Assembly: GCA_944381095.1 (NCBI GenBank)
Contig: CALWJW010000003.1
Span: 1-52,875 of the forward strand
Direction: 5' to 3'
Length of the DNA stretch: 52,875 nt
Origin: an uncultured Clostridia bacterium
GTDB taxonomy: Bacteria > Bacillota > Clostridia > Oscillospirales > CAG-272
The number at the start of each line of letters is the position of its first letter. Position 1 is the first letter of the stretch. Shown piece after piece: positions 1 to 52,875 of the stretch. The position numbers and the translations under genes are program-made. A model generated the notes under the pieces. It saw only the letters and a list, made by a program, of their open reading frames with translations. It had not been told where the DNA came from and did no database searches.

Positions 1-1
1 G

Positions 2-1381
2 GTCGACATGGAGATGTCTTTTTTAAATTATGAAGATGTTCTTGTCCACCTTGAAAAGCTTTTCAAACACATAATGAAAAACACCATGGGTATTGAAATC
101 GACAAGCCTTTCAAGCGTATCACCTGGACCGAAGCCATGGATGTCTACGGCTCAGATAAACCTGACCTGCGTTTTGATCTGCCGATTGTTGACCTGACCG
201 CCCTTGCGTCACAGTGTTCGTTCAGCGTTTTCAGAAATGTTACTGACAAAGGCGGTGTCGTCAGGGCAATACGCGTTCCCGGCGGAAACGTCTTCACAAG
301 GACTCAGATCGAGGAGCTGACCGAAAAAGCACAGAGCTACGGCGCAAAAGGAATGGCATGGATAGCTATCCGTCCTGACGGTGAGATATACTCTATCCTC
401 ACAAAATACCTCACCCCCGATGAAATGAACTGCATTATAAAAGAAGTCGGCGCTTTGCCGGGCGACTTTATCCTGTTCAGCGCAGACAAGCTGTCAACCG
501 TCCGCCGGGTGCTCGGAAATCTGAGGCTTGATGTGGCGGAAATATTCAATCTTCGCGACAAGAACAGATATTGCTTCCTGTTTGTTACCGATTTCCCCCA
601 GTTCGAGTGGTCTGAAGAAGAAAAACGGTACGTCGCAACTCACCATCCGTTCACAATGCCTTATGAGGAAGACATTCAGTACCTCTTTTCAAACCCTGAA
701 AAAGTCAGAGCGCAGGCATATGACGTTGTCCTGAACGGTATTGAGCTCGGCTCCGGTTCAGTGAGAATCCACAGAAGAGACGTTCAGCAGAAAATGTTTG
801 AAGCTCTCGGTTTCACCGACGAGCAGATAGAGGACAGATTCGGCTTTATGGTAAACGCTTTCCGGTTCGGTACACCTCCGCATGCCGGATTTGCATTCGG
901 TCTTGACCGTCTGGCTATGCTGCTCTGCGGAGCCGATTCTCTCAGAGACGTTATAGCATTTCCAAAGATAAAAGACGCTTCCTGCCTGATGACAGACGCG
1001 CCGACTCCGGTTGACCCTCAGCAGCTCGCAGTTCTTCATCTTCTCCCGTCCGAAACTTCCGATGAAACAGACGGTAAAAACGGTAAGCAGAAAAAAGCCA
1101 AACCGAGCATCAATGTCGAAAATGTAGCGTTTCTTGCACGTCTCGCTCTGACTGAGGACGAAAAAAAGAGTATGCCGGATGAACTCAGTTCAATTATTTC
1201 ATTTGCCGATCAGCTCTCAGAACTCGACCTTAACAATATAAAAGCGTCCGAACACATCACCGGAGAAACCAATGTGCTGAGAGAGGACATCCCTTCAAAC
1301 CGATTCACCAAAAAAGAACTGCTTGCAAACGCCCCGACAAAGAACGACGATTATATCACCGTTCCCAGAGTGGTAGAATAA
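2..1381 (+). CDS. aspS-gatC: Aspartyl-tRNA synthetase fused to GatC (5' end cut off by the window edge)
   Basis: The frame is already open at the left edge, so the true start lies outside the window; the first visible residues correspond to about residue 220 of a bacterial AspRS. The visible part has the GAD insertion of bacterial AspRS and the class II motif 3 region (GFAFGLDRLAMLL) with the usual DAPTPV tail. After a short Lys-rich linker (about residues 352-363 counted from base 8), a second domain begins at NVENVAFLARLAL and ends TVPRVVE; this is a complete GatC. The protein therefore joins charging of tRNA with Asp to the small subunit of the GatCAB amidotransferase, whose other subunits follow directly. 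Such fusions are known (the bifunctional AspRS/GatC class in protein family databases). Family identity is certain; physical channelling of Asp-tRNA(Asn) is inference. Confidence 0.96.
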   Translation, partial: VDMEMSFLNYEDVLVHLEKLFKHIMKNTMGIEIDKPFKRITWTEAMDVYGSDKPDLRFDLPIVDLTALASQCSFSVFRNVTDKGGVVRAIRVPGGNVFTRTQIEELTEKAQSYGAKGMAWIAIRPDGEIYSILTKYLTPDEMNCIIKEVGALPGDFILFSADKLSTVRRVLGNLRLDVAEIFNLRDKNRYCFLFVTDFPQFEWSEEEKRYVATHHPFTMPYEEDIQYLFSNPEKVRAQAYDVVLNGIELGSGSVRIHRRDVQQKMFEALGFTDEQIEDRFGFMVNAFRFGTPPHAGFAFGLDRLAMLLCGADSLRDVIAFPKIKDASCLMTDAPTPVDPQQLAVLHLLPSETSDETDGKNGKQKKAKPSINVENVAFLARLALTEDEKKSMPDELSSIISFADQLSELDLNNIKASEHITGETNVLREDIPSNRFTKKELLANAPTKNDDYITVPRVVE

Positions 1382-1399
1382 CGAAAGGAATTATTTAAC

Positions 1400-2869
1400 A
1401 TGAATGATATTCTCAAACTGTCAGTATGCCGCCTGTCGGAGCTACTCGGTAAAAAGGAAATTTCATCATCTGAGATAACAGCCGCTTACCTTGAAAGGAT
1501 AAATAAAACAGACGGAAAAGTCGGAGCGTTTCTCAGCATAAATAAGGATAACGCCGAAAAAGCCGCCGCTGATTCGGACAAACGCCGTGCCGACGGCAAA
1601 CCTCTTTCCGCTCTTGACGGAATTCCATGCGCAGTAAAAGACAATATATGCACAAAAGGGGTCACCACTACCTGTGCTTCGGTAATGCTGAAAAACTTCG
1701 TACCTCCTTATAATGCGACCGTTGTGGATAAACTTGAAAATTCCGGCATTTTCTCACTCGGAAAGCTGAATCTCGACGAATTTGCAATGGGCTCGACCAC
1801 CGAAAATTCTGCTTTCAAAATAACTCACAATCCCCGTGACCTTTCCAGAATACCCGGCGGAAGTTCAGGCGGTTCCGCCGCAGCGGTAGCGGCTCTTGAA
1901 ACGCCGTTCGCCCTCGGCTCCGATACCGGAGGCTCAATAAGACAGCCTGCCGCATTTTGCGGAGTTGTCGGAATGAAACCGACCTACGGTACTGTTTCAC
2001 GTTACGGACTTGTTGCTTTTGCCTCGTCCCTTGACCAGATAGGACCGCTGACTTCGGATGTAAAAGACAATGCGTTGGTGCTGCAAGCAATCGCAGGACA
2101 CGATCCGAAAGACGCCACAAGCTCAAAAAAAGCCTGTTCCGACTTCACATCCATGCTTGAAGAAGGAGCCGCAAAGCTCCGGATAGGTGTTCCGACAGAA
2201 TTTTTCGGAGACGGTATATCAGAAGAAGTAAAAAGCGGCGTGCTCGGTGCCGCAGAAATTTACCGCAGAGCCGGAGCTGAGCTTGTCGAGGTTTCAATGC
2301 CTTCTCTGAAATATGCTCTGCCTGCCTATTACGTTATTTCTTCGGCAGAAGCGTCTTCAAATCTCGCAAGATTCGACGGTGTCAGATACGGTTACAGAAC
2401 ATCAAAGCAGACTGATGACATCGACAGCCTTTACCTTAATTCGAGAAGCGAAGGCTTCGGCAAAGAAGTCAAACGAAGGATAATGCTCGGTACCTTCGCA
2501 CTTAGCTCAGGATACTATGACGCCTATTACAAAAAGGCTCTCAAAGTTCGCACCGTTATCCTTGAAGAATTCAGAAAGATCTTTGAAAAATGCGACGTCA
2601 TCATTGCGCCGGTTGCACCATCTGTTGCGTACAAAATCGGCGAAAAAACGGAAAATCCTCTTGAAATGTATATGGGCGACATCTACACAGTACCGGTGAA
2701 CATTGCGGGAATACCTGCTATTTCTCTTCCCTGCGGTAAGACAAAAAGCGGTCTGCCTATCGGTATGCAGCTGATAGGAAACCATTTTTCGGAAGCTCTG
2801 CTCTACCGTGCCGCCTATGCTTTTGAACGCGAGAGCGGTATCTCCGGCAGAACATTTGCCACCGTTTGA
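1400..2869 (+). CDS. gatA: Asp-tRNA(Asn)/Glu-tRNA(Gln) amidotransferase subunit A
   Basis: Amidase-signature subunit of GatCAB, 489 residues, the normal family length. It hydrolyses glutamine and passes ammonia to GatB, which amidates Asp-tRNA(Asn) or Glu-tRNA(Gln). The Ser-cisSer-Lys triad is visible: Lys80 in AVKDN, Ser155 in the GGSSGGS loop and the nucleophile Ser179 in SDTGGSI, matching the S. aureus enzyme with a one-residue offset. An AAAGGA ribosome site precedes the ATG. It starts 18 bases after the aspS-gatC stop and is followed by gatB, so the three genes form one operon. Confidence 0.97.
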
Positions 2870-2895
2870 TTCCTGTACGAAAGGACAACTTTATT

Positions 2896-4338
2896 ATGAA
2901 AATGATCAAAGATTACGAAATGGTTATCGGACTTGAAGTTCACGTAGAACTGAAAACCAAAACCAAAATATTCTGCAATTGCAAAACTGACTTCGGTGCC
3001 GCTCCAAACACCCAATGCTGTCCTGTCTGTATGGGCATGCCCGGCACGCTCCCGGTTCTCAACAAAAAAGTTGTTGAATATGCCGTAAAGGCGGGACTTG
3101 CGACAAACTGTCAGATCGCTTCCTTTTCTAAACAGGACAGAAAAAACTATTTTTACCCCGATCTGCCAAAAGCTTATCAGATATCACAGTACGACCTTCC
3201 GCTATGTGAACACGGTTGGCTTGATATAGAGAGCGACGAAGGTACAAAGCGCGTAGGTATTACGAGAATCCACATCGAGGAAGACGCAGGAAAGCTGGTT
3301 CACGACGATGAGCTCGGTACTCTTATCGACTGTAACCGTTGCGGCGTACCGCTTATAGAAATAGTTTCGGAGCCCGATCTTCGTTCAGCCGAGGACGCCG
3401 TTGCATATCTGAAAAAACTGCGCGCAATAATCCTCTACACCGGCATTTCAGACTGCAAAATGAATGAGGGCTCGCTCCGCTGTGACGTCAATCTTTCGGT
3501 AAGAAAAAAAGGAACCGACAAGTTCGGCACACGTACTGAAATGAAAAACCTGAATTCCTTTGCCTTCATTGCAAAAGCAATCGAATATGAGTACAAGCGC
3601 CAGGTGGATGCAATAGAAGCCGGCGAAGAGGTAATTCAGGAAACAAGAAGATACGATCCCACGTCAGGAAAGACCTATCAGATGCGCAGTAAGGAAAACG
3701 CAAATGACTACCGTTACTTCCCTGATCCCGACCTTCCGGGAATAGTTCTGAGCAATGACAGGATAAATGAGATAAAAAGTTCGATACCTTCATTACCGGA
3801 TGAAAGAAAGTATCAGTATGTATCCGAATACGGACTCAGTCCGTACGACGCCGAGATTATTGTCAGCGAACTGTTTATCGCTTCGTTTTTTGAGGAAGCG
3901 GCGAAGCATACCGGACACAGAAAAATACTTGCCAACCTCTTGATCTCTGAGCTTCCGCGGCTCGTCTCCCAAGATTCTGAATGCGTTCCCGCCGATCCGG
4001 CGCTTTTTGCGGAAGTCGCCGAAATGCTCGGTGAAGGTGATATCAACTCCTCTACTGCAAAAAAAGTGCTCAAAGAAGTGATATCAAGTAACGCCGACCC
4101 CCGGAAATACGTAACCGAAAACGGTCTTATGCAGATAAACGACGACGATATACTGAAAAAAGCCGCGTCTGACGCAATATCCGAAAATCCCAAAATGGTT
4201 TCCGATTACATTGCTGGAAAATCCGCTGCTTTCAAGTCTCTTATGGGTCAGTGTATGCAGAAAACCGGCGGAAAAGGAAACCCGGTAAAACTTACCGCTT
4301 TTCTTGAAAAAGAACTGTCAGATATACGTCGTGAATAA
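2896..4338 (+). CDS. gatB: Asp-tRNA(Asn)/Glu-tRNA(Gln) amidotransferase subunit B
   Basis: Kinase/transamidase subunit of GatCAB, 480 residues. It activates the side-chain carboxylate of misacylated tRNA and transfers ammonia delivered by GatA. The GatB hallmark GLEVHVELKT opens the protein, followed by the zinc-site cysteines (CNC, then CCPVC near residues 30-50); the C-terminal tRNA-binding helical (YqeY-like) domain ends the protein. The start is placed at the ATG at 2896 because AAAGGA lies 10 bases upstream; an in-frame TTG at 2866 would overlap the gatA stop and lacks a ribosome site. Last subunit of the aspS-gatC, gatA, gatB operon. Confidence 0.96.
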   Translation: MKMIKDYEMVIGLEVHVELKTKTKIFCNCKTDFGAAPNTQCCPVCMGMPGTLPVLNKKVVEYAVKAGLATNCQIASFSKQDRKNYFYPDLPKAYQISQYDLPLCEHGWLDIESDEGTKRVGITRIHIEEDAGKLVHDDELGTLIDCNRCGVPLIEIVSEPDLRSAEDAVAYLKKLRAIILYTGISDCKMNEGSLRCDVNLSVRKKGTDKFGTRTEMKNLNSFAFIAKAIEYEYKRQVDAIEAGEEVIQETRRYDPTSGKTYQMRSKENANDYRYFPDPDLPGIVLSNDRINEIKSSIPSLPDERKYQYVSEYGLSPYDAEIIVSELFIASFFEEAAKHTGHRKILANLLISELPRLVSQDSECVPADPALFAEVAEMLGEGDINSSTAKKVLKEVISSNADPRKYVTENGLMQINDDDILKKAASDAISENPKMVSDYIAGKSAAFKSLMGQCMQKTGGKGNPVKLTAFLEKELSDIRRE

Positions 4339-4400
4339 GCGGAAATTTTCACTAAAACGAATATTTAATAAATCGTAAAGGTTAAAAAGGAGAATTTGGT

Positions 4401-5510
4401 ATGGTTACTGAAAATCTTGCAAAGTTTATTGAAAAACAGGGCATCCCTTCCTCTGACGTTATAATTTATCACAACCATAAGGAAATATTCAGATATCACT
4501 GCGGTTTCAAGGACGCAGACAGGAGCATACCTCTCAAAGGAAGCGAACTTTATTTTCTCTACTCCGCTACAAAAGTCATTACCTGCACTGCTGCCATGAG
4601 ACTGGTAGAAAAAGGTATCATTTCAATCGATGATCCTGTCGGTAAATACCTTCCCGCCTATAACAAGCTGTTTTACAAGTCCGGAAACGAGATAAGAAAA
4701 TGTCAGAATACAATGAAGATAAGACATCTTTTCGCTATGCGCGGCGGTCTTTCTTATGACTTCGGCACTCCGCCCATAAGAAAAGTTTTTGAAAACAACC
4801 CCGATGCCGGAACAATCGAAGTCGTCAATGCTTTCGCTGAAACACCCCTTCTTTTCGAACCCGGAACAAACTACAATTACAGCCTCTGTCATGACGTTCT
4901 GGGAGCTGTTATAGAAGTGGCAAGCGGAATGAAATTCGGGGACTTCCTGAAAAAAGAAATTTTCGATCCGCTCGGAATGGCTGATACAACCTTTGATTTT
5001 GAAAATGCAGACAAGAGCAGGTTTGCCACACTTTACAACCTCAGTCAGGACAAGTATTTTCCCGCTCCGCTCAGATGTGCTTATATTCTGGGCAAAAACT
5101 ACCAGAGCGGCGGCGCAGGTCTGATTTCAACCGTCAACGATTACGTCTTATTTTCCGACGCTCTTGCGTGCAACGGAACCGCCTACAACGGTTACCGTGT
5201 TCTCAGACCGGAAACCGTTGATCTTATGCGATCAAATCAAAATGAAACAAAGTATCCCGGAGGCAATAAACCCGGGTACGGCTACGGCTTCGGCGTAAGG
5301 ACTATGCTCAATCCTGCCGCCGCTCAGTCAGATGCTCCGACCGATTTTGAGTTCGGTTGGGACGGCGCCGCCGGTACATACGTCGGTATTGATCCGTATC
5401 ATCATCTTACCTGCGTATACGCTCAGCATGTACTCGGTCACGGTTGGGTCTATACCGATGTTCACCCTGTAATAAGAGACACAATGTACAAAATCGCGGG
5501 AATAATATAA
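4401..5510 (+). CDS. Serine hydrolase of the class C beta-lactamase/esterase family
   Basis: 369 residues, no signal peptide, so probably cytoplasmic. The SxxK nucleophile motif is Ser55-Ala-Thr-Lys58 (YSATK), followed by a tyrosine motif at about Tyr160 (NYNYSLCHDVLG) and a typical small helical and mixed alpha/beta fold. These are features of the penicillin-binding protein/AmpC/EstB fold, members of which act as esterases, D-aminopeptidases or carboxypeptidases; the substrate cannot be read from sequence. The usual Asn of the YxN motif is replaced here, which suggests an esterase rather than a lactamase. An AAGGAG site lies 9 bases upstream. It lies 62 bases after gatB and overlaps the next gene by one base, so the pair is co-transcribed, possibly by read-through from gatB. 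Confidence 0.85.
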   Translation: MVTENLAKFIEKQGIPSSDVIIYHNHKEIFRYHCGFKDADRSIPLKGSELYFLYSATKVITCTAAMRLVEKGIISIDDPVGKYLPAYNKLFYKSGNEIRKCQNTMKIRHLFAMRGGLSYDFGTPPIRKVFENNPDAGTIEVVNAFAETPLLFEPGTNYNYSLCHDVLGAVIEVASGMKFGDFLKKEIFDPLGMADTTFDFENADKSRFATLYNLSQDKYFPAPLRCAYILGKNYQSGGAGLISTVNDYVLFSDALACNGTAYNGYRVLRPETVDLMRSNQNETKYPGGNKPGYGYGFGVRTMLNPAAAQSDAPTDFEFGWDGAAGTYVGIDPYHHLTCVYAQHVLGHGWVYTDVHPVIRDTMYKIAGII

Positions 5511-6328
5511 TGAGTGTATTCAGTTTTTTTCTTGACATCGACGGAACCATACTGGGGCAGGGAAAATCTGCTCCATCGGAAGCTGTATGTGACGCAATCG
5601 GTAATGCCAGAGCGGAAGGCTGTAAAGTTTTCATAAATTCCGGAAGAACGCTTTCGTACATTCCGGATACTATAAAGAAATCCGGACTCTTTGACGGCTT
5701 TTGCTGCGGATGCGGAACATATATATTATATGACGGAAAAGTCATAACGGAAAAATATCTTTCAAAAGAGACTCTTATCGCAATAACAGACGCTTTTTAC
5801 GGTTTGAAACTGTCAGCTCACCTTGTTCTGGAAGGCAGAGATAAGATGTATTATCTGGGTGAGCCGAACAGTTGGATAACCAACAGCGGATTTATCAGGA
5901 TCTCTTCATCGGAATTTTTCAGAGAGCAGTCGCAACTTCCCGTCATCAGCAAATTTTCCATACACAATGACGACCGTCAGCGCAAAGAATTTCTGGATCT
6001 TCTGAGAAAAGAATTCAAGGTTATGATTTTACCCGGTTATGTTGAGTGTGTGCCTCTCGGATATGATAAAGGCAATGCTATCCTGCAAACAGAACAGTAT
6101 CTCGGTCTTGATCACCGATTTTCAGTTGCCGTCGGTGATTCGATGAATGATTTTGAAATGCTGAAATACGCCGGAATTTCGGTGGCAATGGGAAACAGTC
6201 CCACAGAAGTAAAAAATATCTGCGACATTGTCACCGAAAGCTGTGAAAATGACGGTGTCGCAGTTATAATAAATAAACTTCTGAGCGATAATTCCTTTTC
6301 CTACCTGTTTGAGAAAAATCGGAATTGA
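5510..6328 (+). CDS. Cof-type HAD-family phosphatase
   Basis: 272 residues from the ATG at 5510, which overlaps the previous stop by one base (TAATG); a longer frame upstream would run inside the hydrolase gene. The four HAD motifs are present: nucleophile pair Asp9/Asp11 (DIDGT), Ser44 in NSGR, Lys187 in GYDKG and GDSMND at 209-214. The large C2-type cap between about 80 and 180 places it in the Cof/YbiV group, which dephosphorylates sugar phosphates and similar small metabolites in the cytoplasm. The natural substrate is not predictable. A strong hairpin terminator follows. Confidence 0.9.
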   Translation: MSVFSFFLDIDGTILGQGKSAPSEAVCDAIGNARAEGCKVFINSGRTLSYIPDTIKKSGLFDGFCCGCGTYILYDGKVITEKYLSKETLIAITDAFYGLKLSAHLVLEGRDKMYYLGEPNSWITNSGFIRISSSEFFREQSQLPVISKFSIHNDDRQRKEFLDLLRKEFKVMILPGYVECVPLGYDKGNAILQTEQYLGLDHRFSVAVGDSMNDFEMLKYAGISVAMGNSPTEVKNICDIVTESCENDGVAVIINKLLSDNSFSYLFEKNRN

Positions 6329-6353
6329 TTTTACACAATTTCGCAAAGAAAAC

Positions 6354-6410
6354 CCCCGGGAAAGTTGCAGGTCACATTTTGACCTGTAACCGTTTCCCGG
6401 GGATTCTTTT
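6354..6410. terminator. Bidirectional rho-independent terminator
   Basis: A long hairpin: the outer arms CCCCGGGAAA and TTTCCCGGGG enclose a second complementary pair (GCAGGTCA / TGACCTGT) around a short loop, then T-rich sequence follows. It lies between the convergent HAD phosphatase and TIM-barrel genes and can serve both. Confidence 0.9.
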
Positions 6411-6513
6411 GTATCGATTTATACTGATTTAACTGTTTTAGGTAAACTGCCTGAAATAATTTGCTGAACCTTTGTCACAAAAAACTTTTCGGTTTCCGGT
6501 GTTTTTTTGTTAT

Positions 6514-7356
6514 TCAAAGTCCGGCAAGCTTTTCATGCAGAAAACTTACTGCCATGGCAATATCCTTTTCAGGAGAACTTCCGACCTCCCGTTCAATGGT
6601 CAGATATCCGTCATAGCCTATATCTTTGAGCGCCGCAAGATACGCCGGAAAATCAACTGCCCCTTCTCCGAGAGGGAGCTCCACAAAAGCGGGACTGGTT
6701 ACCAGGGCGTCGCCGGGTTTTATTCCGTAAATAACTTCCGGATCCTTGTCATAAAGCTTTTTGCCGTCCTTTGCGTGTGTGTGCACAATATAATCCCTCA
6801 AAGTATAGACTGCTCTGACCGGATCGTCCCCCGTCACCATTACAAGATTTGCCGGGTCAAGATTGACAGCTACTCCTTTCGACATCAGCGAATCAAGAAA
6901 TTTTTTCAGCGTTTCGGCAGTTTCAGGTCCTGTCTCCACTGCAAAATGGGCTTCCATTGAATCCGCCGCTTCCGCCAGCTCCCGGCACGCCTTCTGCATT
7001 ATCTCATACCTTGGGTGATTTTCGTCAGACGGTACAACTCCGATGTGCGTTGTCACCACATCTGTTTCCAGATCCTTGGCAAGCTCAAGTATCCGTTTTG
7101 ACTGTTCAATAAGCTCCGGATTTTTCCCGGCGTCCCCGAAACCGTGTCCGAGATCTCCGCAGATCGCGCTTACTCTGAGCCCGCAGTCCTTTATGTACGC
7201 CAGTAACTCTTTCCTTTTCTCCTTTGTCAGGTTTTCAGGCGAATTTTCACCCCTCGTTGCGTACATCTGAAATCCTGATGCGCCGACTTCCTTTACTTTT
7301 TTTATTGCTTCCCTCGTCGGCAGCCGGAAGCTGTCCATCATTGCTCCGATCTTCAT
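6514..7356 (-). CDS. Sugar phosphate isomerase/epimerase-like TIM-barrel protein
   Basis: 280 residues of the xylose isomerase-like/AP endonuclease 2 fold (IolE, Hyi and tagatose-epimerase relatives). Recognisable elements are the opening [10 protein letters not shown] strand, the GASGFQMYA segment, [18 protein letters not shown] with the metal-ligand Glu, NLDPANLV, the HTHAKDG strand and the terminal LTIERE. The Glu, Asp, His and Glu residues at strand ends are the expected divalent-metal ligands. Likely acts on a ketose or keto-acid in the cytoplasm; the substrate is unknown. The start at 7356 is chosen because GAGGAGG sits just upstream; an upstream in-frame ATG lacks this. It follows the SGNH hydrolase on the same strand and ends before a shared terminator. 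Confidence 0.85.
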
Positions 7357-7479
7357 ACATTTTCCTCCTCTTTGTTTTTTGTTTTCAAAGATATTGGTCT
7401 TATCTTGTATTTCCGTATTGCACATCGCAGTATTCCGGTGTTTTACAATGCTTTCGGGATTTTTTCACAATGTTCTCTT

Positions 7480-8121
7480 TTATAGTGATTTAAGAAACTC
7501 TTCAAGCAGACCTGCTATCCGTTTATGACCGTTATCATTCGGGTGAAGTCCGTCCGGACAGTATATCTCCCTGATTTTTTCAACACATGGCTGAATTCCG
7601 GAAACTGACCACAAGTCAAGCACCGGCAATGAATAATATTCAGCCACCTCTCTTATTATTCTGACGTAATCATACAGTATGCTGCCGTCAGCTTTCCGAC
7701 AGTTCTCACTCGTTCTGTGCAACGGCGTCATTATTACTATCCTCGCCAGCGGATATTTTCCGAGAAGCCCCGACATAAGGTAGTGGCAGGCTCCGTAAAA
7801 AGTGTCCGGCGTTCTGTCTGACGGCTCTCCTATCGGAGCGTCTCCGTGACCGAAATCGTTTGTTCCGCCGAATACCACGACCAGATCTGCGTCGCTGTCC
7901 ATACCGGAAAACCTGTTACAAAAATCCGTATCCGGCGTCGGCAGATGCTTTTCCACAGTTTGTTTTGCTATCCTCGTCGCGCTGATTCCGTAGTTTCTGC
8001 AAACCGAAAATTCGCATTTTCTTGCCAGCAATGAAAGATATATACTGTCCCTTGACGATGTCCCTACCCCCTCGGTTATGCTGTCTCCGAGAAAGTTGGC
8101 TTTAATTCCTTTAAGTTCCAT
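7480..8121 (-). CDS. SGNH/GDSL-family hydrolase
   Basis: 213 residues, no signal peptide. Block I is GDSIT with nucleophile Ser14, block III is GGTNDF (Asn of the oxyanion hole) and block V is DGLHPN with Asp190 and His193 completing the triad. The family covers esterases, acyl-protein thioesterases and carbohydrate deacetylases; which applies here is unknown. The ATG at 8121 is preferred over an in-frame GTG three codons upstream because the GTG lies inside the ribosome site AAAGAGGTG. It is 124 bases upstream of the TIM-barrel gene on the same strand; a joint role in sugar catabolism is possible but unproven. Confidence 0.88.
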   Translation of the reverse strand: MELKGIKANFLGDSITEGVGTSSRDSIYLSLLARKCEFSVCRNYGISATRIAKQTVEKHLPTPDTDFCNRFSGMDSDADLVVVFGGTNDFGHGDAPIGEPSDRTPDTFYGACHYLMSGLLGKYPLARIVIMTPLHRTSENCRKADGSILYDYVRIIREVAEYYSLPVLDLWSVSGIQPCVEKIREIYCPDGLHPNDNGHKRIAGLLEEFLKSL

Positions 8122-8210
8122 AAAAGTCACCTCTTTGAAAGTTTTTCAGAAAAAAATCATCTTACGGCAGCGGGCGACAGCGATCTGTGTCACAAGAACC
8201 TCTGCTCAAC

Positions 8211-9182
8211 TCAATTCAGAAATTCCCTGACAAACCAAATATCGCTGAGGGGTATCTCCACTTCTCTGCCGCGCAGGTAGTCAAGTGCGCAGCTCTCGGA
8301 CGTATCGAAGTCAAAGCGTATATATCTTGAACATAGCGCCTGAAACCGGTAACCTTTTTTTCTGTCTTCCCTGCTTATTCCGTACTTACCGTCCCCTATC
8401 AGCGGATGCCCGATAAATGCCATGTGAGCTCTTATCTGGTGAGTTCTTCCGGTTATCAGCCGCACTTCAAGGAGTGCATTTCCGTTCTTTTCTCCTATCA
8501 CCGAGTACTCGGTAACTATCGTCCTGAAACTACCTCTGTCCGGCTTATTTCCGTAAACCTTTACCTCGTTTTCTTTTTCGTTCTTGATAATATAGCCGTA
8601 AAGAACGTCTTTTTTCTTATCAGGTATTCCGTGAACGGCACATACGTATTTTTTTACTATCTGTCCGCTTCTGATTTTTTCGTTTATCACTCTGAGCGCT
8701 TCTGCGTTCTTCGCCGCTATTACAAGTCCAGCCGTATTTCTGTCTATCCTGTTACAAAGCGACGGAGCAAAGCTGTTTTCCCTGTCTTTGTCGTACTCTC
8801 CCTTTCGGTAAAGGTACGCTTTTATGTGGTTTATCAGCGTATTTACCCCTTCGCTGTCGTCAGAATGCACCAGCATTCCCGGCTTTTTATTGCATATGAT
8901 TATGTTCTTGTCCTCATATGCTATATCAAGCGAAGGAACTATTTTCCTGTATACGTCTTCTTCGTCGTCTCCGGCAAAAAAATCATCTTTCAGATAAACT
9001 TCGATTTTGTCTCCCAGTTCAAGCTTTCTGCCGATCTCCGTCTTTTTACCGTTCAGCTTTATTTTTTTTGTCCGGAAAGCCTTATACATCATAGACTGAG
9101 GAAGCGCCTTTATCGTTTTGGTTATGAATTTGTCTATTCTTTGTCCTTTGTCGTTTTCTCCGACCGTGTAGCTTTTGTACAT
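8211..9182 (-). CDS. RluA-family 23S rRNA/tRNA pseudouridine synthase
   Basis: 323 residues, with an N-terminal S4 RNA-binding domain (about residues 12-70) and a RluA catalytic domain. The catalytic aspartate is Asp147 in NRIDRNTAGL, where the usual leading His of HRLDxxTSG is Asn. The TGRTHQIRAHM motif and the GHPLIGDGKYG segment confirm the family. It isomerises uridine to pseudouridine in structured RNA, probably rRNA as in RluC/RluD; the exact site cannot be assigned. A GGAG site sits 5 bases before the ATG. It lies downstream of the broken upp gene. Confidence 0.92.
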   Translation of the reverse strand: MYKSYTVGENDKGQRIDKFITKTIKALPQSMMYKAFRTKKIKLNGKKTEIGRKLELGDKIEVYLKDDFFAGDDEEDVYRKIVPSLDIAYEDKNIIICNKKPGMLVHSDDSEGVNTLINHIKAYLYRKGEYDKDRENSFAPSLCNRIDRNTAGLVIAAKNAEALRVINEKIRSGQIVKKYVCAVHGIPDKKKDVLYGYIIKNEKENEVKVYGNKPDRGSFRTIVTEYSVIGEKNGNALLEVRLITGRTHQIRAHMAFIGHPLIGDGKYGISREDRKKGYRFQALCSRYIRFDFDTSESCALDYLRGREVEIPLSDIWFVREFLN

Positions 9183-9220
9183 ATCAGCTCCGATCCGATC
9201 TGCGCCTTAAAGCAGCCGCT

Positions 9221-9850
<630 letters not shown>

Positions 9851-9888
9851 TTATATGTCTCCGTTTCTTTTTGCGTTTGTTTTTCTAA

Positions 9889-9917
9889 ATTATAAACGAT
9901 TTCCCTGCATATGTCAA
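9889..9917 (-). promoter_or_regulatory. Sigma-A promoter of upp
   Basis: On the minus strand, consensus TTGACA (9912-9917) is followed by a 17-base spacer and consensus TATAAT (9889-9894), about 40 bases before the upp start. The promoter is intact although the gene carries a stop. Confidence 0.88.
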
Positions 9918-9934
9918 CAACTTACGCCATTTTT

Positions 9935-11215
9935 TTACTTATTTTCGCCTGTCTGCATTCTTTCTTTTGCCACTGCGAGCATGAGTTTGATTCTGTTTTC
10001 CTGATTGACTCTGGTTGCTCCGGGGTCATAGTCTATCGGAACTATGTTTGCCGTCGGGTACAGCGAACGCAGCTTTCTTACCATTCCTTTTCCTACAATG
10101 TGATTAGGCAGGCATCCGAAAGGCTGTGCACAGACTATATTTTCATATCCGCTCTTGATCAGCTCCACCATTTCCGCTGTAAGAAGCCAGCCCTCTCCCA
10201 TCTTTGCCCCATAGCCGATAACTCCTGAAACCATCTCTTTCAGATGTTCATACGTTGCCGGCATCTGATACTGTCTGTACTGCTTCATTACCGAATGCAT
10301 GATAGATTCTATGTTCTTCACTTTTCCGAGAAGCAGGTTGCATACCGCTTTTTTCAGCGCACTTCCTCCGTACAGCTTTATATCCTCTATTCTGTTATCG
10401 ATTTTGAAACATATAAACGCCATGATGCCGGGGACATTTACCTCGCAGTCCTGACTGCGCAGAAACTCTTCAAGATTGTTGTTGGCAAGCGATGAGTATT
10501 TTACGTATATTTCTCCGACGACTCCGACTTTGATTTTCGGCGTTACTTTTCTTTCTATTGCGGCAAAATCAGCCGCTATTCCGTTCATGTTTTTCTCAAA
10601 CGCTTTTGAAGACCAGCCCTTTCCCCTTTTCAGCTGCTCTGCTATTTCTTTCGTCCATTTTTCCGTTGCCTTCTGTGAGGCGCCGGAAACTGTTTCGTAC
10701 GGTTCTGTCTGATTTTTCAGCAAGGTTATAAGGTCGCCGTAGCAAAGCGCACAGAGCATTTTCACGATCATAGGGATGGTGAGTTTAAGACTGCTTCCCT
10801 TTTCAAGTCCTGATATATTAAGTGAGATTATCGGCACCTTGCCGTACCCCGCCTTTTTCATTGCCTTGCGGAGCAGATGTATATAATTCGACGCTCTGCA
10901 TCCTCCTCCGGTCTGCGTTATCATCACTGCGGTACTGTCGAGGTCGTAATTGCCGGTATTCAAAGCGTCAATCATCTGTCCTATTACCAGCAGAGCCGGA
11001 TAACAAGTGTCATTATGGACGTATTTCAGCCCCTCAACAGCTACTGACGGACCGGTATTTTTGAGAATTTCAAGATTGTAACCGTAGCTGGTGAATACCT
11101 CACGGAGGATCGCAAAGTGGACCGGAAGCATATCCGGGATCAGTATTTTATACCTCTTTTTCATATCGCCGGTGAACGGCAAATGAGGCTCTACGTGTGT
11201 TTTTATTTCTTTCAT
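9935..11215 (-). CDS. 2-hydroxyacyl-CoA dehydratase-like protein (activase partner)
   Basis: 426 residues related to the HgdA/HgdB/BcrC-type dehydratase fold and to the C-terminal part of the very large clostridial activase-related proteins. Conserved cysteine spots include NDTCYPA, TGGGCRASNY and PFGCLPNH, which probably hold an iron-sulfur cluster. The preceding gene encodes the ATPase part. It starts 16 bases after that gene in the same reading frame, but TGA and TAA both lie between them and an AAAGGC site precedes the ATG, so two separate proteins are made. In characterised systems such pairs couple ATP hydrolysis to low-potential electron transfer; the substrate here is unknown and need not be a hydroxyacyl-CoA. 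Confidence 0.82.
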   Translation of the reverse strand: MKEIKTHVEPHLPFTGDMKKRYKILIPDMLPVHFAILREVFTSYGYNLEILKNTGPSVAVEGLKYVHNDTCYPALLVIGQMIDALNTGNYDLDSTAVMITQTGGGCRASNYIHLLRKAMKKAGYGKVPIISLNISGLEKGSSLKLTIPMIVKMLCALCYGDLITLLKNQTEPYETVSGASQKATEKWTKEIAEQLKRGKGWSSKAFEKNMNGIAADFAAIERKVTPKIKVGVVGEIYVKYSSLANNNLEEFLRSQDCEVNVPGIMAFICFKIDNRIEDIKLYGGSALKKAVCNLLLGKVKNIESIMHSVMKQYRQYQMPATYEHLKEMVSGVIGYGAKMGEGWLLTAEMVELIKSGYENIVCAQPFGCLPNHIVGKGMVRKLRSLYPTANIVPIDYDPGATRVNQENRIKLMLAVAKERMQTGENK

Positions 11216-11230
11216 TTATTTGCCTTTCAC

Positions 11231-14179
11231 TCAGTTTATGGCGGAGAACAGGCTGCGAAGCCTTATTTTGACCGCTCCGAGATTTGTTATTTCATCTATT
11301 TTTATCTGCGTATATATTTTATTTTCGCTTTCAAGTATCGCTCTTGTCTCATCGGTCGTTATTGCGTCAAGTCCGCATCCGAAAGATACAAGCTGTACCA
11401 GGTTCATATCGCTTTTATCTGCTATATATTTAGCCGCTGCGTAAAGTCTGGAATGGTAAGTCCACTGATTAAGCACCCCTACTTTGAACTTTTCCATCTC
11501 GGAACTGATACTGTCTTCCGTTATGACGGCAGCTCCGAGTGAACAGATCAGTTTGTCAATGCCGTGATTTATTTCCGGGTCAACATGATACGGTCTTCCG
11601 GCAAGCACTATTATCGGCTTACCCTCTTTTCTTGCTTCAACGATAATTTCTCTGCCCTTTTCGGCTACCTTGCTTAAAAACCTTCCGTATTCCCCGTAAG
11701 CCTTTTCACAAGCTTTCCTGACATCCTGATACGAGATCGTGCCGGGATAGTATTTGTTCATTGCTTCTGTGAACTTCTTTGCAAAATCTTTCGGTCTGTG
11801 CAGTCCGAAATAGTCGCATATGAAAGTCCTTGTTTTCAGATCCCTGACGTTTGCTTTGATCACCTCCGGGTAGTACGCCACGACCGGACAGTTGTAATGA
11901 TTGTCACCCAAGCCTTCGTCCAGATTGTACGACATACAGGGATAAAATACCGTATCTATCCCCATATCTATGAGTGCCTCCACATGTCCGTGCATCAGTT
12001 TTGCCGGGAAACAGACGGTATCAGACGGGATAGTCTGCTGTCCTCTGAGATAGAGCTGTCTGTTTGACGCCGGCGAGACCACCACTTCAAAGCCGATCTC
12101 AGTAAGAAGTGTATGCCAGAACGGTAACAGCTCATACATATTCAGTCCGAGCGGTATTCCTATTTTACCGAGCTTTCCCGGTCTGCTTTCCAGCTTCGAC
12201 AGCAAATCAAGTTTGTACTGATAGAGATTGAGCTCACTGTCACCGCTCCTTTTTCCGGTTACAGGTGTTTCGCAGCGGTTTCCGGCTATAAATCTTCTCT
12301 TCTCCCCGCCTTTTGTGCCGAAAGTATTTATGGTAAGCTTGCAGTGATTGGTGCATCCCTTACAGGTCATCGCTCTGACTTCGTGTTCAAAGCTGTCAAG
12401 TTCTTCTTTTCCGCAAAGTGTCGACTTACCCGTGAATTTCTCTTTTGCATAAAGTGCCGCACCGTATGCTCCCATAAGACCGGCAATGTCCGGTCTGACA
12501 ACGTTCATTCCGATCTCCTTTTCAAAGGCTCTGAGGACTGCATCGTTAAAGAACGTTCCGCCCTGCACGACTATATGCTTTCCGAGTGATACAGACGCAT
12601 CCTTCGTCGTTGCTCTTATCACCTTATAGAGTGCGTTCTTTACAACCGACATTGAAAGTCCGGCTGAAATATTGTCAATCGTAGCGCCGTCCTTCTGTGC
12701 CTGCTTAACGGAAGAATTCATAAACACAGTACAGCGCGAGCCGAGTTCGACCGGAGATCCGGCAAACAGTCCGAGCTTGGCAAAATCCGCAATGTTGTAA
12801 TTGAGCGCACCGGCAAATGTCTGTAAAAACGAACCGCAACCGGAAGAACACGCTTCGTTCAGGAATATATTGTCTATTGCCCCGTTTGCGATCTTGAAGC
12901 ATTTGATGTCCTGTCCTCCGATGTCAAGTATAAAGTCAACTTCCGGTCGGAAATACTTTGCCGCATAAAAGTGGGCGACTGTTTCAACTATTCCGATGTC
13001 TACCCCGAACGCATTCTTTATTATCTCTTCTCCGTATCCGGTTGACGCGGAACCCAGCACTTTTATATCCGGATTATCCTTATACAGCTGTCTTAAAAAG
13101 TCAAGTACAAGCGGTACGGGATTGCCGCTGTTTGGCTTGTAAACGGAATGAAGAAGCCTTCCTTTTCCGTCGATCACGGCGCATTTCAATGTTGTTGAGC
13201 CGGCATCTATTCCTATGTATACGCCGTCAGTTGCCTCCGATATATCACCTCTTTCGACTTTGTCTTTTGAATGTCTTTCGGTAAATTCCTTATATTCTTC
13301 TTCATTTTCAAAAAGCGGATCTGCCGCTTTATAAGTGCCGGAAGGCTTTCTGTTTCTCAGTAATCCGAGAATTTCAGAAATGGTATAGCTTCTTTCGGCG
13401 GGCGCAAGTGACGCTCCGTATGCAACATAACACAGCGAGTTTTCAGGACAAAGTCCCTCAATACCGAGAGTTTTGTCAAACGCAAGCCTCAGCTGCGAAT
13501 GGAAAGTGAGCGGTCCTCCGAGGTAAAGCACCTTGCCTTTGATAACTCTTCCCTGTGCCAGACCCGCTACCGTCTGATTGACTACCGCATAATAAATTGA
13601 CGCGGAAATATCCGGGATCCTCGCTCCCTGATTAAGCAGAGGCTGTATATCGCTTTTTGCGAAAACTCCGCATCTCGAAGCTATTACGTATATTTTTTCC
13701 TGTTTTTTGGCTGCCTCGTCCATTTCATCCGGCGTTATGCCGAGCAGAGTAGCCATCTGGTCGATAAAGGCTCCGGTCCCGCCGGCGCAGGAACCGTTCA
13801 TTCTGACTTCAAGTTCCTTTTCCCCACTCTCCTCACCTGTCAGAAACAGTATTTTGGCATCCTCTCCGCCGAGCTCTATCACCGCGTCTGTTTCCGGATT
13901 AAGCCTCAGAACCGCAGTTCTTGTGGCGTAAACTTCCTGAACGAACGGAAGTCCTACGTCGTCGGCAAACCCCATTCCGGCTGATCCGGAAATACAGATG
14001 TTCACTTCTGTATCTTCACCGAGAGCGAATTTTTCCCGTATTTTTTCTACAAGTTTTATTGCCTTATCCTGAACTTCGGAATAATGTCTTTCGTAAGAGT
14101 TATACAACAGTTTCCCGTTTTCGTCAGTTACGGCGCTCTTTATTGTGGTTGATCCTATGTCAAGTCCTATACTCAGCAT
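11231..14179 (-). CDS. Double ASKHA-domain acyl-CoA dehydratase activase (BadF/HgdC family)
   Basis: 982 residues. Two actin-like ATPase domains of the HgdC/BadF type are present: the first opens at IGLDIGSTTIK (residue 4) and has cluster cysteines Cys131 (GSCAGGTG) and Cys170 (ASRCGVF), equivalent to the [4Fe-4S] ligands of HgdC; the second opens at IGIDAGSTTLK (about 325) with CSSGCGS and GSRCTVF. A cysteine cluster (TCKGCTNHC, about 625) and a DUF2229-type domain (IGIPLGLNMYELLPF onward) follow. In known systems the activase uses ATP to push an electron into a dehydratase. The partner follows downstream. It lies 20 bases after the topoisomerase gene with an AGAGG site, so it is in that operon. 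Confidence 0.9.
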   Translation of the reverse strand: MLSIGLDIGSTTIKSAVTDENGKLLYNSYERHYSEVQDKAIKLVEKIREKFALGEDTEVNICISGSAGMGFADDVGLPFVQEVYATRTAVLRLNPETDAVIELGGEDAKILFLTGEESGEKELEVRMNGSCAGGTGAFIDQMATLLGITPDEMDEAAKKQEKIYVIASRCGVFAKSDIQPLLNQGARIPDISASIYYAVVNQTVAGLAQGRVIKGKVLYLGGPLTFHSQLRLAFDKTLGIEGLCPENSLCYVAYGASLAPAERSYTISEILGLLRNRKPSGTYKAADPLFENEEEYKEFTERHSKDKVERGDISEATDGVYIGIDAGSTTLKCAVIDGKGRLLHSVYKPNSGNPVPLVLDFLRQLYKDNPDIKVLGSASTGYGEEIIKNAFGVDIGIVETVAHFYAAKYFRPEVDFILDIGGQDIKCFKIANGAIDNIFLNEACSSGCGSFLQTFAGALNYNIADFAKLGLFAGSPVELGSRCTVFMNSSVKQAQKDGATIDNISAGLSMSVVKNALYKVIRATTKDASVSLGKHIVVQGGTFFNDAVLRAFEKEIGMNVVRPDIAGLMGAYGAALYAKEKFTGKSTLCGKEELDSFEHEVRAMTCKGCTNHCKLTINTFGTKGGEKRRFIAGNRCETPVTGKRSGDSELNLYQYKLDLLSKLESRPGKLGKIGIPLGLNMYELLPFWHTLLTEIGFEVVVSPASNRQLYLRGQQTIPSDTVCFPAKLMHGHVEALIDMGIDTVFYPCMSYNLDEGLGDNHYNCPVVAYYPEVIKANVRDLKTRTFICDYFGLHRPKDFAKKFTEAMNKYYPGTISYQDVRKACEKAYGEYGRFLSKVAEKGREIIVEARKEGKPIIVLAGRPYHVDPEINHGIDKLICSLGAAVITEDSISSEMEKFKVGVLNQWTYHSRLYAAAKYIADKSDMNLVQLVSFGCGLDAITTDETRAILESENKIYTQIKIDEITNLGAVKIRLRSLFSAIN

Positions 14180-14199
14180 CGTTTAACCTCTTCTTTCAC

Positions 14200-16245
14200 T
14201 CAGATATCGGCTTCTTCCATGTATTTGCTGCCGTTATCCGCTATATATTTCTTTCTCGCCGTTATATTATCTCCGAGCAGCGTGTCGAATATCTCCGCTG
14301 TCTCCTCGGCGTCTGCTTCCGTTACGTTTATAAGCCTTCTCGTTGCGGGACACATTGTTGTCTGCCACATCATTTCAGGCTCGTTTTCTCCGAGTCCTTT
14401 TGACCTTTGAAGTGTATATTTCTGTCCCTCAAGCTTTTTAAGTATCTGATTTTTCTCCCTTTCGTCATACGCAAAATAAGTTTTGTCAGAGCCGGTTATT
14501 TCAAAAAGCGGCGATTCAGCAATAAATACCTTACCCATTGGTATAAGCGTAGGTAAAAGCCTGTAAATCATTGTCAGTATCAGTGTTCTTATCTGAAAGC
14601 CGTCTTCGTCTGCATCTGTACAGATGATTATTTTGCTCCACCTGAGAGAATCAGCGTCAAATCTCGGTATATCTCCTTTGATTTTTTTATCGACTTCCAC
14701 TCCGCAGCCTATAACTCTGATCAAATCGGTTATAATATCACTTGAAAATATCTTGTCGTATGAACTTTTAAGACAGTTGAGCGTTTTACCCCTGACCGGG
14801 ATTATTGCCTGGTACTCCGAGTTTCTCGCGAGCTTACAGGATGTCATCGCCGAATCCCCTTCAACAATGTAGAGTTCGCGTCTTTCGGGATCTTTTGACC
14901 TGCACGCCACAAACTTTTCCACACGGTTGGATATGTCGACATTTCCGGTAAGCTTTTTCTTGATGCTTATCCGCGTACTCTCAGCCTGTTCACGGCTTCT
15001 CTTGTTTATCAGAACCCTGCTTACAAACCTTTCGGCCTCCATCGGATTTTCGACAAAATAAACTTCAAGATTCTTTTTGAAAAAAGACGTCATCTCGACA
15101 CGGATAAATCTGTTGGAAATTCCCTTTTTCGTCTGATTCTCATACGATATTATGTTGGAAAAGCAGTTAGTCACTATAACAAGGCAATCGAGAATATCCT
15201 TGAAAACCGGTCTTGACTCCCCTTTTGTGTATTTCCCGTTATCGCGGCAGTATTTATCCACCGCATTCACAAATGCCGTTTGTACCGCTTTTTCGGGAGA
15301 TCCTCCATGTTCAAGGTAACTTGAATTATGATAATATTCCTTACAGGTGTTTTTTGTGGTCACGCAGAAAGACACAGTCATTTTCAGCTTATACTCTTCT
15401 CCGGTCTGGCTTTCCTCTTCTTCTCCATCATCTCCGTCATCTCCGTCCTGTGCGTTGGTGACCGTTCCGCTGACTGTCTCTTCCCAATACACCGGTTGCG
15501 TTACGGCGTCGTCTCCGGCTATCTCCTTCACGTAGTCGACTATTCCGTTCTCGTAAACATATTCACTTCCGGTAAAACTTCCGTCTTCCTCCTGCCAGCG
15601 CAGGCAAAATTTTATACCGCTGTTGACCACCGCCTGACGTTTGAGTATATCCTCAAACCTTTCTTTTCTGATTTTTATCGACGTAAAAATGGTGTTGTCC
15701 GGTTTCCAATGGATTACTGTTCCCGTTCTTATTTCGTTTTTCTTAAGCTCCCTGACTCTCAGCTCCCCTGTGGGCTCTCCGTAAGCAAAGTCAATCTCAG
15801 ACAGTGTTTTTCCGTTATATGACTTTACATGCATGTATTCAGAAGCATACTGAGTCGCGCACGCTCCGAGCCCGTTGGTTCCGAGAGCGTATTCATACTG
15901 TGCCGAATCCTTTGAATTTTTGTATTTTCCTCCTGCATAGAGTTCGCAGAATATAAGATCCCAGTTGTATCTGCCTTCATTTTCGTTATAACCGAGCGGA
16001 ACCCCGCGTCCGAAATCTTCAACTTCTATGGAACGGTCCTTGTATGCAGTTATATTTATCGTCTTTCCGTAGCCGGCTCTGGCCTCGTCCACCGCGTTGG
16101 AAAGTATTTCAAAAAAAGCGTGAATACATCCCTCAAGATCACGCGATCCGAAAATAACTTCCGGTTTTTCCCTTACTCGCTGTGCTCCCTTGAGACTGCT
16201 TATGCTGTTATCCCCGTATTGTAATTCGGTTGTTTCCTTCTGCAT
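14200..16245 (-). CDS. Divergent type IIA topoisomerase subunit B (ParE/GyrB-like)
   Basis: 681 residues. The GHKL ATPase domain has EILSNAVDEA, DFGRG and a GTNGLGA lid motif; the transducer carries the QTKKG lysine loop; the TOPRIM domain has EGDSA and the metal site TDADEDG; the C-terminal end has QRSKGLGE. All catalytic residues are present, but several normally invariant positions differ (EGDSAMTS rather than EGDSAGGS). An acidic Asp/Glu-rich stretch interrupts the transducer region near residue 265. No subunit A gene is in the window, so the partner must be elsewhere. The ATG at 16245 is chosen over an in-frame TTG because GAAAGGA lies upstream of it. It heads a minus-strand operon with the activase genes under a consensus promoter. 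Confidence 0.87.
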   Translation of the reverse strand: MQKETTELQYGDNSISSLKGAQRVREKPEVIFGSRDLEGCIHAFFEILSNAVDEARAGYGKTINITAYKDRSIEVEDFGRGVPLGYNENEGRYNWDLIFCELYAGGKYKNSKDSAQYEYALGTNGLGACATQYASEYMHVKSYNGKTLSEIDFAYGEPTGELRVRELKKNEIRTGTVIHWKPDNTIFTSIKIRKERFEDILKRQAVVNSGIKFCLRWQEEDGSFTGSEYVYENGIVDYVKEIAGDDAVTQPVYWEETVSGTVTNAQDGDDGDDGEEEESQTGEEYKLKMTVSFCVTTKNTCKEYYHNSSYLEHGGSPEKAVQTAFVNAVDKYCRDNGKYTKGESRPVFKDILDCLVIVTNCFSNIISYENQTKKGISNRFIRVEMTSFFKKNLEVYFVENPMEAERFVSRVLINKRSREQAESTRISIKKKLTGNVDISNRVEKFVACRSKDPERRELYIVEGDSAMTSCKLARNSEYQAIIPVRGKTLNCLKSSYDKIFSSDIITDLIRVIGCGVEVDKKIKGDIPRFDADSLRWSKIIICTDADEDGFQIRTLILTMIYRLLPTLIPMGKVFIAESPLFEITGSDKTYFAYDEREKNQILKKLEGQKYTLQRSKGLGENEPEMMWQTTMCPATRRLINVTEADAEETAEIFDTLLGDNITARKKYIADNGSKYMEEADI

Positions 16246-16278
16246 CCGCTTTATTCCTTTCAACGTATTATCCTTTTT

Positions 16279-16307
16279 ATTATATAATTTATCCTTATAT
16301 TTGTCAA
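16279..16307 (-). promoter_or_regulatory. Sigma-A promoter of the topoisomerase-activase operon
   Basis: On the minus strand, TTGACA (16302-16307), 17-base spacer, TATAAT (16279-16284), about 34 bases before the chosen start. A perfect match to consensus at both hexamers. Confidence 0.9.
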
Positions 16308-16373
16308 TACGTTACCCAATTATTCTTTGTAAACAATTTGTCCCTGTGACTGACACCTGAAACGGAGGTTTTT

Positions 16374-16946
16374 ATGAAAAAAAACAACGCCGAAGACTAT
16401 TTTCGTCACAAAACTTATTTCGGTTTTCTCGCCGCACGTTCCAAAAACGGCGGACTTATCCGATTTGTGTCGGATTTATACGCAAAAATCAAAAAATACA
16501 CCTTGATATCGGCAGTAATAAAAGCGTTTGCGTTTTTTATCACACTGTTGGAAAAAAGCGCCGTTCTTCTTTTGCTTGCCGGAAGTTTTTTTCTGGTTTT
16601 GCCATTTGTTATGGTTATTGCATTTTCCATTGCTTCGGTTAATTTTTTTCTTTGTCTGAAAGTTAACAAAACCGTCAGACCTTGGATCTGTCAAGCGGAT
16701 AAAATTACTGTGATTATCACAAAAGAACATGTTTTCTCAAACAAAAACAAAAAATTATTTATGAGACTTGCCAAAGCGGAAGCTGCTGAGTTCACACACC
16801 CCGTAATCGTCGTTTGCAAAGATGGTTTCCTTGCCGCGAAATGGTTTTCACTTAACCTGCTTACCGTTAAAACCGATTACTTTTTCTTCCTGAAACGACG
16901 TTACCTAAGAAAAAGCGACGCAAAAATCTGTTTTGTCGTTCTGTGA
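16374..16946 (+). CDS. Hypothetical membrane protein
   Basis: 190 residues, Lys/Phe-rich and basic. A hydrophobic region at about residues 43-105 contains two or three membrane-spanning stretches (around ISAVIKAFAFFITLL, VLLLLAGSFFLVLPFVMVIA and the following segment), leaving a basic C-terminal part of about 85 residues. A good CGGAGG site lies 7 bases before the ATG. No family is recognised. It lies between the divergent topoisomerase promoter and the ftsZ promoter; its C-terminal region ends 54 bases before the ftsZ -35 element. Function unknown. Confidence 0.6.
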   Translation: MKKNNAEDYFRHKTYFGFLAARSKNGGLIRFVSDLYAKIKKYTLISAVIKAFAFFITLLEKSAVLLLLAGSFFLVLPFVMVIAFSIASVNFFLCLKVNKTVRPWICQADKITVIITKEHVFSNKNKKLFMRLAKAEAAEFTHPVIVVCKDGFLAAKWFSLNLLTVKTDYFFFLKRRYLRKSDAKICFVVL

Positions 16947-16999
16947 AACCCCTGCCCCGTGAAATTTTGTGAACTTTTTTAAAACTTTGATAAATTGTA

Positions 17000-17028
17000 T
17001 TGCATTGCGAAAAGAAATGAAGTATAAT
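17000..17028 (+). promoter_or_regulatory. Sigma-A promoter of ftsZ
   Basis: TTGCAT (17000-17005), 17-base spacer and consensus TATAAT (17023-17028), 63 bases before the ftsZ start. Confidence 0.85.
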
Positions 17029-17091
17029 GTTGTTAACAAATTTGATAATTATTCTGTGAGCCACGCCTCGCGGCGGCGGAAAGGACTTAAA

Positions 17092-18552
17092 ATGTATATA
17101 GATAACACAAACAACGGTCAGAAAAACCCTTTCTCTACTCCCGCTTCCGGATTCGCTACCCCGACTCCCGGATTTCAGAAACCCTTCACACCGGTTAATC
17201 CTCAGCCGGTTCAGGAGCCGGTTTCGGTAAACCCTGCTCCTATGATTGATCCTCCCGATGGGTTCATTGAAGGTTGGGATGATTTTGAGTTTGATGAATC
17301 CTCTCAGAAGGTTCACATAAAAGTTTTCGGCATCGGCGGCGGCGGTAACAACGCTGTCAACAGAATGTTCCTCAACGGCGAAAAAAGTGCGGATATGGTG
17401 GTTGTTAACACCGATATCCCTGTTCTCCGCAGTTCTCCGGTAAGACACAAGATAGCTATCGGTCGTCTTACGACGAGAGGTCACGGAGCGGGAGCAAATC
17501 CGGAAGCCGGAAGAAAAGCCGCAGAAGAATCCATCGAGCTTATTAAAAACAGACTCCAGAATGTGGACATGCTTTACATAACTGCCGGTATGGGCGGCGG
17601 AACCGGAACAGGTGCTTCTCCCGTAATCGCCAAAGCGGCAAAAGAGCTCGGCATCCTTACAGTTGCCGTTGTAACCAAACCTTTTGAATTTGAAGGCGGA
17701 GCACGTATGGCAGCCGCTGAGGACGGTATTAATAAGCTTCGTCAGAACGTTGATGCTGTTATCGTTGTTCCGAACGAAAGACTTCTTACTATTTCCAACA
17801 AGCCCCTCGAAATCAAAGAAGCTTTCAGAGCAGCTGATGAAATTCTGATCAAAGGTGTTCAGAGCATCTGCCGTCTGATAAATGACGAAAGCTACATTAA
17901 CCTTGACTTTGCCGATGTCACCACGATTCTCAGAAATTCCGGCGATGCGCACATCGGTATAGGCATTGCTTCCGGTGAAAATAAGGCTATGCTTGCGGCT
18001 GAGCAGGCGATAAACAGCCCGCTTCTTGAAACTTCCATCAAAGAAGCTGACGGTATGATCATAAGCATAATCGCCAATGAAAACATTGTCCTTAACGAAG
18101 TAACCGAAGCTACGCAGATGATAAAAAATGAAGCTTCCCCGAACGCAAGGATCATCTGGGGTCTTAAATTTGATCCTGAAATCGGAGACGGCATTGAGAT
18201 CACTGTTATCGCTACCAGAAGCGGTGGCATGAGGGAGTTGTATCCTGAAGCTCCGGCGGAGGCGACCGATATGAATATGGCTCCTCAGCAAGCGTCTGCT
18301 TATCAGCAGCCTCCCGTACAGCCTCAGTATAACGCTGCTCCCAGTTATTCTCAGGCTCCCCAACAGCGGCCTGCTCAGCAGCCGGCTGCCGCTCAGCAGA
18401 TCCCTCAGCAACAGGAACCTGTTCAGGTTAAGCCGCAGGATCAGACTCCTCCACAGCGTCCTGCATCATTCTACACAGACCTTGATTTCAAGTTTTTGCA
18501 GAATGTCGCCATGAGAAAGGATCATAATCTCGGCAACGACGACAAAAAGTAA
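17092..18552 (+). CDS. ftsZ: Cell division protein FtsZ with long N-terminal extension and divergent tail
   Basis: 486 residues, against about 350-400 in most bacteria. The GTPase core is clear: [15 protein letters not shown] (T1 loop from Gly80), [10 protein letters not shown] (T3), the tubulin signature GGGTGTG at 168-174, [10 protein letters not shown] and the T7-loop segment INLDFADV. It polymerises at the division site with GTP. Unusual parts are an N-terminal extension of about 70 residues rich in Pro, Asn and Phe before the core, and a Gln/Pro-rich linker of about 80 residues. The end reads DLDFKFLQN followed by a charged tail, only loosely like the usual DIPxFLR peptide that binds FtsA. 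The start has GGAAAGGA 8 bases upstream; the frame upstream of it runs into the promoter. It is monocistronic and not in a dcw cluster. Confidence 0.94.
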
Positions 18553-18567
18553 TACAGATTATTTTTC

Positions 18568-18603
18568 AGGCAAGCCTGTGTTCCACTTTGGCTTGCCTTT
18601 TTT
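18568..18603 (+). terminator. Rho-independent terminator of ftsZ
   Basis: Perfect 9-base arms AGGCAAGCC and GGCTTGCCT around a 13-base loop, followed by six T residues, 15 bases after the ftsZ stop. Confidence 0.92.
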
Positions 18604-18635
18604 GCTCTTAGTATCAGATAGTCCGTTATTGGATA

Positions 18636-18678
18636 AAGACAGGCAACGCAATTATACGTTGCCTGTCTTATTTCTTTT
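18636..18678. terminator. Second hairpin terminator after ftsZ
   Basis: A perfect 13-base inverted repeat (AAGACAGGCAACG / CGTTGCCTGTCTT) with an 8-base loop and a T-rich tail, 33 bases after the first terminator. It shares the GGCAA core sequence with the first hairpin. Probably a back-up terminator. Confidence 0.75.
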
Positions 18679-18689
18679 AATTCATTTAC

Positions 18690-18925
18690 AACTTTGTATT
18701 TATCCGGAAATTCCCGGGATATTACCCTATTGTCACTTGCTACTCTTTCTTTATCAACTTAGTTTAAACTCTGCTTTTACCTGGAAATTTCCCATGTATT
18801 AACCTGTTGTCACTTCCTACATTTCTTTATTTAACCATGTTTAAACTTTGTATTATCCGCAAATTTCCACTATGTTATTTAATTACAATCGTCTTTGTTA
18901 GTAACTCTTTCCCTATTCTTAACTC
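18690..18925. repeat. Degenerate 77-bp tandem repeat, about three units
   Basis: Units begin AACTTTGTATT at 18690, AACTCTGCTTT at 18767 and AACTTTGTATT at 18844, so the period is exactly 77 bases. Units 1 and 2 share ATTGTCACTT-like and TTTCTTTAT-like blocks and match at roughly three quarters of positions; unit 3 is more diverged after its first 30 bases. No open frame runs through all units. Confidence 0.75.
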
Positions 18926-19697
18926 CTCTGTAATTCTTCTCTACCCTCTTTTGTGTTACAACTGATCCTTTCTGAAAGAAGAGAAATCATTTTAAAAAAA
19001 TGATCTTCTCATATAAATCGACTATATTTCTAAATCGGTATTTCAGCAACAGTAATTGCCGTTCTGTTTTTTATCACACCCGACCGAGAATTTGCATAGT
19101 ATTTTCCGGAAATTGTTTAGCTCTTTTTTATTGGCTGAAAACGTTACATCTCAGTTATCAAATAAATACAACACCGTTTATTTTTTATCTGTTTAATGCA
19201 TGCATAAATAATGTCGGAATGTACTGATACGGTGCATTACATTCAGAAAGCATTTTTGACAGTATATGAAAATTAGCAGCGACAAAAGATTTTCGGCAGT
19301 ATTAAAAACTATCGTGCAAGTCTTAATTCAGTCATTTCAGCAATTTTGCAAATAATCAAATTACGCTCTCAGCAGTTGTCTTGCAATATATTTTTTCACC
19401 GGAAATATACTTTTGTGATGGACTATTAACATTTAAGCTTTCCGAAATGTTTTTTGCGTCATGTATGAAATACGACATTATTTACTGACATAACGCTAAA
19501 CGTTTTTGTCCATTCTGATTTACAATTCGGTTATGATTGTCGCAGCAGATGAAATCTTATTTTTTGCCATAAATTTTATTTATAGTTAAATATTAAAAAC
19601 TATAATTTGTTTATAATGTGTTCTTTGCATTGGATTGCGCAAGATTTGATCTGCTTTGCTTATGCCTGAGCTGAAAAATCCCGTTTACCCGATTACT

Positions 19698-21566
19698 TCA
19701 TTTTAATTTCAGGGTACGCATAGAATTGAGTACGGCTATAACCATTACTCCGACATCTGCAAACGTAGCTTCCCAAAGACTCGTTTTCCCAAACGCTCCG
19801 AGAACCAGAAAGAAAAGTTTGATAACCAGCGCAAACACTATGTTCTCAATTACGATTCGCTTTGTTTTTTTCGCTATTCTTAGTGCTGATACGATTTTCT
19901 GTGGATTATCGTCCATAAGAACCACGTCAGCGGCTTCTATCGCCGCGTCGCTTCCCATTGCACCCATAGAAATTCCGATATCCGCCATTCCGAGAACCGG
20001 TGCGTCGTTTATGCCGTCACCCACGTAAACAAGTTTCTTACCGGAAGGCTTAGAAGACAATTCCTTTTTCAGCTCATCCACTTTATCAGCCGGCAAAAGT
20101 TCTCCGGCAGCCCTGTCTATGGAAAGCGCCTTTGCGGTTTTATCCACACAACTCTTGCGGTCACCGCTGAGCATGACTGTCTTTTTTATTCCAAGGTCTT
20201 TCAGCCTTCTGATAGCGTCGCCTGCCTCCTCTTTTATTTCGTCCTCAACTTCAAAATATCCCAGTAGCTTTTTGTCGCTACCGACGTAAATTATTCCCGT
20301 ATCTCCCTCTGCTTCGTCAAAATCAATTTGCAATTTTTTCAATAATTTGGCGTTGCCTGCAAAGCAACATTTTCCGTTAATATCCGCTGTAACTCCCATC
20401 CCCGCAGTTTCATTTACATTAACAGCAACATAACCATTGTCCGTAACATATTTTTTGCAGTATTCAGTTACTGCCATGGCGATCGGATGGTTCGAGCCTT
20501 TTTCAAGAGCGTATGCTGTACGGCAGATTTCGTCGTTTGCCGTTTCAGCTTTGCTCATCACTTTCAAGGCGCTCACTTTGAATTTACCTTTGGTCAGTGT
20601 ACCTGTCTTATCAAATACCACATGAGTCACGTCAGCAAGCGATTCCAGATATACCGAGCCCTTTATGAGAATTCCGTTTCGTGAAGCCGCTCCAATTCCT
20701 CCAAAATACGAAAGAGGAACAGAAAGCACCAGTGCGCACGGACACGATATGACGAGAAAAACCAATGCCCTGCTCAGCCAAACTACCGGGTCCTTCGTTA
20801 CAATTGATGGTATTAAAAACAAAAGCAACGCTGATATCACCACGACAGGAGTATACACTGCAGAAAACCTTGTGATCAGTCTGTCGGTTTTCGCCTTGGA
20901 CTCAAATGCGTTCTCTACCAGATCGAGTATTTTCTTGACTGTGGAATCCTTATATTCCGACGAAACTTTGATTTTTATGACGCCGCCCATACATATTGCC
21001 CCGCCGCTTACTTTGTCCCCCGGCTCAGCATATACCGGTATACTTTCTCCGGTTAATTTTGAGTAGTCAAGCTCGCTTTCGCCTTCTGTGATTTCACCGT
21101 CAAGCGGAATTTTTTCGCCGGGGCGCACAACGATCATTTCACCGACCATTATTTCCTCAGGCGCAACCTCGTTTTCAGTTCCGTCTCTTATAACCCTTGC
21201 CTTGTCCGGTTTTATATCCATAAGCGCAGCTATTGAACTACGGCTCTTTCCGACAGCGATACTCTGGAACAGTTCTCCTGTCTGATAGAACAGCATCACA
21301 AAAACTGCCTCGGGAAGCTCTCCGATTCCGAAAGCTCCGAACGTTGCTATGCACATCAGAAAATTTTCATCGAACGGATGACCACCGGTTATACCGACAA
21401 TAGCCTTGAAGATGATATCATATCCAACAGTCAGATAAGGAATAAGATATAATGCGTATTTAAGGTATGTGTTCAGACCGACAGTCAAGTCGACCGCGAA
21501 TATTGCCGCAAACATCAGTGCAGATGCGGAGATTCTGAACAACAACCGCTTATGTCTGATTTTCAT
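19698..21566 (-). CDS. Zn/Cd/Pb-exporting P1B-type ATPase
   Basis: 622 residues. The metal-binding CPC motif sits in SCPCALV, the phosphorylated Asp319 in DKTGTLT, the P1B His in GSNHPIA and the hinge in GDGINDAP. The last two membrane segments contain the Lys (IKLFF) and Asp (FADVGVM) that mark the PIB-2 group, which exports Zn2+, Cd2+ and Pb2+. The N-terminal metal-binding domain typical of CadA/ZntA is missing and is encoded as a separate protein just upstream; the genes overlap by 4 bases (ATGA), implying translational coupling. The upstream ArsR gene encodes the likely repressor. Confidence 0.93.
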   Translation of the reverse strand: MKIRHKRLLFRISASALMFAAIFAVDLTVGLNTYLKYALYLIPYLTVGYDIIFKAIVGITGGHPFDENFLMCIATFGAFGIGELPEAVFVMLFYQTGELFQSIAVGKSRSSIAALMDIKPDKARVIRDGTENEVAPEEIMVGEMIVVRPGEKIPLDGEITEGESELDYSKLTGESIPVYAEPGDKVSGGAICMGGVIKIKVSSEYKDSTVKKILDLVENAFESKAKTDRLITRFSAVYTPVVVISALLLFLIPSIVTKDPVVWLSRALVFLVISCPCALVLSVPLSYFGGIGAASRNGILIKGSVYLESLADVTHVVFDKTGTLTKGKFKVSALKVMSKAETANDEICRTAYALEKGSNHPIAMAVTEYCKKYVTDNGYVAVNVNETAGMGVTADINGKCCFAGNAKLLKKLQIDFDEAEGDTGIIYVGSDKKLLGYFEVEDEIKEEAGDAIRRLKDLGIKKTVMLSGDRKSCVDKTAKALSIDRAAGELLPADKVDELKKELSSKPSGKKLVYVGDGINDAPVLGMADIGISMGAMGSDAAIEAADVVLMDDNPQKIVSALRIAKKTKRIVIENIVFALVIKLFFLVLGAFGKTSLWEATFADVGVMVIAVLNSMRTLKLK

Positions 21567-21784
21567 AATTTTTTAAGTCCGGAATCAGGACTGACCTTTC
21601 TGCAGATTTCCTTCACTTTTTCAAATATTTCATCATAAAGGCTTTCATCGCATTCAAACGAAAGTTTTTCCGAAAAAAAGCTTACGTTCACATTATCAAT
21701 TCCTTTTATTCCGGACACTGCCTTTTCGATTTTTGACGCGCAGTGCGCACAGTCGACATTTTCAAGTTTGCATACATATTTCAT
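21563..21784 (-). CDS. Free-standing heavy-metal-associated (HMA) domain protein
   Basis: 73 residues, a single ferredoxin-like HMA domain. The metal site is VDCAHCASK (Cys12 and Cys15, a CxxC motif), and the IEKAV and VNVSF strands fit the family. It is probably a metal chaperone delivering ions to the adjacent ATPase, whose own N-terminal HMA domain is absent. An AGGGAG site precedes the ATG and the stop overlaps the ATPase start. Given the ATPase type, the cargo is more likely zinc or cadmium than copper; this is inference. Confidence 0.9.
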   Translation of the reverse strand: MKYVCKLENVDCAHCASKIEKAVSGIKGIDNVNVSFFSEKLSFECDESLYDEIFEKVKEICRKVSPDSGLKKL

Positions 21785-21836
21785 TTTAAAATCTCCCTTG
21801 CTCCTTTTCGAATATTAAATGTAATTCTATTTACAG

Positions 21837-22424
21837 TCATTCAAGCACATGTTCCATAGCTTGACTGAGCATTGTCCTGACATGATCGTCAGCAAGCCGA
21901 TATATGACGGTCTTTCCTGCCCTTTTCGAGGAAACCAGACTGCTTTGCCTGAGTATTCTCAGTTGATGAGAAACTGCCGAACTTGACATTTCTACCTCAT
22001 TGGCAATTTGTTGTACCCGCAGCTCGCTGTGCATAAGCGAATACAGTATTTTCAGTCTTGTTACATCTCCGAACACCTTGAAGAGCTCGGATACACCGGC
22101 AAGTGTTTCTGCCTCGGGCATAGCCTCTTGGGTTCCGCATGTCACTATTGCACAATTATGCTCCTGTCTTATGCCCTCATCCGTGACAATATCTGTTGCA
22201 TTCCCATTGCGTCTGCGGTAAACACTTCTGCTGTTTTCTTTAACTGACTCAGTTATTTTTCCCGGTTTGTTTCCGGTTATTTTTTCAGGCGTTTGTTCAT
22301 TCTGTAACTTCTGTAATTCCGTGTCACTGTGAATCTTATATCCTTTTCCGGCGGTAAACGCGGTCTTCTCGGTTACTTCTGTCTCAATATTTTTAAGCTG
22401 TTGTAAAACGGTATTTTTTTTCAT
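21837..22424 (-). CDS. ArsR/SmtB-family metal-responsive repressor with N-terminal extension
   Basis: 195 residues. The winged helix occupies about residues 105-195 (VFGDVTRLKILYSL, the recognition helix SSSAVSHQLRIL, wing KRAGKTVIYRL). The last helix reads DDHVRTMLSQAMEH, with Asp, His, His and Glu spaced like the alpha-5 zinc site of CzrA/SmtB, while the alpha-3 cysteines of CadC (ELCVCD) are absent (ELRVQQ). This suggests a zinc sensor. About 100 residues precede the domain, unlike typical 100-120-residue members; the extension is polar and probably disordered. The start is supported by AAAGGAGG 8 bases upstream. First gene of the metal-efflux operon. Confidence 0.9.
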   Translation of the reverse strand: MKKNTVLQQLKNIETEVTEKTAFTAGKGYKIHSDTELQKLQNEQTPEKITGNKPGKITESVKENSRSVYRRRNGNATDIVTDEGIRQEHNCAIVTCGTQEAMPEAETLAGVSELFKVFGDVTRLKILYSLMHSELRVQQIANEVEMSSSAVSHQLRILRQSSLVSSKRAGKTVIYRLADDHVRTMLSQAMEHVLE

Positions 22425-22450
22425 ATATTTAACCTCCTTTCCGACCTATC

Positions 22451-22474
22451 ACATGAATATGTGTTCATATGTTC
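22451..22474 (-). promoter_or_regulatory. Probable ArsR operator
   Basis: An imperfect palindrome with core ATGAATATGTGTTCAT and further TATGTTC on one side, resembling the TGAAnnnnnnTTCA operators of ArsR/SmtB proteins. It lies directly downstream of the -10 element, where a bound repressor would block initiation. Confidence 0.7.
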
Positions 22475-22503
22475 AATATATCACACATCGATAATTTTGT
22501 CAA
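22475..22503 (-). promoter_or_regulatory. Sigma-A promoter of the metal-efflux operon
   Basis: On the minus strand, consensus TTGACA (22498-22503), 17-base spacer and TATATT (22475-22480), about 50 bases before the arsR-type gene and abutting its operator. Confidence 0.87.
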
Positions 22504-22603
22504 GTGTTTTTTCAGCTTTTTCTTGACGTCAGATCAAATATGACATGTTAAAATCGCTTTTTAATACATTTGTTAATTAAATGTGAAATATTTTCAAAAC
22601 CTA

Positions 22604-22631
22604 TTGCATTTTTCTTTTTCGAGTGTACAAT
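22604..22631 (+). promoter_or_regulatory. Sigma-A promoter of groESL
   Basis: TTGCAT (22604-22609), 16-base spacer and TACAAT (22626-22631), directly before the CIRCE operator. Confidence 0.8.
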
Positions 22632-22642
22632 AACAAATAGTG

Positions 22643-22669
22643 TTAGCACTTAGTATATCTGAGTGCTAA
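22643..22669 (+). promoter_or_regulatory. CIRCE operator (HrcA binding site)
   Basis: TTAGCACTT, 9 bases, GAGTGCTAA; only the last base of the left arm differs from the canonical TTAGCACTC-N9-GAGTGCTAA. It lies at the expected transcript start of groESL, so HrcA repression with heat induction is expected. hrcA is not in the window. Confidence 0.95.
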
Positions 22670-22676
22670 AAATTAA

Positions 22677-22982
<306 letters not shown>

Positions 22983-22985
22983 TGA

Positions 22986-24656
<1,671 letters not shown>

Positions 24657-24907
24657 TAGATCCGCCCTGATTGCGCGGCGGCTCCGGAAACTGTATTATC
24701 ACACAAATTTCAGGTGACATAACACATTTTGAGATTTTTCGAATGCTGACACTTCGTTTTTATGTTGTTTGATTCCGCCTTTGCTGGTTACAATATGAAA
24801 TCGTGATAGTCACGTCGGCAAATTTCACTCAATAACAGCTTATTTTCCTACTTTTCCCGGAATGTCGATTCCACCTGCTGATAAACTACTGAATTTATTT
24901 TGAATTG

Positions 24908-24940
24908 AAAACGGCTTACGAATCTGCGTAGGCCGTTTTT
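24908..24940 (+). terminator. Probable groESL terminator
   Basis: Hairpin with arms AAAACGGC-TTACG and CGTA-GGCCGTTTT, followed by a T run, about 250 bases after groEL. Confidence 0.75.
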
Positions 24941-25317
24941 GTTTGCTCTCCTGAATATTTCAGTGCTGTTAATGTAATTTTCAGCGGGCATGACGTCCGT
25001 CATTTTTTTCAGAAAATGTTTTCTGCTTTGCTGATTTGTTACATTCTAATATATATGGTAGTACTTTTGTGTAATAAAAAACTACTTTTATTTTACTTTG
25101 ATTTGTCATATACGAAATTTTTACATCAGTACGACTCCAATACTCTCCTTACTTACTTTTTGTATTTACAAAAACATTTCCGGTATTTGTTCAGTCAGAA
25201 TCAAATACTTCTTCGTTTGTTTACTACCCGTATTGAATCCCGTTTTGTAAGCCTCAATGCAAACATCTTACTCAGCATGTTTAACTGATATAATTTTTCA
25301 ACCTTCCGATTTTTCTA

Positions 25318-25346
25318 TTGACAAATAACGTTTTACATGGTAGAAT
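25318..25346 (+). promoter_or_regulatory. Sigma-A promoter of the MFS transporter
   Basis: Consensus TTGACA (25318-25323), 17-base spacer and TAGAAT (25341-25346), 36 bases before the start codon. Confidence 0.87.
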
Positions 25347-25381
25347 TGTCAAACTGATACTGTAATCAGAGGTGATAAACT

Positions 25382-26671
25382 TTGACGGTAAAAGGAAAAC
25401 GCATCAATCAGTATTTTCTTAATCGCTGCCTTTACATAACAGAAGCTTTACTTGAATACCTGATTTCTCTTACAATCGCAGGTGCATTTATTGCCCGCCT
25501 CTCCTCTTATATCGGTTTGCCGGACGAAATAACCGGTATTATCACCGGTATGACATCGCTTGGAGTAGCATTTCAGTTTCTGGCGATATACATCAGAATC
25601 AAATCGGTTAAACCCACTGTCATTGCAGTACACGTCTTTAACCAGTCTCTTTTCTGTCTTCTTTATCTTATTCCTTTTTTCAACATTTCTGTTCTTGCAA
25701 AAACTATAATATTCGTAACTGCACTGGCTGTCGGTCTGGCAATCTCAAATGTTATTGCCCCGGTCAAGCTTAACTGGTATATGAAATCGGTTGATACCAG
25801 GTGCAGAGGTGTTTTTACGGCAAAAAAAGAAATAGTATCATTAATAGGCGGGATGATCTACACTACCGTTCTCGGAATTCTCATTGACCGATTTGATTCA
25901 GACGGCATGACCTTACGCTCATTTATTGCCTGCGCCACTGCAATATTCGCCGCTATGGCTCTCCATACCTTAACCTTGATTTTTTCAAAGGATGTTGATC
26001 CGAATAGTTGTGAAATTGCTATGGGAAACGAACCTGAGTTTCACATTGATCTTAAATATCTTCTTACAAACAAAAAAATATTGTCGGTAGTATTCATTTT
26101 TGTGCTTTGGTACATCTCAATTTATATGACAACACCTTTTTTCGGCACATATCAGATCAAAGAACTCGGTTTCTCTATGACATACATTTCGGTAATATCC
26201 GTTGTCTCAGGTATTACCCGGGCTTTGTTTTCGATTCCGATCGGAAAAATCGCTGACAAATACTCATTCAAGTTTATGTTGCTCCTTTCGTTCGGAATTC
26301 TTGCAGTTGCTTTTCTGTTCAGCACTTTCACTGTCCCTGAAAACGGCAAGATTTTCTTCATGATTTATTCGGTTTTGCTTGCGGTTTCCTACGCGGGAAT
26401 AGGCAGCGCCAGCTACAATCTGATTTATGAACAATTCGGAAGTGAAAATTCAGTTCCTATAATAGCATTCAGCAACGCCGTTTCCGGTACAGTCGGATTT
26501 CTTACAACTCTTGCTGTCAGCCCTCTGATAGCTTTGATTCAGCGTAACGGAAACGTTATTTTCGGTATTCCGCTTTATGCTCAGCAGTTGGTCTCCTTTA
26601 TTGCTTTCCTTATTACAGTCGCTGTAATATTCTACCTTAAATCAGCAGTAAGAACAGAAAAGCGGAGATAA
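25382..26671 (+). CDS. MFS-family membrane transporter
   Basis: 429 residues with about 12 hydrophobic segments in two groups of six, separated by a polar loop near residues 205-230. A GKIADKYSFK loop between segments in the second half is the MFS loop motif (GxxxDrxG/R type). No substrate-specific motif was recognised; it could export drugs or metabolites or import a sugar. Translation starts at TTG: GAGGTG sits 7 bases upstream and no in-frame ATG is near. It has its own promoter, and no terminator was found before the next gene. Confidence 0.85.
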   Translation: MTVKGKRINQYFLNRCLYITEALLEYLISLTIAGAFIARLSSYIGLPDEITGIITGMTSLGVAFQFLAIYIRIKSVKPTVIAVHVFNQSLFCLLYLIPFFNISVLAKTIIFVTALAVGLAISNVIAPVKLNWYMKSVDTRCRGVFTAKKEIVSLIGGMIYTTVLGILIDRFDSDGMTLRSFIACATAIFAAMALHTLTLIFSKDVDPNSCEIAMGNEPEFHIDLKYLLTNKKILSVVFIFVLWYISIYMTTPFFGTYQIKELGFSMTYISVISVVSGITRALFSIPIGKIADKYSFKFMLLLSFGILAVAFLFSTFTVPENGKIFFMIYSVLLAVSYAGIGSASYNLIYEQFGSENSVPIIAFSNAVSGTVGFLTTLAVSPLIALIQRNGNVIFGIPLYAQQLVSFIAFLITVAVIFYLKSAVRTEKRR

Positions 26672-26848
26672 TTTTTTAAACCGGCATAAAAATCCTGACA
26701 TTGATACAAAGCCGATCCGGTTATACCGTCTGAAATTATTTGCGGCAGATACACAATGTTAAGTTTAAAACGCTTTTCAGTGAATCATTTCGAAATTATA
26801 ATTTACTGACGTAACGGTATCGCCTCTCGATACCTTATTACAGTTCTC

Positions 26849-26877
26849 TTGACATGTTTTAAAAAAAAATATATATA
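26849..26877 (+). promoter_or_regulatory. Probable promoter of the esterase gene
   Basis: TTGACA (26849-26854), an A-rich 17-base spacer and TATATA (26872-26877). Only 18 bases separate it from the start codon, so the leader would be very short. Confidence 0.65.
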
Positions 26878-26895
26878 TCCAGAAAGGACAAAATC

Positions 26896-27687
26896 ATGAG
26901 TAACGAAAAAGAATTTTTACTGTGGGAAGATAAAGTTCCCGGTTACATCGGCGGAGAAATTCCCAAAATAACCTACTATCCGAGTAAAAACAAAAAGGGG
27001 GACGGCGCAGTGGTAATATTCCCCGGAGGCGGTTACGCTATGAGAGCCGACCATGAAGGAAAAGGTTATGCAAAATATCTCTGCAATAACGGCATTGACT
27101 GCTTTGTAGTAGATTACAGAGTCAGCCCGAACCGTTTTCCTTATCCTCTGCTGGACGCCAGGAGAGCTGTAAGATTTGTACGCGCAAACGCCGGAAAATT
27201 CGGCGTAAACAAAAACAAAATAGCGGTCATGGGCTCATCTGCCGGAGGACATCTCGCCGCTCTTCTGTCAACATACAAACTGCCTGTTGAAGGAGAATCA
27301 GCTGACAACATAGATTCAAATGACTTTATGCCAAATCTGCAAATACTCTGTTATCCCGTTATTGACATAGAGGGTCACCGCGGTTCTTTTGTCAATCTCC
27401 TCGGTGACAATGCCGACGAGCTTGCCGACACAGTCACACCCTATTTGCTGTGTGACAAAAATACGCCTCCGGTTTTTCTTTGGCACACTTCCTGTGATCC
27501 CGCTGTGAATGTCATCAATTCTTACAGATACGCTATCGCTTTGCGCAAACTTTCAGTTCAGGTTGAAATGCATATTTACCCAGAAGGCGGTCACGGCCTC
27601 GGACTTGCCGAATCCACACCGTTTATTTCAGGATGGTCCGCAAGACTTTGCGAATTTCTGAGACACTACGGTTACATTAGCGAATAG
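26896..27687 (+). CDS. Alpha/beta-hydrolase (esterase/lipase, acetyl-xylan-esterase-like)
   Basis: 263 residues, no signal peptide. The oxyanion loop is FPGGGY, the nucleophile elbow is GSSAGG, the acid is probably the Asp of HTSCDPAV and the base the His of EGGHGLG near the C-terminus. It resembles the BD-FAE and carbohydrate-esterase relatives that remove acetyl or feruloyl groups from plant oligosaccharides. An AGAAAGGA site precedes the ATG. The stop is TAG. Specificity is inferred only from family resemblance. Confidence 0.88.
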   Translation: MSNEKEFLLWEDKVPGYIGGEIPKITYYPSKNKKGDGAVVIFPGGGYAMRADHEGKGYAKYLCNNGIDCFVVDYRVSPNRFPYPLLDARRAVRFVRANAGKFGVNKNKIAVMGSSAGGHLAALLSTYKLPVEGESADNIDSNDFMPNLQILCYPVIDIEGHRGSFVNLLGDNADELADTVTPYLLCDKNTPPVFLWHTSCDPAVNVINSYRYAIALRKLSVQVEMHIYPEGGHGLGLAESTPFISGWSARLCEFLRHYGYISE

Positions 27688-27747
27688 TTAAATATTTTTT
27701 AACAACTGCATCAAAACAATCGGTTTCAGTCACTTTTTTGCTATTTT

Positions 27748-27791
27748 CAGGTCATTGCCACAAAAGAATGATACTGTTTTTCGCTGAGATT
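27748..27791 (+). repeat. Imperfect direct repeat, left copy, flanking MITE copy 1
   Basis: Contains CACAAAAG and ACTGTTTTTC blocks and ends TGAGAT. About 32 of 41 positions match the copy at 28004-28046, on the other side of the 181-bp element. Confidence 0.6.
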
Positions 27792-27796
27792 ACATA

Positions 27797-27977
27797 TTAA
27801 GGCAACACCGCACAATTCTGACTGCGCAAATCTGCCGTCAGATTTTTCGTCAAACAAACCAAATTGACGCAGGCAATAGTGGATCTATTGACAAGGAGAT
27901 TTGTGCAGTTTGGCGAAAAAGATGCAAAAAGTTGTGCGGTCAAGGCGCGAGCCGTGAATTGCGCGGTGGTGCCTTAA
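27797..27977. mobile_element. 181-bp MITE-like element, copy 1
   Basis: Bounded by TTAA on both sides with imperfect terminal inverted repeats (GGCAACACCGCACAATT against GGCACCACCGCGCAATT when the right end is reversed, 15 of 17). The interior has further complementary segments (CGTCAA-N10-TTGACG; GCGCAAATCT with AGATTTGTGC). No transposase is encoded. It appears base-for-base identical to the copy at 49959-50139. TTAA could be the duplicated target or part of the ends. Confidence 0.88.
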
Positions 27978-28003
27978 ATTTAACACCGACTTTCCGACAT
28001 TCT

Positions 28004-28046
28004 TACGTCACTGTCACAAAAGTATAGCACTGTTTTTCTTTGAGAT
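28004..28046 (+). repeat. Imperfect direct repeat, right copy, flanking MITE copy 1
   Basis: Partner of 27748-27791 with the same CACAAAAG and ACTGTTTTTC blocks; the pair brackets the MITE. Confidence 0.6.
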
Positions 28047-28106
28047 ATCGTTATCAAAATTACTCATGACAGTGGACCGGAACAAGCAAGATCATCCAAA
28101 TAAATA

Positions 28107-28168
28107 CAGCCGTCTTTTAATGGGAATTACAGGCTTTTGACCATACCCATAAAGACGGCTGCTTTTTT
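28107..28168. terminator. Bidirectional terminator, phoR side
   Basis: Arms CAGCCGTCTTT and AAAGACGGCTG, extended by ATGGG / CCCAT, with a T6 tail on the plus strand and an AT-rich tail on the minus strand. It can end the pst-pho operon. Confidence 0.85.
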
Positions 28169-28224
28169 ACTTTGTTTTTATTTATTCACTAAAATAATGC
28201 CATATTCCAAAGCCGTTAAAACAG

Positions 28225-29904
28225 TTAAAAATCAGACTGTTCACCCGACTTTTCCCCGAAAATAACGGTTACTGTGGTTCCCTCACCTTCCTTGCTTTCC
28301 AATTTTACCACAGCTCCGGTTAACCTTGCCGCATGTTTTACTATTGACAGTCCGAGTCCGGTTCCCCCGATTTCCCTCGAACGGTTTTTATCCACCCGGT
28401 AAAATCTTTCAAAAACACGCTCAATGTCTTTTTCCGGAATGCCTATTCCGGTATCACTGACTTCAAGAATAGTTTTTTTCGCTTGGTTTTTAAGCTTGAC
28501 TATTACTCTGCCGTTTTCTTTGTTGTATTTGATAGCGTTATCACAAAGATTATATACTATATCAAAAATAAGCCTTCTGTTTCCGTGAACGAAGCGCTCC
28601 TCTCCGCTGACAACAAATTCTATGCCCTTTTCTTTTGCCGGACGCTCAAGAATCTTTTGTACTTCCTTTGAAACCTCAAATAAGTCAACAAGCTCAGAAT
28701 CATCTCCTTTACGGCCGTCGTCAAGCTCGGACAATTTAATTATGTCGTTCACAAGTGTTATCAGCCTCTGCGCCTCATCGTATATAACTGCCGAAAATTC
28801 TTTTACATCCTTCGCTCCGACAGTTCCGCTTTTCATGAGCTCGGCAAAACCGGATATAGAAGTCAGCGGCGTTTTCAGCTCATGCGAAACGTTCGCTGTA
28901 AACTCCCTTCTTAACTGTTCTCTTTCCTCTGTCTCGGTAACATCTATCAGTATTATTACCGCGCCTACGCTACCGGTGGATTCAGTTGAAGGACTTCCGA
29001 TAACTCGACATATTCCCTTTCCGGTCCTCATCAGTTCATCGCTCATTTCTCCCATAAGCGCTTTTTCTACCGCGTTTCTGAAAACTCCGCTTCTGTTGAG
29101 TGTGTAAACAGAAGAATTTTCAGTCGGTTCTTTGCTTTCAAGCAATGTGAGTGCCGCCGGATTATAAAATATGATTTTCTTATTGCTGTCGGCTATTATT
29201 ATGCCTTCCTCCATATTATCGGTTATCAGCGAAAACTCTTTTTCTTTTTGTTGTGCCTGTTCTATCTGATTTTTCAGTAATCTTTTCTGTTTACCGAGAT
29301 TATAAACCAACGGAGAAATTTCATCGTAAACGTCACTTGCCTCAGGGTTTTCGGGATCTATACAGTTTATCGGCTTTACAATACTGTCAGTTGCCCTGTG
29401 TGCCAGCAGCGCCGCCGCTATCACTGTAAGAATCGCCGTCGAAACCAATGGCGGCAAGCTTTCCTTTACCAGTTTATATACTATACTTTCGGTTACGGCA
29501 AGTCGCATTATATTGCCGTTTTCCATTAACTTTGCGTAATATATTGTCTTAATAGAAAGTGTGGGAGAAAGTCTTGTGCTGAATCCGTAACCTTTTTCAA
29601 GTGCCGACTTCACCTCTTCCCTTTCGAGATGATTCTCCATAGCTTCGCTGTCGGCACGGTTATCGTAGATTACCGTACCGTCCGTGGATATTACAGTTAT
29701 CCTTTTATTTACATCCTTAACGCCGTCCAGAAAAACTTTACCTTCCGTACCGTATCCGTATATCAGATAATCCGTCTCTGTCTGCATTTCCGTCATCAGC
29801 TGCTTTTCATATGCCCGTGTCATTATTCCGGACAGAAACAGCATTGTCACCGCGAGCACTGCAAACGACACAAGACATATTGCGCGGAATATCTTTCTGC
29901 TCAT
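28225..29904 (-). CDS. phoR: Phosphate-regulon sensor histidine kinase
   Basis: 559 residues. Membrane segments lie at about 8-28 and 150-170 with a sensor domain of about 120 residues outside the cell. A PAS domain (about 220-325) precedes the dimerisation helix with phospho-acceptor His341 (NVSHELKTPL), then the ATPase domain: N box NLCDNAIKYN, G1 DTGIGIP, F box ERFYRVDK and G2 GGTGLGLSIV. It phosphorylates the response regulator encoded just upstream when phosphate is limiting. The start at 29904 has GGAAGGTGG ahead of it; an ATG at 29931 overlapping the phoP stop is the alternative. Last gene of the pst-pho operon. Confidence 0.92.
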   Translation of the reverse strand: MSRKIFRAICLVSFAVLAVTMLFLSGIMTRAYEKQLMTEMQTETDYLIYGYGTEGKVFLDGVKDVNKRITVISTDGTVIYDNRADSEAMENHLEREEVKSALEKGYGFSTRLSPTLSIKTIYYAKLMENGNIMRLAVTESIVYKLVKESLPPLVSTAILTVIAAALLAHRATDSIVKPINCIDPENPEASDVYDEISPLVYNLGKQKRLLKNQIEQAQQKEKEFSLITDNMEEGIIIADSNKKIIFYNPAALTLLESKEPTENSSVYTLNRSGVFRNAVEKALMGEMSDELMRTGKGICRVIGSPSTESTGSVGAVIILIDVTETEEREQLRREFTANVSHELKTPLTSISGFAELMKSGTVGAKDVKEFSAVIYDEAQRLITLVNDIIKLSELDDGRKGDDSELVDLFEVSKEVQKILERPAKEKGIEFVVSGEERFVHGNRRLIFDIVYNLCDNAIKYNKENGRVIVKLKNQAKKTILEVSDTGIGIPEKDIERVFERFYRVDKNRSREIGGTGLGLSIVKHAARLTGAVVKLESKEGEGTTVTVIFGEKSGEQSDF

Positions 29905-29927
29905 AATTTCCACCTTCCGTATACCGG

Positions 29928-30614
29928 TCATTTTTTCAGTTTGTATCCGATTCCTTTTACCGTCTCAATAATCTTTTCTTCATTGCCGTCCTCTCCGAGC
30001 TTTGCTCTGAGCTTTCTTATATGTACATCTACTGTACGACTTTCACCGTCAAAACTGTATCCCCATACGTTTTCAAGAAGCCAGTCTCTGGTACACACTC
30101 TGCCGTCCGCTTTTACTATCGCCAGCAAAAGCTCAAACTCTTTAAGGGAAAGACTTATCTCCTTACCGTCCACAGCCACCGTATGCTCCGGCACCGATAT
30201 TTTGAGTCGATTTATGATGTAAACTTCTTTTTCCGATTTTTCTTCCGGACCGCCGACCCGTCTCTGCAACGCTTTTACTCTTGCAATCAGCTCCATCATG
30301 CCGAAAGGCTTTGTGATATAATCATCTGCTCCGCTGTCCAGACCGTAAACCTTGTCATACTCCGAAGCTTTTGCCGTTATCATTATAACCGGTATTTTCG
30401 TCGTTCTCCGATCTTTTCTGAGTTTACCCAGTATCTGCAATCCGTCTTCTTCCGGTAACATTATATCAAGAAGTATCATATCCGGAAGCTGTTCCCGCAT
30501 TTTTTCCCAGAACTCCGACGGTTTCTCAAAACCTGTTGCTTCAATCCCGTTATTATTCAGTGCATAACTCACCAGTTTTCTGATGTTGATATCGTCTTCC
30601 ACAAAGTATATCAT
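29928..30614 (-). CDS. phoP: OmpR-family phosphate response regulator
   Basis: 228 residues. The receiver domain has the acidic pocket (VEDD), phospho-acceptor Asp50 (LLDIMLP) and Lys in TKPFG; the C-terminal winged helix (about 130-228) has LSLKEFELL and RTVDVHIRKLR. It binds TTAACA-type Pho boxes when phosphorylated; such boxes precede pstS. It lies between phoU and phoR on the same strand. Confidence 0.94.
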   Translation of the reverse strand: MIYFVEDDINIRKLVSYALNNNGIEATGFEKPSEFWEKMREQLPDMILLDIMLPEEDGLQILGKLRKDRRTTKIPVIMITAKASEYDKVYGLDSGADDYITKPFGMMELIARVKALQRRVGGPEEKSEKEVYIINRLKISVPEHTVAVDGKEISLSLKEFELLLAIVKADGRVCTRDWLLENVWGYSFDGESRTVDVHIRKLRAKLGEDGNEEKIIETVKGIGYKLKK

Positions 30615-30632
30615 TTGCTCACAGCTCCTATA

Positions 30633-31292
30633 TCATTTGTGCGGCTCTTCGTCTGTAACGTGAATTCCCGTTATTGAGTATTCAACCCATTCAGCTATAT
30701 TCACTGCATGATCGGCTATCCTTTCAAGATATTTCGCTATCATAAGAAGGTCAAGGCAAACATTGGCGCTTTCGGGACTTTCACTTATTACTCCGGTCAG
30801 CTCTTGCTTTACTTTCAAAAACAACCCGTCCACCACATCGTCATGTGCTATAACTTCTTTTACCGTCTGCATATCCTTACGCACAAAAGAATCCACACTG
30901 TCCTTGACCATTCTGACGGCATGCTCAGCCATTTCCCCTATGTGAACTTTTGCAAGCAGGTTGTTTTCCTTTACATACTGCGATATTTCCGCTATATCCG
31001 CCGCCTGATCGCCGATCCTTTCCATATCTGAGATCATCCGCAATGCGGCAGAGATTGTACGAAGGTCTTTTGCAACCGGCTGCTGCTGAAGCAACAACCT
31101 CATCGACTTACCCTCTATTTCACGCTCTTTTTCATCAATTTGTCGGTCGGTTTCAAAAACTTTCTGCACCTGAGCTTCGTCATGTTCAAGAAGTGCTTTT
31201 GACGAACAGTATATAGCTTCCTCACAAAGTGCTCCCATGGTTATCAGATCGCTGCTCAGCATTTCAAGCTGGCTGTCAAAATTTTTTCTCAT
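30633..31292 (-). CDS. phoU: Phosphate transport system regulator PhoU
   Basis: 219 residues made of two PhoU three-helix repeats; the ExxxD-type metal motifs are seen around DMERIGDQAADIAE and LERIADHAVNIAE. It couples the Pst transporter to PhoR signalling. The ATG at 31292 is chosen because GGAGGGG precedes it; an in-frame TTG at 31310 would overlap pstB. It starts 10 bases after pstB. Confidence 0.95.
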   Translation of the reverse strand: MRKNFDSQLEMLSSDLITMGALCEEAIYCSSKALLEHDEAQVQKVFETDRQIDEKEREIEGKSMRLLLQQQPVAKDLRTISAALRMISDMERIGDQAADIAEISQYVKENNLLAKVHIGEMAEHAVRMVKDSVDSFVRKDMQTVKEVIAHDDVVDGLFLKVKQELTGVISESPESANVCLDLLMIAKYLERIADHAVNIAEWVEYSITGIHVTDEEPHK

Positions 31293-31302
31293 AGCCCCTC
31301 CG

Positions 31303-32052
31303 TCACCCAAATCTTCCGGTTATATAATCTTCAGTCCGTTTGTCTTCCGGCGTATTGAACATTTTCTCGGTATCACTGTATTCGATAACCTCTCCAAGCA
31401 GGAAAAACGCTGTTCTGTCAGCTATTCTCAATGCCTGTTGCATATTATGCGTCACTATTATTATAGTGTATTTTTCCTTTAAGTCAAGTGTTAAATCCTC
31501 AATTTTTGACGTTGATATCGGGTCAAGCGCCGATGTCGGTTCGTCCATAAGCAAAACCTCCGGTTCAACTGCCAGCGCCCTGGCTATACACAACCTTTGT
31601 TGCTGTCCTCCCGAAAGACCCAAAGCGCTTTTTTTCAGTCTGTCCTTTACTTCATCCCAGATAGCCGCATTCCTGAGTGATCTTTCCACTATCTCGTCCA
31701 GCTTAACTTTTGATCGTATACCGTGAGTTCTCGGACCGAATGCTATATTATCATAAATACTCATTGGAAACGGATTTGGCTTCTGAAACACCATTCCGAC
31801 TCTCTTTCTCAGATGCCCGGTATCCATATCACCGTATATATCTTCTCCGTCGAGCATTACCTTGCCTTCTATTCTGCATCCCTGAACCAGGTCGTTCATT
31901 CTGTTCAGAGTTTTCAGAAGTGTTGACTTTCCGCATCCGGACGGTCCTATAAAAGCCGTTATCTGCTCAGACGGTATCGAAAGGCTGACGTTTTTCAGAG
32001 CTTTAAACTCTCCGTAATAAAGATTCAAATTTTCAATTCTGAATTTTTCCAT
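31303..32052 (-). CDS. pstB: Phosphate ABC transporter ATP-binding protein
   Basis: 249 residues. Walker A is GPSGCGKST (36-44), the ABC signature LSGGQQQRL, Walker B VLLMDEP and the H-loop VTHNM. It powers phosphate import through PstC-PstA. The ATG at 32052 has GGAGGGG upstream; a TTG nine codons earlier lacks this. Confidence 0.97.
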
Positions 32053-32162
32053 GGCTCCCCTCCGTCGCTGATTACTCAATTGTTCCGACTTTGTTTAACG
32101 AAAATAAATTAAGTTACGTTTGTTTTTGTTTTAATGATTTGCGACAAGCGCTTCGTACAGTT

Positions 32163-33044
32163 TCAGCTTTTCAGTTTTTTTGCTATCCTCGAACTGAAAA
32201 AGTTCAGCAGAAGAACAAAACCGAGTATCACTACCGCCGTTGCATAAGCCTCTTTTATATGCAAGCCTTCGTTCATGAGAACGTAAAGATGAACTGAAAG
32301 CGTCCTGCCGGAACCCATAACGTTTTTCGGTATGTTTGTGGCCGTTCCGGAGGTATAAATCAGCGCTGCCGTCTCGCCTATTATTCTTCCCATACTCAGA
32401 ACTACGCCGGCAAATATCCCGTTGACAGCAGACGGCAGAACTATTTTAAACACAGTGCGCAGTCTTCCCGCACCGAGTCCGAAAGCACCCTCTCTGTACG
32501 AATCCGGAACAGCCAGAAGCGCTTCCTCGGTCGTCCTTATCATGACCGGCAGTATCATTATTGAGAGCGTAAGTGCTCCTCCGAGTAACGAATAATCAAA
32601 ACGCAGCGCAAGATTGAAAAAGAGGTAACCGAACAGTCCGTATACAATTGAAGGTATTCCTGACAGCGTTTCAGCCGTAATCCTGATAATTTTTACCAGC
32701 TTGTTTCCCTTTGAAGCATATTCTACAAGATATATTGCTGTAAAAATACCAATCGGAACGGCAAGTCCGAGCGACATCGCCGTCATTATCAGAGTATTGA
32801 ATATTGCAGGGAGCATTGAGACATTTTCCTCGGTATACACCGGAGAAAACAAAGAGGGTTTCAGGTTTGGTATTCCTTTTGCAAGAATATACACTATGAG
32901 TACTATTACCGATAAAAGTGTTATCGCCATGCATATATATACCGCCGACATCACGGCAAATGAAACCTTGTGTTTACGGTAATTGCTCAGTTTTTGCCTG
33001 AAACTAACGTAATTTACACCTCTGCTTTGAGCATTACCTTTCAT
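32163..33044 (-). CDS. pstA: Phosphate ABC transporter permease PstA
   Basis: 293 residues with six membrane segments and a longer N-terminal cytoplasmic tail. The EAA loop (EALLAVPDSYREGAFGLGAGRLRTVFKIVLP region) that contacts PstB is present. It overlaps pstC by 11 bases and has GGAGGTG 6 bases before the ATG. A 110-base gap separates it from pstB without a clear terminator. Confidence 0.96.
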   Translation of the reverse strand: MKGNAQSRGVNYVSFRQKLSNYRKHKVSFAVMSAVYICMAITLLSVIVLIVYILAKGIPNLKPSLFSPVYTEENVSMLPAIFNTLIMTAMSLGLAVPIGIFTAIYLVEYASKGNKLVKIIRITAETLSGIPSIVYGLFGYLFFNLALRFDYSLLGGALTLSIMILPVMIRTTEEALLAVPDSYREGAFGLGAGRLRTVFKIVLPSAVNGIFAGVVLSMGRIIGETAALIYTSGTATNIPKNVMGSGRTLSVHLYVLMNEGLHIKEAYATAVVILGFVLLLNFFSSRIAKKLKS

Positions 33045-33945
33045 TTACGGCACCTCCGTTTCCGGCATTACGTTCGGTTTTCTTTTTTCTGCTCTCACGT
33101 GACGTCCCGCTTTTTACCGCCGAAAAACACAGATTTATTATAAGAATAAACACGAAAAGCACTGCTGCCGTCGCTATTAAAGCTTCTCTGTGCAGATCCT
33201 GAGCGTATCCCATTTCCATTACTATGTGTGCTGTCATTGTTCTCACGCCGGATAAAATACTTTCCGGTATCACTGTCTGATTTCCGGCTATAAGTATAAC
33301 AGCCATTGTCTCTCCAATCGCTCTTCCGACTCCCAGAATAACTCCTGCGAGAATTCCTGACCTGGCTGCCGGTATGACCGCCTTGAATATGCTTCTTTCG
33401 TGCGTCGCACCCAGTGCAAGCGCACCCTCGTAATAGCTACCGGGTACGCTTCTGAGTGCAGATTCGCTTATGTTTATTACAGTGGGCAGTATCATCATCC
33501 CGAGCATTAAAGACGCTGTAAGCACTCCCTTGCCGCTGGTTCCGAAAATTTTCTGAATAACCGGCACTATTACCACAAGTCCGAAAAATCCGTACACGAC
33601 TGAGGGTATTCCTGCAAGAAGCTCAATTGCCGATTTCAGCGGACGGTATAGCACCGCCGGACAGTAAAATGCCATAAATACCGCACTCATCAGACCTATC
33701 GGTACTCCCACAGTTATTGCTCCTGCCGTTACATATATACTCCCTACTATCATCGGGAGTATCCCGTATAATCCCAGATCCGGATCCCATATTTTGCCGA
33801 ATAAGAAATTGATTATTCCTATTTCACCTATCGCCGGAATACTGTTTGAAAATATGAAAAAGCATATCAGCAGAACCGCCGCAATACTGACTGTCGCCGT
33901 CAGCATAAAAACGTATCTCATCAGCTTTTCTTTTACCGCTGTCAT
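33034..33945 (-). CDS. pstC: Phosphate ABC transporter permease PstC
   Basis: 303 residues with six membrane segments. The family region VYGFFGLVVIVP and the EAA loop (SALRSVPGSYYEGALALGAT) are present. With PstA it forms the phosphate channel. GGAGAGG precedes the ATG. The C-terminal tail is unusually basic (SRESRKKKTERN). Confidence 0.96.
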   Translation of the reverse strand: MTAVKEKLMRYVFMLTATVSIAAVLLICFFIFSNSIPAIGEIGIINFLFGKIWDPDLGLYGILPMIVGSIYVTAGAITVGVPIGLMSAVFMAFYCPAVLYRPLKSAIELLAGIPSVVYGFFGLVVIVPVIQKIFGTSGKGVLTASLMLGMMILPTVINISESALRSVPGSYYEGALALGATHERSIFKAVIPAARSGILAGVILGVGRAIGETMAVILIAGNQTVIPESILSGVRTMTAHIVMEMGYAQDLHREALIATAAVLFVFILIINLCFSAVKSGTSRESRKKKTERNAGNGGAVNER

Positions 33946-34019
33946 CGCTTCCCTCTCCTGTACGCAAAAGGACGACGGCTCACTTTTCAGATTGCCGTAA
34001 CGTCCCGTTCCTTTTCATG

Positions 34020-34883
34020 TCATCCGTTAACTTCCGACCACTCTTTGCTTTCGCCGATGTAAATTTTAGTTATCTGTTCAAGAGTCAGATCGGAACATTC
34101 GTTCTCCTTGTTTACTATCACTGCGATTCCGTCTTTTGCTATCGTCAGACCTGTCAGTCCGCCGTCAATCTCACTCTGCTTGATTTCTCTGGAAGCCATT
34201 CCGATCGTTCCGGGCTTTTCGGTAGCTTCATTCATTCCGGTAGTTGAATCGCTTGTCTGAATGTCAACTGTTACATTCGGATTCAATGCTATATAAGCCT
34301 CTCTCAGTTTTCCCATTACCGGTGAAACAGAGGACGATCCGGCTATTTTTACTGTTCCGCTGATATTTGAGGAAGTATAAGCGGCAGCGTCGTCTTTTAC
34401 CTTGATATAGCCTTCTTTTTCTATTATACTCTGTCCGTTTGAGCTCATTATAAAGTTCACAAAGTCCTGCGTTGCCTGATCAAGTTCACCTTTGTACGCT
34501 ATATTGAACGGTCTTGAAAGTTTATAGGTTCCGTTTTTTACATTTTCGACCGTCGCCTCCACTCCGTTTACTTTGACTGCTTTCACAGTGTCGTTAAGTG
34601 AACCGAGAGAGATGTAACCTACCGCATTTTTTGTGTTGCTTACGCTGGTAATTACAGCTGCGGTACTGCTCTGCGTTTCCGCCTGCGCCATTGTCCTGTC
34701 GACTTTTGTTCCTTCTTCGTTTTTCGCTTCTATTCCGGTTATTTCTATGAATGCACTTCTTGTTCCGGAACCCTTTTCCCTTGTTATTACCGTTATGCCG
34801 CTCATTTCTCCGGCACATCCGCAGAATAACATCACTGCCGTTACAATTGTCATAATAGTTGCCAAAATCTTCTTTTTCATCAT
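34020..34883 (-). CDS. pstS: Phosphate-binding lipoprotein PstS, circularly permuted
   Basis: 287 residues. A hydrophobic signal ends in a lipobox-like LFCGC, so it is a membrane-anchored lipoprotein. The order of the two halves is swapped relative to classical PstS: the phosphate-binding ITREKGSGTRSAF segment, normally in the C-terminal half, comes directly after the signal, and the normal N-terminal half (VKIAGSSSVSPV, QTSDSTTG, GMASREIK, AKDGIAVIV, LTLEQITKIY) follows, ending at EWSEVNG, which classically joins onto ITRE. All ligand motifs are kept, so phosphate binding should be intact. Similar permuted proteins appear to exist in other Clostridia. AAGGAG precedes the ATG; first gene of the operon. 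Confidence 0.93.
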   Translation of the reverse strand: MMKKKILATIMTIVTAVMLFCGCAGEMSGITVITREKGSGTRSAFIEITGIEAKNEEGTKVDRTMAQAETQSSTAAVITSVSNTKNAVGYISLGSLNDTVKAVKVNGVEATVENVKNGTYKLSRPFNIAYKGELDQATQDFVNFIMSSNGQSIIEKEGYIKVKDDAAAYTSSNISGTVKIAGSSSVSPVMGKLREAYIALNPNVTVDIQTSDSTTGMNEATEKPGTIGMASREIKQSEIDGGLTGLTIAKDGIAVIVNKENECSDLTLEQITKIYIGESKEWSEVNG

Positions 34884-34910
34884 TTTATCTCCTTTTCCTT
34901 TGTTGACTGC

Positions 34911-34965
34911 ATTCTATCACCGCAGTGTTAACTCTGAAATCTTAACAGTGTTAATTCTGTGTTAA
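34911..34965 (-). promoter_or_regulatory. Pho-box promoter of the pst operon
   Basis: On the minus strand, TTAACA occurs at 34960-34965, 34949-34954 (11 bases apart) and 34926-34931, with a near match TTAAGA at 34940-34945. An extended -10 (TGATAGAAT, hexamer 34911-34916) follows, with no good -35. This is the layout of PhoP-activated promoters in Firmicutes. Confidence 0.82.
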
Positions 34966-35143
34966 TCGCTGCTTTTAGTATTTCAACTCCGGTCAATTAT
35001 ATTCAGTGTGAGATTTCATTTGACTTTTTTGTCCTGACTGTGTTGTTTGTTTTCGCTTGAATATTATTTTATATTACAGTTCCGGTGTCATCAAACGGAC
35101 TGACGCTTTTTTTCAGACACAAAGAATATTACTCGATAAGCAA

Positions 35144-35175
35144 ACAAAAAACGGTTGACTTTTACGCCAACCGTT
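35144..35175 (-). terminator. Terminator of the LRR-protein operon
   Basis: Perfect 8-base arms AACGGTTG / CAACCGTT around a 10-base loop; on the minus strand the hairpin is followed by a run of T. Confidence 0.87.
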
Positions 35176-35194
35176 ATTGAAACACTCTGTTATT

Positions 35195-36679
35195 TTAACG
35201 CATGTTTATTTTGTGTGATTTTTTCAGCTTGAATTTTTCGTCGTTTATGAGGGAAAATCTCAGCCTTTGCTCCGTGGCGAACTGCTCGGCAAATGAACCC
35301 GCTCTGCCGTATATGCAAAGCTTTATATCACCTTCGAATACTCTTCCGCCGACAAACTGAATGCTGTCCGGAAAATAAACTTTTTCAAGAGATTTACATC
35401 CTTCAAAAGCAAAATTTCCCACTTCGTAGCACCCTTCCGGAACATTTATTTCACTGAGCGCCGCACAACCGTTGAATCCGTAATCAGATATAGCTTCCAG
35501 TCCTTCGGAAAGTTCGACCTTTTCCAGACTCGTGCAGTTTTTAAACGCAGCCTCCTCAATCTTCACTACGGTTCCCGGTACATACAATTCTCTCAAAGCA
35601 TAACATTCCCCGAATGAATTGTCGCCTATTTTTTCAAGACCTTCCGGCAGTTTTGCGGAAATTATACCGCTTTTGTAAAAAGCAAACGGACCTATCGTTT
35701 TGAGTGCTGACGAGAAAAAGAATTCCCCCGCGGGACAACCGAGAAATGCCTCTTTTTCTATTTCAGTTACAGTATCCGGCATTATTATCTTTTCACAGTT
35801 CTTACTTTTCCTGAATGCTCCCGCAGCTATTTTCGTGACTCCGTCCGGAATTTTCACCTCAACTGACAGACCACTGTACCTGTGCAGAACTCCTCCTCTG
35901 ACATCAAAGTCCTTTTCGCTCTGCTCTGTTATCTTTCTGCTCCTTATATTGTCGTCAATAAGTCCGGCGATCGTGTATGTCTTTTTGATGTATTCCGATT
36001 CTCCCGTAAAAGGATACATAATACGTTGACGCATTGGTTCCAGACTGATTTTTCCATCATATTGTATTTTTAGGTAATACCCTGATCTTTCCATGTCGTA
36101 ATTAACTCTGCCGTCTCCGTCAACCAGTACGTCAGTCGAAGGAAGTTCCTTCGCCACTGCCGGATCGCTGAGCGTAAAATTAAGGGAATCCAAAATTGCT
36201 TCCACCGCCGACGTATCTGCAAAATGACCCCGCTCCACTTTTTTTCTCCTGATCTGGGAACGTGAAAGGACAAGCGGCAAGATGACCGCCGCTGACGCCG
36301 TCAAAGCGGCTGCCACGGCAAAATTCAACAGTGCAGACTTATCGTCAAACAAAAAATATGAAATACCGGACAGTACGGTTCCCAATACCAACGGTATCAT
36401 TACCGAAATGACTATCTTTGTATTGAGCTTTTTGTTTATTCTTCTTTGATTTGCCGCAATCCTTCCGAGACATGCGCCGCAGTATCTTCTCCTTATTATT
36501 CCGCAGGCATTTTCCAGCTTTCTTGTTATTGTGTCCTCGCTGTCTTTTTCTTTAAGCACTTTGTTTTCAGTCACCCAGTAGTCTTTTATAAAGTCCGCAC
36601 GGCGCCCGCATTTACAAAGCTTTGTTTTCTTTATCCCGTCCTCGGTTACAGTTTCGTTCACGAAAGCGTTATTCGTCAT
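35195..36679 (-). CDS. Membrane protein with BspA-like leucine-rich repeats
   Basis: 494 residues, no signal peptide. The N-terminus has a Cys set (CKCG at 22-25, CGAC at 67-70) that may bind zinc. Two membrane segments follow at about 88-111 and 117-138. From about residue 265 to 470 there are LRR_5-type repeats (I-P-G-V-TxIxxxAFxxC patterns). If the N-terminus is cytoplasmic, the two-segment hairpin would leave the repeats cytoplasmic too, unlike secreted BspA proteins. Such repeats usually bind proteins. It overlaps the upstream acidic-protein gene by 11 bases, so the two are coupled. Function unknown. Confidence 0.8.
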   Translation of the reverse strand: MTNNAFVNETVTEDGIKKTKLCKCGRRADFIKDYWVTENKVLKEKDSEDTITRKLENACGIIRRRYCGACLGRIAANQRRINKKLNTKIVISVMIPLVLGTVLSGISYFLFDDKSALLNFAVAAALTASAAVILPLVLSRSQIRRKKVERGHFADTSAVEAILDSLNFTLSDPAVAKELPSTDVLVDGDGRVNYDMERSGYYLKIQYDGKISLEPMRQRIMYPFTGESEYIKKTYTIAGLIDDNIRSRKITEQSEKDFDVRGGVLHRYSGLSVEVKIPDGVTKIAAGAFRKSKNCEKIIMPDTVTEIEKEAFLGCPAGEFFFSSALKTIGPFAFYKSGIISAKLPEGLEKIGDNSFGECYALRELYVPGTVVKIEEAAFKNCTSLEKVELSEGLEAISDYGFNGCAALSEINVPEGCYEVGNFAFEGCKSLEKVYFPDSIQFVGGRVFEGDIKLCIYGRAGSFAEQFATEQRLRFSLINDEKFKLKKSHKINMR

Positions 36680-37427
36680 CTCCGGTTACGTTCTCCTCGC
36701 TTTTGAATTCTATCTTGTTTTTTTCACAAAACTCCAAAACCTTTGCCGCCGTCAGAGTTCTGTTGTACTCCAACCATTCTTCTTCTTTTCCGCTCTCTCT
36801 TACAAGCTTTGCAAACTTATTTCGGTCCTTTACATATTTCTTGCCGTTCAATCCGTAATGCTCTTCACAGAAATCCGATATTGACTTATGAGTTTCTTCT
36901 TCGGAGAGTGAAGGCAGTATATAAAACTCCTCCGGATTTTCCATTACTTCGCCTGCCAGCATGATTTTTGCGTATTCACTCGGTTTATATTCTCTGGACA
37001 TCGATACGCTTCCCCATATCTCAGCGAGCCTGAGATGTGAGTCCCCTATTTCAAACGCCTCCATGTCGGACTTTCTCATATATTGGACTCTTCCTATACC
37101 CTTGGAATTTATGAAGTCGATCATATCTTCCACCGATGTCATGATCTTTGTTACTTTTTCTCCGTCGTCAGTAATATTGTCATCCCCGTCGTCCTCAAAC
37201 TCTATCGCATCTTCCGCTCCCTCTTCTTCGGTGCCTGTTTCTCCGGAAATTTCTGTTTCGTCGCAGTCCGGATTATTGACTCCGACATTCTCTGCCGATG
37301 CGTCTCCGCTTACGTCAAGATTATTTTCCGTTTCCGTCACTTCGGTTGCAATTTCTTCATTGTCAGTCTGAATACTGTCAATTGACGTTTCATTGTCCTT
37401 TTTATTTTTCTTTCCGAACCAAAACAT
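36669..37427 (-). CDS. Hypothetical protein with acidic N-terminal region
   Basis: 252 residues, no signal or membrane segment. After a short basic start (FWFGKKNKK), residues 10-90 are Glu/Asp/Thr-rich and probably disordered; residues 95-245 form a folded-looking domain with TSVEDMIDFINSKG, YMRKSDMEAFEIG and SISDFCEEHYG. No family was recognised. CGGAGG precedes the ATG and a consensus-like promoter lies upstream. It overlaps the LRR gene, suggesting that the two products work together. Confidence 0.75.
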   Translation of the reverse strand: MFWFGKKNKKDNETSIDSIQTDNEEIATEVTETENNLDVSGDASAENVGVNNPDCDETEISGETGTEEEGAEDAIEFEDDGDDNITDDGEKVTKIMTSVEDMIDFINSKGIGRVQYMRKSDMEAFEIGDSHLRLAEIWGSVSMSREYKPSEYAKIMLAGEVMENPEEFYILPSLSEEETHKSISDFCEEHYGLNGKKYVKDRNKFAKLVRESGKEEEWLEYNRTLTAAKVLEFCEKNKIEFKSEENVTGDDE

Positions 37428-37495
37428 CAGATTACCTCCGCTAATTGTTCACCGAATAGACAAATTTACATCCGAAATCCGGCGGTATTATGTGT

Positions 37496-37524
37496 ATTAT
37501 AACATCGTCAAAAAATAATTTCAA
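37496..37524 (-). promoter_or_regulatory. Sigma-A promoter of the acidic-protein/LRR operon
   Basis: On the minus strand, TTGAAA (37519-37524), 17-base spacer and TATAAT (37496-37501), about 70 bases before the start codon. Confidence 0.85.
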
Positions 37525-37562
37525 GTGTTTTTCTGAAAAAATACCTTATTATTTACTTTCAT

Positions 37563-37590
37563 AAAAAAATGACCGCCCTTCCGGGCGGTC
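37563..37590 (-). terminator. Terminator of purA
   Basis: GACCGCCC-TTCC-GGGCGGTC perfect hairpin, followed on the minus strand by A and seven T residues; 67 bases after the purA stop. Confidence 0.95.
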
Positions 37591-37657
37591 CGATAGAACT
37601 TTACTGCTGTTTGTATCATAAGAAACCTTTCATTTCAGTTCAGTCCTGTCCGGAAAA

Positions 37658-38929
37658 TCAAAGCTTGATGTATGCTTCTCTTTCGGCACCGACAGAAATG
37701 TAGGAAATCCTGCATTTCATCTGTTCTTCAATGTATTTTATATATTTTTTTGCGTTCTCCGGAAGTTCATCGAATTTTCTGCAAGAAGAAATATCACTCA
37801 TCCAGCCGTCAAAATATTCGTATACCGGTCTGGCCTTTTCCAGTCTGTCGCCTATCGGAAAATCGCCTGTTATTTCTCCGTCAACGCTGTAAGCCACACA
37901 TACCGGTATTTTTTTCAGATATGAAAGAATATCCAGCTTTGTCAGCGCAAGCTCGGTAGCTCCCTGAACTCTAACGCCGTATCTTGACGCCACTACGTCA
38001 AATCCGCCGACTCTTCTCGGTCTTCCGGTGGCGGCTCCGTATTCTCCGCCGGCTTCTCTTAACTCCTTACCCTCATCGCCGAACATTTCACAGGTAAAAG
38101 GTCCCTCACCGACACAGCTGGAATATGCCTTGATTATTCCTATCGTACTGTCTATTTTCAGCCCGGGGACACCCGCTCCTATCGGGGCGTACGCCGAAAT
38201 AACCGATGACGACGATGTATACGGATATATTCCGAAGTCAATATCCCTGAGTGCTCCGAGCTGCGCCTCAAACATGATCTTTTTGTCTTTTCCGGCTTCA
38301 TCGTTGAGATATTTGCCGACATCGCAAACATACGGTTTAAGCCAGTCTCCGTATTCAGCCAGCCAGCTCAGCATTTCATCTGCGTCTATCGGGGCATGAC
38401 CGTAACCGTTCTTTATGGTCAGATTCTTCCATTCAACTATATTCCTGACTTTATCCGGCAGGGTTTTGGGCATCAGCAGATCTCCCATGCGGATTCCCTT
38501 TTTCATATATTTGTCTGAATACACAGGCGCTATTCCTCTGCGTGTTGAGCCGAATTTGGCGTCACCGAGCCTGTCCTCTTCCAGACAGTCAAGCAGCTTA
38601 TGATACGGCATGCATATTATCGCCTTGTCACTTATTTTCAGATTTTCCGGAGATATCGCTATACCTTTTTCAGTGAGCGCGGCAACCTCCTTTGTAAGAT
38701 GCTCTATATCGATAACCATTCCGTTGCCCATTACGTTCACGGTTGTAGAACGCAGTATTCCGGAGGGAAGCAGATTGAGAATAAACTTTCCCTTCTCGTT
38801 GACTACCGTATGACCGGCGTTGTTGCCGCCTTGATAACGTACGACAATATCGTAATCGGAAGAAAGCAGATCCACCATTCTGCCCTTTCCTTCATCTCCC
38901 CAGTTAATTCCGACAATCGCAGTAAGCAT
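37658..38929 (-). CDS. purA: Adenylosuccinate synthetase
   Basis: 423 residues. It joins IMP and aspartate with GTP to form adenylosuccinate, the first step from IMP to AMP. The P-loop-like GINWGDEGKGR opens the protein, with catalytic Asp in GDEGKG and His in NNAGHT, then the IMP-site STRRGIAP and the RPRRVGGFD loop. The ribosome site is weak (GGAG about 14 bases away, then CGGAA), and the GGAG falls in a predicted stem. It is monocistronic with its own promoter and terminator. Confidence 0.96.
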   Translation of the reverse strand: MLTAIVGINWGDEGKGRMVDLLSSDYDIVVRYQGGNNAGHTVVNEKGKFILNLLPSGILRSTTVNVMGNGMVIDIEHLTKEVAALTEKGIAISPENLKISDKAIICMPYHKLLDCLEEDRLGDAKFGSTRRGIAPVYSDKYMKKGIRMGDLLMPKTLPDKVRNIVEWKNLTIKNGYGHAPIDADEMLSWLAEYGDWLKPYVCDVGKYLNDEAGKDKKIMFEAQLGALRDIDFGIYPYTSSSSVISAYAPIGAGVPGLKIDSTIGIIKAYSSCVGEGPFTCEMFGDEGKELREAGGEYGAATGRPRRVGGFDVVASRYGVRVQGATELALTKLDILSYLKKIPVCVAYSVDGEITGDFPIGDRLEKARPVYEYFDGWMSDISSCRKFDELPENAKKYIKYIEEQMKCRISYISVGAEREAYIKL

Positions 38930-39040
38930 TTGTTTTTTTCCGTTTCTCCGGCGTTATTTTTTCGATTTTTTTACCTTCGCCGGCAGGCATTCTGTTTTAC
39001 ACTAAAAAAGCATGGAATTCCGACAGACTCATTCCGTGCC
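38930..39040 (-). promoter_or_regulatory. Structured purA leader with a 5' hairpin plus T run
   Basis: The predicted 110-base leader starts with arms GCACGGAAT / ATTCCATGC (39039-39031 and 39018-39010, one G-T pair), followed by TTTTTT, like an early terminator or a 5' protective hairpin. A second stem CCGGCG / CGCCGG (38983-38978 and 38953-38948) covers the GGAG nearest the purA start. No known riboswitch class was recognised. Confidence 0.55.
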
Positions 39041-39046
39041 CATAAT

Positions 39047-39075
39047 ATTATAACTCTTTCCACTCTCAAAGTCAA
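39047..39075 (-). promoter_or_regulatory. Sigma-A promoter of purA
   Basis: On the minus strand, TTGACT (39070-39075), 17-base spacer and TATAAT (39047-39052). The transcript should begin near 39040, at the base of the leader hairpin. Confidence 0.88.
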
Positions 39076-39212
39076 GAACTTTTTTCGTATTTTTATTCCT
39101 GCCCGCACACTTCTGTAAAAATGCAGCGGCGACGCTCATAACAGTGAAAAAACAATTAAGCAAGCCGTCGGGAAATTGATGCCGCTGTGGTAGGCAAGAT
39201 TGAAAATACTGC

Positions 39213-39241
39213 TTGAAAATATTTTCGTTCTGTGCTATAAT
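39213..39241 (+). promoter_or_regulatory. Promoter of the sigma/anti-sigma operon
   Basis: TTGAAA (39213-39218), 17-base spacer and TATAAT (39236-39241), 44 bases before the start. It is a housekeeping-type promoter rather than an ECF (AAC-type) one, so autoregulation is not evident. Confidence 0.82.
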
Positions 39242-39285
39242 GTTCCTGAAAACGGAACGGATTTCAGACCGGGAAAGGAGGCGGC

Positions 39286-39792
39286 ATGGGAGAATTTGAG
39301 GAAGTATACCGCAGTCATTACAAAGATGTCTATAAATTTCTTTACTTTACCTGCGGAAAAAACCACTCTCTTGCGGAAGAACTGACTCAGGAAACTTTTT
39401 ATGAAGCTTTCCGGTGTTATCACAAATATGATTCTTCCTGTTCTGTCACAACATGGCTATGTGCCATCGGAAAAAATCTCTGGTTCCATTACCTGAGAAA
39501 AAACAAAGGAATTCCGGTCGATTACTCGGTACTGAGCGAAATGGTCAGTAATGAACCTGATTCCGACCCGATGTTCAACGTAGAAAGGGACGAGGTTTGT
39601 CTCAAAGTCAGAAAAGCCATTGCTTCACTTAAACCCCGTTACAGAGAGATTGTCTGGCTGAGGAGCATAGCAGAGCTGCCGTTTTCCAGAATCGCGGAAA
39701 TTATGAATATTTCCGAAAACTCCGCAAAAGTGCTTTTTTTCAGAGCAAAAAACCAAATCAAGGAGAAACTTGAAAGTGAAGGATATTTTTAA
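39286..39792 (+). CDS. ECF-type RNA polymerase sigma factor
   Basis: 168 residues with region 2 (YKFLYFTCGKNHSLAEELTQETF, containing the AEELTQETF core-binding block) and region 4 (LKPRYREIVWLRSIAELPFSRIAEIM helix-turn-helix). No region 1 or 3, as in ECF factors. It redirects RNA polymerase to a small regulon. AAAGGAGG precedes the ATG. The gene overlaps the anti-sigma gene, so the two are made together. Confidence 0.92.
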   Translation: MGEFEEVYRSHYKDVYKFLYFTCGKNHSLAEELTQETFYEAFRCYHKYDSSCSVTTWLCAIGKNLWFHYLRKNKGIPVDYSVLSEMVSNEPDSDPMFNVERDEVCLKVRKAIASLKPRYREIVWLRSIAELPFSRIAEIMNISENSAKVLFFRAKNQIKEKLESEGYF

Positions 39793-40096
39793 AGATAAAT
39801 GCGAAATAGTTCGGGACTTGCTCCCGCTTTTTGCCGATAACTCATGCAGCCGTTCGGCTTCGGACTGTATCGAAGTGCACCTTATCACCTGCAAAGCCTG
39901 CCGTGACTACCTGAATTCCATAAAAAACAGCCGCAAAGCTGAAAACACACAGCAGGATATACCGGACTCTTCTCCTGATTTTGCCGGTCTTCTTGCGAAA
40001 ATCAGACGCCATAAGATTGTGACAAGGTCTGTTTTTGCCGCCGTTACAGTCGGACTTGCCGCACTCAACATATCTTTCTGGCTTACAAAGGACTGA
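39776..40096 (+). CDS. Zinc-finger anti-sigma factor, membrane-anchored
   Basis: 106 residues from a GTG. The ZAS motif HLITCKAC (HxxxCxxC) lies about residue 40, and a single membrane segment (VFAAVTVGLAALNISFWL) is at the C-terminus with almost nothing outside, so it probably senses a cytoplasmic or membrane signal. It should bind and silence the sigma factor encoded upstream. The start could instead be TTG at 39770; the GTG is preferred for its 10-base distance from AAGGAG. It overlaps the sigma gene by 17 bases. Confidence 0.85.
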   Translation: MKDIFKDKCEIVRDLLPLFADNSCSRSASDCIEVHLITCKACRDYLNSIKNSRKAENTQQDIPDSSPDFAGLLAKIRRHKIVTRSVFAAVTVGLAALNISFWLTKD

Positions 40097-40100
40097 TACA

Positions 40101-41147
40101 ATGATAAACAAAGATTCTGTCGGGCGCGTTCCCGACAGTTCTGACGGCGTTGCTGTATCATCTGTGCAAACTGCCGGTTCAGAGCGCATCCACAACCACG
40201 GACCGAATACTGAAAAACACTCAGCAAGATGTAATCAGGAGTTTCTGTACAGTAATTGTCGGCTTTGTCCGTTTCAGTGCGGAGTCAATCGTCTGAAAGG
40301 AGAAACCGGAAGATGCGGCGCATCTTCCGGTATTTGTGTTACAAATATTCAGAAACACGAATGGGAAGAGCCATGTCTGTCCGGTCAGGGACTTGAAAAT
40401 CCGGTAAAAGGCTCGGGCACAGTTTTTTTTACTCACTGCTCTCTCGGTTGTGTTTACTGCCAGAACAGCCGGATAAGTTCACGTACAACACCGCTCGGCA
40501 GAACTGTTTCGCCCGAAGTATTAGCTTCCGAAATGCTGAGACTTCAAGAAAGCGGTGTTCACAATATAAATCTTGTCACTCCGACTCATTTTGTTCCCGG
40601 AATAATAACCGCACTTGTTTGCGCCAGACAAAACGGTCTTAATATCCCGGTCGTCTATAATTCCGGCGGATATGAAAGTATTGAAACTCTGGATATGCTC
40701 GACGGTCTGATCGATATCTATCTTCCTGATTACAAGTACTTCTCTTCCCGTCTGTCTTCACTGTACTCCCATGCTCCGGATTATCGGGAAAAATGCGAAA
40801 AAGCGATCGCGGCTATGCAAAAACAGACCGGTAAACCTGTTTTCGACGAAAAGGGTTTTCTGAAAAAAGGGACAATTGTCCGTCACCTTGTCCTCCCGGG
40901 ATGTGACTACGACTCAGTTAAAATTATCTCGGAAATTTTCCGGCTTTTCGGTCGGGACGGGGTAATTCTTTCACTGATGAGTCAATTCACTCCGGTAAAC
41001 ACTACTCCTTTCCCGGAGCTTAACGTAAAACTGCCCGCCGCGGCTTACCTCAGAGTGGTATCTGCCGCACAGAAATTAAAATTCAAATATGTCTACACTC
41101 AGGGCGGAGACAGCGCCGCAGAAAGTTTTATTCCGGATTTTATCTGA
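40101..41147 (+). CDS. Radical SAM protein of the PflA-like (COG1313) group
   Basis: 348 residues. An N-terminal Cys set (CRLCPFQCGVNR, GRCGA) precedes the radical SAM cluster motif CSLGCVYC (CxxxCxxC), with the SAM-binding NLVTPTH and IYLPDYKY strands following. Relatives are annotated as pyruvate formate-lyase activating enzyme-like, but their substrates are not known. The ATG at 40101 has AAAGGA 8 bases upstream. The first 47 residues before the Cys set are longer than usual and include a perfect 8-base palindrome in the DNA (40117-40138). It starts 4 bases after the anti-sigma stop, so it is the third gene of the operon. Confidence 0.88.
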   Translation: MINKDSVGRVPDSSDGVAVSSVQTAGSERIHNHGPNTEKHSARCNQEFLYSNCRLCPFQCGVNRLKGETGRCGASSGICVTNIQKHEWEEPCLSGQGLENPVKGSGTVFFTHCSLGCVYCQNSRISSRTTPLGRTVSPEVLASEMLRLQESGVHNINLVTPTHFVPGIITALVCARQNGLNIPVVYNSGGYESIETLDMLDGLIDIYLPDYKYFSSRLSSLYSHAPDYREKCEKAIAAMQKQTGKPVFDEKGFLKKGTIVRHLVLPGCDYDSVKIISEIFRLFGRDGVILSLMSQFTPVNTTPFPELNVKLPAAAYLRVVSAAQKLKFKYVYTQGGDSAAESFIPDFI

Positions 41148-41241
41148 ATACTCAGACTTTCCATAGGGTAAGCAGCTTTCCTTTGACAGACATTTCATCT
41201 CAATTTGTTTTTGTATACGGTGTAAAATATCGGTTTATTGA

Positions 41242-41270
41242 TTGACAAACGGGAAATAATATGCTAAAAT
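41242..41270 (+). promoter_or_regulatory. Sigma-A promoter of the calcium ATPase
   Basis: TTGACA (41242-41247), 17-base spacer and TAAAAT (41265-41270), 63 bases before the start. Confidence 0.85.
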
Positions 41271-41333
41271 CAAAGGGACTTTGATGTCATAATTTCACTT
41301 TACAGGAAAATAATTCAGAAAGGTACGCAGATA

Positions 41334-43976
41334 ATGAAGTTTTACGCAATGGAAAAAGAGGCCGTGTTCGATTCGGTAAAGTCTTCAAAAAACGGACTTA
41401 CTTCCGAAGAAGCAGAAGCACGGCTTGCAGCCAACGGGAAAAACAAACTGGTAGAAGGCAAGAAAAAATCTATATTCCGCAAATTTCTTGAACAGCTTGC
41501 CGATCCCATGATAATTGTTCTTATCGCCGCCGCGGCTGTCTCTTTAATTACATCAATCATCGCAAAAGAATCTCCCGCTGATGTTTTCATCATCCTCTTT
41601 GTTGTGGTTCTCAATGCCGTACTCGGTGTTATCCAAGAGAGTAAGGCAGAAGAAGCCATAGCTGCGCTGAGTGAAATGACGGCGGCTCAAAGTAAAGTTC
41701 TCAGAAACGGTGTGATAACACACATCAAGAGTGAGGACCTTGTGGTCGGCGACGTGATTATCCTCGAAGCAGGGGATGCAGTGCCCGCTGACGCGAGAAT
41801 AATTGAATGCGCATCAATGAAAGTTGAAGAAGCCGCACTTACAGGCGAGTCGGTACCGGTTACAAAAGAAGACAAACTGTTTTCAGACGCCGACGAAGTG
41901 TCGCTCGGCGACAGAAAAAATATGGTTTATATGGGCAGCACCGTCGTTTACGGACGCGGAATCGCCGTTATCTGCGCCTGCGGGATGGACACTGAAATGG
42001 GAAAAATCGCCTCCGCTCTTTCGCAGGCGGCTGACGAAGCCACTCCCTTGCAGATCAAACTCGGTCAGCTCAGCAAAATACTCACTTACCTGGTTCTCGG
42101 TATCTGCGTATTTATCTTCGCTGTCGGCGTGCTGAAAGCAGGTGAGATCAATCCTGACGTTCTCCTCAGCACCTTTATGCTCGCAATATCACTTGCGGTA
42201 GCTGCTATTCCGGAAGGTCTTGCCGCCGTCGTGACTATTGTTCTCTCGATAGGCGTCACAAAAATGTCGAAAAGAAATGCCGTCATAAGAAAACTGACGG
42301 CAGTCGAAACTCTGGGATGTACTCAGATAATCTGTTCTGACAAAACAGGCACCCTGACTCAGAACAAAATGACAGTCGTTGATTACAGCTCCGCAGACAA
42401 AAATCTCATTTCGATAGGTATGGCGCTCTGTACCGACGCCGAAGTGGATAGCGACGGAAATGTTGTCGGAGAACCGACTGAAGCTGCACTGGTACAGTTT
42501 GCCTATGCAAATGATCTTCCGAAATTCGCGCTTAAAGAAAAATACCCGAGAGTCGGCGAAGCACCGTTTGATTCCATGAGAAAAATGATGTCTACCGTAC
42601 ACAAAACCGATTTCGGATTCAGACAGTTCACCAAAGGCGCACCTGATGAAATACTGAAAAAGTGCAAATATTATCTCTCGGAAACCGGCGTTCGGCCTCT
42701 GACCGGAACAGATATCGACTTTGTTCTGGAAACCAATAAAAAAATGGCTGACAAGGCTTTGCGCGTACTTGCATGCGCCTACCGCGACTACAAGACAGAA
42801 CCTTCCGAATACTCTCCGGAATCACTTGAACATGACCTTGTCTTCGTAGGAATAATGGGAATGATCGACCCTGTTCGTCCCGAAGTAAAGGACGCAATAA
42901 AGCAGTGCCATGAGGCAGGAATACGTGCCGTAATGATCACCGGTGACCATAAGGATACCGCTGTGGCAATTGCTTATGAACTCGGAATAATTTCCGACGC
43001 TTCGGAAGCCATTACCGGTGCAGACCTCAACCGTATGAGCGATGAAGATCTCTCAAAAAATATAGAAAAATATTCGGTATATGCCAGAGTACAGCCTGAA
43101 CACAAGGTAAGGATAGTAAAAGCATGGAAATCCCTCGGGAAAATTGTCGCTATGACCGGAGACGGAGTTAACGACGCCCCGAGTATAAAAAGCGCCGACA
43201 TAGGAGTCGGTATGGGCATCACCGGAACTGACGTTACTAAAAACGTAGCCGACATGATACTTGGTGACGACAACTTTGCGACAATAGTTTCCGCAGTTGA
43301 GGAAGGCAGAAAAATATACTCAAACATCCGTAAAGCCATACAGTTCCTGCTGTCCTCAAATCTCAGCGAAGTCGTTGCCATATTCTTTGCGACAATGATG
43401 GGATTTACCATACTCAAACCCGCTCACATTCTATGGATAAATCTTATCACCGACAGTCTGCCCGCTCTTGCTCTCGGTATGGAAGAAAACGAGAAGGACG
43501 CAATGAAAAAACCGCCGCGTAACTCAAAAGAAGGAATTTTCGCCGGCGGAGTCGCTTTCGATATATTTTATCAAGGTTTTATCGTTGCTGTCGTAACGCT
43601 TGCCGCCTACCTGATAGGACACTGGATGGAAGCCGGTAAATTTGAATTCACGGAAAGCGCCGACGGCATCACCATGGCTTTTCTTACCCTTTCGATGGCC
43701 GAAATATTCCAGTCGTTCAATATGCGTTCAAGACGAAATTCAATTTTCACAATGGGTGAACAGAATAAATGGCTCTGGGGAGCCGGCGCGCTGGCATTGC
43801 TGTTGACCACTGCGGTTATTTATATTCCTCCTTTCCCCACTCTGTTCGAATTTAAGCATATAAATACCGCCGAATACTTTACCGCTCTCGGTCTGGCTTT
43901 CACGGTAATACCGATTGTTGAGATCGTAAAGTTTTTCCAGAGACTGTACGCAAAGAAAAAATCTGCAAATAAATAA
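41334..43976 (+). CDS. P2-type calcium-transporting ATPase
   Basis: 880 residues. The N-terminal actuator domain carries TGES, the fourth membrane segment the ion-site AAIPEGLAA, the phosphorylation site is Asp336 (CSDKTGTLTQNK), and the hinge motif is TGDGVNDAPS. The C-terminal bundle ends in four hydrophobic segments and a basic tail. PEGL together with the NLITD segment points to the SERCA/PMCA-like Ca2+ pumps of bacteria. It probably exports calcium from the cytoplasm; other divalent cations are possible. AGAAAGGT lies upstream of the ATG. Monocistronic. Confidence 0.93.
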   Translation: MKFYAMEKEAVFDSVKSSKNGLTSEEAEARLAANGKNKLVEGKKKSIFRKFLEQLADPMIIVLIAAAAVSLITSIIAKESPADVFIILFVVVLNAVLGVIQESKAEEAIAALSEMTAAQSKVLRNGVITHIKSEDLVVGDVIILEAGDAVPADARIIECASMKVEEAALTGESVPVTKEDKLFSDADEVSLGDRKNMVYMGSTVVYGRGIAVICACGMDTEMGKIASALSQAADEATPLQIKLGQLSKILTYLVLGICVFIFAVGVLKAGEINPDVLLSTFMLAISLAVAAIPEGLAAVVTIVLSIGVTKMSKRNAVIRKLTAVETLGCTQIICSDKTGTLTQNKMTVVDYSSADKNLISIGMALCTDAEVDSDGNVVGEPTEAALVQFAYANDLPKFALKEKYPRVGEAPFDSMRKMMSTVHKTDFGFRQFTKGAPDEILKKCKYYLSETGVRPLTGTDIDFVLETNKKMADKALRVLACAYRDYKTEPSEYSPESLEHDLVFVGIMGMIDPVRPEVKDAIKQCHEAGIRAVMITGDHKDTAVAIAYELGIISDASEAITGADLNRMSDEDLSKNIEKYSVYARVQPEHKVRIVKAWKSLGKIVAMTGDGVNDAPSIKSADIGVGMGITGTDVTKNVADMILGDDNFATIVSAVEEGRKIYSNIRKAIQFLLSSNLSEVVAIFFATMMGFTILKPAHILWINLITDSLPALALGMEENEKDAMKKPPRNSKEGIFAGGVAFDIFYQGFIVAVVTLAAYLIGHWMEAGKFEFTESADGITMAFLTLSMAEIFQSFNMRSRRNSIFTMGEQNKWLWGAGALALLLTTAVIYIPPFPTLFEFKHINTAEYFTALGLAFTVIPIVEIVKFFQRLYAKKKSANK

Positions 43977-44113
43977 TTTTCCTGATCGCGAAATTTTGTC
44001 TTTTCGATTTGTGATCACGGTAGTCCCTTCAGACACCGCCGTTTCCGGAGGGATTTACTAAATCATTTTAGCTTGACTCATGTTTATCTTTTAAATTACA
44101 CTCCCGGATACTG

Positions 44114-44137
44114 CTTTTCCGAAAAGGTTCTGCTGAC
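44114..44137 (+). repeat. 24-bp direct repeat, first copy
   Basis: Core TTTTCCGAAAAGGTTCTG, itself partly palindromic (CTTTTC / GAAAAG). Matches the copy at 44199 at 21 of 24 positions; the spacing is 85 bases. A possible operator pair upstream of the GH2 gene. Confidence 0.5.
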
Positions 44138-44198
44138 TATCCGTTTCAGCTTAGCTTTGCGCGCTTCTTCCATGTTTTTCACTGTTCTGAGGATATCA

Positions 44199-44222
44199 CC
44201 TTTCCGAAACGGTTCTGCCGAC
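44199..44222 (+). repeat. 24-bp direct repeat, second copy
   Basis: Core TTTCCGAAACGGTTCTG; partner of the copy at 44114. Confidence 0.5.
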
Positions 44223-44369
44223 AATTCTGATTTCGCGGGATAAAGCAGTATTTCAAAATTCAAAGCTTATTGGAATTTCAGTTTTTTCCATCCCCGAAAA
44301 GTTTATTTTTTTACCGCACGCTTTTCTTTCAAAAAGCGTGGCAACAACCAACCGAAAAGAGGTAATTTT

Positions 44370-46118
44370 ATGGAAACTGCTATACCGAGAAACGAGCATC
44401 CGCGTCCGGATAAAAAACGTTCTGACTGGCTTTGCCTCAACGGAATCTGGGATTTTGAAATTGATAACGCAAAAACCGGAATCTATAAAAATTATCCGGC
44501 AAGAGATTCTCTGTCAGGTAAAATTCTTGTTCCCTTCTGTCCCGAAAGCGTTCTTTCCGGCGTTGGGGAAACTGACTTCATTAACGCCGTCTGGTACAGA
44601 CGTAATTTTGATATCCCGCAAAGTATGAAAGGTAAAAACATACTCTTGCATATAGACGCTTGCGACTACCGTACCGAGGTCTTTATTAACGGCAAATCGG
44701 TCGGACGTCATTCCGGAGGATACACTCCCTTTGAATTTGACATAACCGATTTTATTTTACCTGACAATAACTACATAACAGTTTACGCCGAAGATGACCT
44801 CAGAAACGAATGTCAGGTGAGCGGGAAACAGTCACGGGTTTTAAACTCACAGGGCTGTTACTATACCAGAACAACCGGCATATGGCAGACCGTCTGGCTT
44901 GAAGCTGTACCCAAGCACCACATTGTCAGCTATAAGGCTTATCCCAACGTCAGCCAGTCTTCTGTAACTCTGATTACAGCAGTATCTCCGGAATCGGCGG
45001 GAGCCGAACTTAATATTGTCGCTGAATACAACGGAACGGCGGTCGGCAGCGCTTGCTGCAAAATAAATTCCTGTCAGACAACACTTACACTCTGTCTGAG
45101 TGAAAAACATTTGTGGAATCCGGGTGACGGACATTTATATACACTAAAATTCACTTTGACAAAAGACAACGTAGCAGACTGCCTTGAAGGATATTTCGGA
45201 CTCAGAGAGGTCGCTCTCACAGGAAAAGGACTTCAAATCAACGGAAAAACCGTTTTCGGCAGATTTGTTCTCGATCAGGGGTTCTACCCCGACGGAATAT
45301 ACACCGCTCCTGATGATGCTGCCCTTATTTTCGATATTGAAGCCTCAATGCGGTGCGGTTTCAACGGCGCAAGACTCCACCAAAAGGTTTTTGAGCCGAG
45401 ATTCCTTTATCACGCCGACAGACTCGGATATATGGTATGGGCTGAAACCGGAAACTGGGGTCTCGACCATACAAGACCTATCAACGTTTATAATTTTCTG
45501 CCTGAGTGGATTGAGGAAATCGAGCGTGATTTTTCTCACCCGAGCGTTATAGGTTGGTGTCCGTTCAATGAGACCTGGGACATAGACGGCAGACGGCAGA
45601 GCAATGAGTTTATCGATCTTGTTTATTCTGTGACAAAACTCGCCGATAAGACCCGTCCTGTCATTGCCGACAGCGGCTCTTTTCCTGTATTTCGCAGCGA
45701 TGCTCATGATGTCCATGATTATGAGCAGGATCCCGCTGAATTAAGAGAAAATTATGCCGGTATTGACTCCGGTGTGATACGTGATCAGATTTACCGGACT
45801 CACCCGGGTCGTCAGAAATATGACGGGAAGCTTCCGGTTTTTGTCAGCGAATACGGCGGTATAAAATGGGTCTGCGACAAAAGCGATACTGCGTGGGGAT
45901 ACGGCAAAGACGTTGCTTCGGAAGCTGAATTTTTTGAACGACTCAAAGGCCTTACCGACGTTTTTCTGTCAAATCCGCACATTTTCGGCTATTGTTATAC
46001 TCAGCTTTACGACGTAGAGCAGGAACAGAACGGTCTGCTCACTTACAACCGGAAATTCAAATTTTCTCCCGAAAAATACCGTGAAATTTTTTCCGCAAAG
46101 TCCGTTATTGAAAAATAA
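44370..46118 (+). CDS. Glycoside hydrolase family 2 enzyme
   Basis: 582 residues, no signal peptide, so it acts on imported oligosaccharides. Domains run jelly-roll (about 15-185, with the GIWQTVWLE end), a short immunoglobulin-like domain (about 190-280) and the TIM barrel. The acid/base is Glu401 (PFNETWD) and the nucleophile Glu494 (VSEYGG). The FVLDQGFYPDG segment replaces the usual K-G-x-N/W substrate motif, so beta-galactosidase, glucuronidase or another activity cannot be separated. It lacks the C-terminal domains of LacZ. AGAGG precedes the ATG. Confidence 0.88.
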   Translation: METAIPRNEHPRPDKKRSDWLCLNGIWDFEIDNAKTGIYKNYPARDSLSGKILVPFCPESVLSGVGETDFINAVWYRRNFDIPQSMKGKNILLHIDACDYRTEVFINGKSVGRHSGGYTPFEFDITDFILPDNNYITVYAEDDLRNECQVSGKQSRVLNSQGCYYTRTTGIWQTVWLEAVPKHHIVSYKAYPNVSQSSVTLITAVSPESAGAELNIVAEYNGTAVGSACCKINSCQTTLTLCLSEKHLWNPGDGHLYTLKFTLTKDNVADCLEGYFGLREVALTGKGLQINGKTVFGRFVLDQGFYPDGIYTAPDDAALIFDIEASMRCGFNGARLHQKVFEPRFLYHADRLGYMVWAETGNWGLDHTRPINVYNFLPEWIEEIERDFSHPSVIGWCPFNETWDIDGRRQSNEFIDLVYSVTKLADKTRPVIADSGSFPVFRSDAHDVHDYEQDPAELRENYAGIDSGVIRDQIYRTHPGRQKYDGKLPVFVSEYGGIKWVCDKSDTAWGYGKDVASEAEFFERLKGLTDVFLSNPHIFGYCYTQLYDVEQEQNGLLTYNRKFKFSPEKYREIFSAKSVIEK

Positions 46119-46521
46119 GGCGGACATTTGGTTAAAATTTTCGCTTTAAACAATTCCGACCGGTTTGTATAATCTTTAAAATTTTTTCATTCTGATCAGA
46201 CGAAACTTAATCGGGGAGTTTTATTCTTCATATACCAAAATCCGCATCCCCCTTGAAAACCGTTTCCGCGTTGAATGCTTGCTATATATGGTATCAAGCC
46301 GGACAAAGAATTTTACGGCATGATATCACATTTTGCTTTTCCGGGAAAAACGTACGACGGTCGTAAGATTGTTTTTCCGCAGTATATTGAAAAACGCAGC
46401 CTTGTTTACCGGCTGCGTTTTTTTATTTCCGATCAGATTTTCCACACAAAATCATATTTACGGAAAATCTTTTTTACATTTTTTCTGACTTTTACGAAAA
46501 ACTGTCATACGGCACTTTTCT
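46119..46521. other. 403-bp non-coding region between convergent genes
   Basis: Holds the hairpin at 46392-46424; no supported gene or other signal. Confidence 0.65.
46392..46424. terminator. Bidirectional terminator
   Basis: Perfect arms AAACGCAGCC / GGCTGCGTTT with a 9-base loop, a T run on the right and an A run on the left, between the convergent GH2 and FAD-oxidoreductase genes. Confidence 0.9.
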
Positions 46522-47796
46522 CTACACAAGAAGTTCTTGAATTTCCGAAACTTTTACTTCTCTCGGCTCAATGCTGTGCTTCACAGCAAGGGCTGCCGCA
46601 GCTCCACCGGCTTCACCTATTGCTACACAAATAGGCATCGCCCTGAAATTTGAATGAGCCATATGGGTACCCGAAATATTTCTTCCGGACAACAATAGTC
46701 CGTCCGTCTTTTCCGGCACCAGACAGCCGTACGGTATAGTATATCCTTTTTTTTGCCGGAAATTTTTCTGTGAACCTGTTTCATCCAATCCCGAGCCTGT
46801 CAGATTATGGACATCAAAATTAAAATATGCGTCCCTTACGACCCAGTCACTGAAAAACCTTGCTTCGTATATGTCATTTTCTGTTATGCTTTTAACTCCC
46901 TTGAAGTGTCTCGTTTCCCTTATGCCTATCAGCGAGCCCGCACCGGTAATATAACAATTTTCATAACCCGGGGCATATTCTCTCAAAAATTCCACTATCG
47001 GCTGCATCTGACTTCTGCAAACCGTTTCTGCCTTTGTAAGATCTTCCGCTTTCGTTCCGTCAATATCAACGCAATTGGTCATATTACATGTAACGGTACC
47101 TGGTATAGTTGATCTGTATAACAATACATGCCCCGCGGGATATGGGAGATGCTTGCGTGCCAAAGCCTGCAACTCTCCTTTGGCAGTTTCCACTTCCGTT
47201 TCAAATGAGCCGGGAAAGACCGCCCTTTCGGTATCCACGCCACCCACTTTAAACATCAGTGTCGCAGGTTGCATTTTACCGTCTTCTTCCCTGCCTTTGA
47301 AATATTCCGCACCGGCGTAAAAACCTACGTCGCCGTCTCCGCTGCAATCAATTACTGCTTTTGCGGCATATGCGTTTCTCCCGCTTTTGCTTTCGGTAAT
47401 AACTCCTGTAACCCTATTGCCGTCCATCATCACATCGCATACGAATGTATAGAGCAAAAGTTGCGTTCCTGCTTTCTCCAACATTTCATAGTAAGTATTT
47501 TTCAGCATTTCAGGATCGATTGTAACCCTGCTTGCGTAACCTTTAAACACGTTTTTTTCTTCGGCATTTTTCAGTATTCTTTCGTACATCAGACTCTTTA
47601 CACTTCCTGTAAAGTGACTCATCATGCCGCTTGTCGATATTCCCCCTACGCTTCCGCTCTGTTCGATCAGAAGTGTTGAGCAGCCGCATTCAGACGCCTT
47701 TAATGCTGCCGCTATTCCTGACGGACCTGATCCGACAACTATGACATCATAAGTTCCTTTTATATCTGTTTTTCTCTCTTTTTCCGTATAGAACAA
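46522..47796 (-). CDS. FAD-dependent oxidoreductase
   Basis: 424 residues. The Rossmann FAD site is DVIVVGSGPSGIAAA near the N-terminus with the ribose-binding Glu in LLIEQSG; the segment AKAVIDCSGDGDVGFYAG and the C-terminal LLLSGRNISGTHMAHSNFR belong to the FAD_oxidored (PF12831-type) family, often found in glycan catabolic clusters. The reaction is unknown. Start: TTG at 47796 with AAGGGGTG 6 bases upstream is preferred over a GTG at 47805 that lies within that ribosome site. It is divergent from the AraC/PocR-type gene, which probably regulates it. Confidence 0.87.
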   Translation of the reverse strand: MFYTEKERKTDIKGTYDVIVVGSGPSGIAAALKASECGCSTLLIEQSGSVGGISTSGMMSHFTGSVKSLMYERILKNAEEKNVFKGYASRVTIDPEMLKNTYYEMLEKAGTQLLLYTFVCDVMMDGNRVTGVITESKSGRNAYAAKAVIDCSGDGDVGFYAGAEYFKGREEDGKMQPATLMFKVGGVDTERAVFPGSFETEVETAKGELQALARKHLPYPAGHVLLYRSTIPGTVTCNMTNCVDIDGTKAEDLTKAETVCRSQMQPIVEFLREYAPGYENCYITGAGSLIGIRETRHFKGVKSITENDIYEARFFSDWVVRDAYFNFDVHNLTGSGLDETGSQKNFRQKKGYTIPYGCLVPEKTDGLLLSGRNISGTHMAHSNFRAMPICVAIGEAGGAAAALAVKHSIEPREVKVSEIQELLV

Positions 47797-47815
47797 TATT
47801 CTCACCCCTTTCGAC

Positions 47816-47844
47816 TTGACTTCTCACCTGAACCTGATTATAAT
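47816..47844 (+). promoter_or_regulatory. Sigma-A promoter of the PocR/AraC regulator
   Basis: TTGACT (47816-47821), 17-base spacer and TATAAT (47839-47844), about 90 bases before the start. Confidence 0.83.
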
Positions 47845-47933
47845 GGATATCAGAACAAAATACAACAGTTTTTTTACCATTATTTTATGTTTTCGTGCAA
47901 TTCCGCAAAAAATATGCAAAGGAGCTGCCTGAT

Positions 47934-48767
47934 ATGGTAATTTCAGAAAGCGATATTTCTTCATACCTTGAATTTCTGATAAAAGAACGACACCTGTACG
48001 TAAGTCTTCACGGCGCCATTTCAAAATTTTCCTCACTTACACGGTATAATTTTCACATGCACCCGTACTGTCGCTTCGTTAAAACGGTTTGCTCCGGATG
48101 GAACGAATGTATTCGCAGACAGAAAAAAGTTATCGATGCCTGCTCAAAAGGAGAATTTTTCGGGACCTGCTACGCAGGTGTCAGTGAATTTGTTTACCCC
48201 CTTAATTGCAGAAATGAGGTTTTTGGTTTTATATCCGTCAGCGAATTCAAAAGCAATGATCAGACATCAGTTATCAAAAGAAATTCGTTTGCCGCAAGGT
48301 TTGCTGCGGGAAACGGAGACATACATTCTCAGTCAGAGCTTCTTGACCTCCCACCTGACAAGCAACAGATTGACGCGGTAATCAGACCGTTGGTTCTGAT
48401 GTGCGAAGTTTTCTACGAAAACAACCTTTCTGATCTGCCATACTCAAACACCGGAATGTCTTCTGTAATCCAGTATGTAAATGAATTTCATACATCTGAT
48501 CTGACTGTTGCAACCATTTCCGAGCACTTTAAAATGAGCGCTTCTTCAATCAGTCATAAATTCAAAAAAATAACCGGATACAGTCTTGCCGATTACATAA
48601 AAAATCTCAGAATAAACGATGCTATGTGGCTTTTGACCCGAACAGAAAAATCAGCTACGGAAATCGCCGCTTTGCTCGGTTTTTGCAGCAGCGCCTATTT
48701 TTCAGGTGTTTTCAAAAAAATCACCGGATTGACTCCTTCCGATTTCAGAAAACATTGCGCAAAATAA
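47934..48767 (+). CDS. AraC-family regulator with a PocR-type sensor domain
   Basis: 277 residues. The N-terminal half (about 5-165) has PocR-domain cysteines (CRFVKTVCSGWNEC, GTCYAGVSEFVYP), likely a ligand or redox sensor. The C-terminal half (about 175-275) has two AraC helix-turn-helices (TVATISEHFKMSASSISHKF and SATEIAALLGFCSSAYFSGVF). AAAGGAG lies 9 bases before the ATG. It is divergent from the FAD oxidoreductase and probably activates it. Confidence 0.9.
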   Translation: MVISESDISSYLEFLIKERHLYVSLHGAISKFSSLTRYNFHMHPYCRFVKTVCSGWNECIRRQKKVIDACSKGEFFGTCYAGVSEFVYPLNCRNEVFGFISVSEFKSNDQTSVIKRNSFAARFAAGNGDIHSQSELLDLPPDKQQIDAVIRPLVLMCEVFYENNLSDLPYSNTGMSSVIQYVNEFHTSDLTVATISEHFKMSASSISHKFKKITGYSLADYIKNLRINDAMWLLTRTEKSATEIAALLGFCSSAYFSGVFKKITGLTPSDFRKHCAK

Positions 48768-48984
48768 TCAGTATACCATTCGTCGCTTCATCACCATATA
48801 ATTGTTTAACCCAGCTTAATAACAGATATAAATTGCTATTATATTCTTTTCGCGGAGATAATTGTAAAAAATAAGTCTGATAATTGCAAGGCTGATTTAA
48901 GATATTGTAATTTAAAGTAACTATTTTTGTCTTTCATAATCATATTCTGACACATGTTCATTGTAGTTAAATATTCTCCCGTAA

Positions 48985-49872
48985 TCAGCACTTTGAGATT
49001 TTTCTGTACTCAGTCGGCGTAACTCCGTATACTCTTCTGAAAAGCCGGTTAAAACAAGATATCTGGCCAAATCCGGAATCAAGAGAAACACGAAGCACAG
49101 GTAGATTTGTCCTTCTCAGCGAATGCGCCGCAGCAGCCAGCTTCGTATTTATTATGAAATCCCTGACACTCATACCGGTCTCTTTTTTGAAAAGACTGCG
49201 TAGATGAGAACAACTGACTTCGCATTGATCGGCAATTTTTCTTTCTGCAAGCGATTCGCTGTCACTGAAATTTTCACTTATATAAAGGATAGCTTTTTCA
49301 GTTACACTGCGTCCGCCGCTCTGACTCAGACTTCTCGGTCCCTTGTCCTCGAAACGTCCCGTTTCCTTTACGATCAGCCCTACCAGAAGAGCGACTTCTA
49401 CTTCATCGTACGCTTCCTTTTTGCTCAGCAAGTATTTAAACCGTTCTATAAGCATTGCAAGATAATAATTTTCTCCTCTGCTGAAAATTCCGCTGTACCC
49501 GCTCACTTCTGAAATATTCAAAGAAAACGCTATATTCAGATTCTGTACCATCATCATTCTGACCGGTGAAAACGATATCCAGACCCACACGCTTTCACCG
49601 CAATTTTCATCAGAAGCGGAAAGATGTGCCACATATGGCGAAATATACTGTATATCTCCCTTTCTGTATCGGTAGATCCTGTCACCTATATACGTTACTC
49701 CACTGCCTGAAACACATATTCCTATTTCAGCTCCTTCGTGATAATGCAAAGCCTTTATTTTTCCGGGCGGCAGTATATAATTCAGTCCTATTGATGCGGA
49801 GCTTTCCCCGGAAAGTCCGAGATTTTTAAGATAAAAAACCGGCAAATGGTCTTTGTTTAAAATATATTCCAT
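48985..49872 (-). CDS. AraC-family regulator with an N-terminal cupin
   Basis: 295 residues. The N-terminal cupin (about 28-100) has HYHEGAEIGICVSG and KGDIQYISPYVAH; such domains bind sugars. The C-terminal AraC domain (about 190-295) has ERKIADQCEVSCSHLRSLFKK and the family end CFNRLFRRVYGVTPTEYRK. AGAGG precedes the ATG. The perfect palindrome GCGATATATCGC lies about 40 bases upstream and may be an operator. It probably controls nearby glycan genes; the direct target is unknown. Confidence 0.9.
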   Translation of the reverse strand: MEYILNKDHLPVFYLKNLGLSGESSASIGLNYILPPGKIKALHYHEGAEIGICVSGSGVTYIGDRIYRYRKGDIQYISPYVAHLSASDENCGESVWVWISFSPVRMMMVQNLNIAFSLNISEVSGYSGIFSRGENYYLAMLIERFKYLLSKKEAYDEVEVALLVGLIVKETGRFEDKGPRSLSQSGGRSVTEKAILYISENFSDSESLAERKIADQCEVSCSHLRSLFKKETGMSVRDFIINTKLAAAAHSLRRTNLPVLRVSLDSGFGQISCFNRLFRRVYGVTPTEYRKISKC

Positions 49873-50480
49873 ACAAAACCTCTGCTAACTGTTTTTCTGC
49901 CATGTTTGACTTAGCGATATATCGCCTGAAAAATTCAATGGCGTCAACTTTGGCTGATTTAAGGCAACACCGCACAATTCTGACTGCGCAAATCTGCCGT
50001 CAGATTTTTCGTCAAACAAACCAAATTGACGCAGGCAATAGTGGATCTATTGACAAGGAGATTTGTGCAGTTTGGCGAAAAAGATGCAAAAAGTTGTGCG
50101 GTCAAGGCGCGAGCCGTGAATTGCGCGGTGGTGCCTTAACTTTCAGTTTACTTTTAAACCAAATTTTTGGCTTAGTTTATTTTTCATTATTTACTGCACG
50201 ATATGATATTGCTGATACGTAATGAACATTTTCTGTGATACAAAACAGTAACCGATGCTGATTAAGAAATTTACCCCGGTCAGAAAATCCTTCTTACAGC
50301 TTTTTAAAGTCATTTATCCCGTTTAAAGACTGAATTTAAAAACAGAAACGTTTGTCTTGTTTTCAGCTACATTATACTTAAAATCAGCGAAAAAGTCAAG
50401 TTTGTTTGAAAAAGCGTAGATTATCGGTGCCGTAAATCTTAAAATATAAGCGTAATTCGTTAGTTTAGGAGGAAACAAAA
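49873..50480. other. 608-bp divergent intergenic region with a MITE
   Basis: Between the cupin-AraC and ADP-ribosylglycohydrolase genes. Contains the palindrome GCGATATATCGC near 49915, MITE copy 2 and the AGGAGG site of the next gene. No consensus promoter was found for either flanking gene. Confidence 0.7.
49959..50139. mobile_element. 181-bp MITE-like element, copy 2
   Basis: Same orientation, length and sequence as copy 1 at 27797-27977, again bounded by TTAA. Flanking bases differ from copy 1, which shows that the repeat ends at TTAA. One frame is open right through the element, giving a spurious 106-codon frame here. Confidence 0.88.
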
Positions 50481-51914
50481 ATGACTGTTCTTAATTTTAA
50501 AGAAATCAAAGATAAGATCTACGGTTGTTGGCTAGGCAAAAATATCGGCGGCACTATCGGAACACCCTACGAAGGCAAGACAGAAATGCAGGACATTTCC
50601 GGATTCGCAAGCAAAAAAGGCGAACCACTGCCAAATGACGACCTCGATCTGCAACTCGTCTGGCTCAGAGCTCTGGAAGAAGTGGGACCTTGGAGTCTTA
50701 ACAGTGAGGTACTCGGCGAATACTGGCTGTCGATGATCACTCCGTCCTGGAATGAATACGGTCTTTCAAAAGCCAATATGCGACGCGGATTTGTACCCCC
50801 GATCTCAGGAGAAATCGGAAACCGTATGTGGAAAAACTCAAACGGCGCCTGGATTCGTTCGGAGATCTGGGCTTGCCTTGCTCCCGGATATCCGGGAATA
50901 GCAAGAAGATATGCTTTTGAAGACGCAAGTGTAGACCACGGAATGTCAGAAGGAACCGTCGCAGAGCTCTTCACTGCCACTCTTGAATCGGAGGCATTCG
51001 TATGCAACGACGTAATGAACATCATAAGTCGGGGACTTGAAGCGATACCTGAGAACAGCAGAGTCGCGAAGGCTGTGAAACTTGCAGTAGAATGTTACGA
51101 AAAGGGCATCGACTACCGGCAGGCAAGAAATATGCTGGTCGACCAGAGTGCCGATATAGGATTCTTCCAAGCTCCGGCAAATCTCGGCTACGTTACTCTC
51201 GGTTTACTTTACGGTGGCGGAGATTTTAAAAAATCTATTATTTATGCAGTCAACTGCGGAGATGATACAGACTGCACGGGTGCGACTGTCGGTGCAGTTC
51301 TCGGCATTATCTACGGTGCATCCGGTATTCCCGAGGACTGGAAAGAATACATAGGGGACCGGATTATGACGATATGCGTCAACGGCAATTTTGTATGTCT
51401 TTTACCCAAAACCTGTTCCGAACTTACGGAAAGAGTCATGAAAATGATGCCGGCTGTATTCCTTGCAAACGGCGTTGACATTTCCTTTGGTAATTCCGAA
51501 AGCCATTGGGATGAAAACAGACTTAAAAAAGGTGTCGACGGCAAGAAAATTATGTCTCTTGCACCCTGCTCAGTTCGCTTTTCCGATGTATTTTTCAGCG
51601 GTACAGCCGAATATGAAAAAGAACCGGTGTTGACAGACGGTGAAAGTATGAAAATACACGTTACCCTAAAAGCAAATCATGAGCCGGTCTGGGTTTCCGT
51701 CGATATGCGGCTTCCGGATGGATTCTGTGCAGTTTATCCCGAAAACGTGCTTATAAACCCGGAATACACCTTGTTCCCGGGCAGATTATGCGAGTTTGAC
51801 ATAGTTATGACCGCGGAAAATATACGCAAAAGTTCAAACACAGCAATCATGATACTTAAAGGCGAAGGCAGAATGAAAAACGTTTGCGTTCCTTTTGTCA
51901 TCGGCTCAAAATAA
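50481..51914 (+). CDS. ADP-ribosylglycohydrolase-family protein with C-terminal beta domain
   Basis: 477 residues, no signal peptide. The DraG-like domain (about 8-320) has the two metal-binding sites: NDDLD at 52-56 and CGDDTDCTGATVG near 265, the latter the usual GDDxDxxxAxxG motif. Relatives remove ADP-ribose from proteins or act on related glycosides. About 130 extra residues (345-477) look like a beta-sandwich and are not part of DraG. AGGAGG precedes the ATG. Its place beside glycosidases and AraC genes suggests a role in sugar metabolism, but this is inference. Confidence 0.85.
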   Translation: MTVLNFKEIKDKIYGCWLGKNIGGTIGTPYEGKTEMQDISGFASKKGEPLPNDDLDLQLVWLRALEEVGPWSLNSEVLGEYWLSMITPSWNEYGLSKANMRRGFVPPISGEIGNRMWKNSNGAWIRSEIWACLAPGYPGIARRYAFEDASVDHGMSEGTVAELFTATLESEAFVCNDVMNIISRGLEAIPENSRVAKAVKLAVECYEKGIDYRQARNMLVDQSADIGFFQAPANLGYVTLGLLYGGGDFKKSIIYAVNCGDDTDCTGATVGAVLGIIYGASGIPEDWKEYIGDRIMTICVNGNFVCLLPKTCSELTERVMKMMPAVFLANGVDISFGNSESHWDENRLKKGVDGKKIMSLAPCSVRFSDVFFSGTAEYEKEPVLTDGESMKIHVTLKANHEPVWVSVDMRLPDGFCAVYPENVLINPEYTLFPGRLCEFDIVMTAENIRKSSNTAIMILKGEGRMKNVCVPFVIGSK

Positions 51915-51943
51915 ACGTTTGTTTTTCCTAAACTTAAATACAG

Positions 51944-51972
51944 AAAAACCGGTAATTTTTTTACCGGTTTTT
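51944..51972. terminator. Bidirectional terminator
   Basis: Arms AAAAACCGGTAA / TTACCGGTTTTT around a short T loop, between the convergent glycohydrolase-family and fucosidase genes. Confidence 0.92.
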
Positions 51973-52091
51973 GCTTTTCATTGTTTAACGTAATTGTCTG
52001 AACAAAATTTTTTTGTTTGATAACAGATCGGCTCACACATATTTAAACTGCGTATGTGGAATTGATCGGAGATGCGTTGCCGTTTCGTTTT

Positions 52092-52875
52092 TCAAAAGGT
52101 GATTTTCAGGCAGTTTGTGTATTCTGTCGGCAATTTTTCCGGAAGTCTGACAGTAAGAACTCCGAAGCTTTGCCGGAACGGAAGTCTATCTCCGCCGAGA
52201 AGCTGCACATCCTTTACTTGTTCGTTTTCGGTAAGTGATTTTATCACTGCCACTCTGCTTTCCGGCGCTCTCATCATGAAAGCGTAAAGGTTATTTCCTT
52301 TTGTCGTGAATCTGTAATCCGAGCTGTTCCACTCAACTGCGTTTTCCTTGAAGCCGTCAATAAGCACCCGGCTGTCTCCCTCTCCGAACACACGGAACGG
52401 GCGTGTGCCGTATATTCCTTCAGACGCGACTTTATTCCATTTTGCTATTTCTTCAAGTGTGTAGATCGCCCACTCGTCTATACTTCCGTCAGGTTTCTGA
52501 AGAATGTTGAGAAGCATAGTTCCGTTTTTGGAAACGATATCTATCAGCATTTCAATTATGTGTCCGGGTTTTTTGTAATCCTGTCTGACATCGTAAAACC
52601 AGTTTCCGATACAAGTGTCAGTCTGCCACGGATTTTCCTGTATGCCCGGCAACTGACTTTTTTCTATGTCAAGAACTCCTACCTTGTATATTTTTGCGTC
52701 GCGGTTTTTCTGCGTATATACCGCACGGTTTTCTCCGTATTTCTCAACTGATGTATTGTACAGGCGCGCAACGGCTTCCAACCCAACTCCGTAAAACTCT
52801 CCTCCGAACGGAAGTTCGCTGTCAGAGTACAAAAGGTCGGGCTTGAACTTGTCAATCATTTCGTTTACAGCCCTT
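52092..52875 (-). CDS. GH29 alpha-L-fucosidase, C-terminal part (start beyond the window)
   Basis: The frame runs off the right edge; about 260 residues are visible. KPDLLYSDSELPF matches the GH29 nucleophile strand, so the Asp of YSD should be the nucleophile. IGNWFYDVRQDYKKPGHIIE and the conserved SKNGTMLLNI segment follow, then a C-terminal beta domain with GTRPFRVFGEGD. It releases alpha-linked L-fucose, for example from mucin or milk glycans. Whether it is secreted cannot be seen because the N-terminus is missing. Convergent with the ADP-ribosylglycohydrolase gene. Confidence 0.92.
   Translation of the reverse strand, partial: RAVNEMIDKFKPDLLYSDSELPFGGEFYGVGLEAVARLYNTSVEKYGENRAVYTQKNRDAKIYKVGVLDIEKSQLPGIQENPWQTDTCIGNWFYDVRQDYKKPGHIIEMLIDIVSKNGTMLLNILQKPDGSIDEWAIYTLEEIAKWNKVASEGIYGTRPFRVFGEGDSRVLIDGFKENAVEWNSSDYRFTTKGNNLYAFMMRAPESRVAVIKSLTENEQVKDVQLLGGDRLPFRQSFGVLTVRLPEKLPTEYTNCLKITF

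What the first reader, a model, noticed from the sequence alone, without database searches (positions are those of the whole stretch)
27797..50139. Two apparently identical 181-bp MITE-like elements 22 kb apart
The sequence at 27797-27977 recurs at 49959-50139 with no difference seen by eye, while the flanking DNA is unrelated. Both copies are bounded by TTAA and have 17-bp imperfect terminal inverted repeats (15 of 17). Identity over 181 bases implies recent movement or a functional constraint. The interior contains nested complementary segments, so a transcript could fold into a long structure. No transposase is nearby, so it must be mobilised in trans, perhaps by a TTAA-targeting enzyme.
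Basis: partly seen in the sequence, partly recalled or inferred. Interest (0 to 1): 0.72.

Follow-up and report, generated by a model that had tools for sequence, protein, structure and literature searches.

The report
Small jumping element with RNA hairpin
The two identical 181-base repeats are copies of a tiny jumping DNA element that shares its ends with an IS5-type insertion sequence, and inside it is a hairpin whose shape appears to have been kept, on one strand, through deep divergence in gut Clostridia.

Summary
In detail: the two copies are identical over 181 bases, and the draft genome holds 20 complete copies, 16 identical. It is a MITE: 173 bp plus a 4-bp target duplication, mostly TTAA, but TTGA/TTGA in one own copy and TTTA, TTAC or TATA elsewhere. 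IS5-family elements of ~1.14 kb have the same ends, so an IS5-type transposase is the likely mover; none was found in this genome. Unexpected: the inside. Relatives down to ~60% identity fold end to end; in 24 aligned ones 32 of 66 pairs show compensatory change. The fold is favoured on one strand: 67 of 67 elements (4 of 71 dropped) fold better as + RNA, and G.U exceeds A.C 300 to 42, though the window-like sequences show no G.U excess. An ~86-nt core recurs inside elements with other ends, with one hybrid, and was found in 60 of 331 genomes of the class. Rfam gave no match. Function is inferred, not shown.

The parts
27797..27977 (+). MITE copy A including both 4-bp target duplications
   Evidence: Identical to copy B; 16 identical copies in the genome
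49959..50139 (+). MITE copy B including both 4-bp target duplications
   Evidence: Identical to copy A
27797..27800 (.). left target-site duplication TTAA, copy A (partner at 27974-27977)
   Evidence: 19 of 20 complete own-genome copies have TTAA/TTAA and 1 has TTGA/TTGA
27801..27817 (+). left terminal inverted repeat, copy A
27957..27973 (-). right terminal inverted repeat, copy A
   Evidence: 15 of 17 identical to the left end
49963..49979 (+). left terminal inverted repeat, copy B
50119..50135 (-). right terminal inverted repeat, copy B
27838..27924 (+). conserved hairpin core, copy A (model R2)
   Evidence: R2 match, 67.3 bits, E 8.8e-16
50000..50086 (+). conserved hairpin core, copy B (model R2)
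   Evidence: R2 match, 67.3 bits, E 8.8e-16
27944..27953 (+). side mini-hairpin GGC-GCGA-GCC in the 3' arm, copy A
   Evidence: Helix 5 of the consensus structure, 2 of 3 pairs with change on both sides; loop of the form GNNA in 21 of 24 sequences
50106..50115 (+). side mini-hairpin, copy B
   Evidence: As for copy A

Best explanation
It is a non-autonomous IS5-type transposon (MITE). Inferred mechanism of movement: an IS5-family transposase made elsewhere recognises the ends GGCAACACCGCACAATT, cuts out the 173-bp unit and inserts it at TTAA-like 4-bp targets, which are duplicated. The inside is not filler. It is a folded structure kept on one strand, most likely an RNA: a long hairpin with a conserved ~86-nt core and, in this end type, a GNNA side hairpin. 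Shown by computation: the ends match IS5-family elements; the 4-bp flanks behave as duplications; the hairpin covaries; the fold is favoured on one strand in the wider family; the same core sits inside elements with several different ends. Inferred: the folded transcript (or folded single strand) helps the element itself to propagate. Resident copies evolve almost neutrally and point either way relative to neighbour genes, so no sign was found of a local host function. Different transposon ends have been fitted to the same core over time.
For: Copies: 20 complete, 16 identical. TSD: 19 TTAA/TTAA and 1 TTGA/TTGA of 20. In a set found by RNA model, so not chosen for TTAA, these ends were recognised in 40 of 80 loci: 25 TTAA/TTAA, 4 identical and not TTAA (TTTA, TTAC, TATA twice), 11 unequal. 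Partner: L183 (1136 bp between TTAA/TTAA), L185 (CTAA/CTAA) and L190 (TTAG/TTAG, frame broken) share the ends; the intact L183 protein matches NCBIfam NF033581 at 312 bits, cut-off 140. Structure, 24 sequences: 92.3% of cells paired; 32 of 66 pairs with change on both sides (shuffles 17.3, slid 12-19); 136 such cells (shuffles 36.5, sd 4.8; slid 18-41). Strand: 67 of 67 elements in 24 clusters at 20% divergence fold better on +; G.U 300 against A.C 42 in a strand-symmetric count. Core across ends, 37 sequences: 157 both-side cells (shuffles 57.3, slid 26-60); a U.G pair in 35 of 37. Different ends on a similar core; A-type, B-type and hybrid ends in one genome bin.
Against: No transposase homologue was found in this genome and no clean empty site. 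The eight window-like sequences show no G.U excess in the strict count (three lean to A.C, window 2 against 4; five tie), only an energy difference of 5-11 kcal/mol. On pairs common to both strands' folds the excess is weaker (42 against 19) and absent in one cluster (12 against 13). Of 24 model hits printed, one (L363) folds slightly better on the other strand; of 47, one (L402) does so as a whole element. Core pairs with both-side change exceed shuffles only modestly (20 against 15.6, 1 of 500 shuffles reached it). No transcription data exist here; no promoter-like or terminator-like site was found inside copy A. Elements share ancestry, so counts are not independent events. Single-stranded DNA folding would leave much the same trace as RNA.
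Confidence: 0.8

Rival explanations
1. The + strand RNA is kept because it makes insertions harmless: when read through by host transcription it folds away compactly, so hosts tolerate it. Selection acts on host cost and not on mobility.
For: Stable whole-length fold on +. Copies lie mostly between called ORFs, more often in convergent than divergent gaps (20 against 11 of 67 classified out of 82).
Against: Copies are not co-directional with their neighbours (++ 14, -- 22, crude ORF-based calls). Private single changes in resident copies break pairs almost as often as they keep them (26 against 31).
Confidence: 0.25
2. The fold is selected as single-stranded DNA of the top strand, for example at a replication- or transposition-coupled step, as attC sites or IS200/IS605 ends are (recalled analogies). 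G.T is tolerated where A.C is not.
For: Strand asymmetry and covariation fit any single-strand fold.
Against: The ends, TSD and partner are those of an IS5-family DDE element, which has no known need of a single-stranded fold (recalled). Differences of up to 42 kcal/mol rest on G.U pairs, which stabilise RNA more than DNA (inference).
Confidence: 0.15
3. It is an ordinary foldback MITE: the hairpin comes from its inverted-duplication origin and is kept by arm-to-arm correction during replication, without function.
For: Long stem-loops are common to bacterial MITE families (Delihas review PMC2229807). Resident copies evolve nearly neutrally. The window-like sequences show no G.U excess.
Against: Arm correction should act on both strands alike and not give G.U over A.C in elements inserted in either orientation (300 against 42). 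The core is kept while ends and outer arms differ. A U.G wobble is kept in 35 of 37 cores.
Confidence: 0.12
4. A larger segmental duplication, or a piggyBac-like TTAA transposon.
For: Identical copies; TTAA at 19 of 20 own copies.
Against: Flanks are unrelated. Duplicated targets also include TTGA, TTTA, TTAC and TATA. The ends match IS5-family elements with an NF033581 transposase.
Confidence: 0.01

Closest known systems
ERIC/IRU and Correia/NEMIS elements (review PMC2229807: outline and parts 1-2 of 3 read)
   Same: Small non-autonomous repeats with inverted ends and long stem-loops in their transcripts. ERIC has an orientation-dependent RNA effect, and NEMIS RNA is proposed to be cut by RNase III.
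   Different: Other hosts and other ends. Here an IS5-family partner with matching ends is found, the fold is followed to ~60% identity with covariation in a subset, and one core sits in several end types.
RUP, BOX and SPRITE of pneumococcus (PMC3049150: abstract and passages by term search; RUP)
   Same: MITE-like, transcribed stem-loops; RUP and BOX ends resemble a resident IS (IS630-Spn1, ISSpn2). BOX is modular.
   Different: BOX grows by its own inner modules. Here the inner core is constant and the ends differ between elements. The IS families differ.
IS5-family insertion sequences, NCBIfam NF033581 (transpos_IS5_4)
   Same: Same terminal sequence and 4-bp duplications as the A-type elements.
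   Different: The MITE codes for no transposase and shares only the ends with them (by eye).
Rfam 15 families
   Same: None matched.
   Different: No match in the window at gathering score, none for copy A up to E = 5, and none to an element in 12 loci that hold relatives, where the only hit was a tmRNA.

Membership tests
Bacterial MITE | short (<~200-300 bp), no transposase gene | tested here: met
   173 bp, too short for a transposase. A 106-aa ORF (49902-50222) runs through copy B; it was not tested as a gene.
Bacterial MITE | terminal inverted repeats | tested here: met
   15 of 17
Bacterial MITE | target-site duplication | tested here: met
   TTGA/TTGA in one own copy; 4 identical non-TTAA pairs among 40
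Bacterial MITE | multiple dispersed copies | tested here: met
   20 complete copies
Bacterial MITE | precise empty site in a relative | tested here: inconclusive
   Closest congener ~77% identical; intergenic DNA not convincingly alignable; no empty site among held loci
IS5-type (NF033581) mobilisation | ends shared with an autonomous element of the family | tested here: met
IS5-type (NF033581) mobilisation | transposase present in the same genome | tested here: not met
   No match in the 91% complete own assembly; the same query matched 9 of 295 genomes of the family and 27 of 394 of the order
IS5-type (NF033581) mobilisation | transposase acts on these ends | not testable with these tools
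   needs a transposition assay
piggyBac-like TTAA transposon | strict TTAA target | tested here: not met
   TTGA, TTTA, TTAC, TATA duplications
Conserved structured RNA | covariation beyond shuffled and slid controls | tested here: met
   not a phylogeny-aware test
Conserved structured RNA | strand-specific fold | tested here: met
   Wider family. Not seen as a G.U excess in the window-like sequences nor in one cluster.
Conserved structured RNA | transcribed | not testable with these tools
   no RNA data held
Known Rfam family | match to a curated model | tested here: not met

The most novel reading that the evidence does not exclude
A class-wide selfish RNA module of Clostridia: a conserved one-strand hairpin RNA that has propagated by repeatedly acquiring the ends of different IS5-family transposons, so that the RNA is the lasting unit and the transposon ends are exchangeable. 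That would be a bacterial counterpart to SINE-like elements, with an RNA needed for its own spread.
Probability: 0.35. Interest if true: 0.87.

Novelty: new variant of a known kind. Interest (0 to 1): 0.7.

Why it matters
Bacterial MITEs are often treated as remnants of insertion sequences whose inside does not matter. Here the inside is the better kept part: a fold favoured on one strand, found across many genera, while the transposon ends differ. It gives a defined set of sequences, structure models and partner transposases with which to ask directly whether a non-coding RNA helps a bacterial transposon to spread. It also names a repeat with no match in the Rfam 15 searches made here, which will recur as unannotated repeats and contig breaks in gut metagenome assemblies.

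Tried and rejected
Rejected: segmental duplication (flanks unrelated); a piggyBac-like strict TTAA enzyme; a known Rfam RNA; derivation by simple internal deletion of the IS (only the ends are shared, by eye).

Led nowhere: empty sites in the genus (closest genome ~77% identical, intergenic DNA not convincingly alignable); empty sites among held loci (one search gave only nested or tandem MITE junctions; five G272 regions, showed a repeated flank but no empty copy). Phages and plasmids gave 2 and 4 relatives of ~70% identity; the exact end was not in viral contigs. Alignment A1 of 67 elements gave an RNAalifold structure of only 15 outer pairs; the consensus structure comes from the better-aligned subset A2. 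A test for co-direction with neighbour genes was negative (crude ORF-based gene calls; 67 of 82 copies classified). Literature searches listed no title describing this element; apart from the two papers cited, only listings were seen, and the library lacks most subscription journals.

Rows dropped: of 71 elements of 157-175 bp, L096 and L097 were dropped as nested or different elements, leaving 69, of which 67 fold better on +. L046 was then turned round because shared 8-mers said so, and L108 and L126 were dropped as uncertain in orientation, leaving 67 of 67. With the turn that one search gave L126 it would fold better on the other strand by 19.8 kcal/mol; the k-mer vote for L126 was mixed. 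A1 still held L096, L097, L108 and L126 and had L046 the wrong way round; A2 (24) and A4 (37) are chosen subsets, thinned for similarity and partly by eye. One search printed 21 of the 40 loci whose A-type ends were not recognised and 3 of the other 40. One search was given 48 loci and returned 54 matches; one search examined 47 of them. In one search, 5 of 7 fetched G117 copies were used. Searches scored only the best 9 or 13 candidates per genome, and their match lists were cut.
Full report
Observation. The two stretches are identical over 181 bases with unrelated flanks. The own genome (2.10 Mb, 144 contigs, 91% complete) has 25 matches: 16 identical and complete, 4 complete with one difference each, 5 cut by contig ends. 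The 17-bp end with up to 3 mismatches falls on these copies in 45 of 52 places; the other 7, each with 3 mismatches, form no close inverted pair, so no longer element with these ends was seen in the assembly. Copy A lies between convergent genes (an alpha/beta hydrolase and a histidine kinase). Copy B lies between divergent genes (an AraC-type regulator and an ADP-ribosylglycohydrolase).

Ends and target. All 20 complete copies have equal 4-mers on both sides: TTAA in 19 and TTGA in 1. So the 4-mer is best read as a duplicated target and not part of the element, which is 173 bp. In a set found by RNA model, and therefore not chosen for TTAA, these ends were recognised in 40 of 80 loci: 25 TTAA/TTAA, 4 equal but other than TTAA, 11 unequal. 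No clean empty site was found.

Mover. The exact 21-base end with TTAA occurs in at least 115 stretches of public genomes, with titles such as Ruminococcus, Oscillospiraceae and Clostridia bins, many from animal guts (the scan stopped at its limit). One element there, 1075 bp with its TTAAs, has the same ends and an interrupted IS5-type transposase (Pfam DDE_Tnp_1 and DUF772). Relatives with the same ends and equal flanks include L183 (TTAA, on a contig classed as viral) and L185 (CTAA), both with a full-length open frame, and L190 (TTAG) with a broken one; in L184, L188, L189 and L191 the ends are alike but the flanking 4-mers differ. The L183 protein is NF033581, IS5 family. The own assembly has no homologue, while the same query matched 9 of 295 genomes of the family and 27 of 394 of the order. 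The MITE is absent from the 6 other genomes of the genus (also by RNA model) but is 97-99% identical in two other genera, which speaks for recent horizontal arrival and a burst (inference).

The inside is a conserved fold. Distinct elements of 140-260 bp with these ends numbered 89 among the loci searched. Of the 71 of 157-175 bp, 69 were kept; oriented by sequence identity to the window copy, 67 of 69 fold better on the + strand, by 22.7 kcal/mol on average. After turning L046 by shared 8-mers and dropping L108 and L126 as uncertain, 67 of 67 do, in 24 clusters at 20% divergence. The reason is G.U pairing: in a count that treats both strands alike, G.U 300 against A.C 42; 58 elements lean to G.U, 4 the other way, 5 tie. 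Against this: the eight window-like sequences are three of those four and all five ties, and on pairs shared by both strands' folds the figures are 42 against 19, with no bias in one cluster (12 against 13).

Covariation. On 24 aligned elements the consensus has 66 pairs in five helices: a long stem, an apical hairpin and a side hairpin whose loop is GNNA in 21 of 24. 92.3% of cells are paired; 32 pairs show change on both sides (shuffles 17.3, slid 12-19); 136 cells do so (shuffles 36.5, sd 4.8; slid 18-41). On this structure G.U cells are 143, A.C 12, other mismatches 110. The structure was derived from these sequences read as + RNA, which favours the paired percentage and the G.U figure more than the both-side counts. 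A composition of G 3247, A 3107, T 2852, C 2374 does not look like simple C-to-T decay of one strand (inference).

The core outlives the ends. Model R1 found relatives in 42 of 290 genomes of the family, 23 of 71 genera. Of 80 hits fetched, 40 did not show the A-type ends; the 21 of these that were printed have other ends, such as GGCATCTCTAAA, GGGACCTCTAAATATTC or GGAAACGCTGATT, around a similar core. IS5-type elements with B-like ends (L141, L194, L195) and C-like ends (L146, L199) exist, not all with equal flanks. In one genome bin (Lapin-021 bin38) A-type ends, B-type ends and a B/A hybrid surround nearly the same core. On 37 cores across end types, 20 of 30 pairs show change on both sides (shuffles 15.6, reached by 1 of 500; slid 11-18), 157 cells do (shuffles 57.3; slid 26-60), one U.G pair is present in 35 of 37, and the apical helix is the weakest at 68.8% paired. 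Core model R2 matched 76 of 345 genomes of the order (48 of 162 genera) and 60 of 331 of the class (42 of 199 genera); the class is taken to be Clostridia from record titles. With the strand set by the model, 40 of 40, 23 of 24 (not L363), and 47 of 47 cores and 46 of 47 whole elements (not L402) fold better on that strand; these are not independent of the model. Rfam has no counterpart by the searches made.

What selection sees. Within nine genomes with 5-9 copies each, private single changes kept pairs 31 times and broke them 26 times; those that turned a Watson-Crick pair into G.U numbered 21 and into A.C 10. Shared changes kept 41 and broke 39, with 22 to G.U and 6 to A.C. So resident copies drift nearly freely, while the fold is kept over long spans. 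With no co-direction to neighbours (++ 14, -- 22, +- 20, -+ 11 of 67 classified) this points to selection on propagation more than on local host use. This is an inference from small counts and crude gene calls.

Known systems. Bacterial MITEs with long stem-loops, and RNA effects of ERIC and NEMIS, are established (review PMC2229807), as are pneumococcal BOX and RUP with IS-like ends (PMC3049150, passages). That IS5 elements favour YTAR-like targets is recalled. New here, as far as these searches show, are the family itself, its IS5 partner ends, the strand-specific covarying core and the exchange of ends.

Noticed in passing
window 27743-27790 and 27999-28046: A 48-nt direct repeat (77% identical) brackets MITE copy A on both sides, so the MITE may sit between two units of another repeat.
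   Followed up: partly
window 18685-18868: A tandem repeat of 77-bp units, 2.4 copies, in a gap between the longer ORFs.
   Followed up: no
L038, L083, L090, L109, L132: Minute elements of 41-43 bp that are little more than the two A-type ends back to back between TTAA.
   Followed up: no
L426-L430 (one genome, G272): MITE copies adjoin the palindrome GCCCTTCTTTCAAGAAGGGC or a variant of it between TTAA sites; one of them also follows a second MITE-like right end.
   Followed up: partly
L028, L067, L043 (Lapin-021 bin38): One genome bin holds A-type, B-type and hybrid-ended elements with nearly the same core.
   Followed up: yes
L183, L184: IS5-type elements with A-type ends lie on contigs classed as viral, a possible vehicle between genera.
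   Followed up: no
L068, L094, L096, L097 (CALXUY, E0_LS bin154): Longer relatives (184-236 bp) appear by eye to carry extra sequence within the arms.
   Followed up: no
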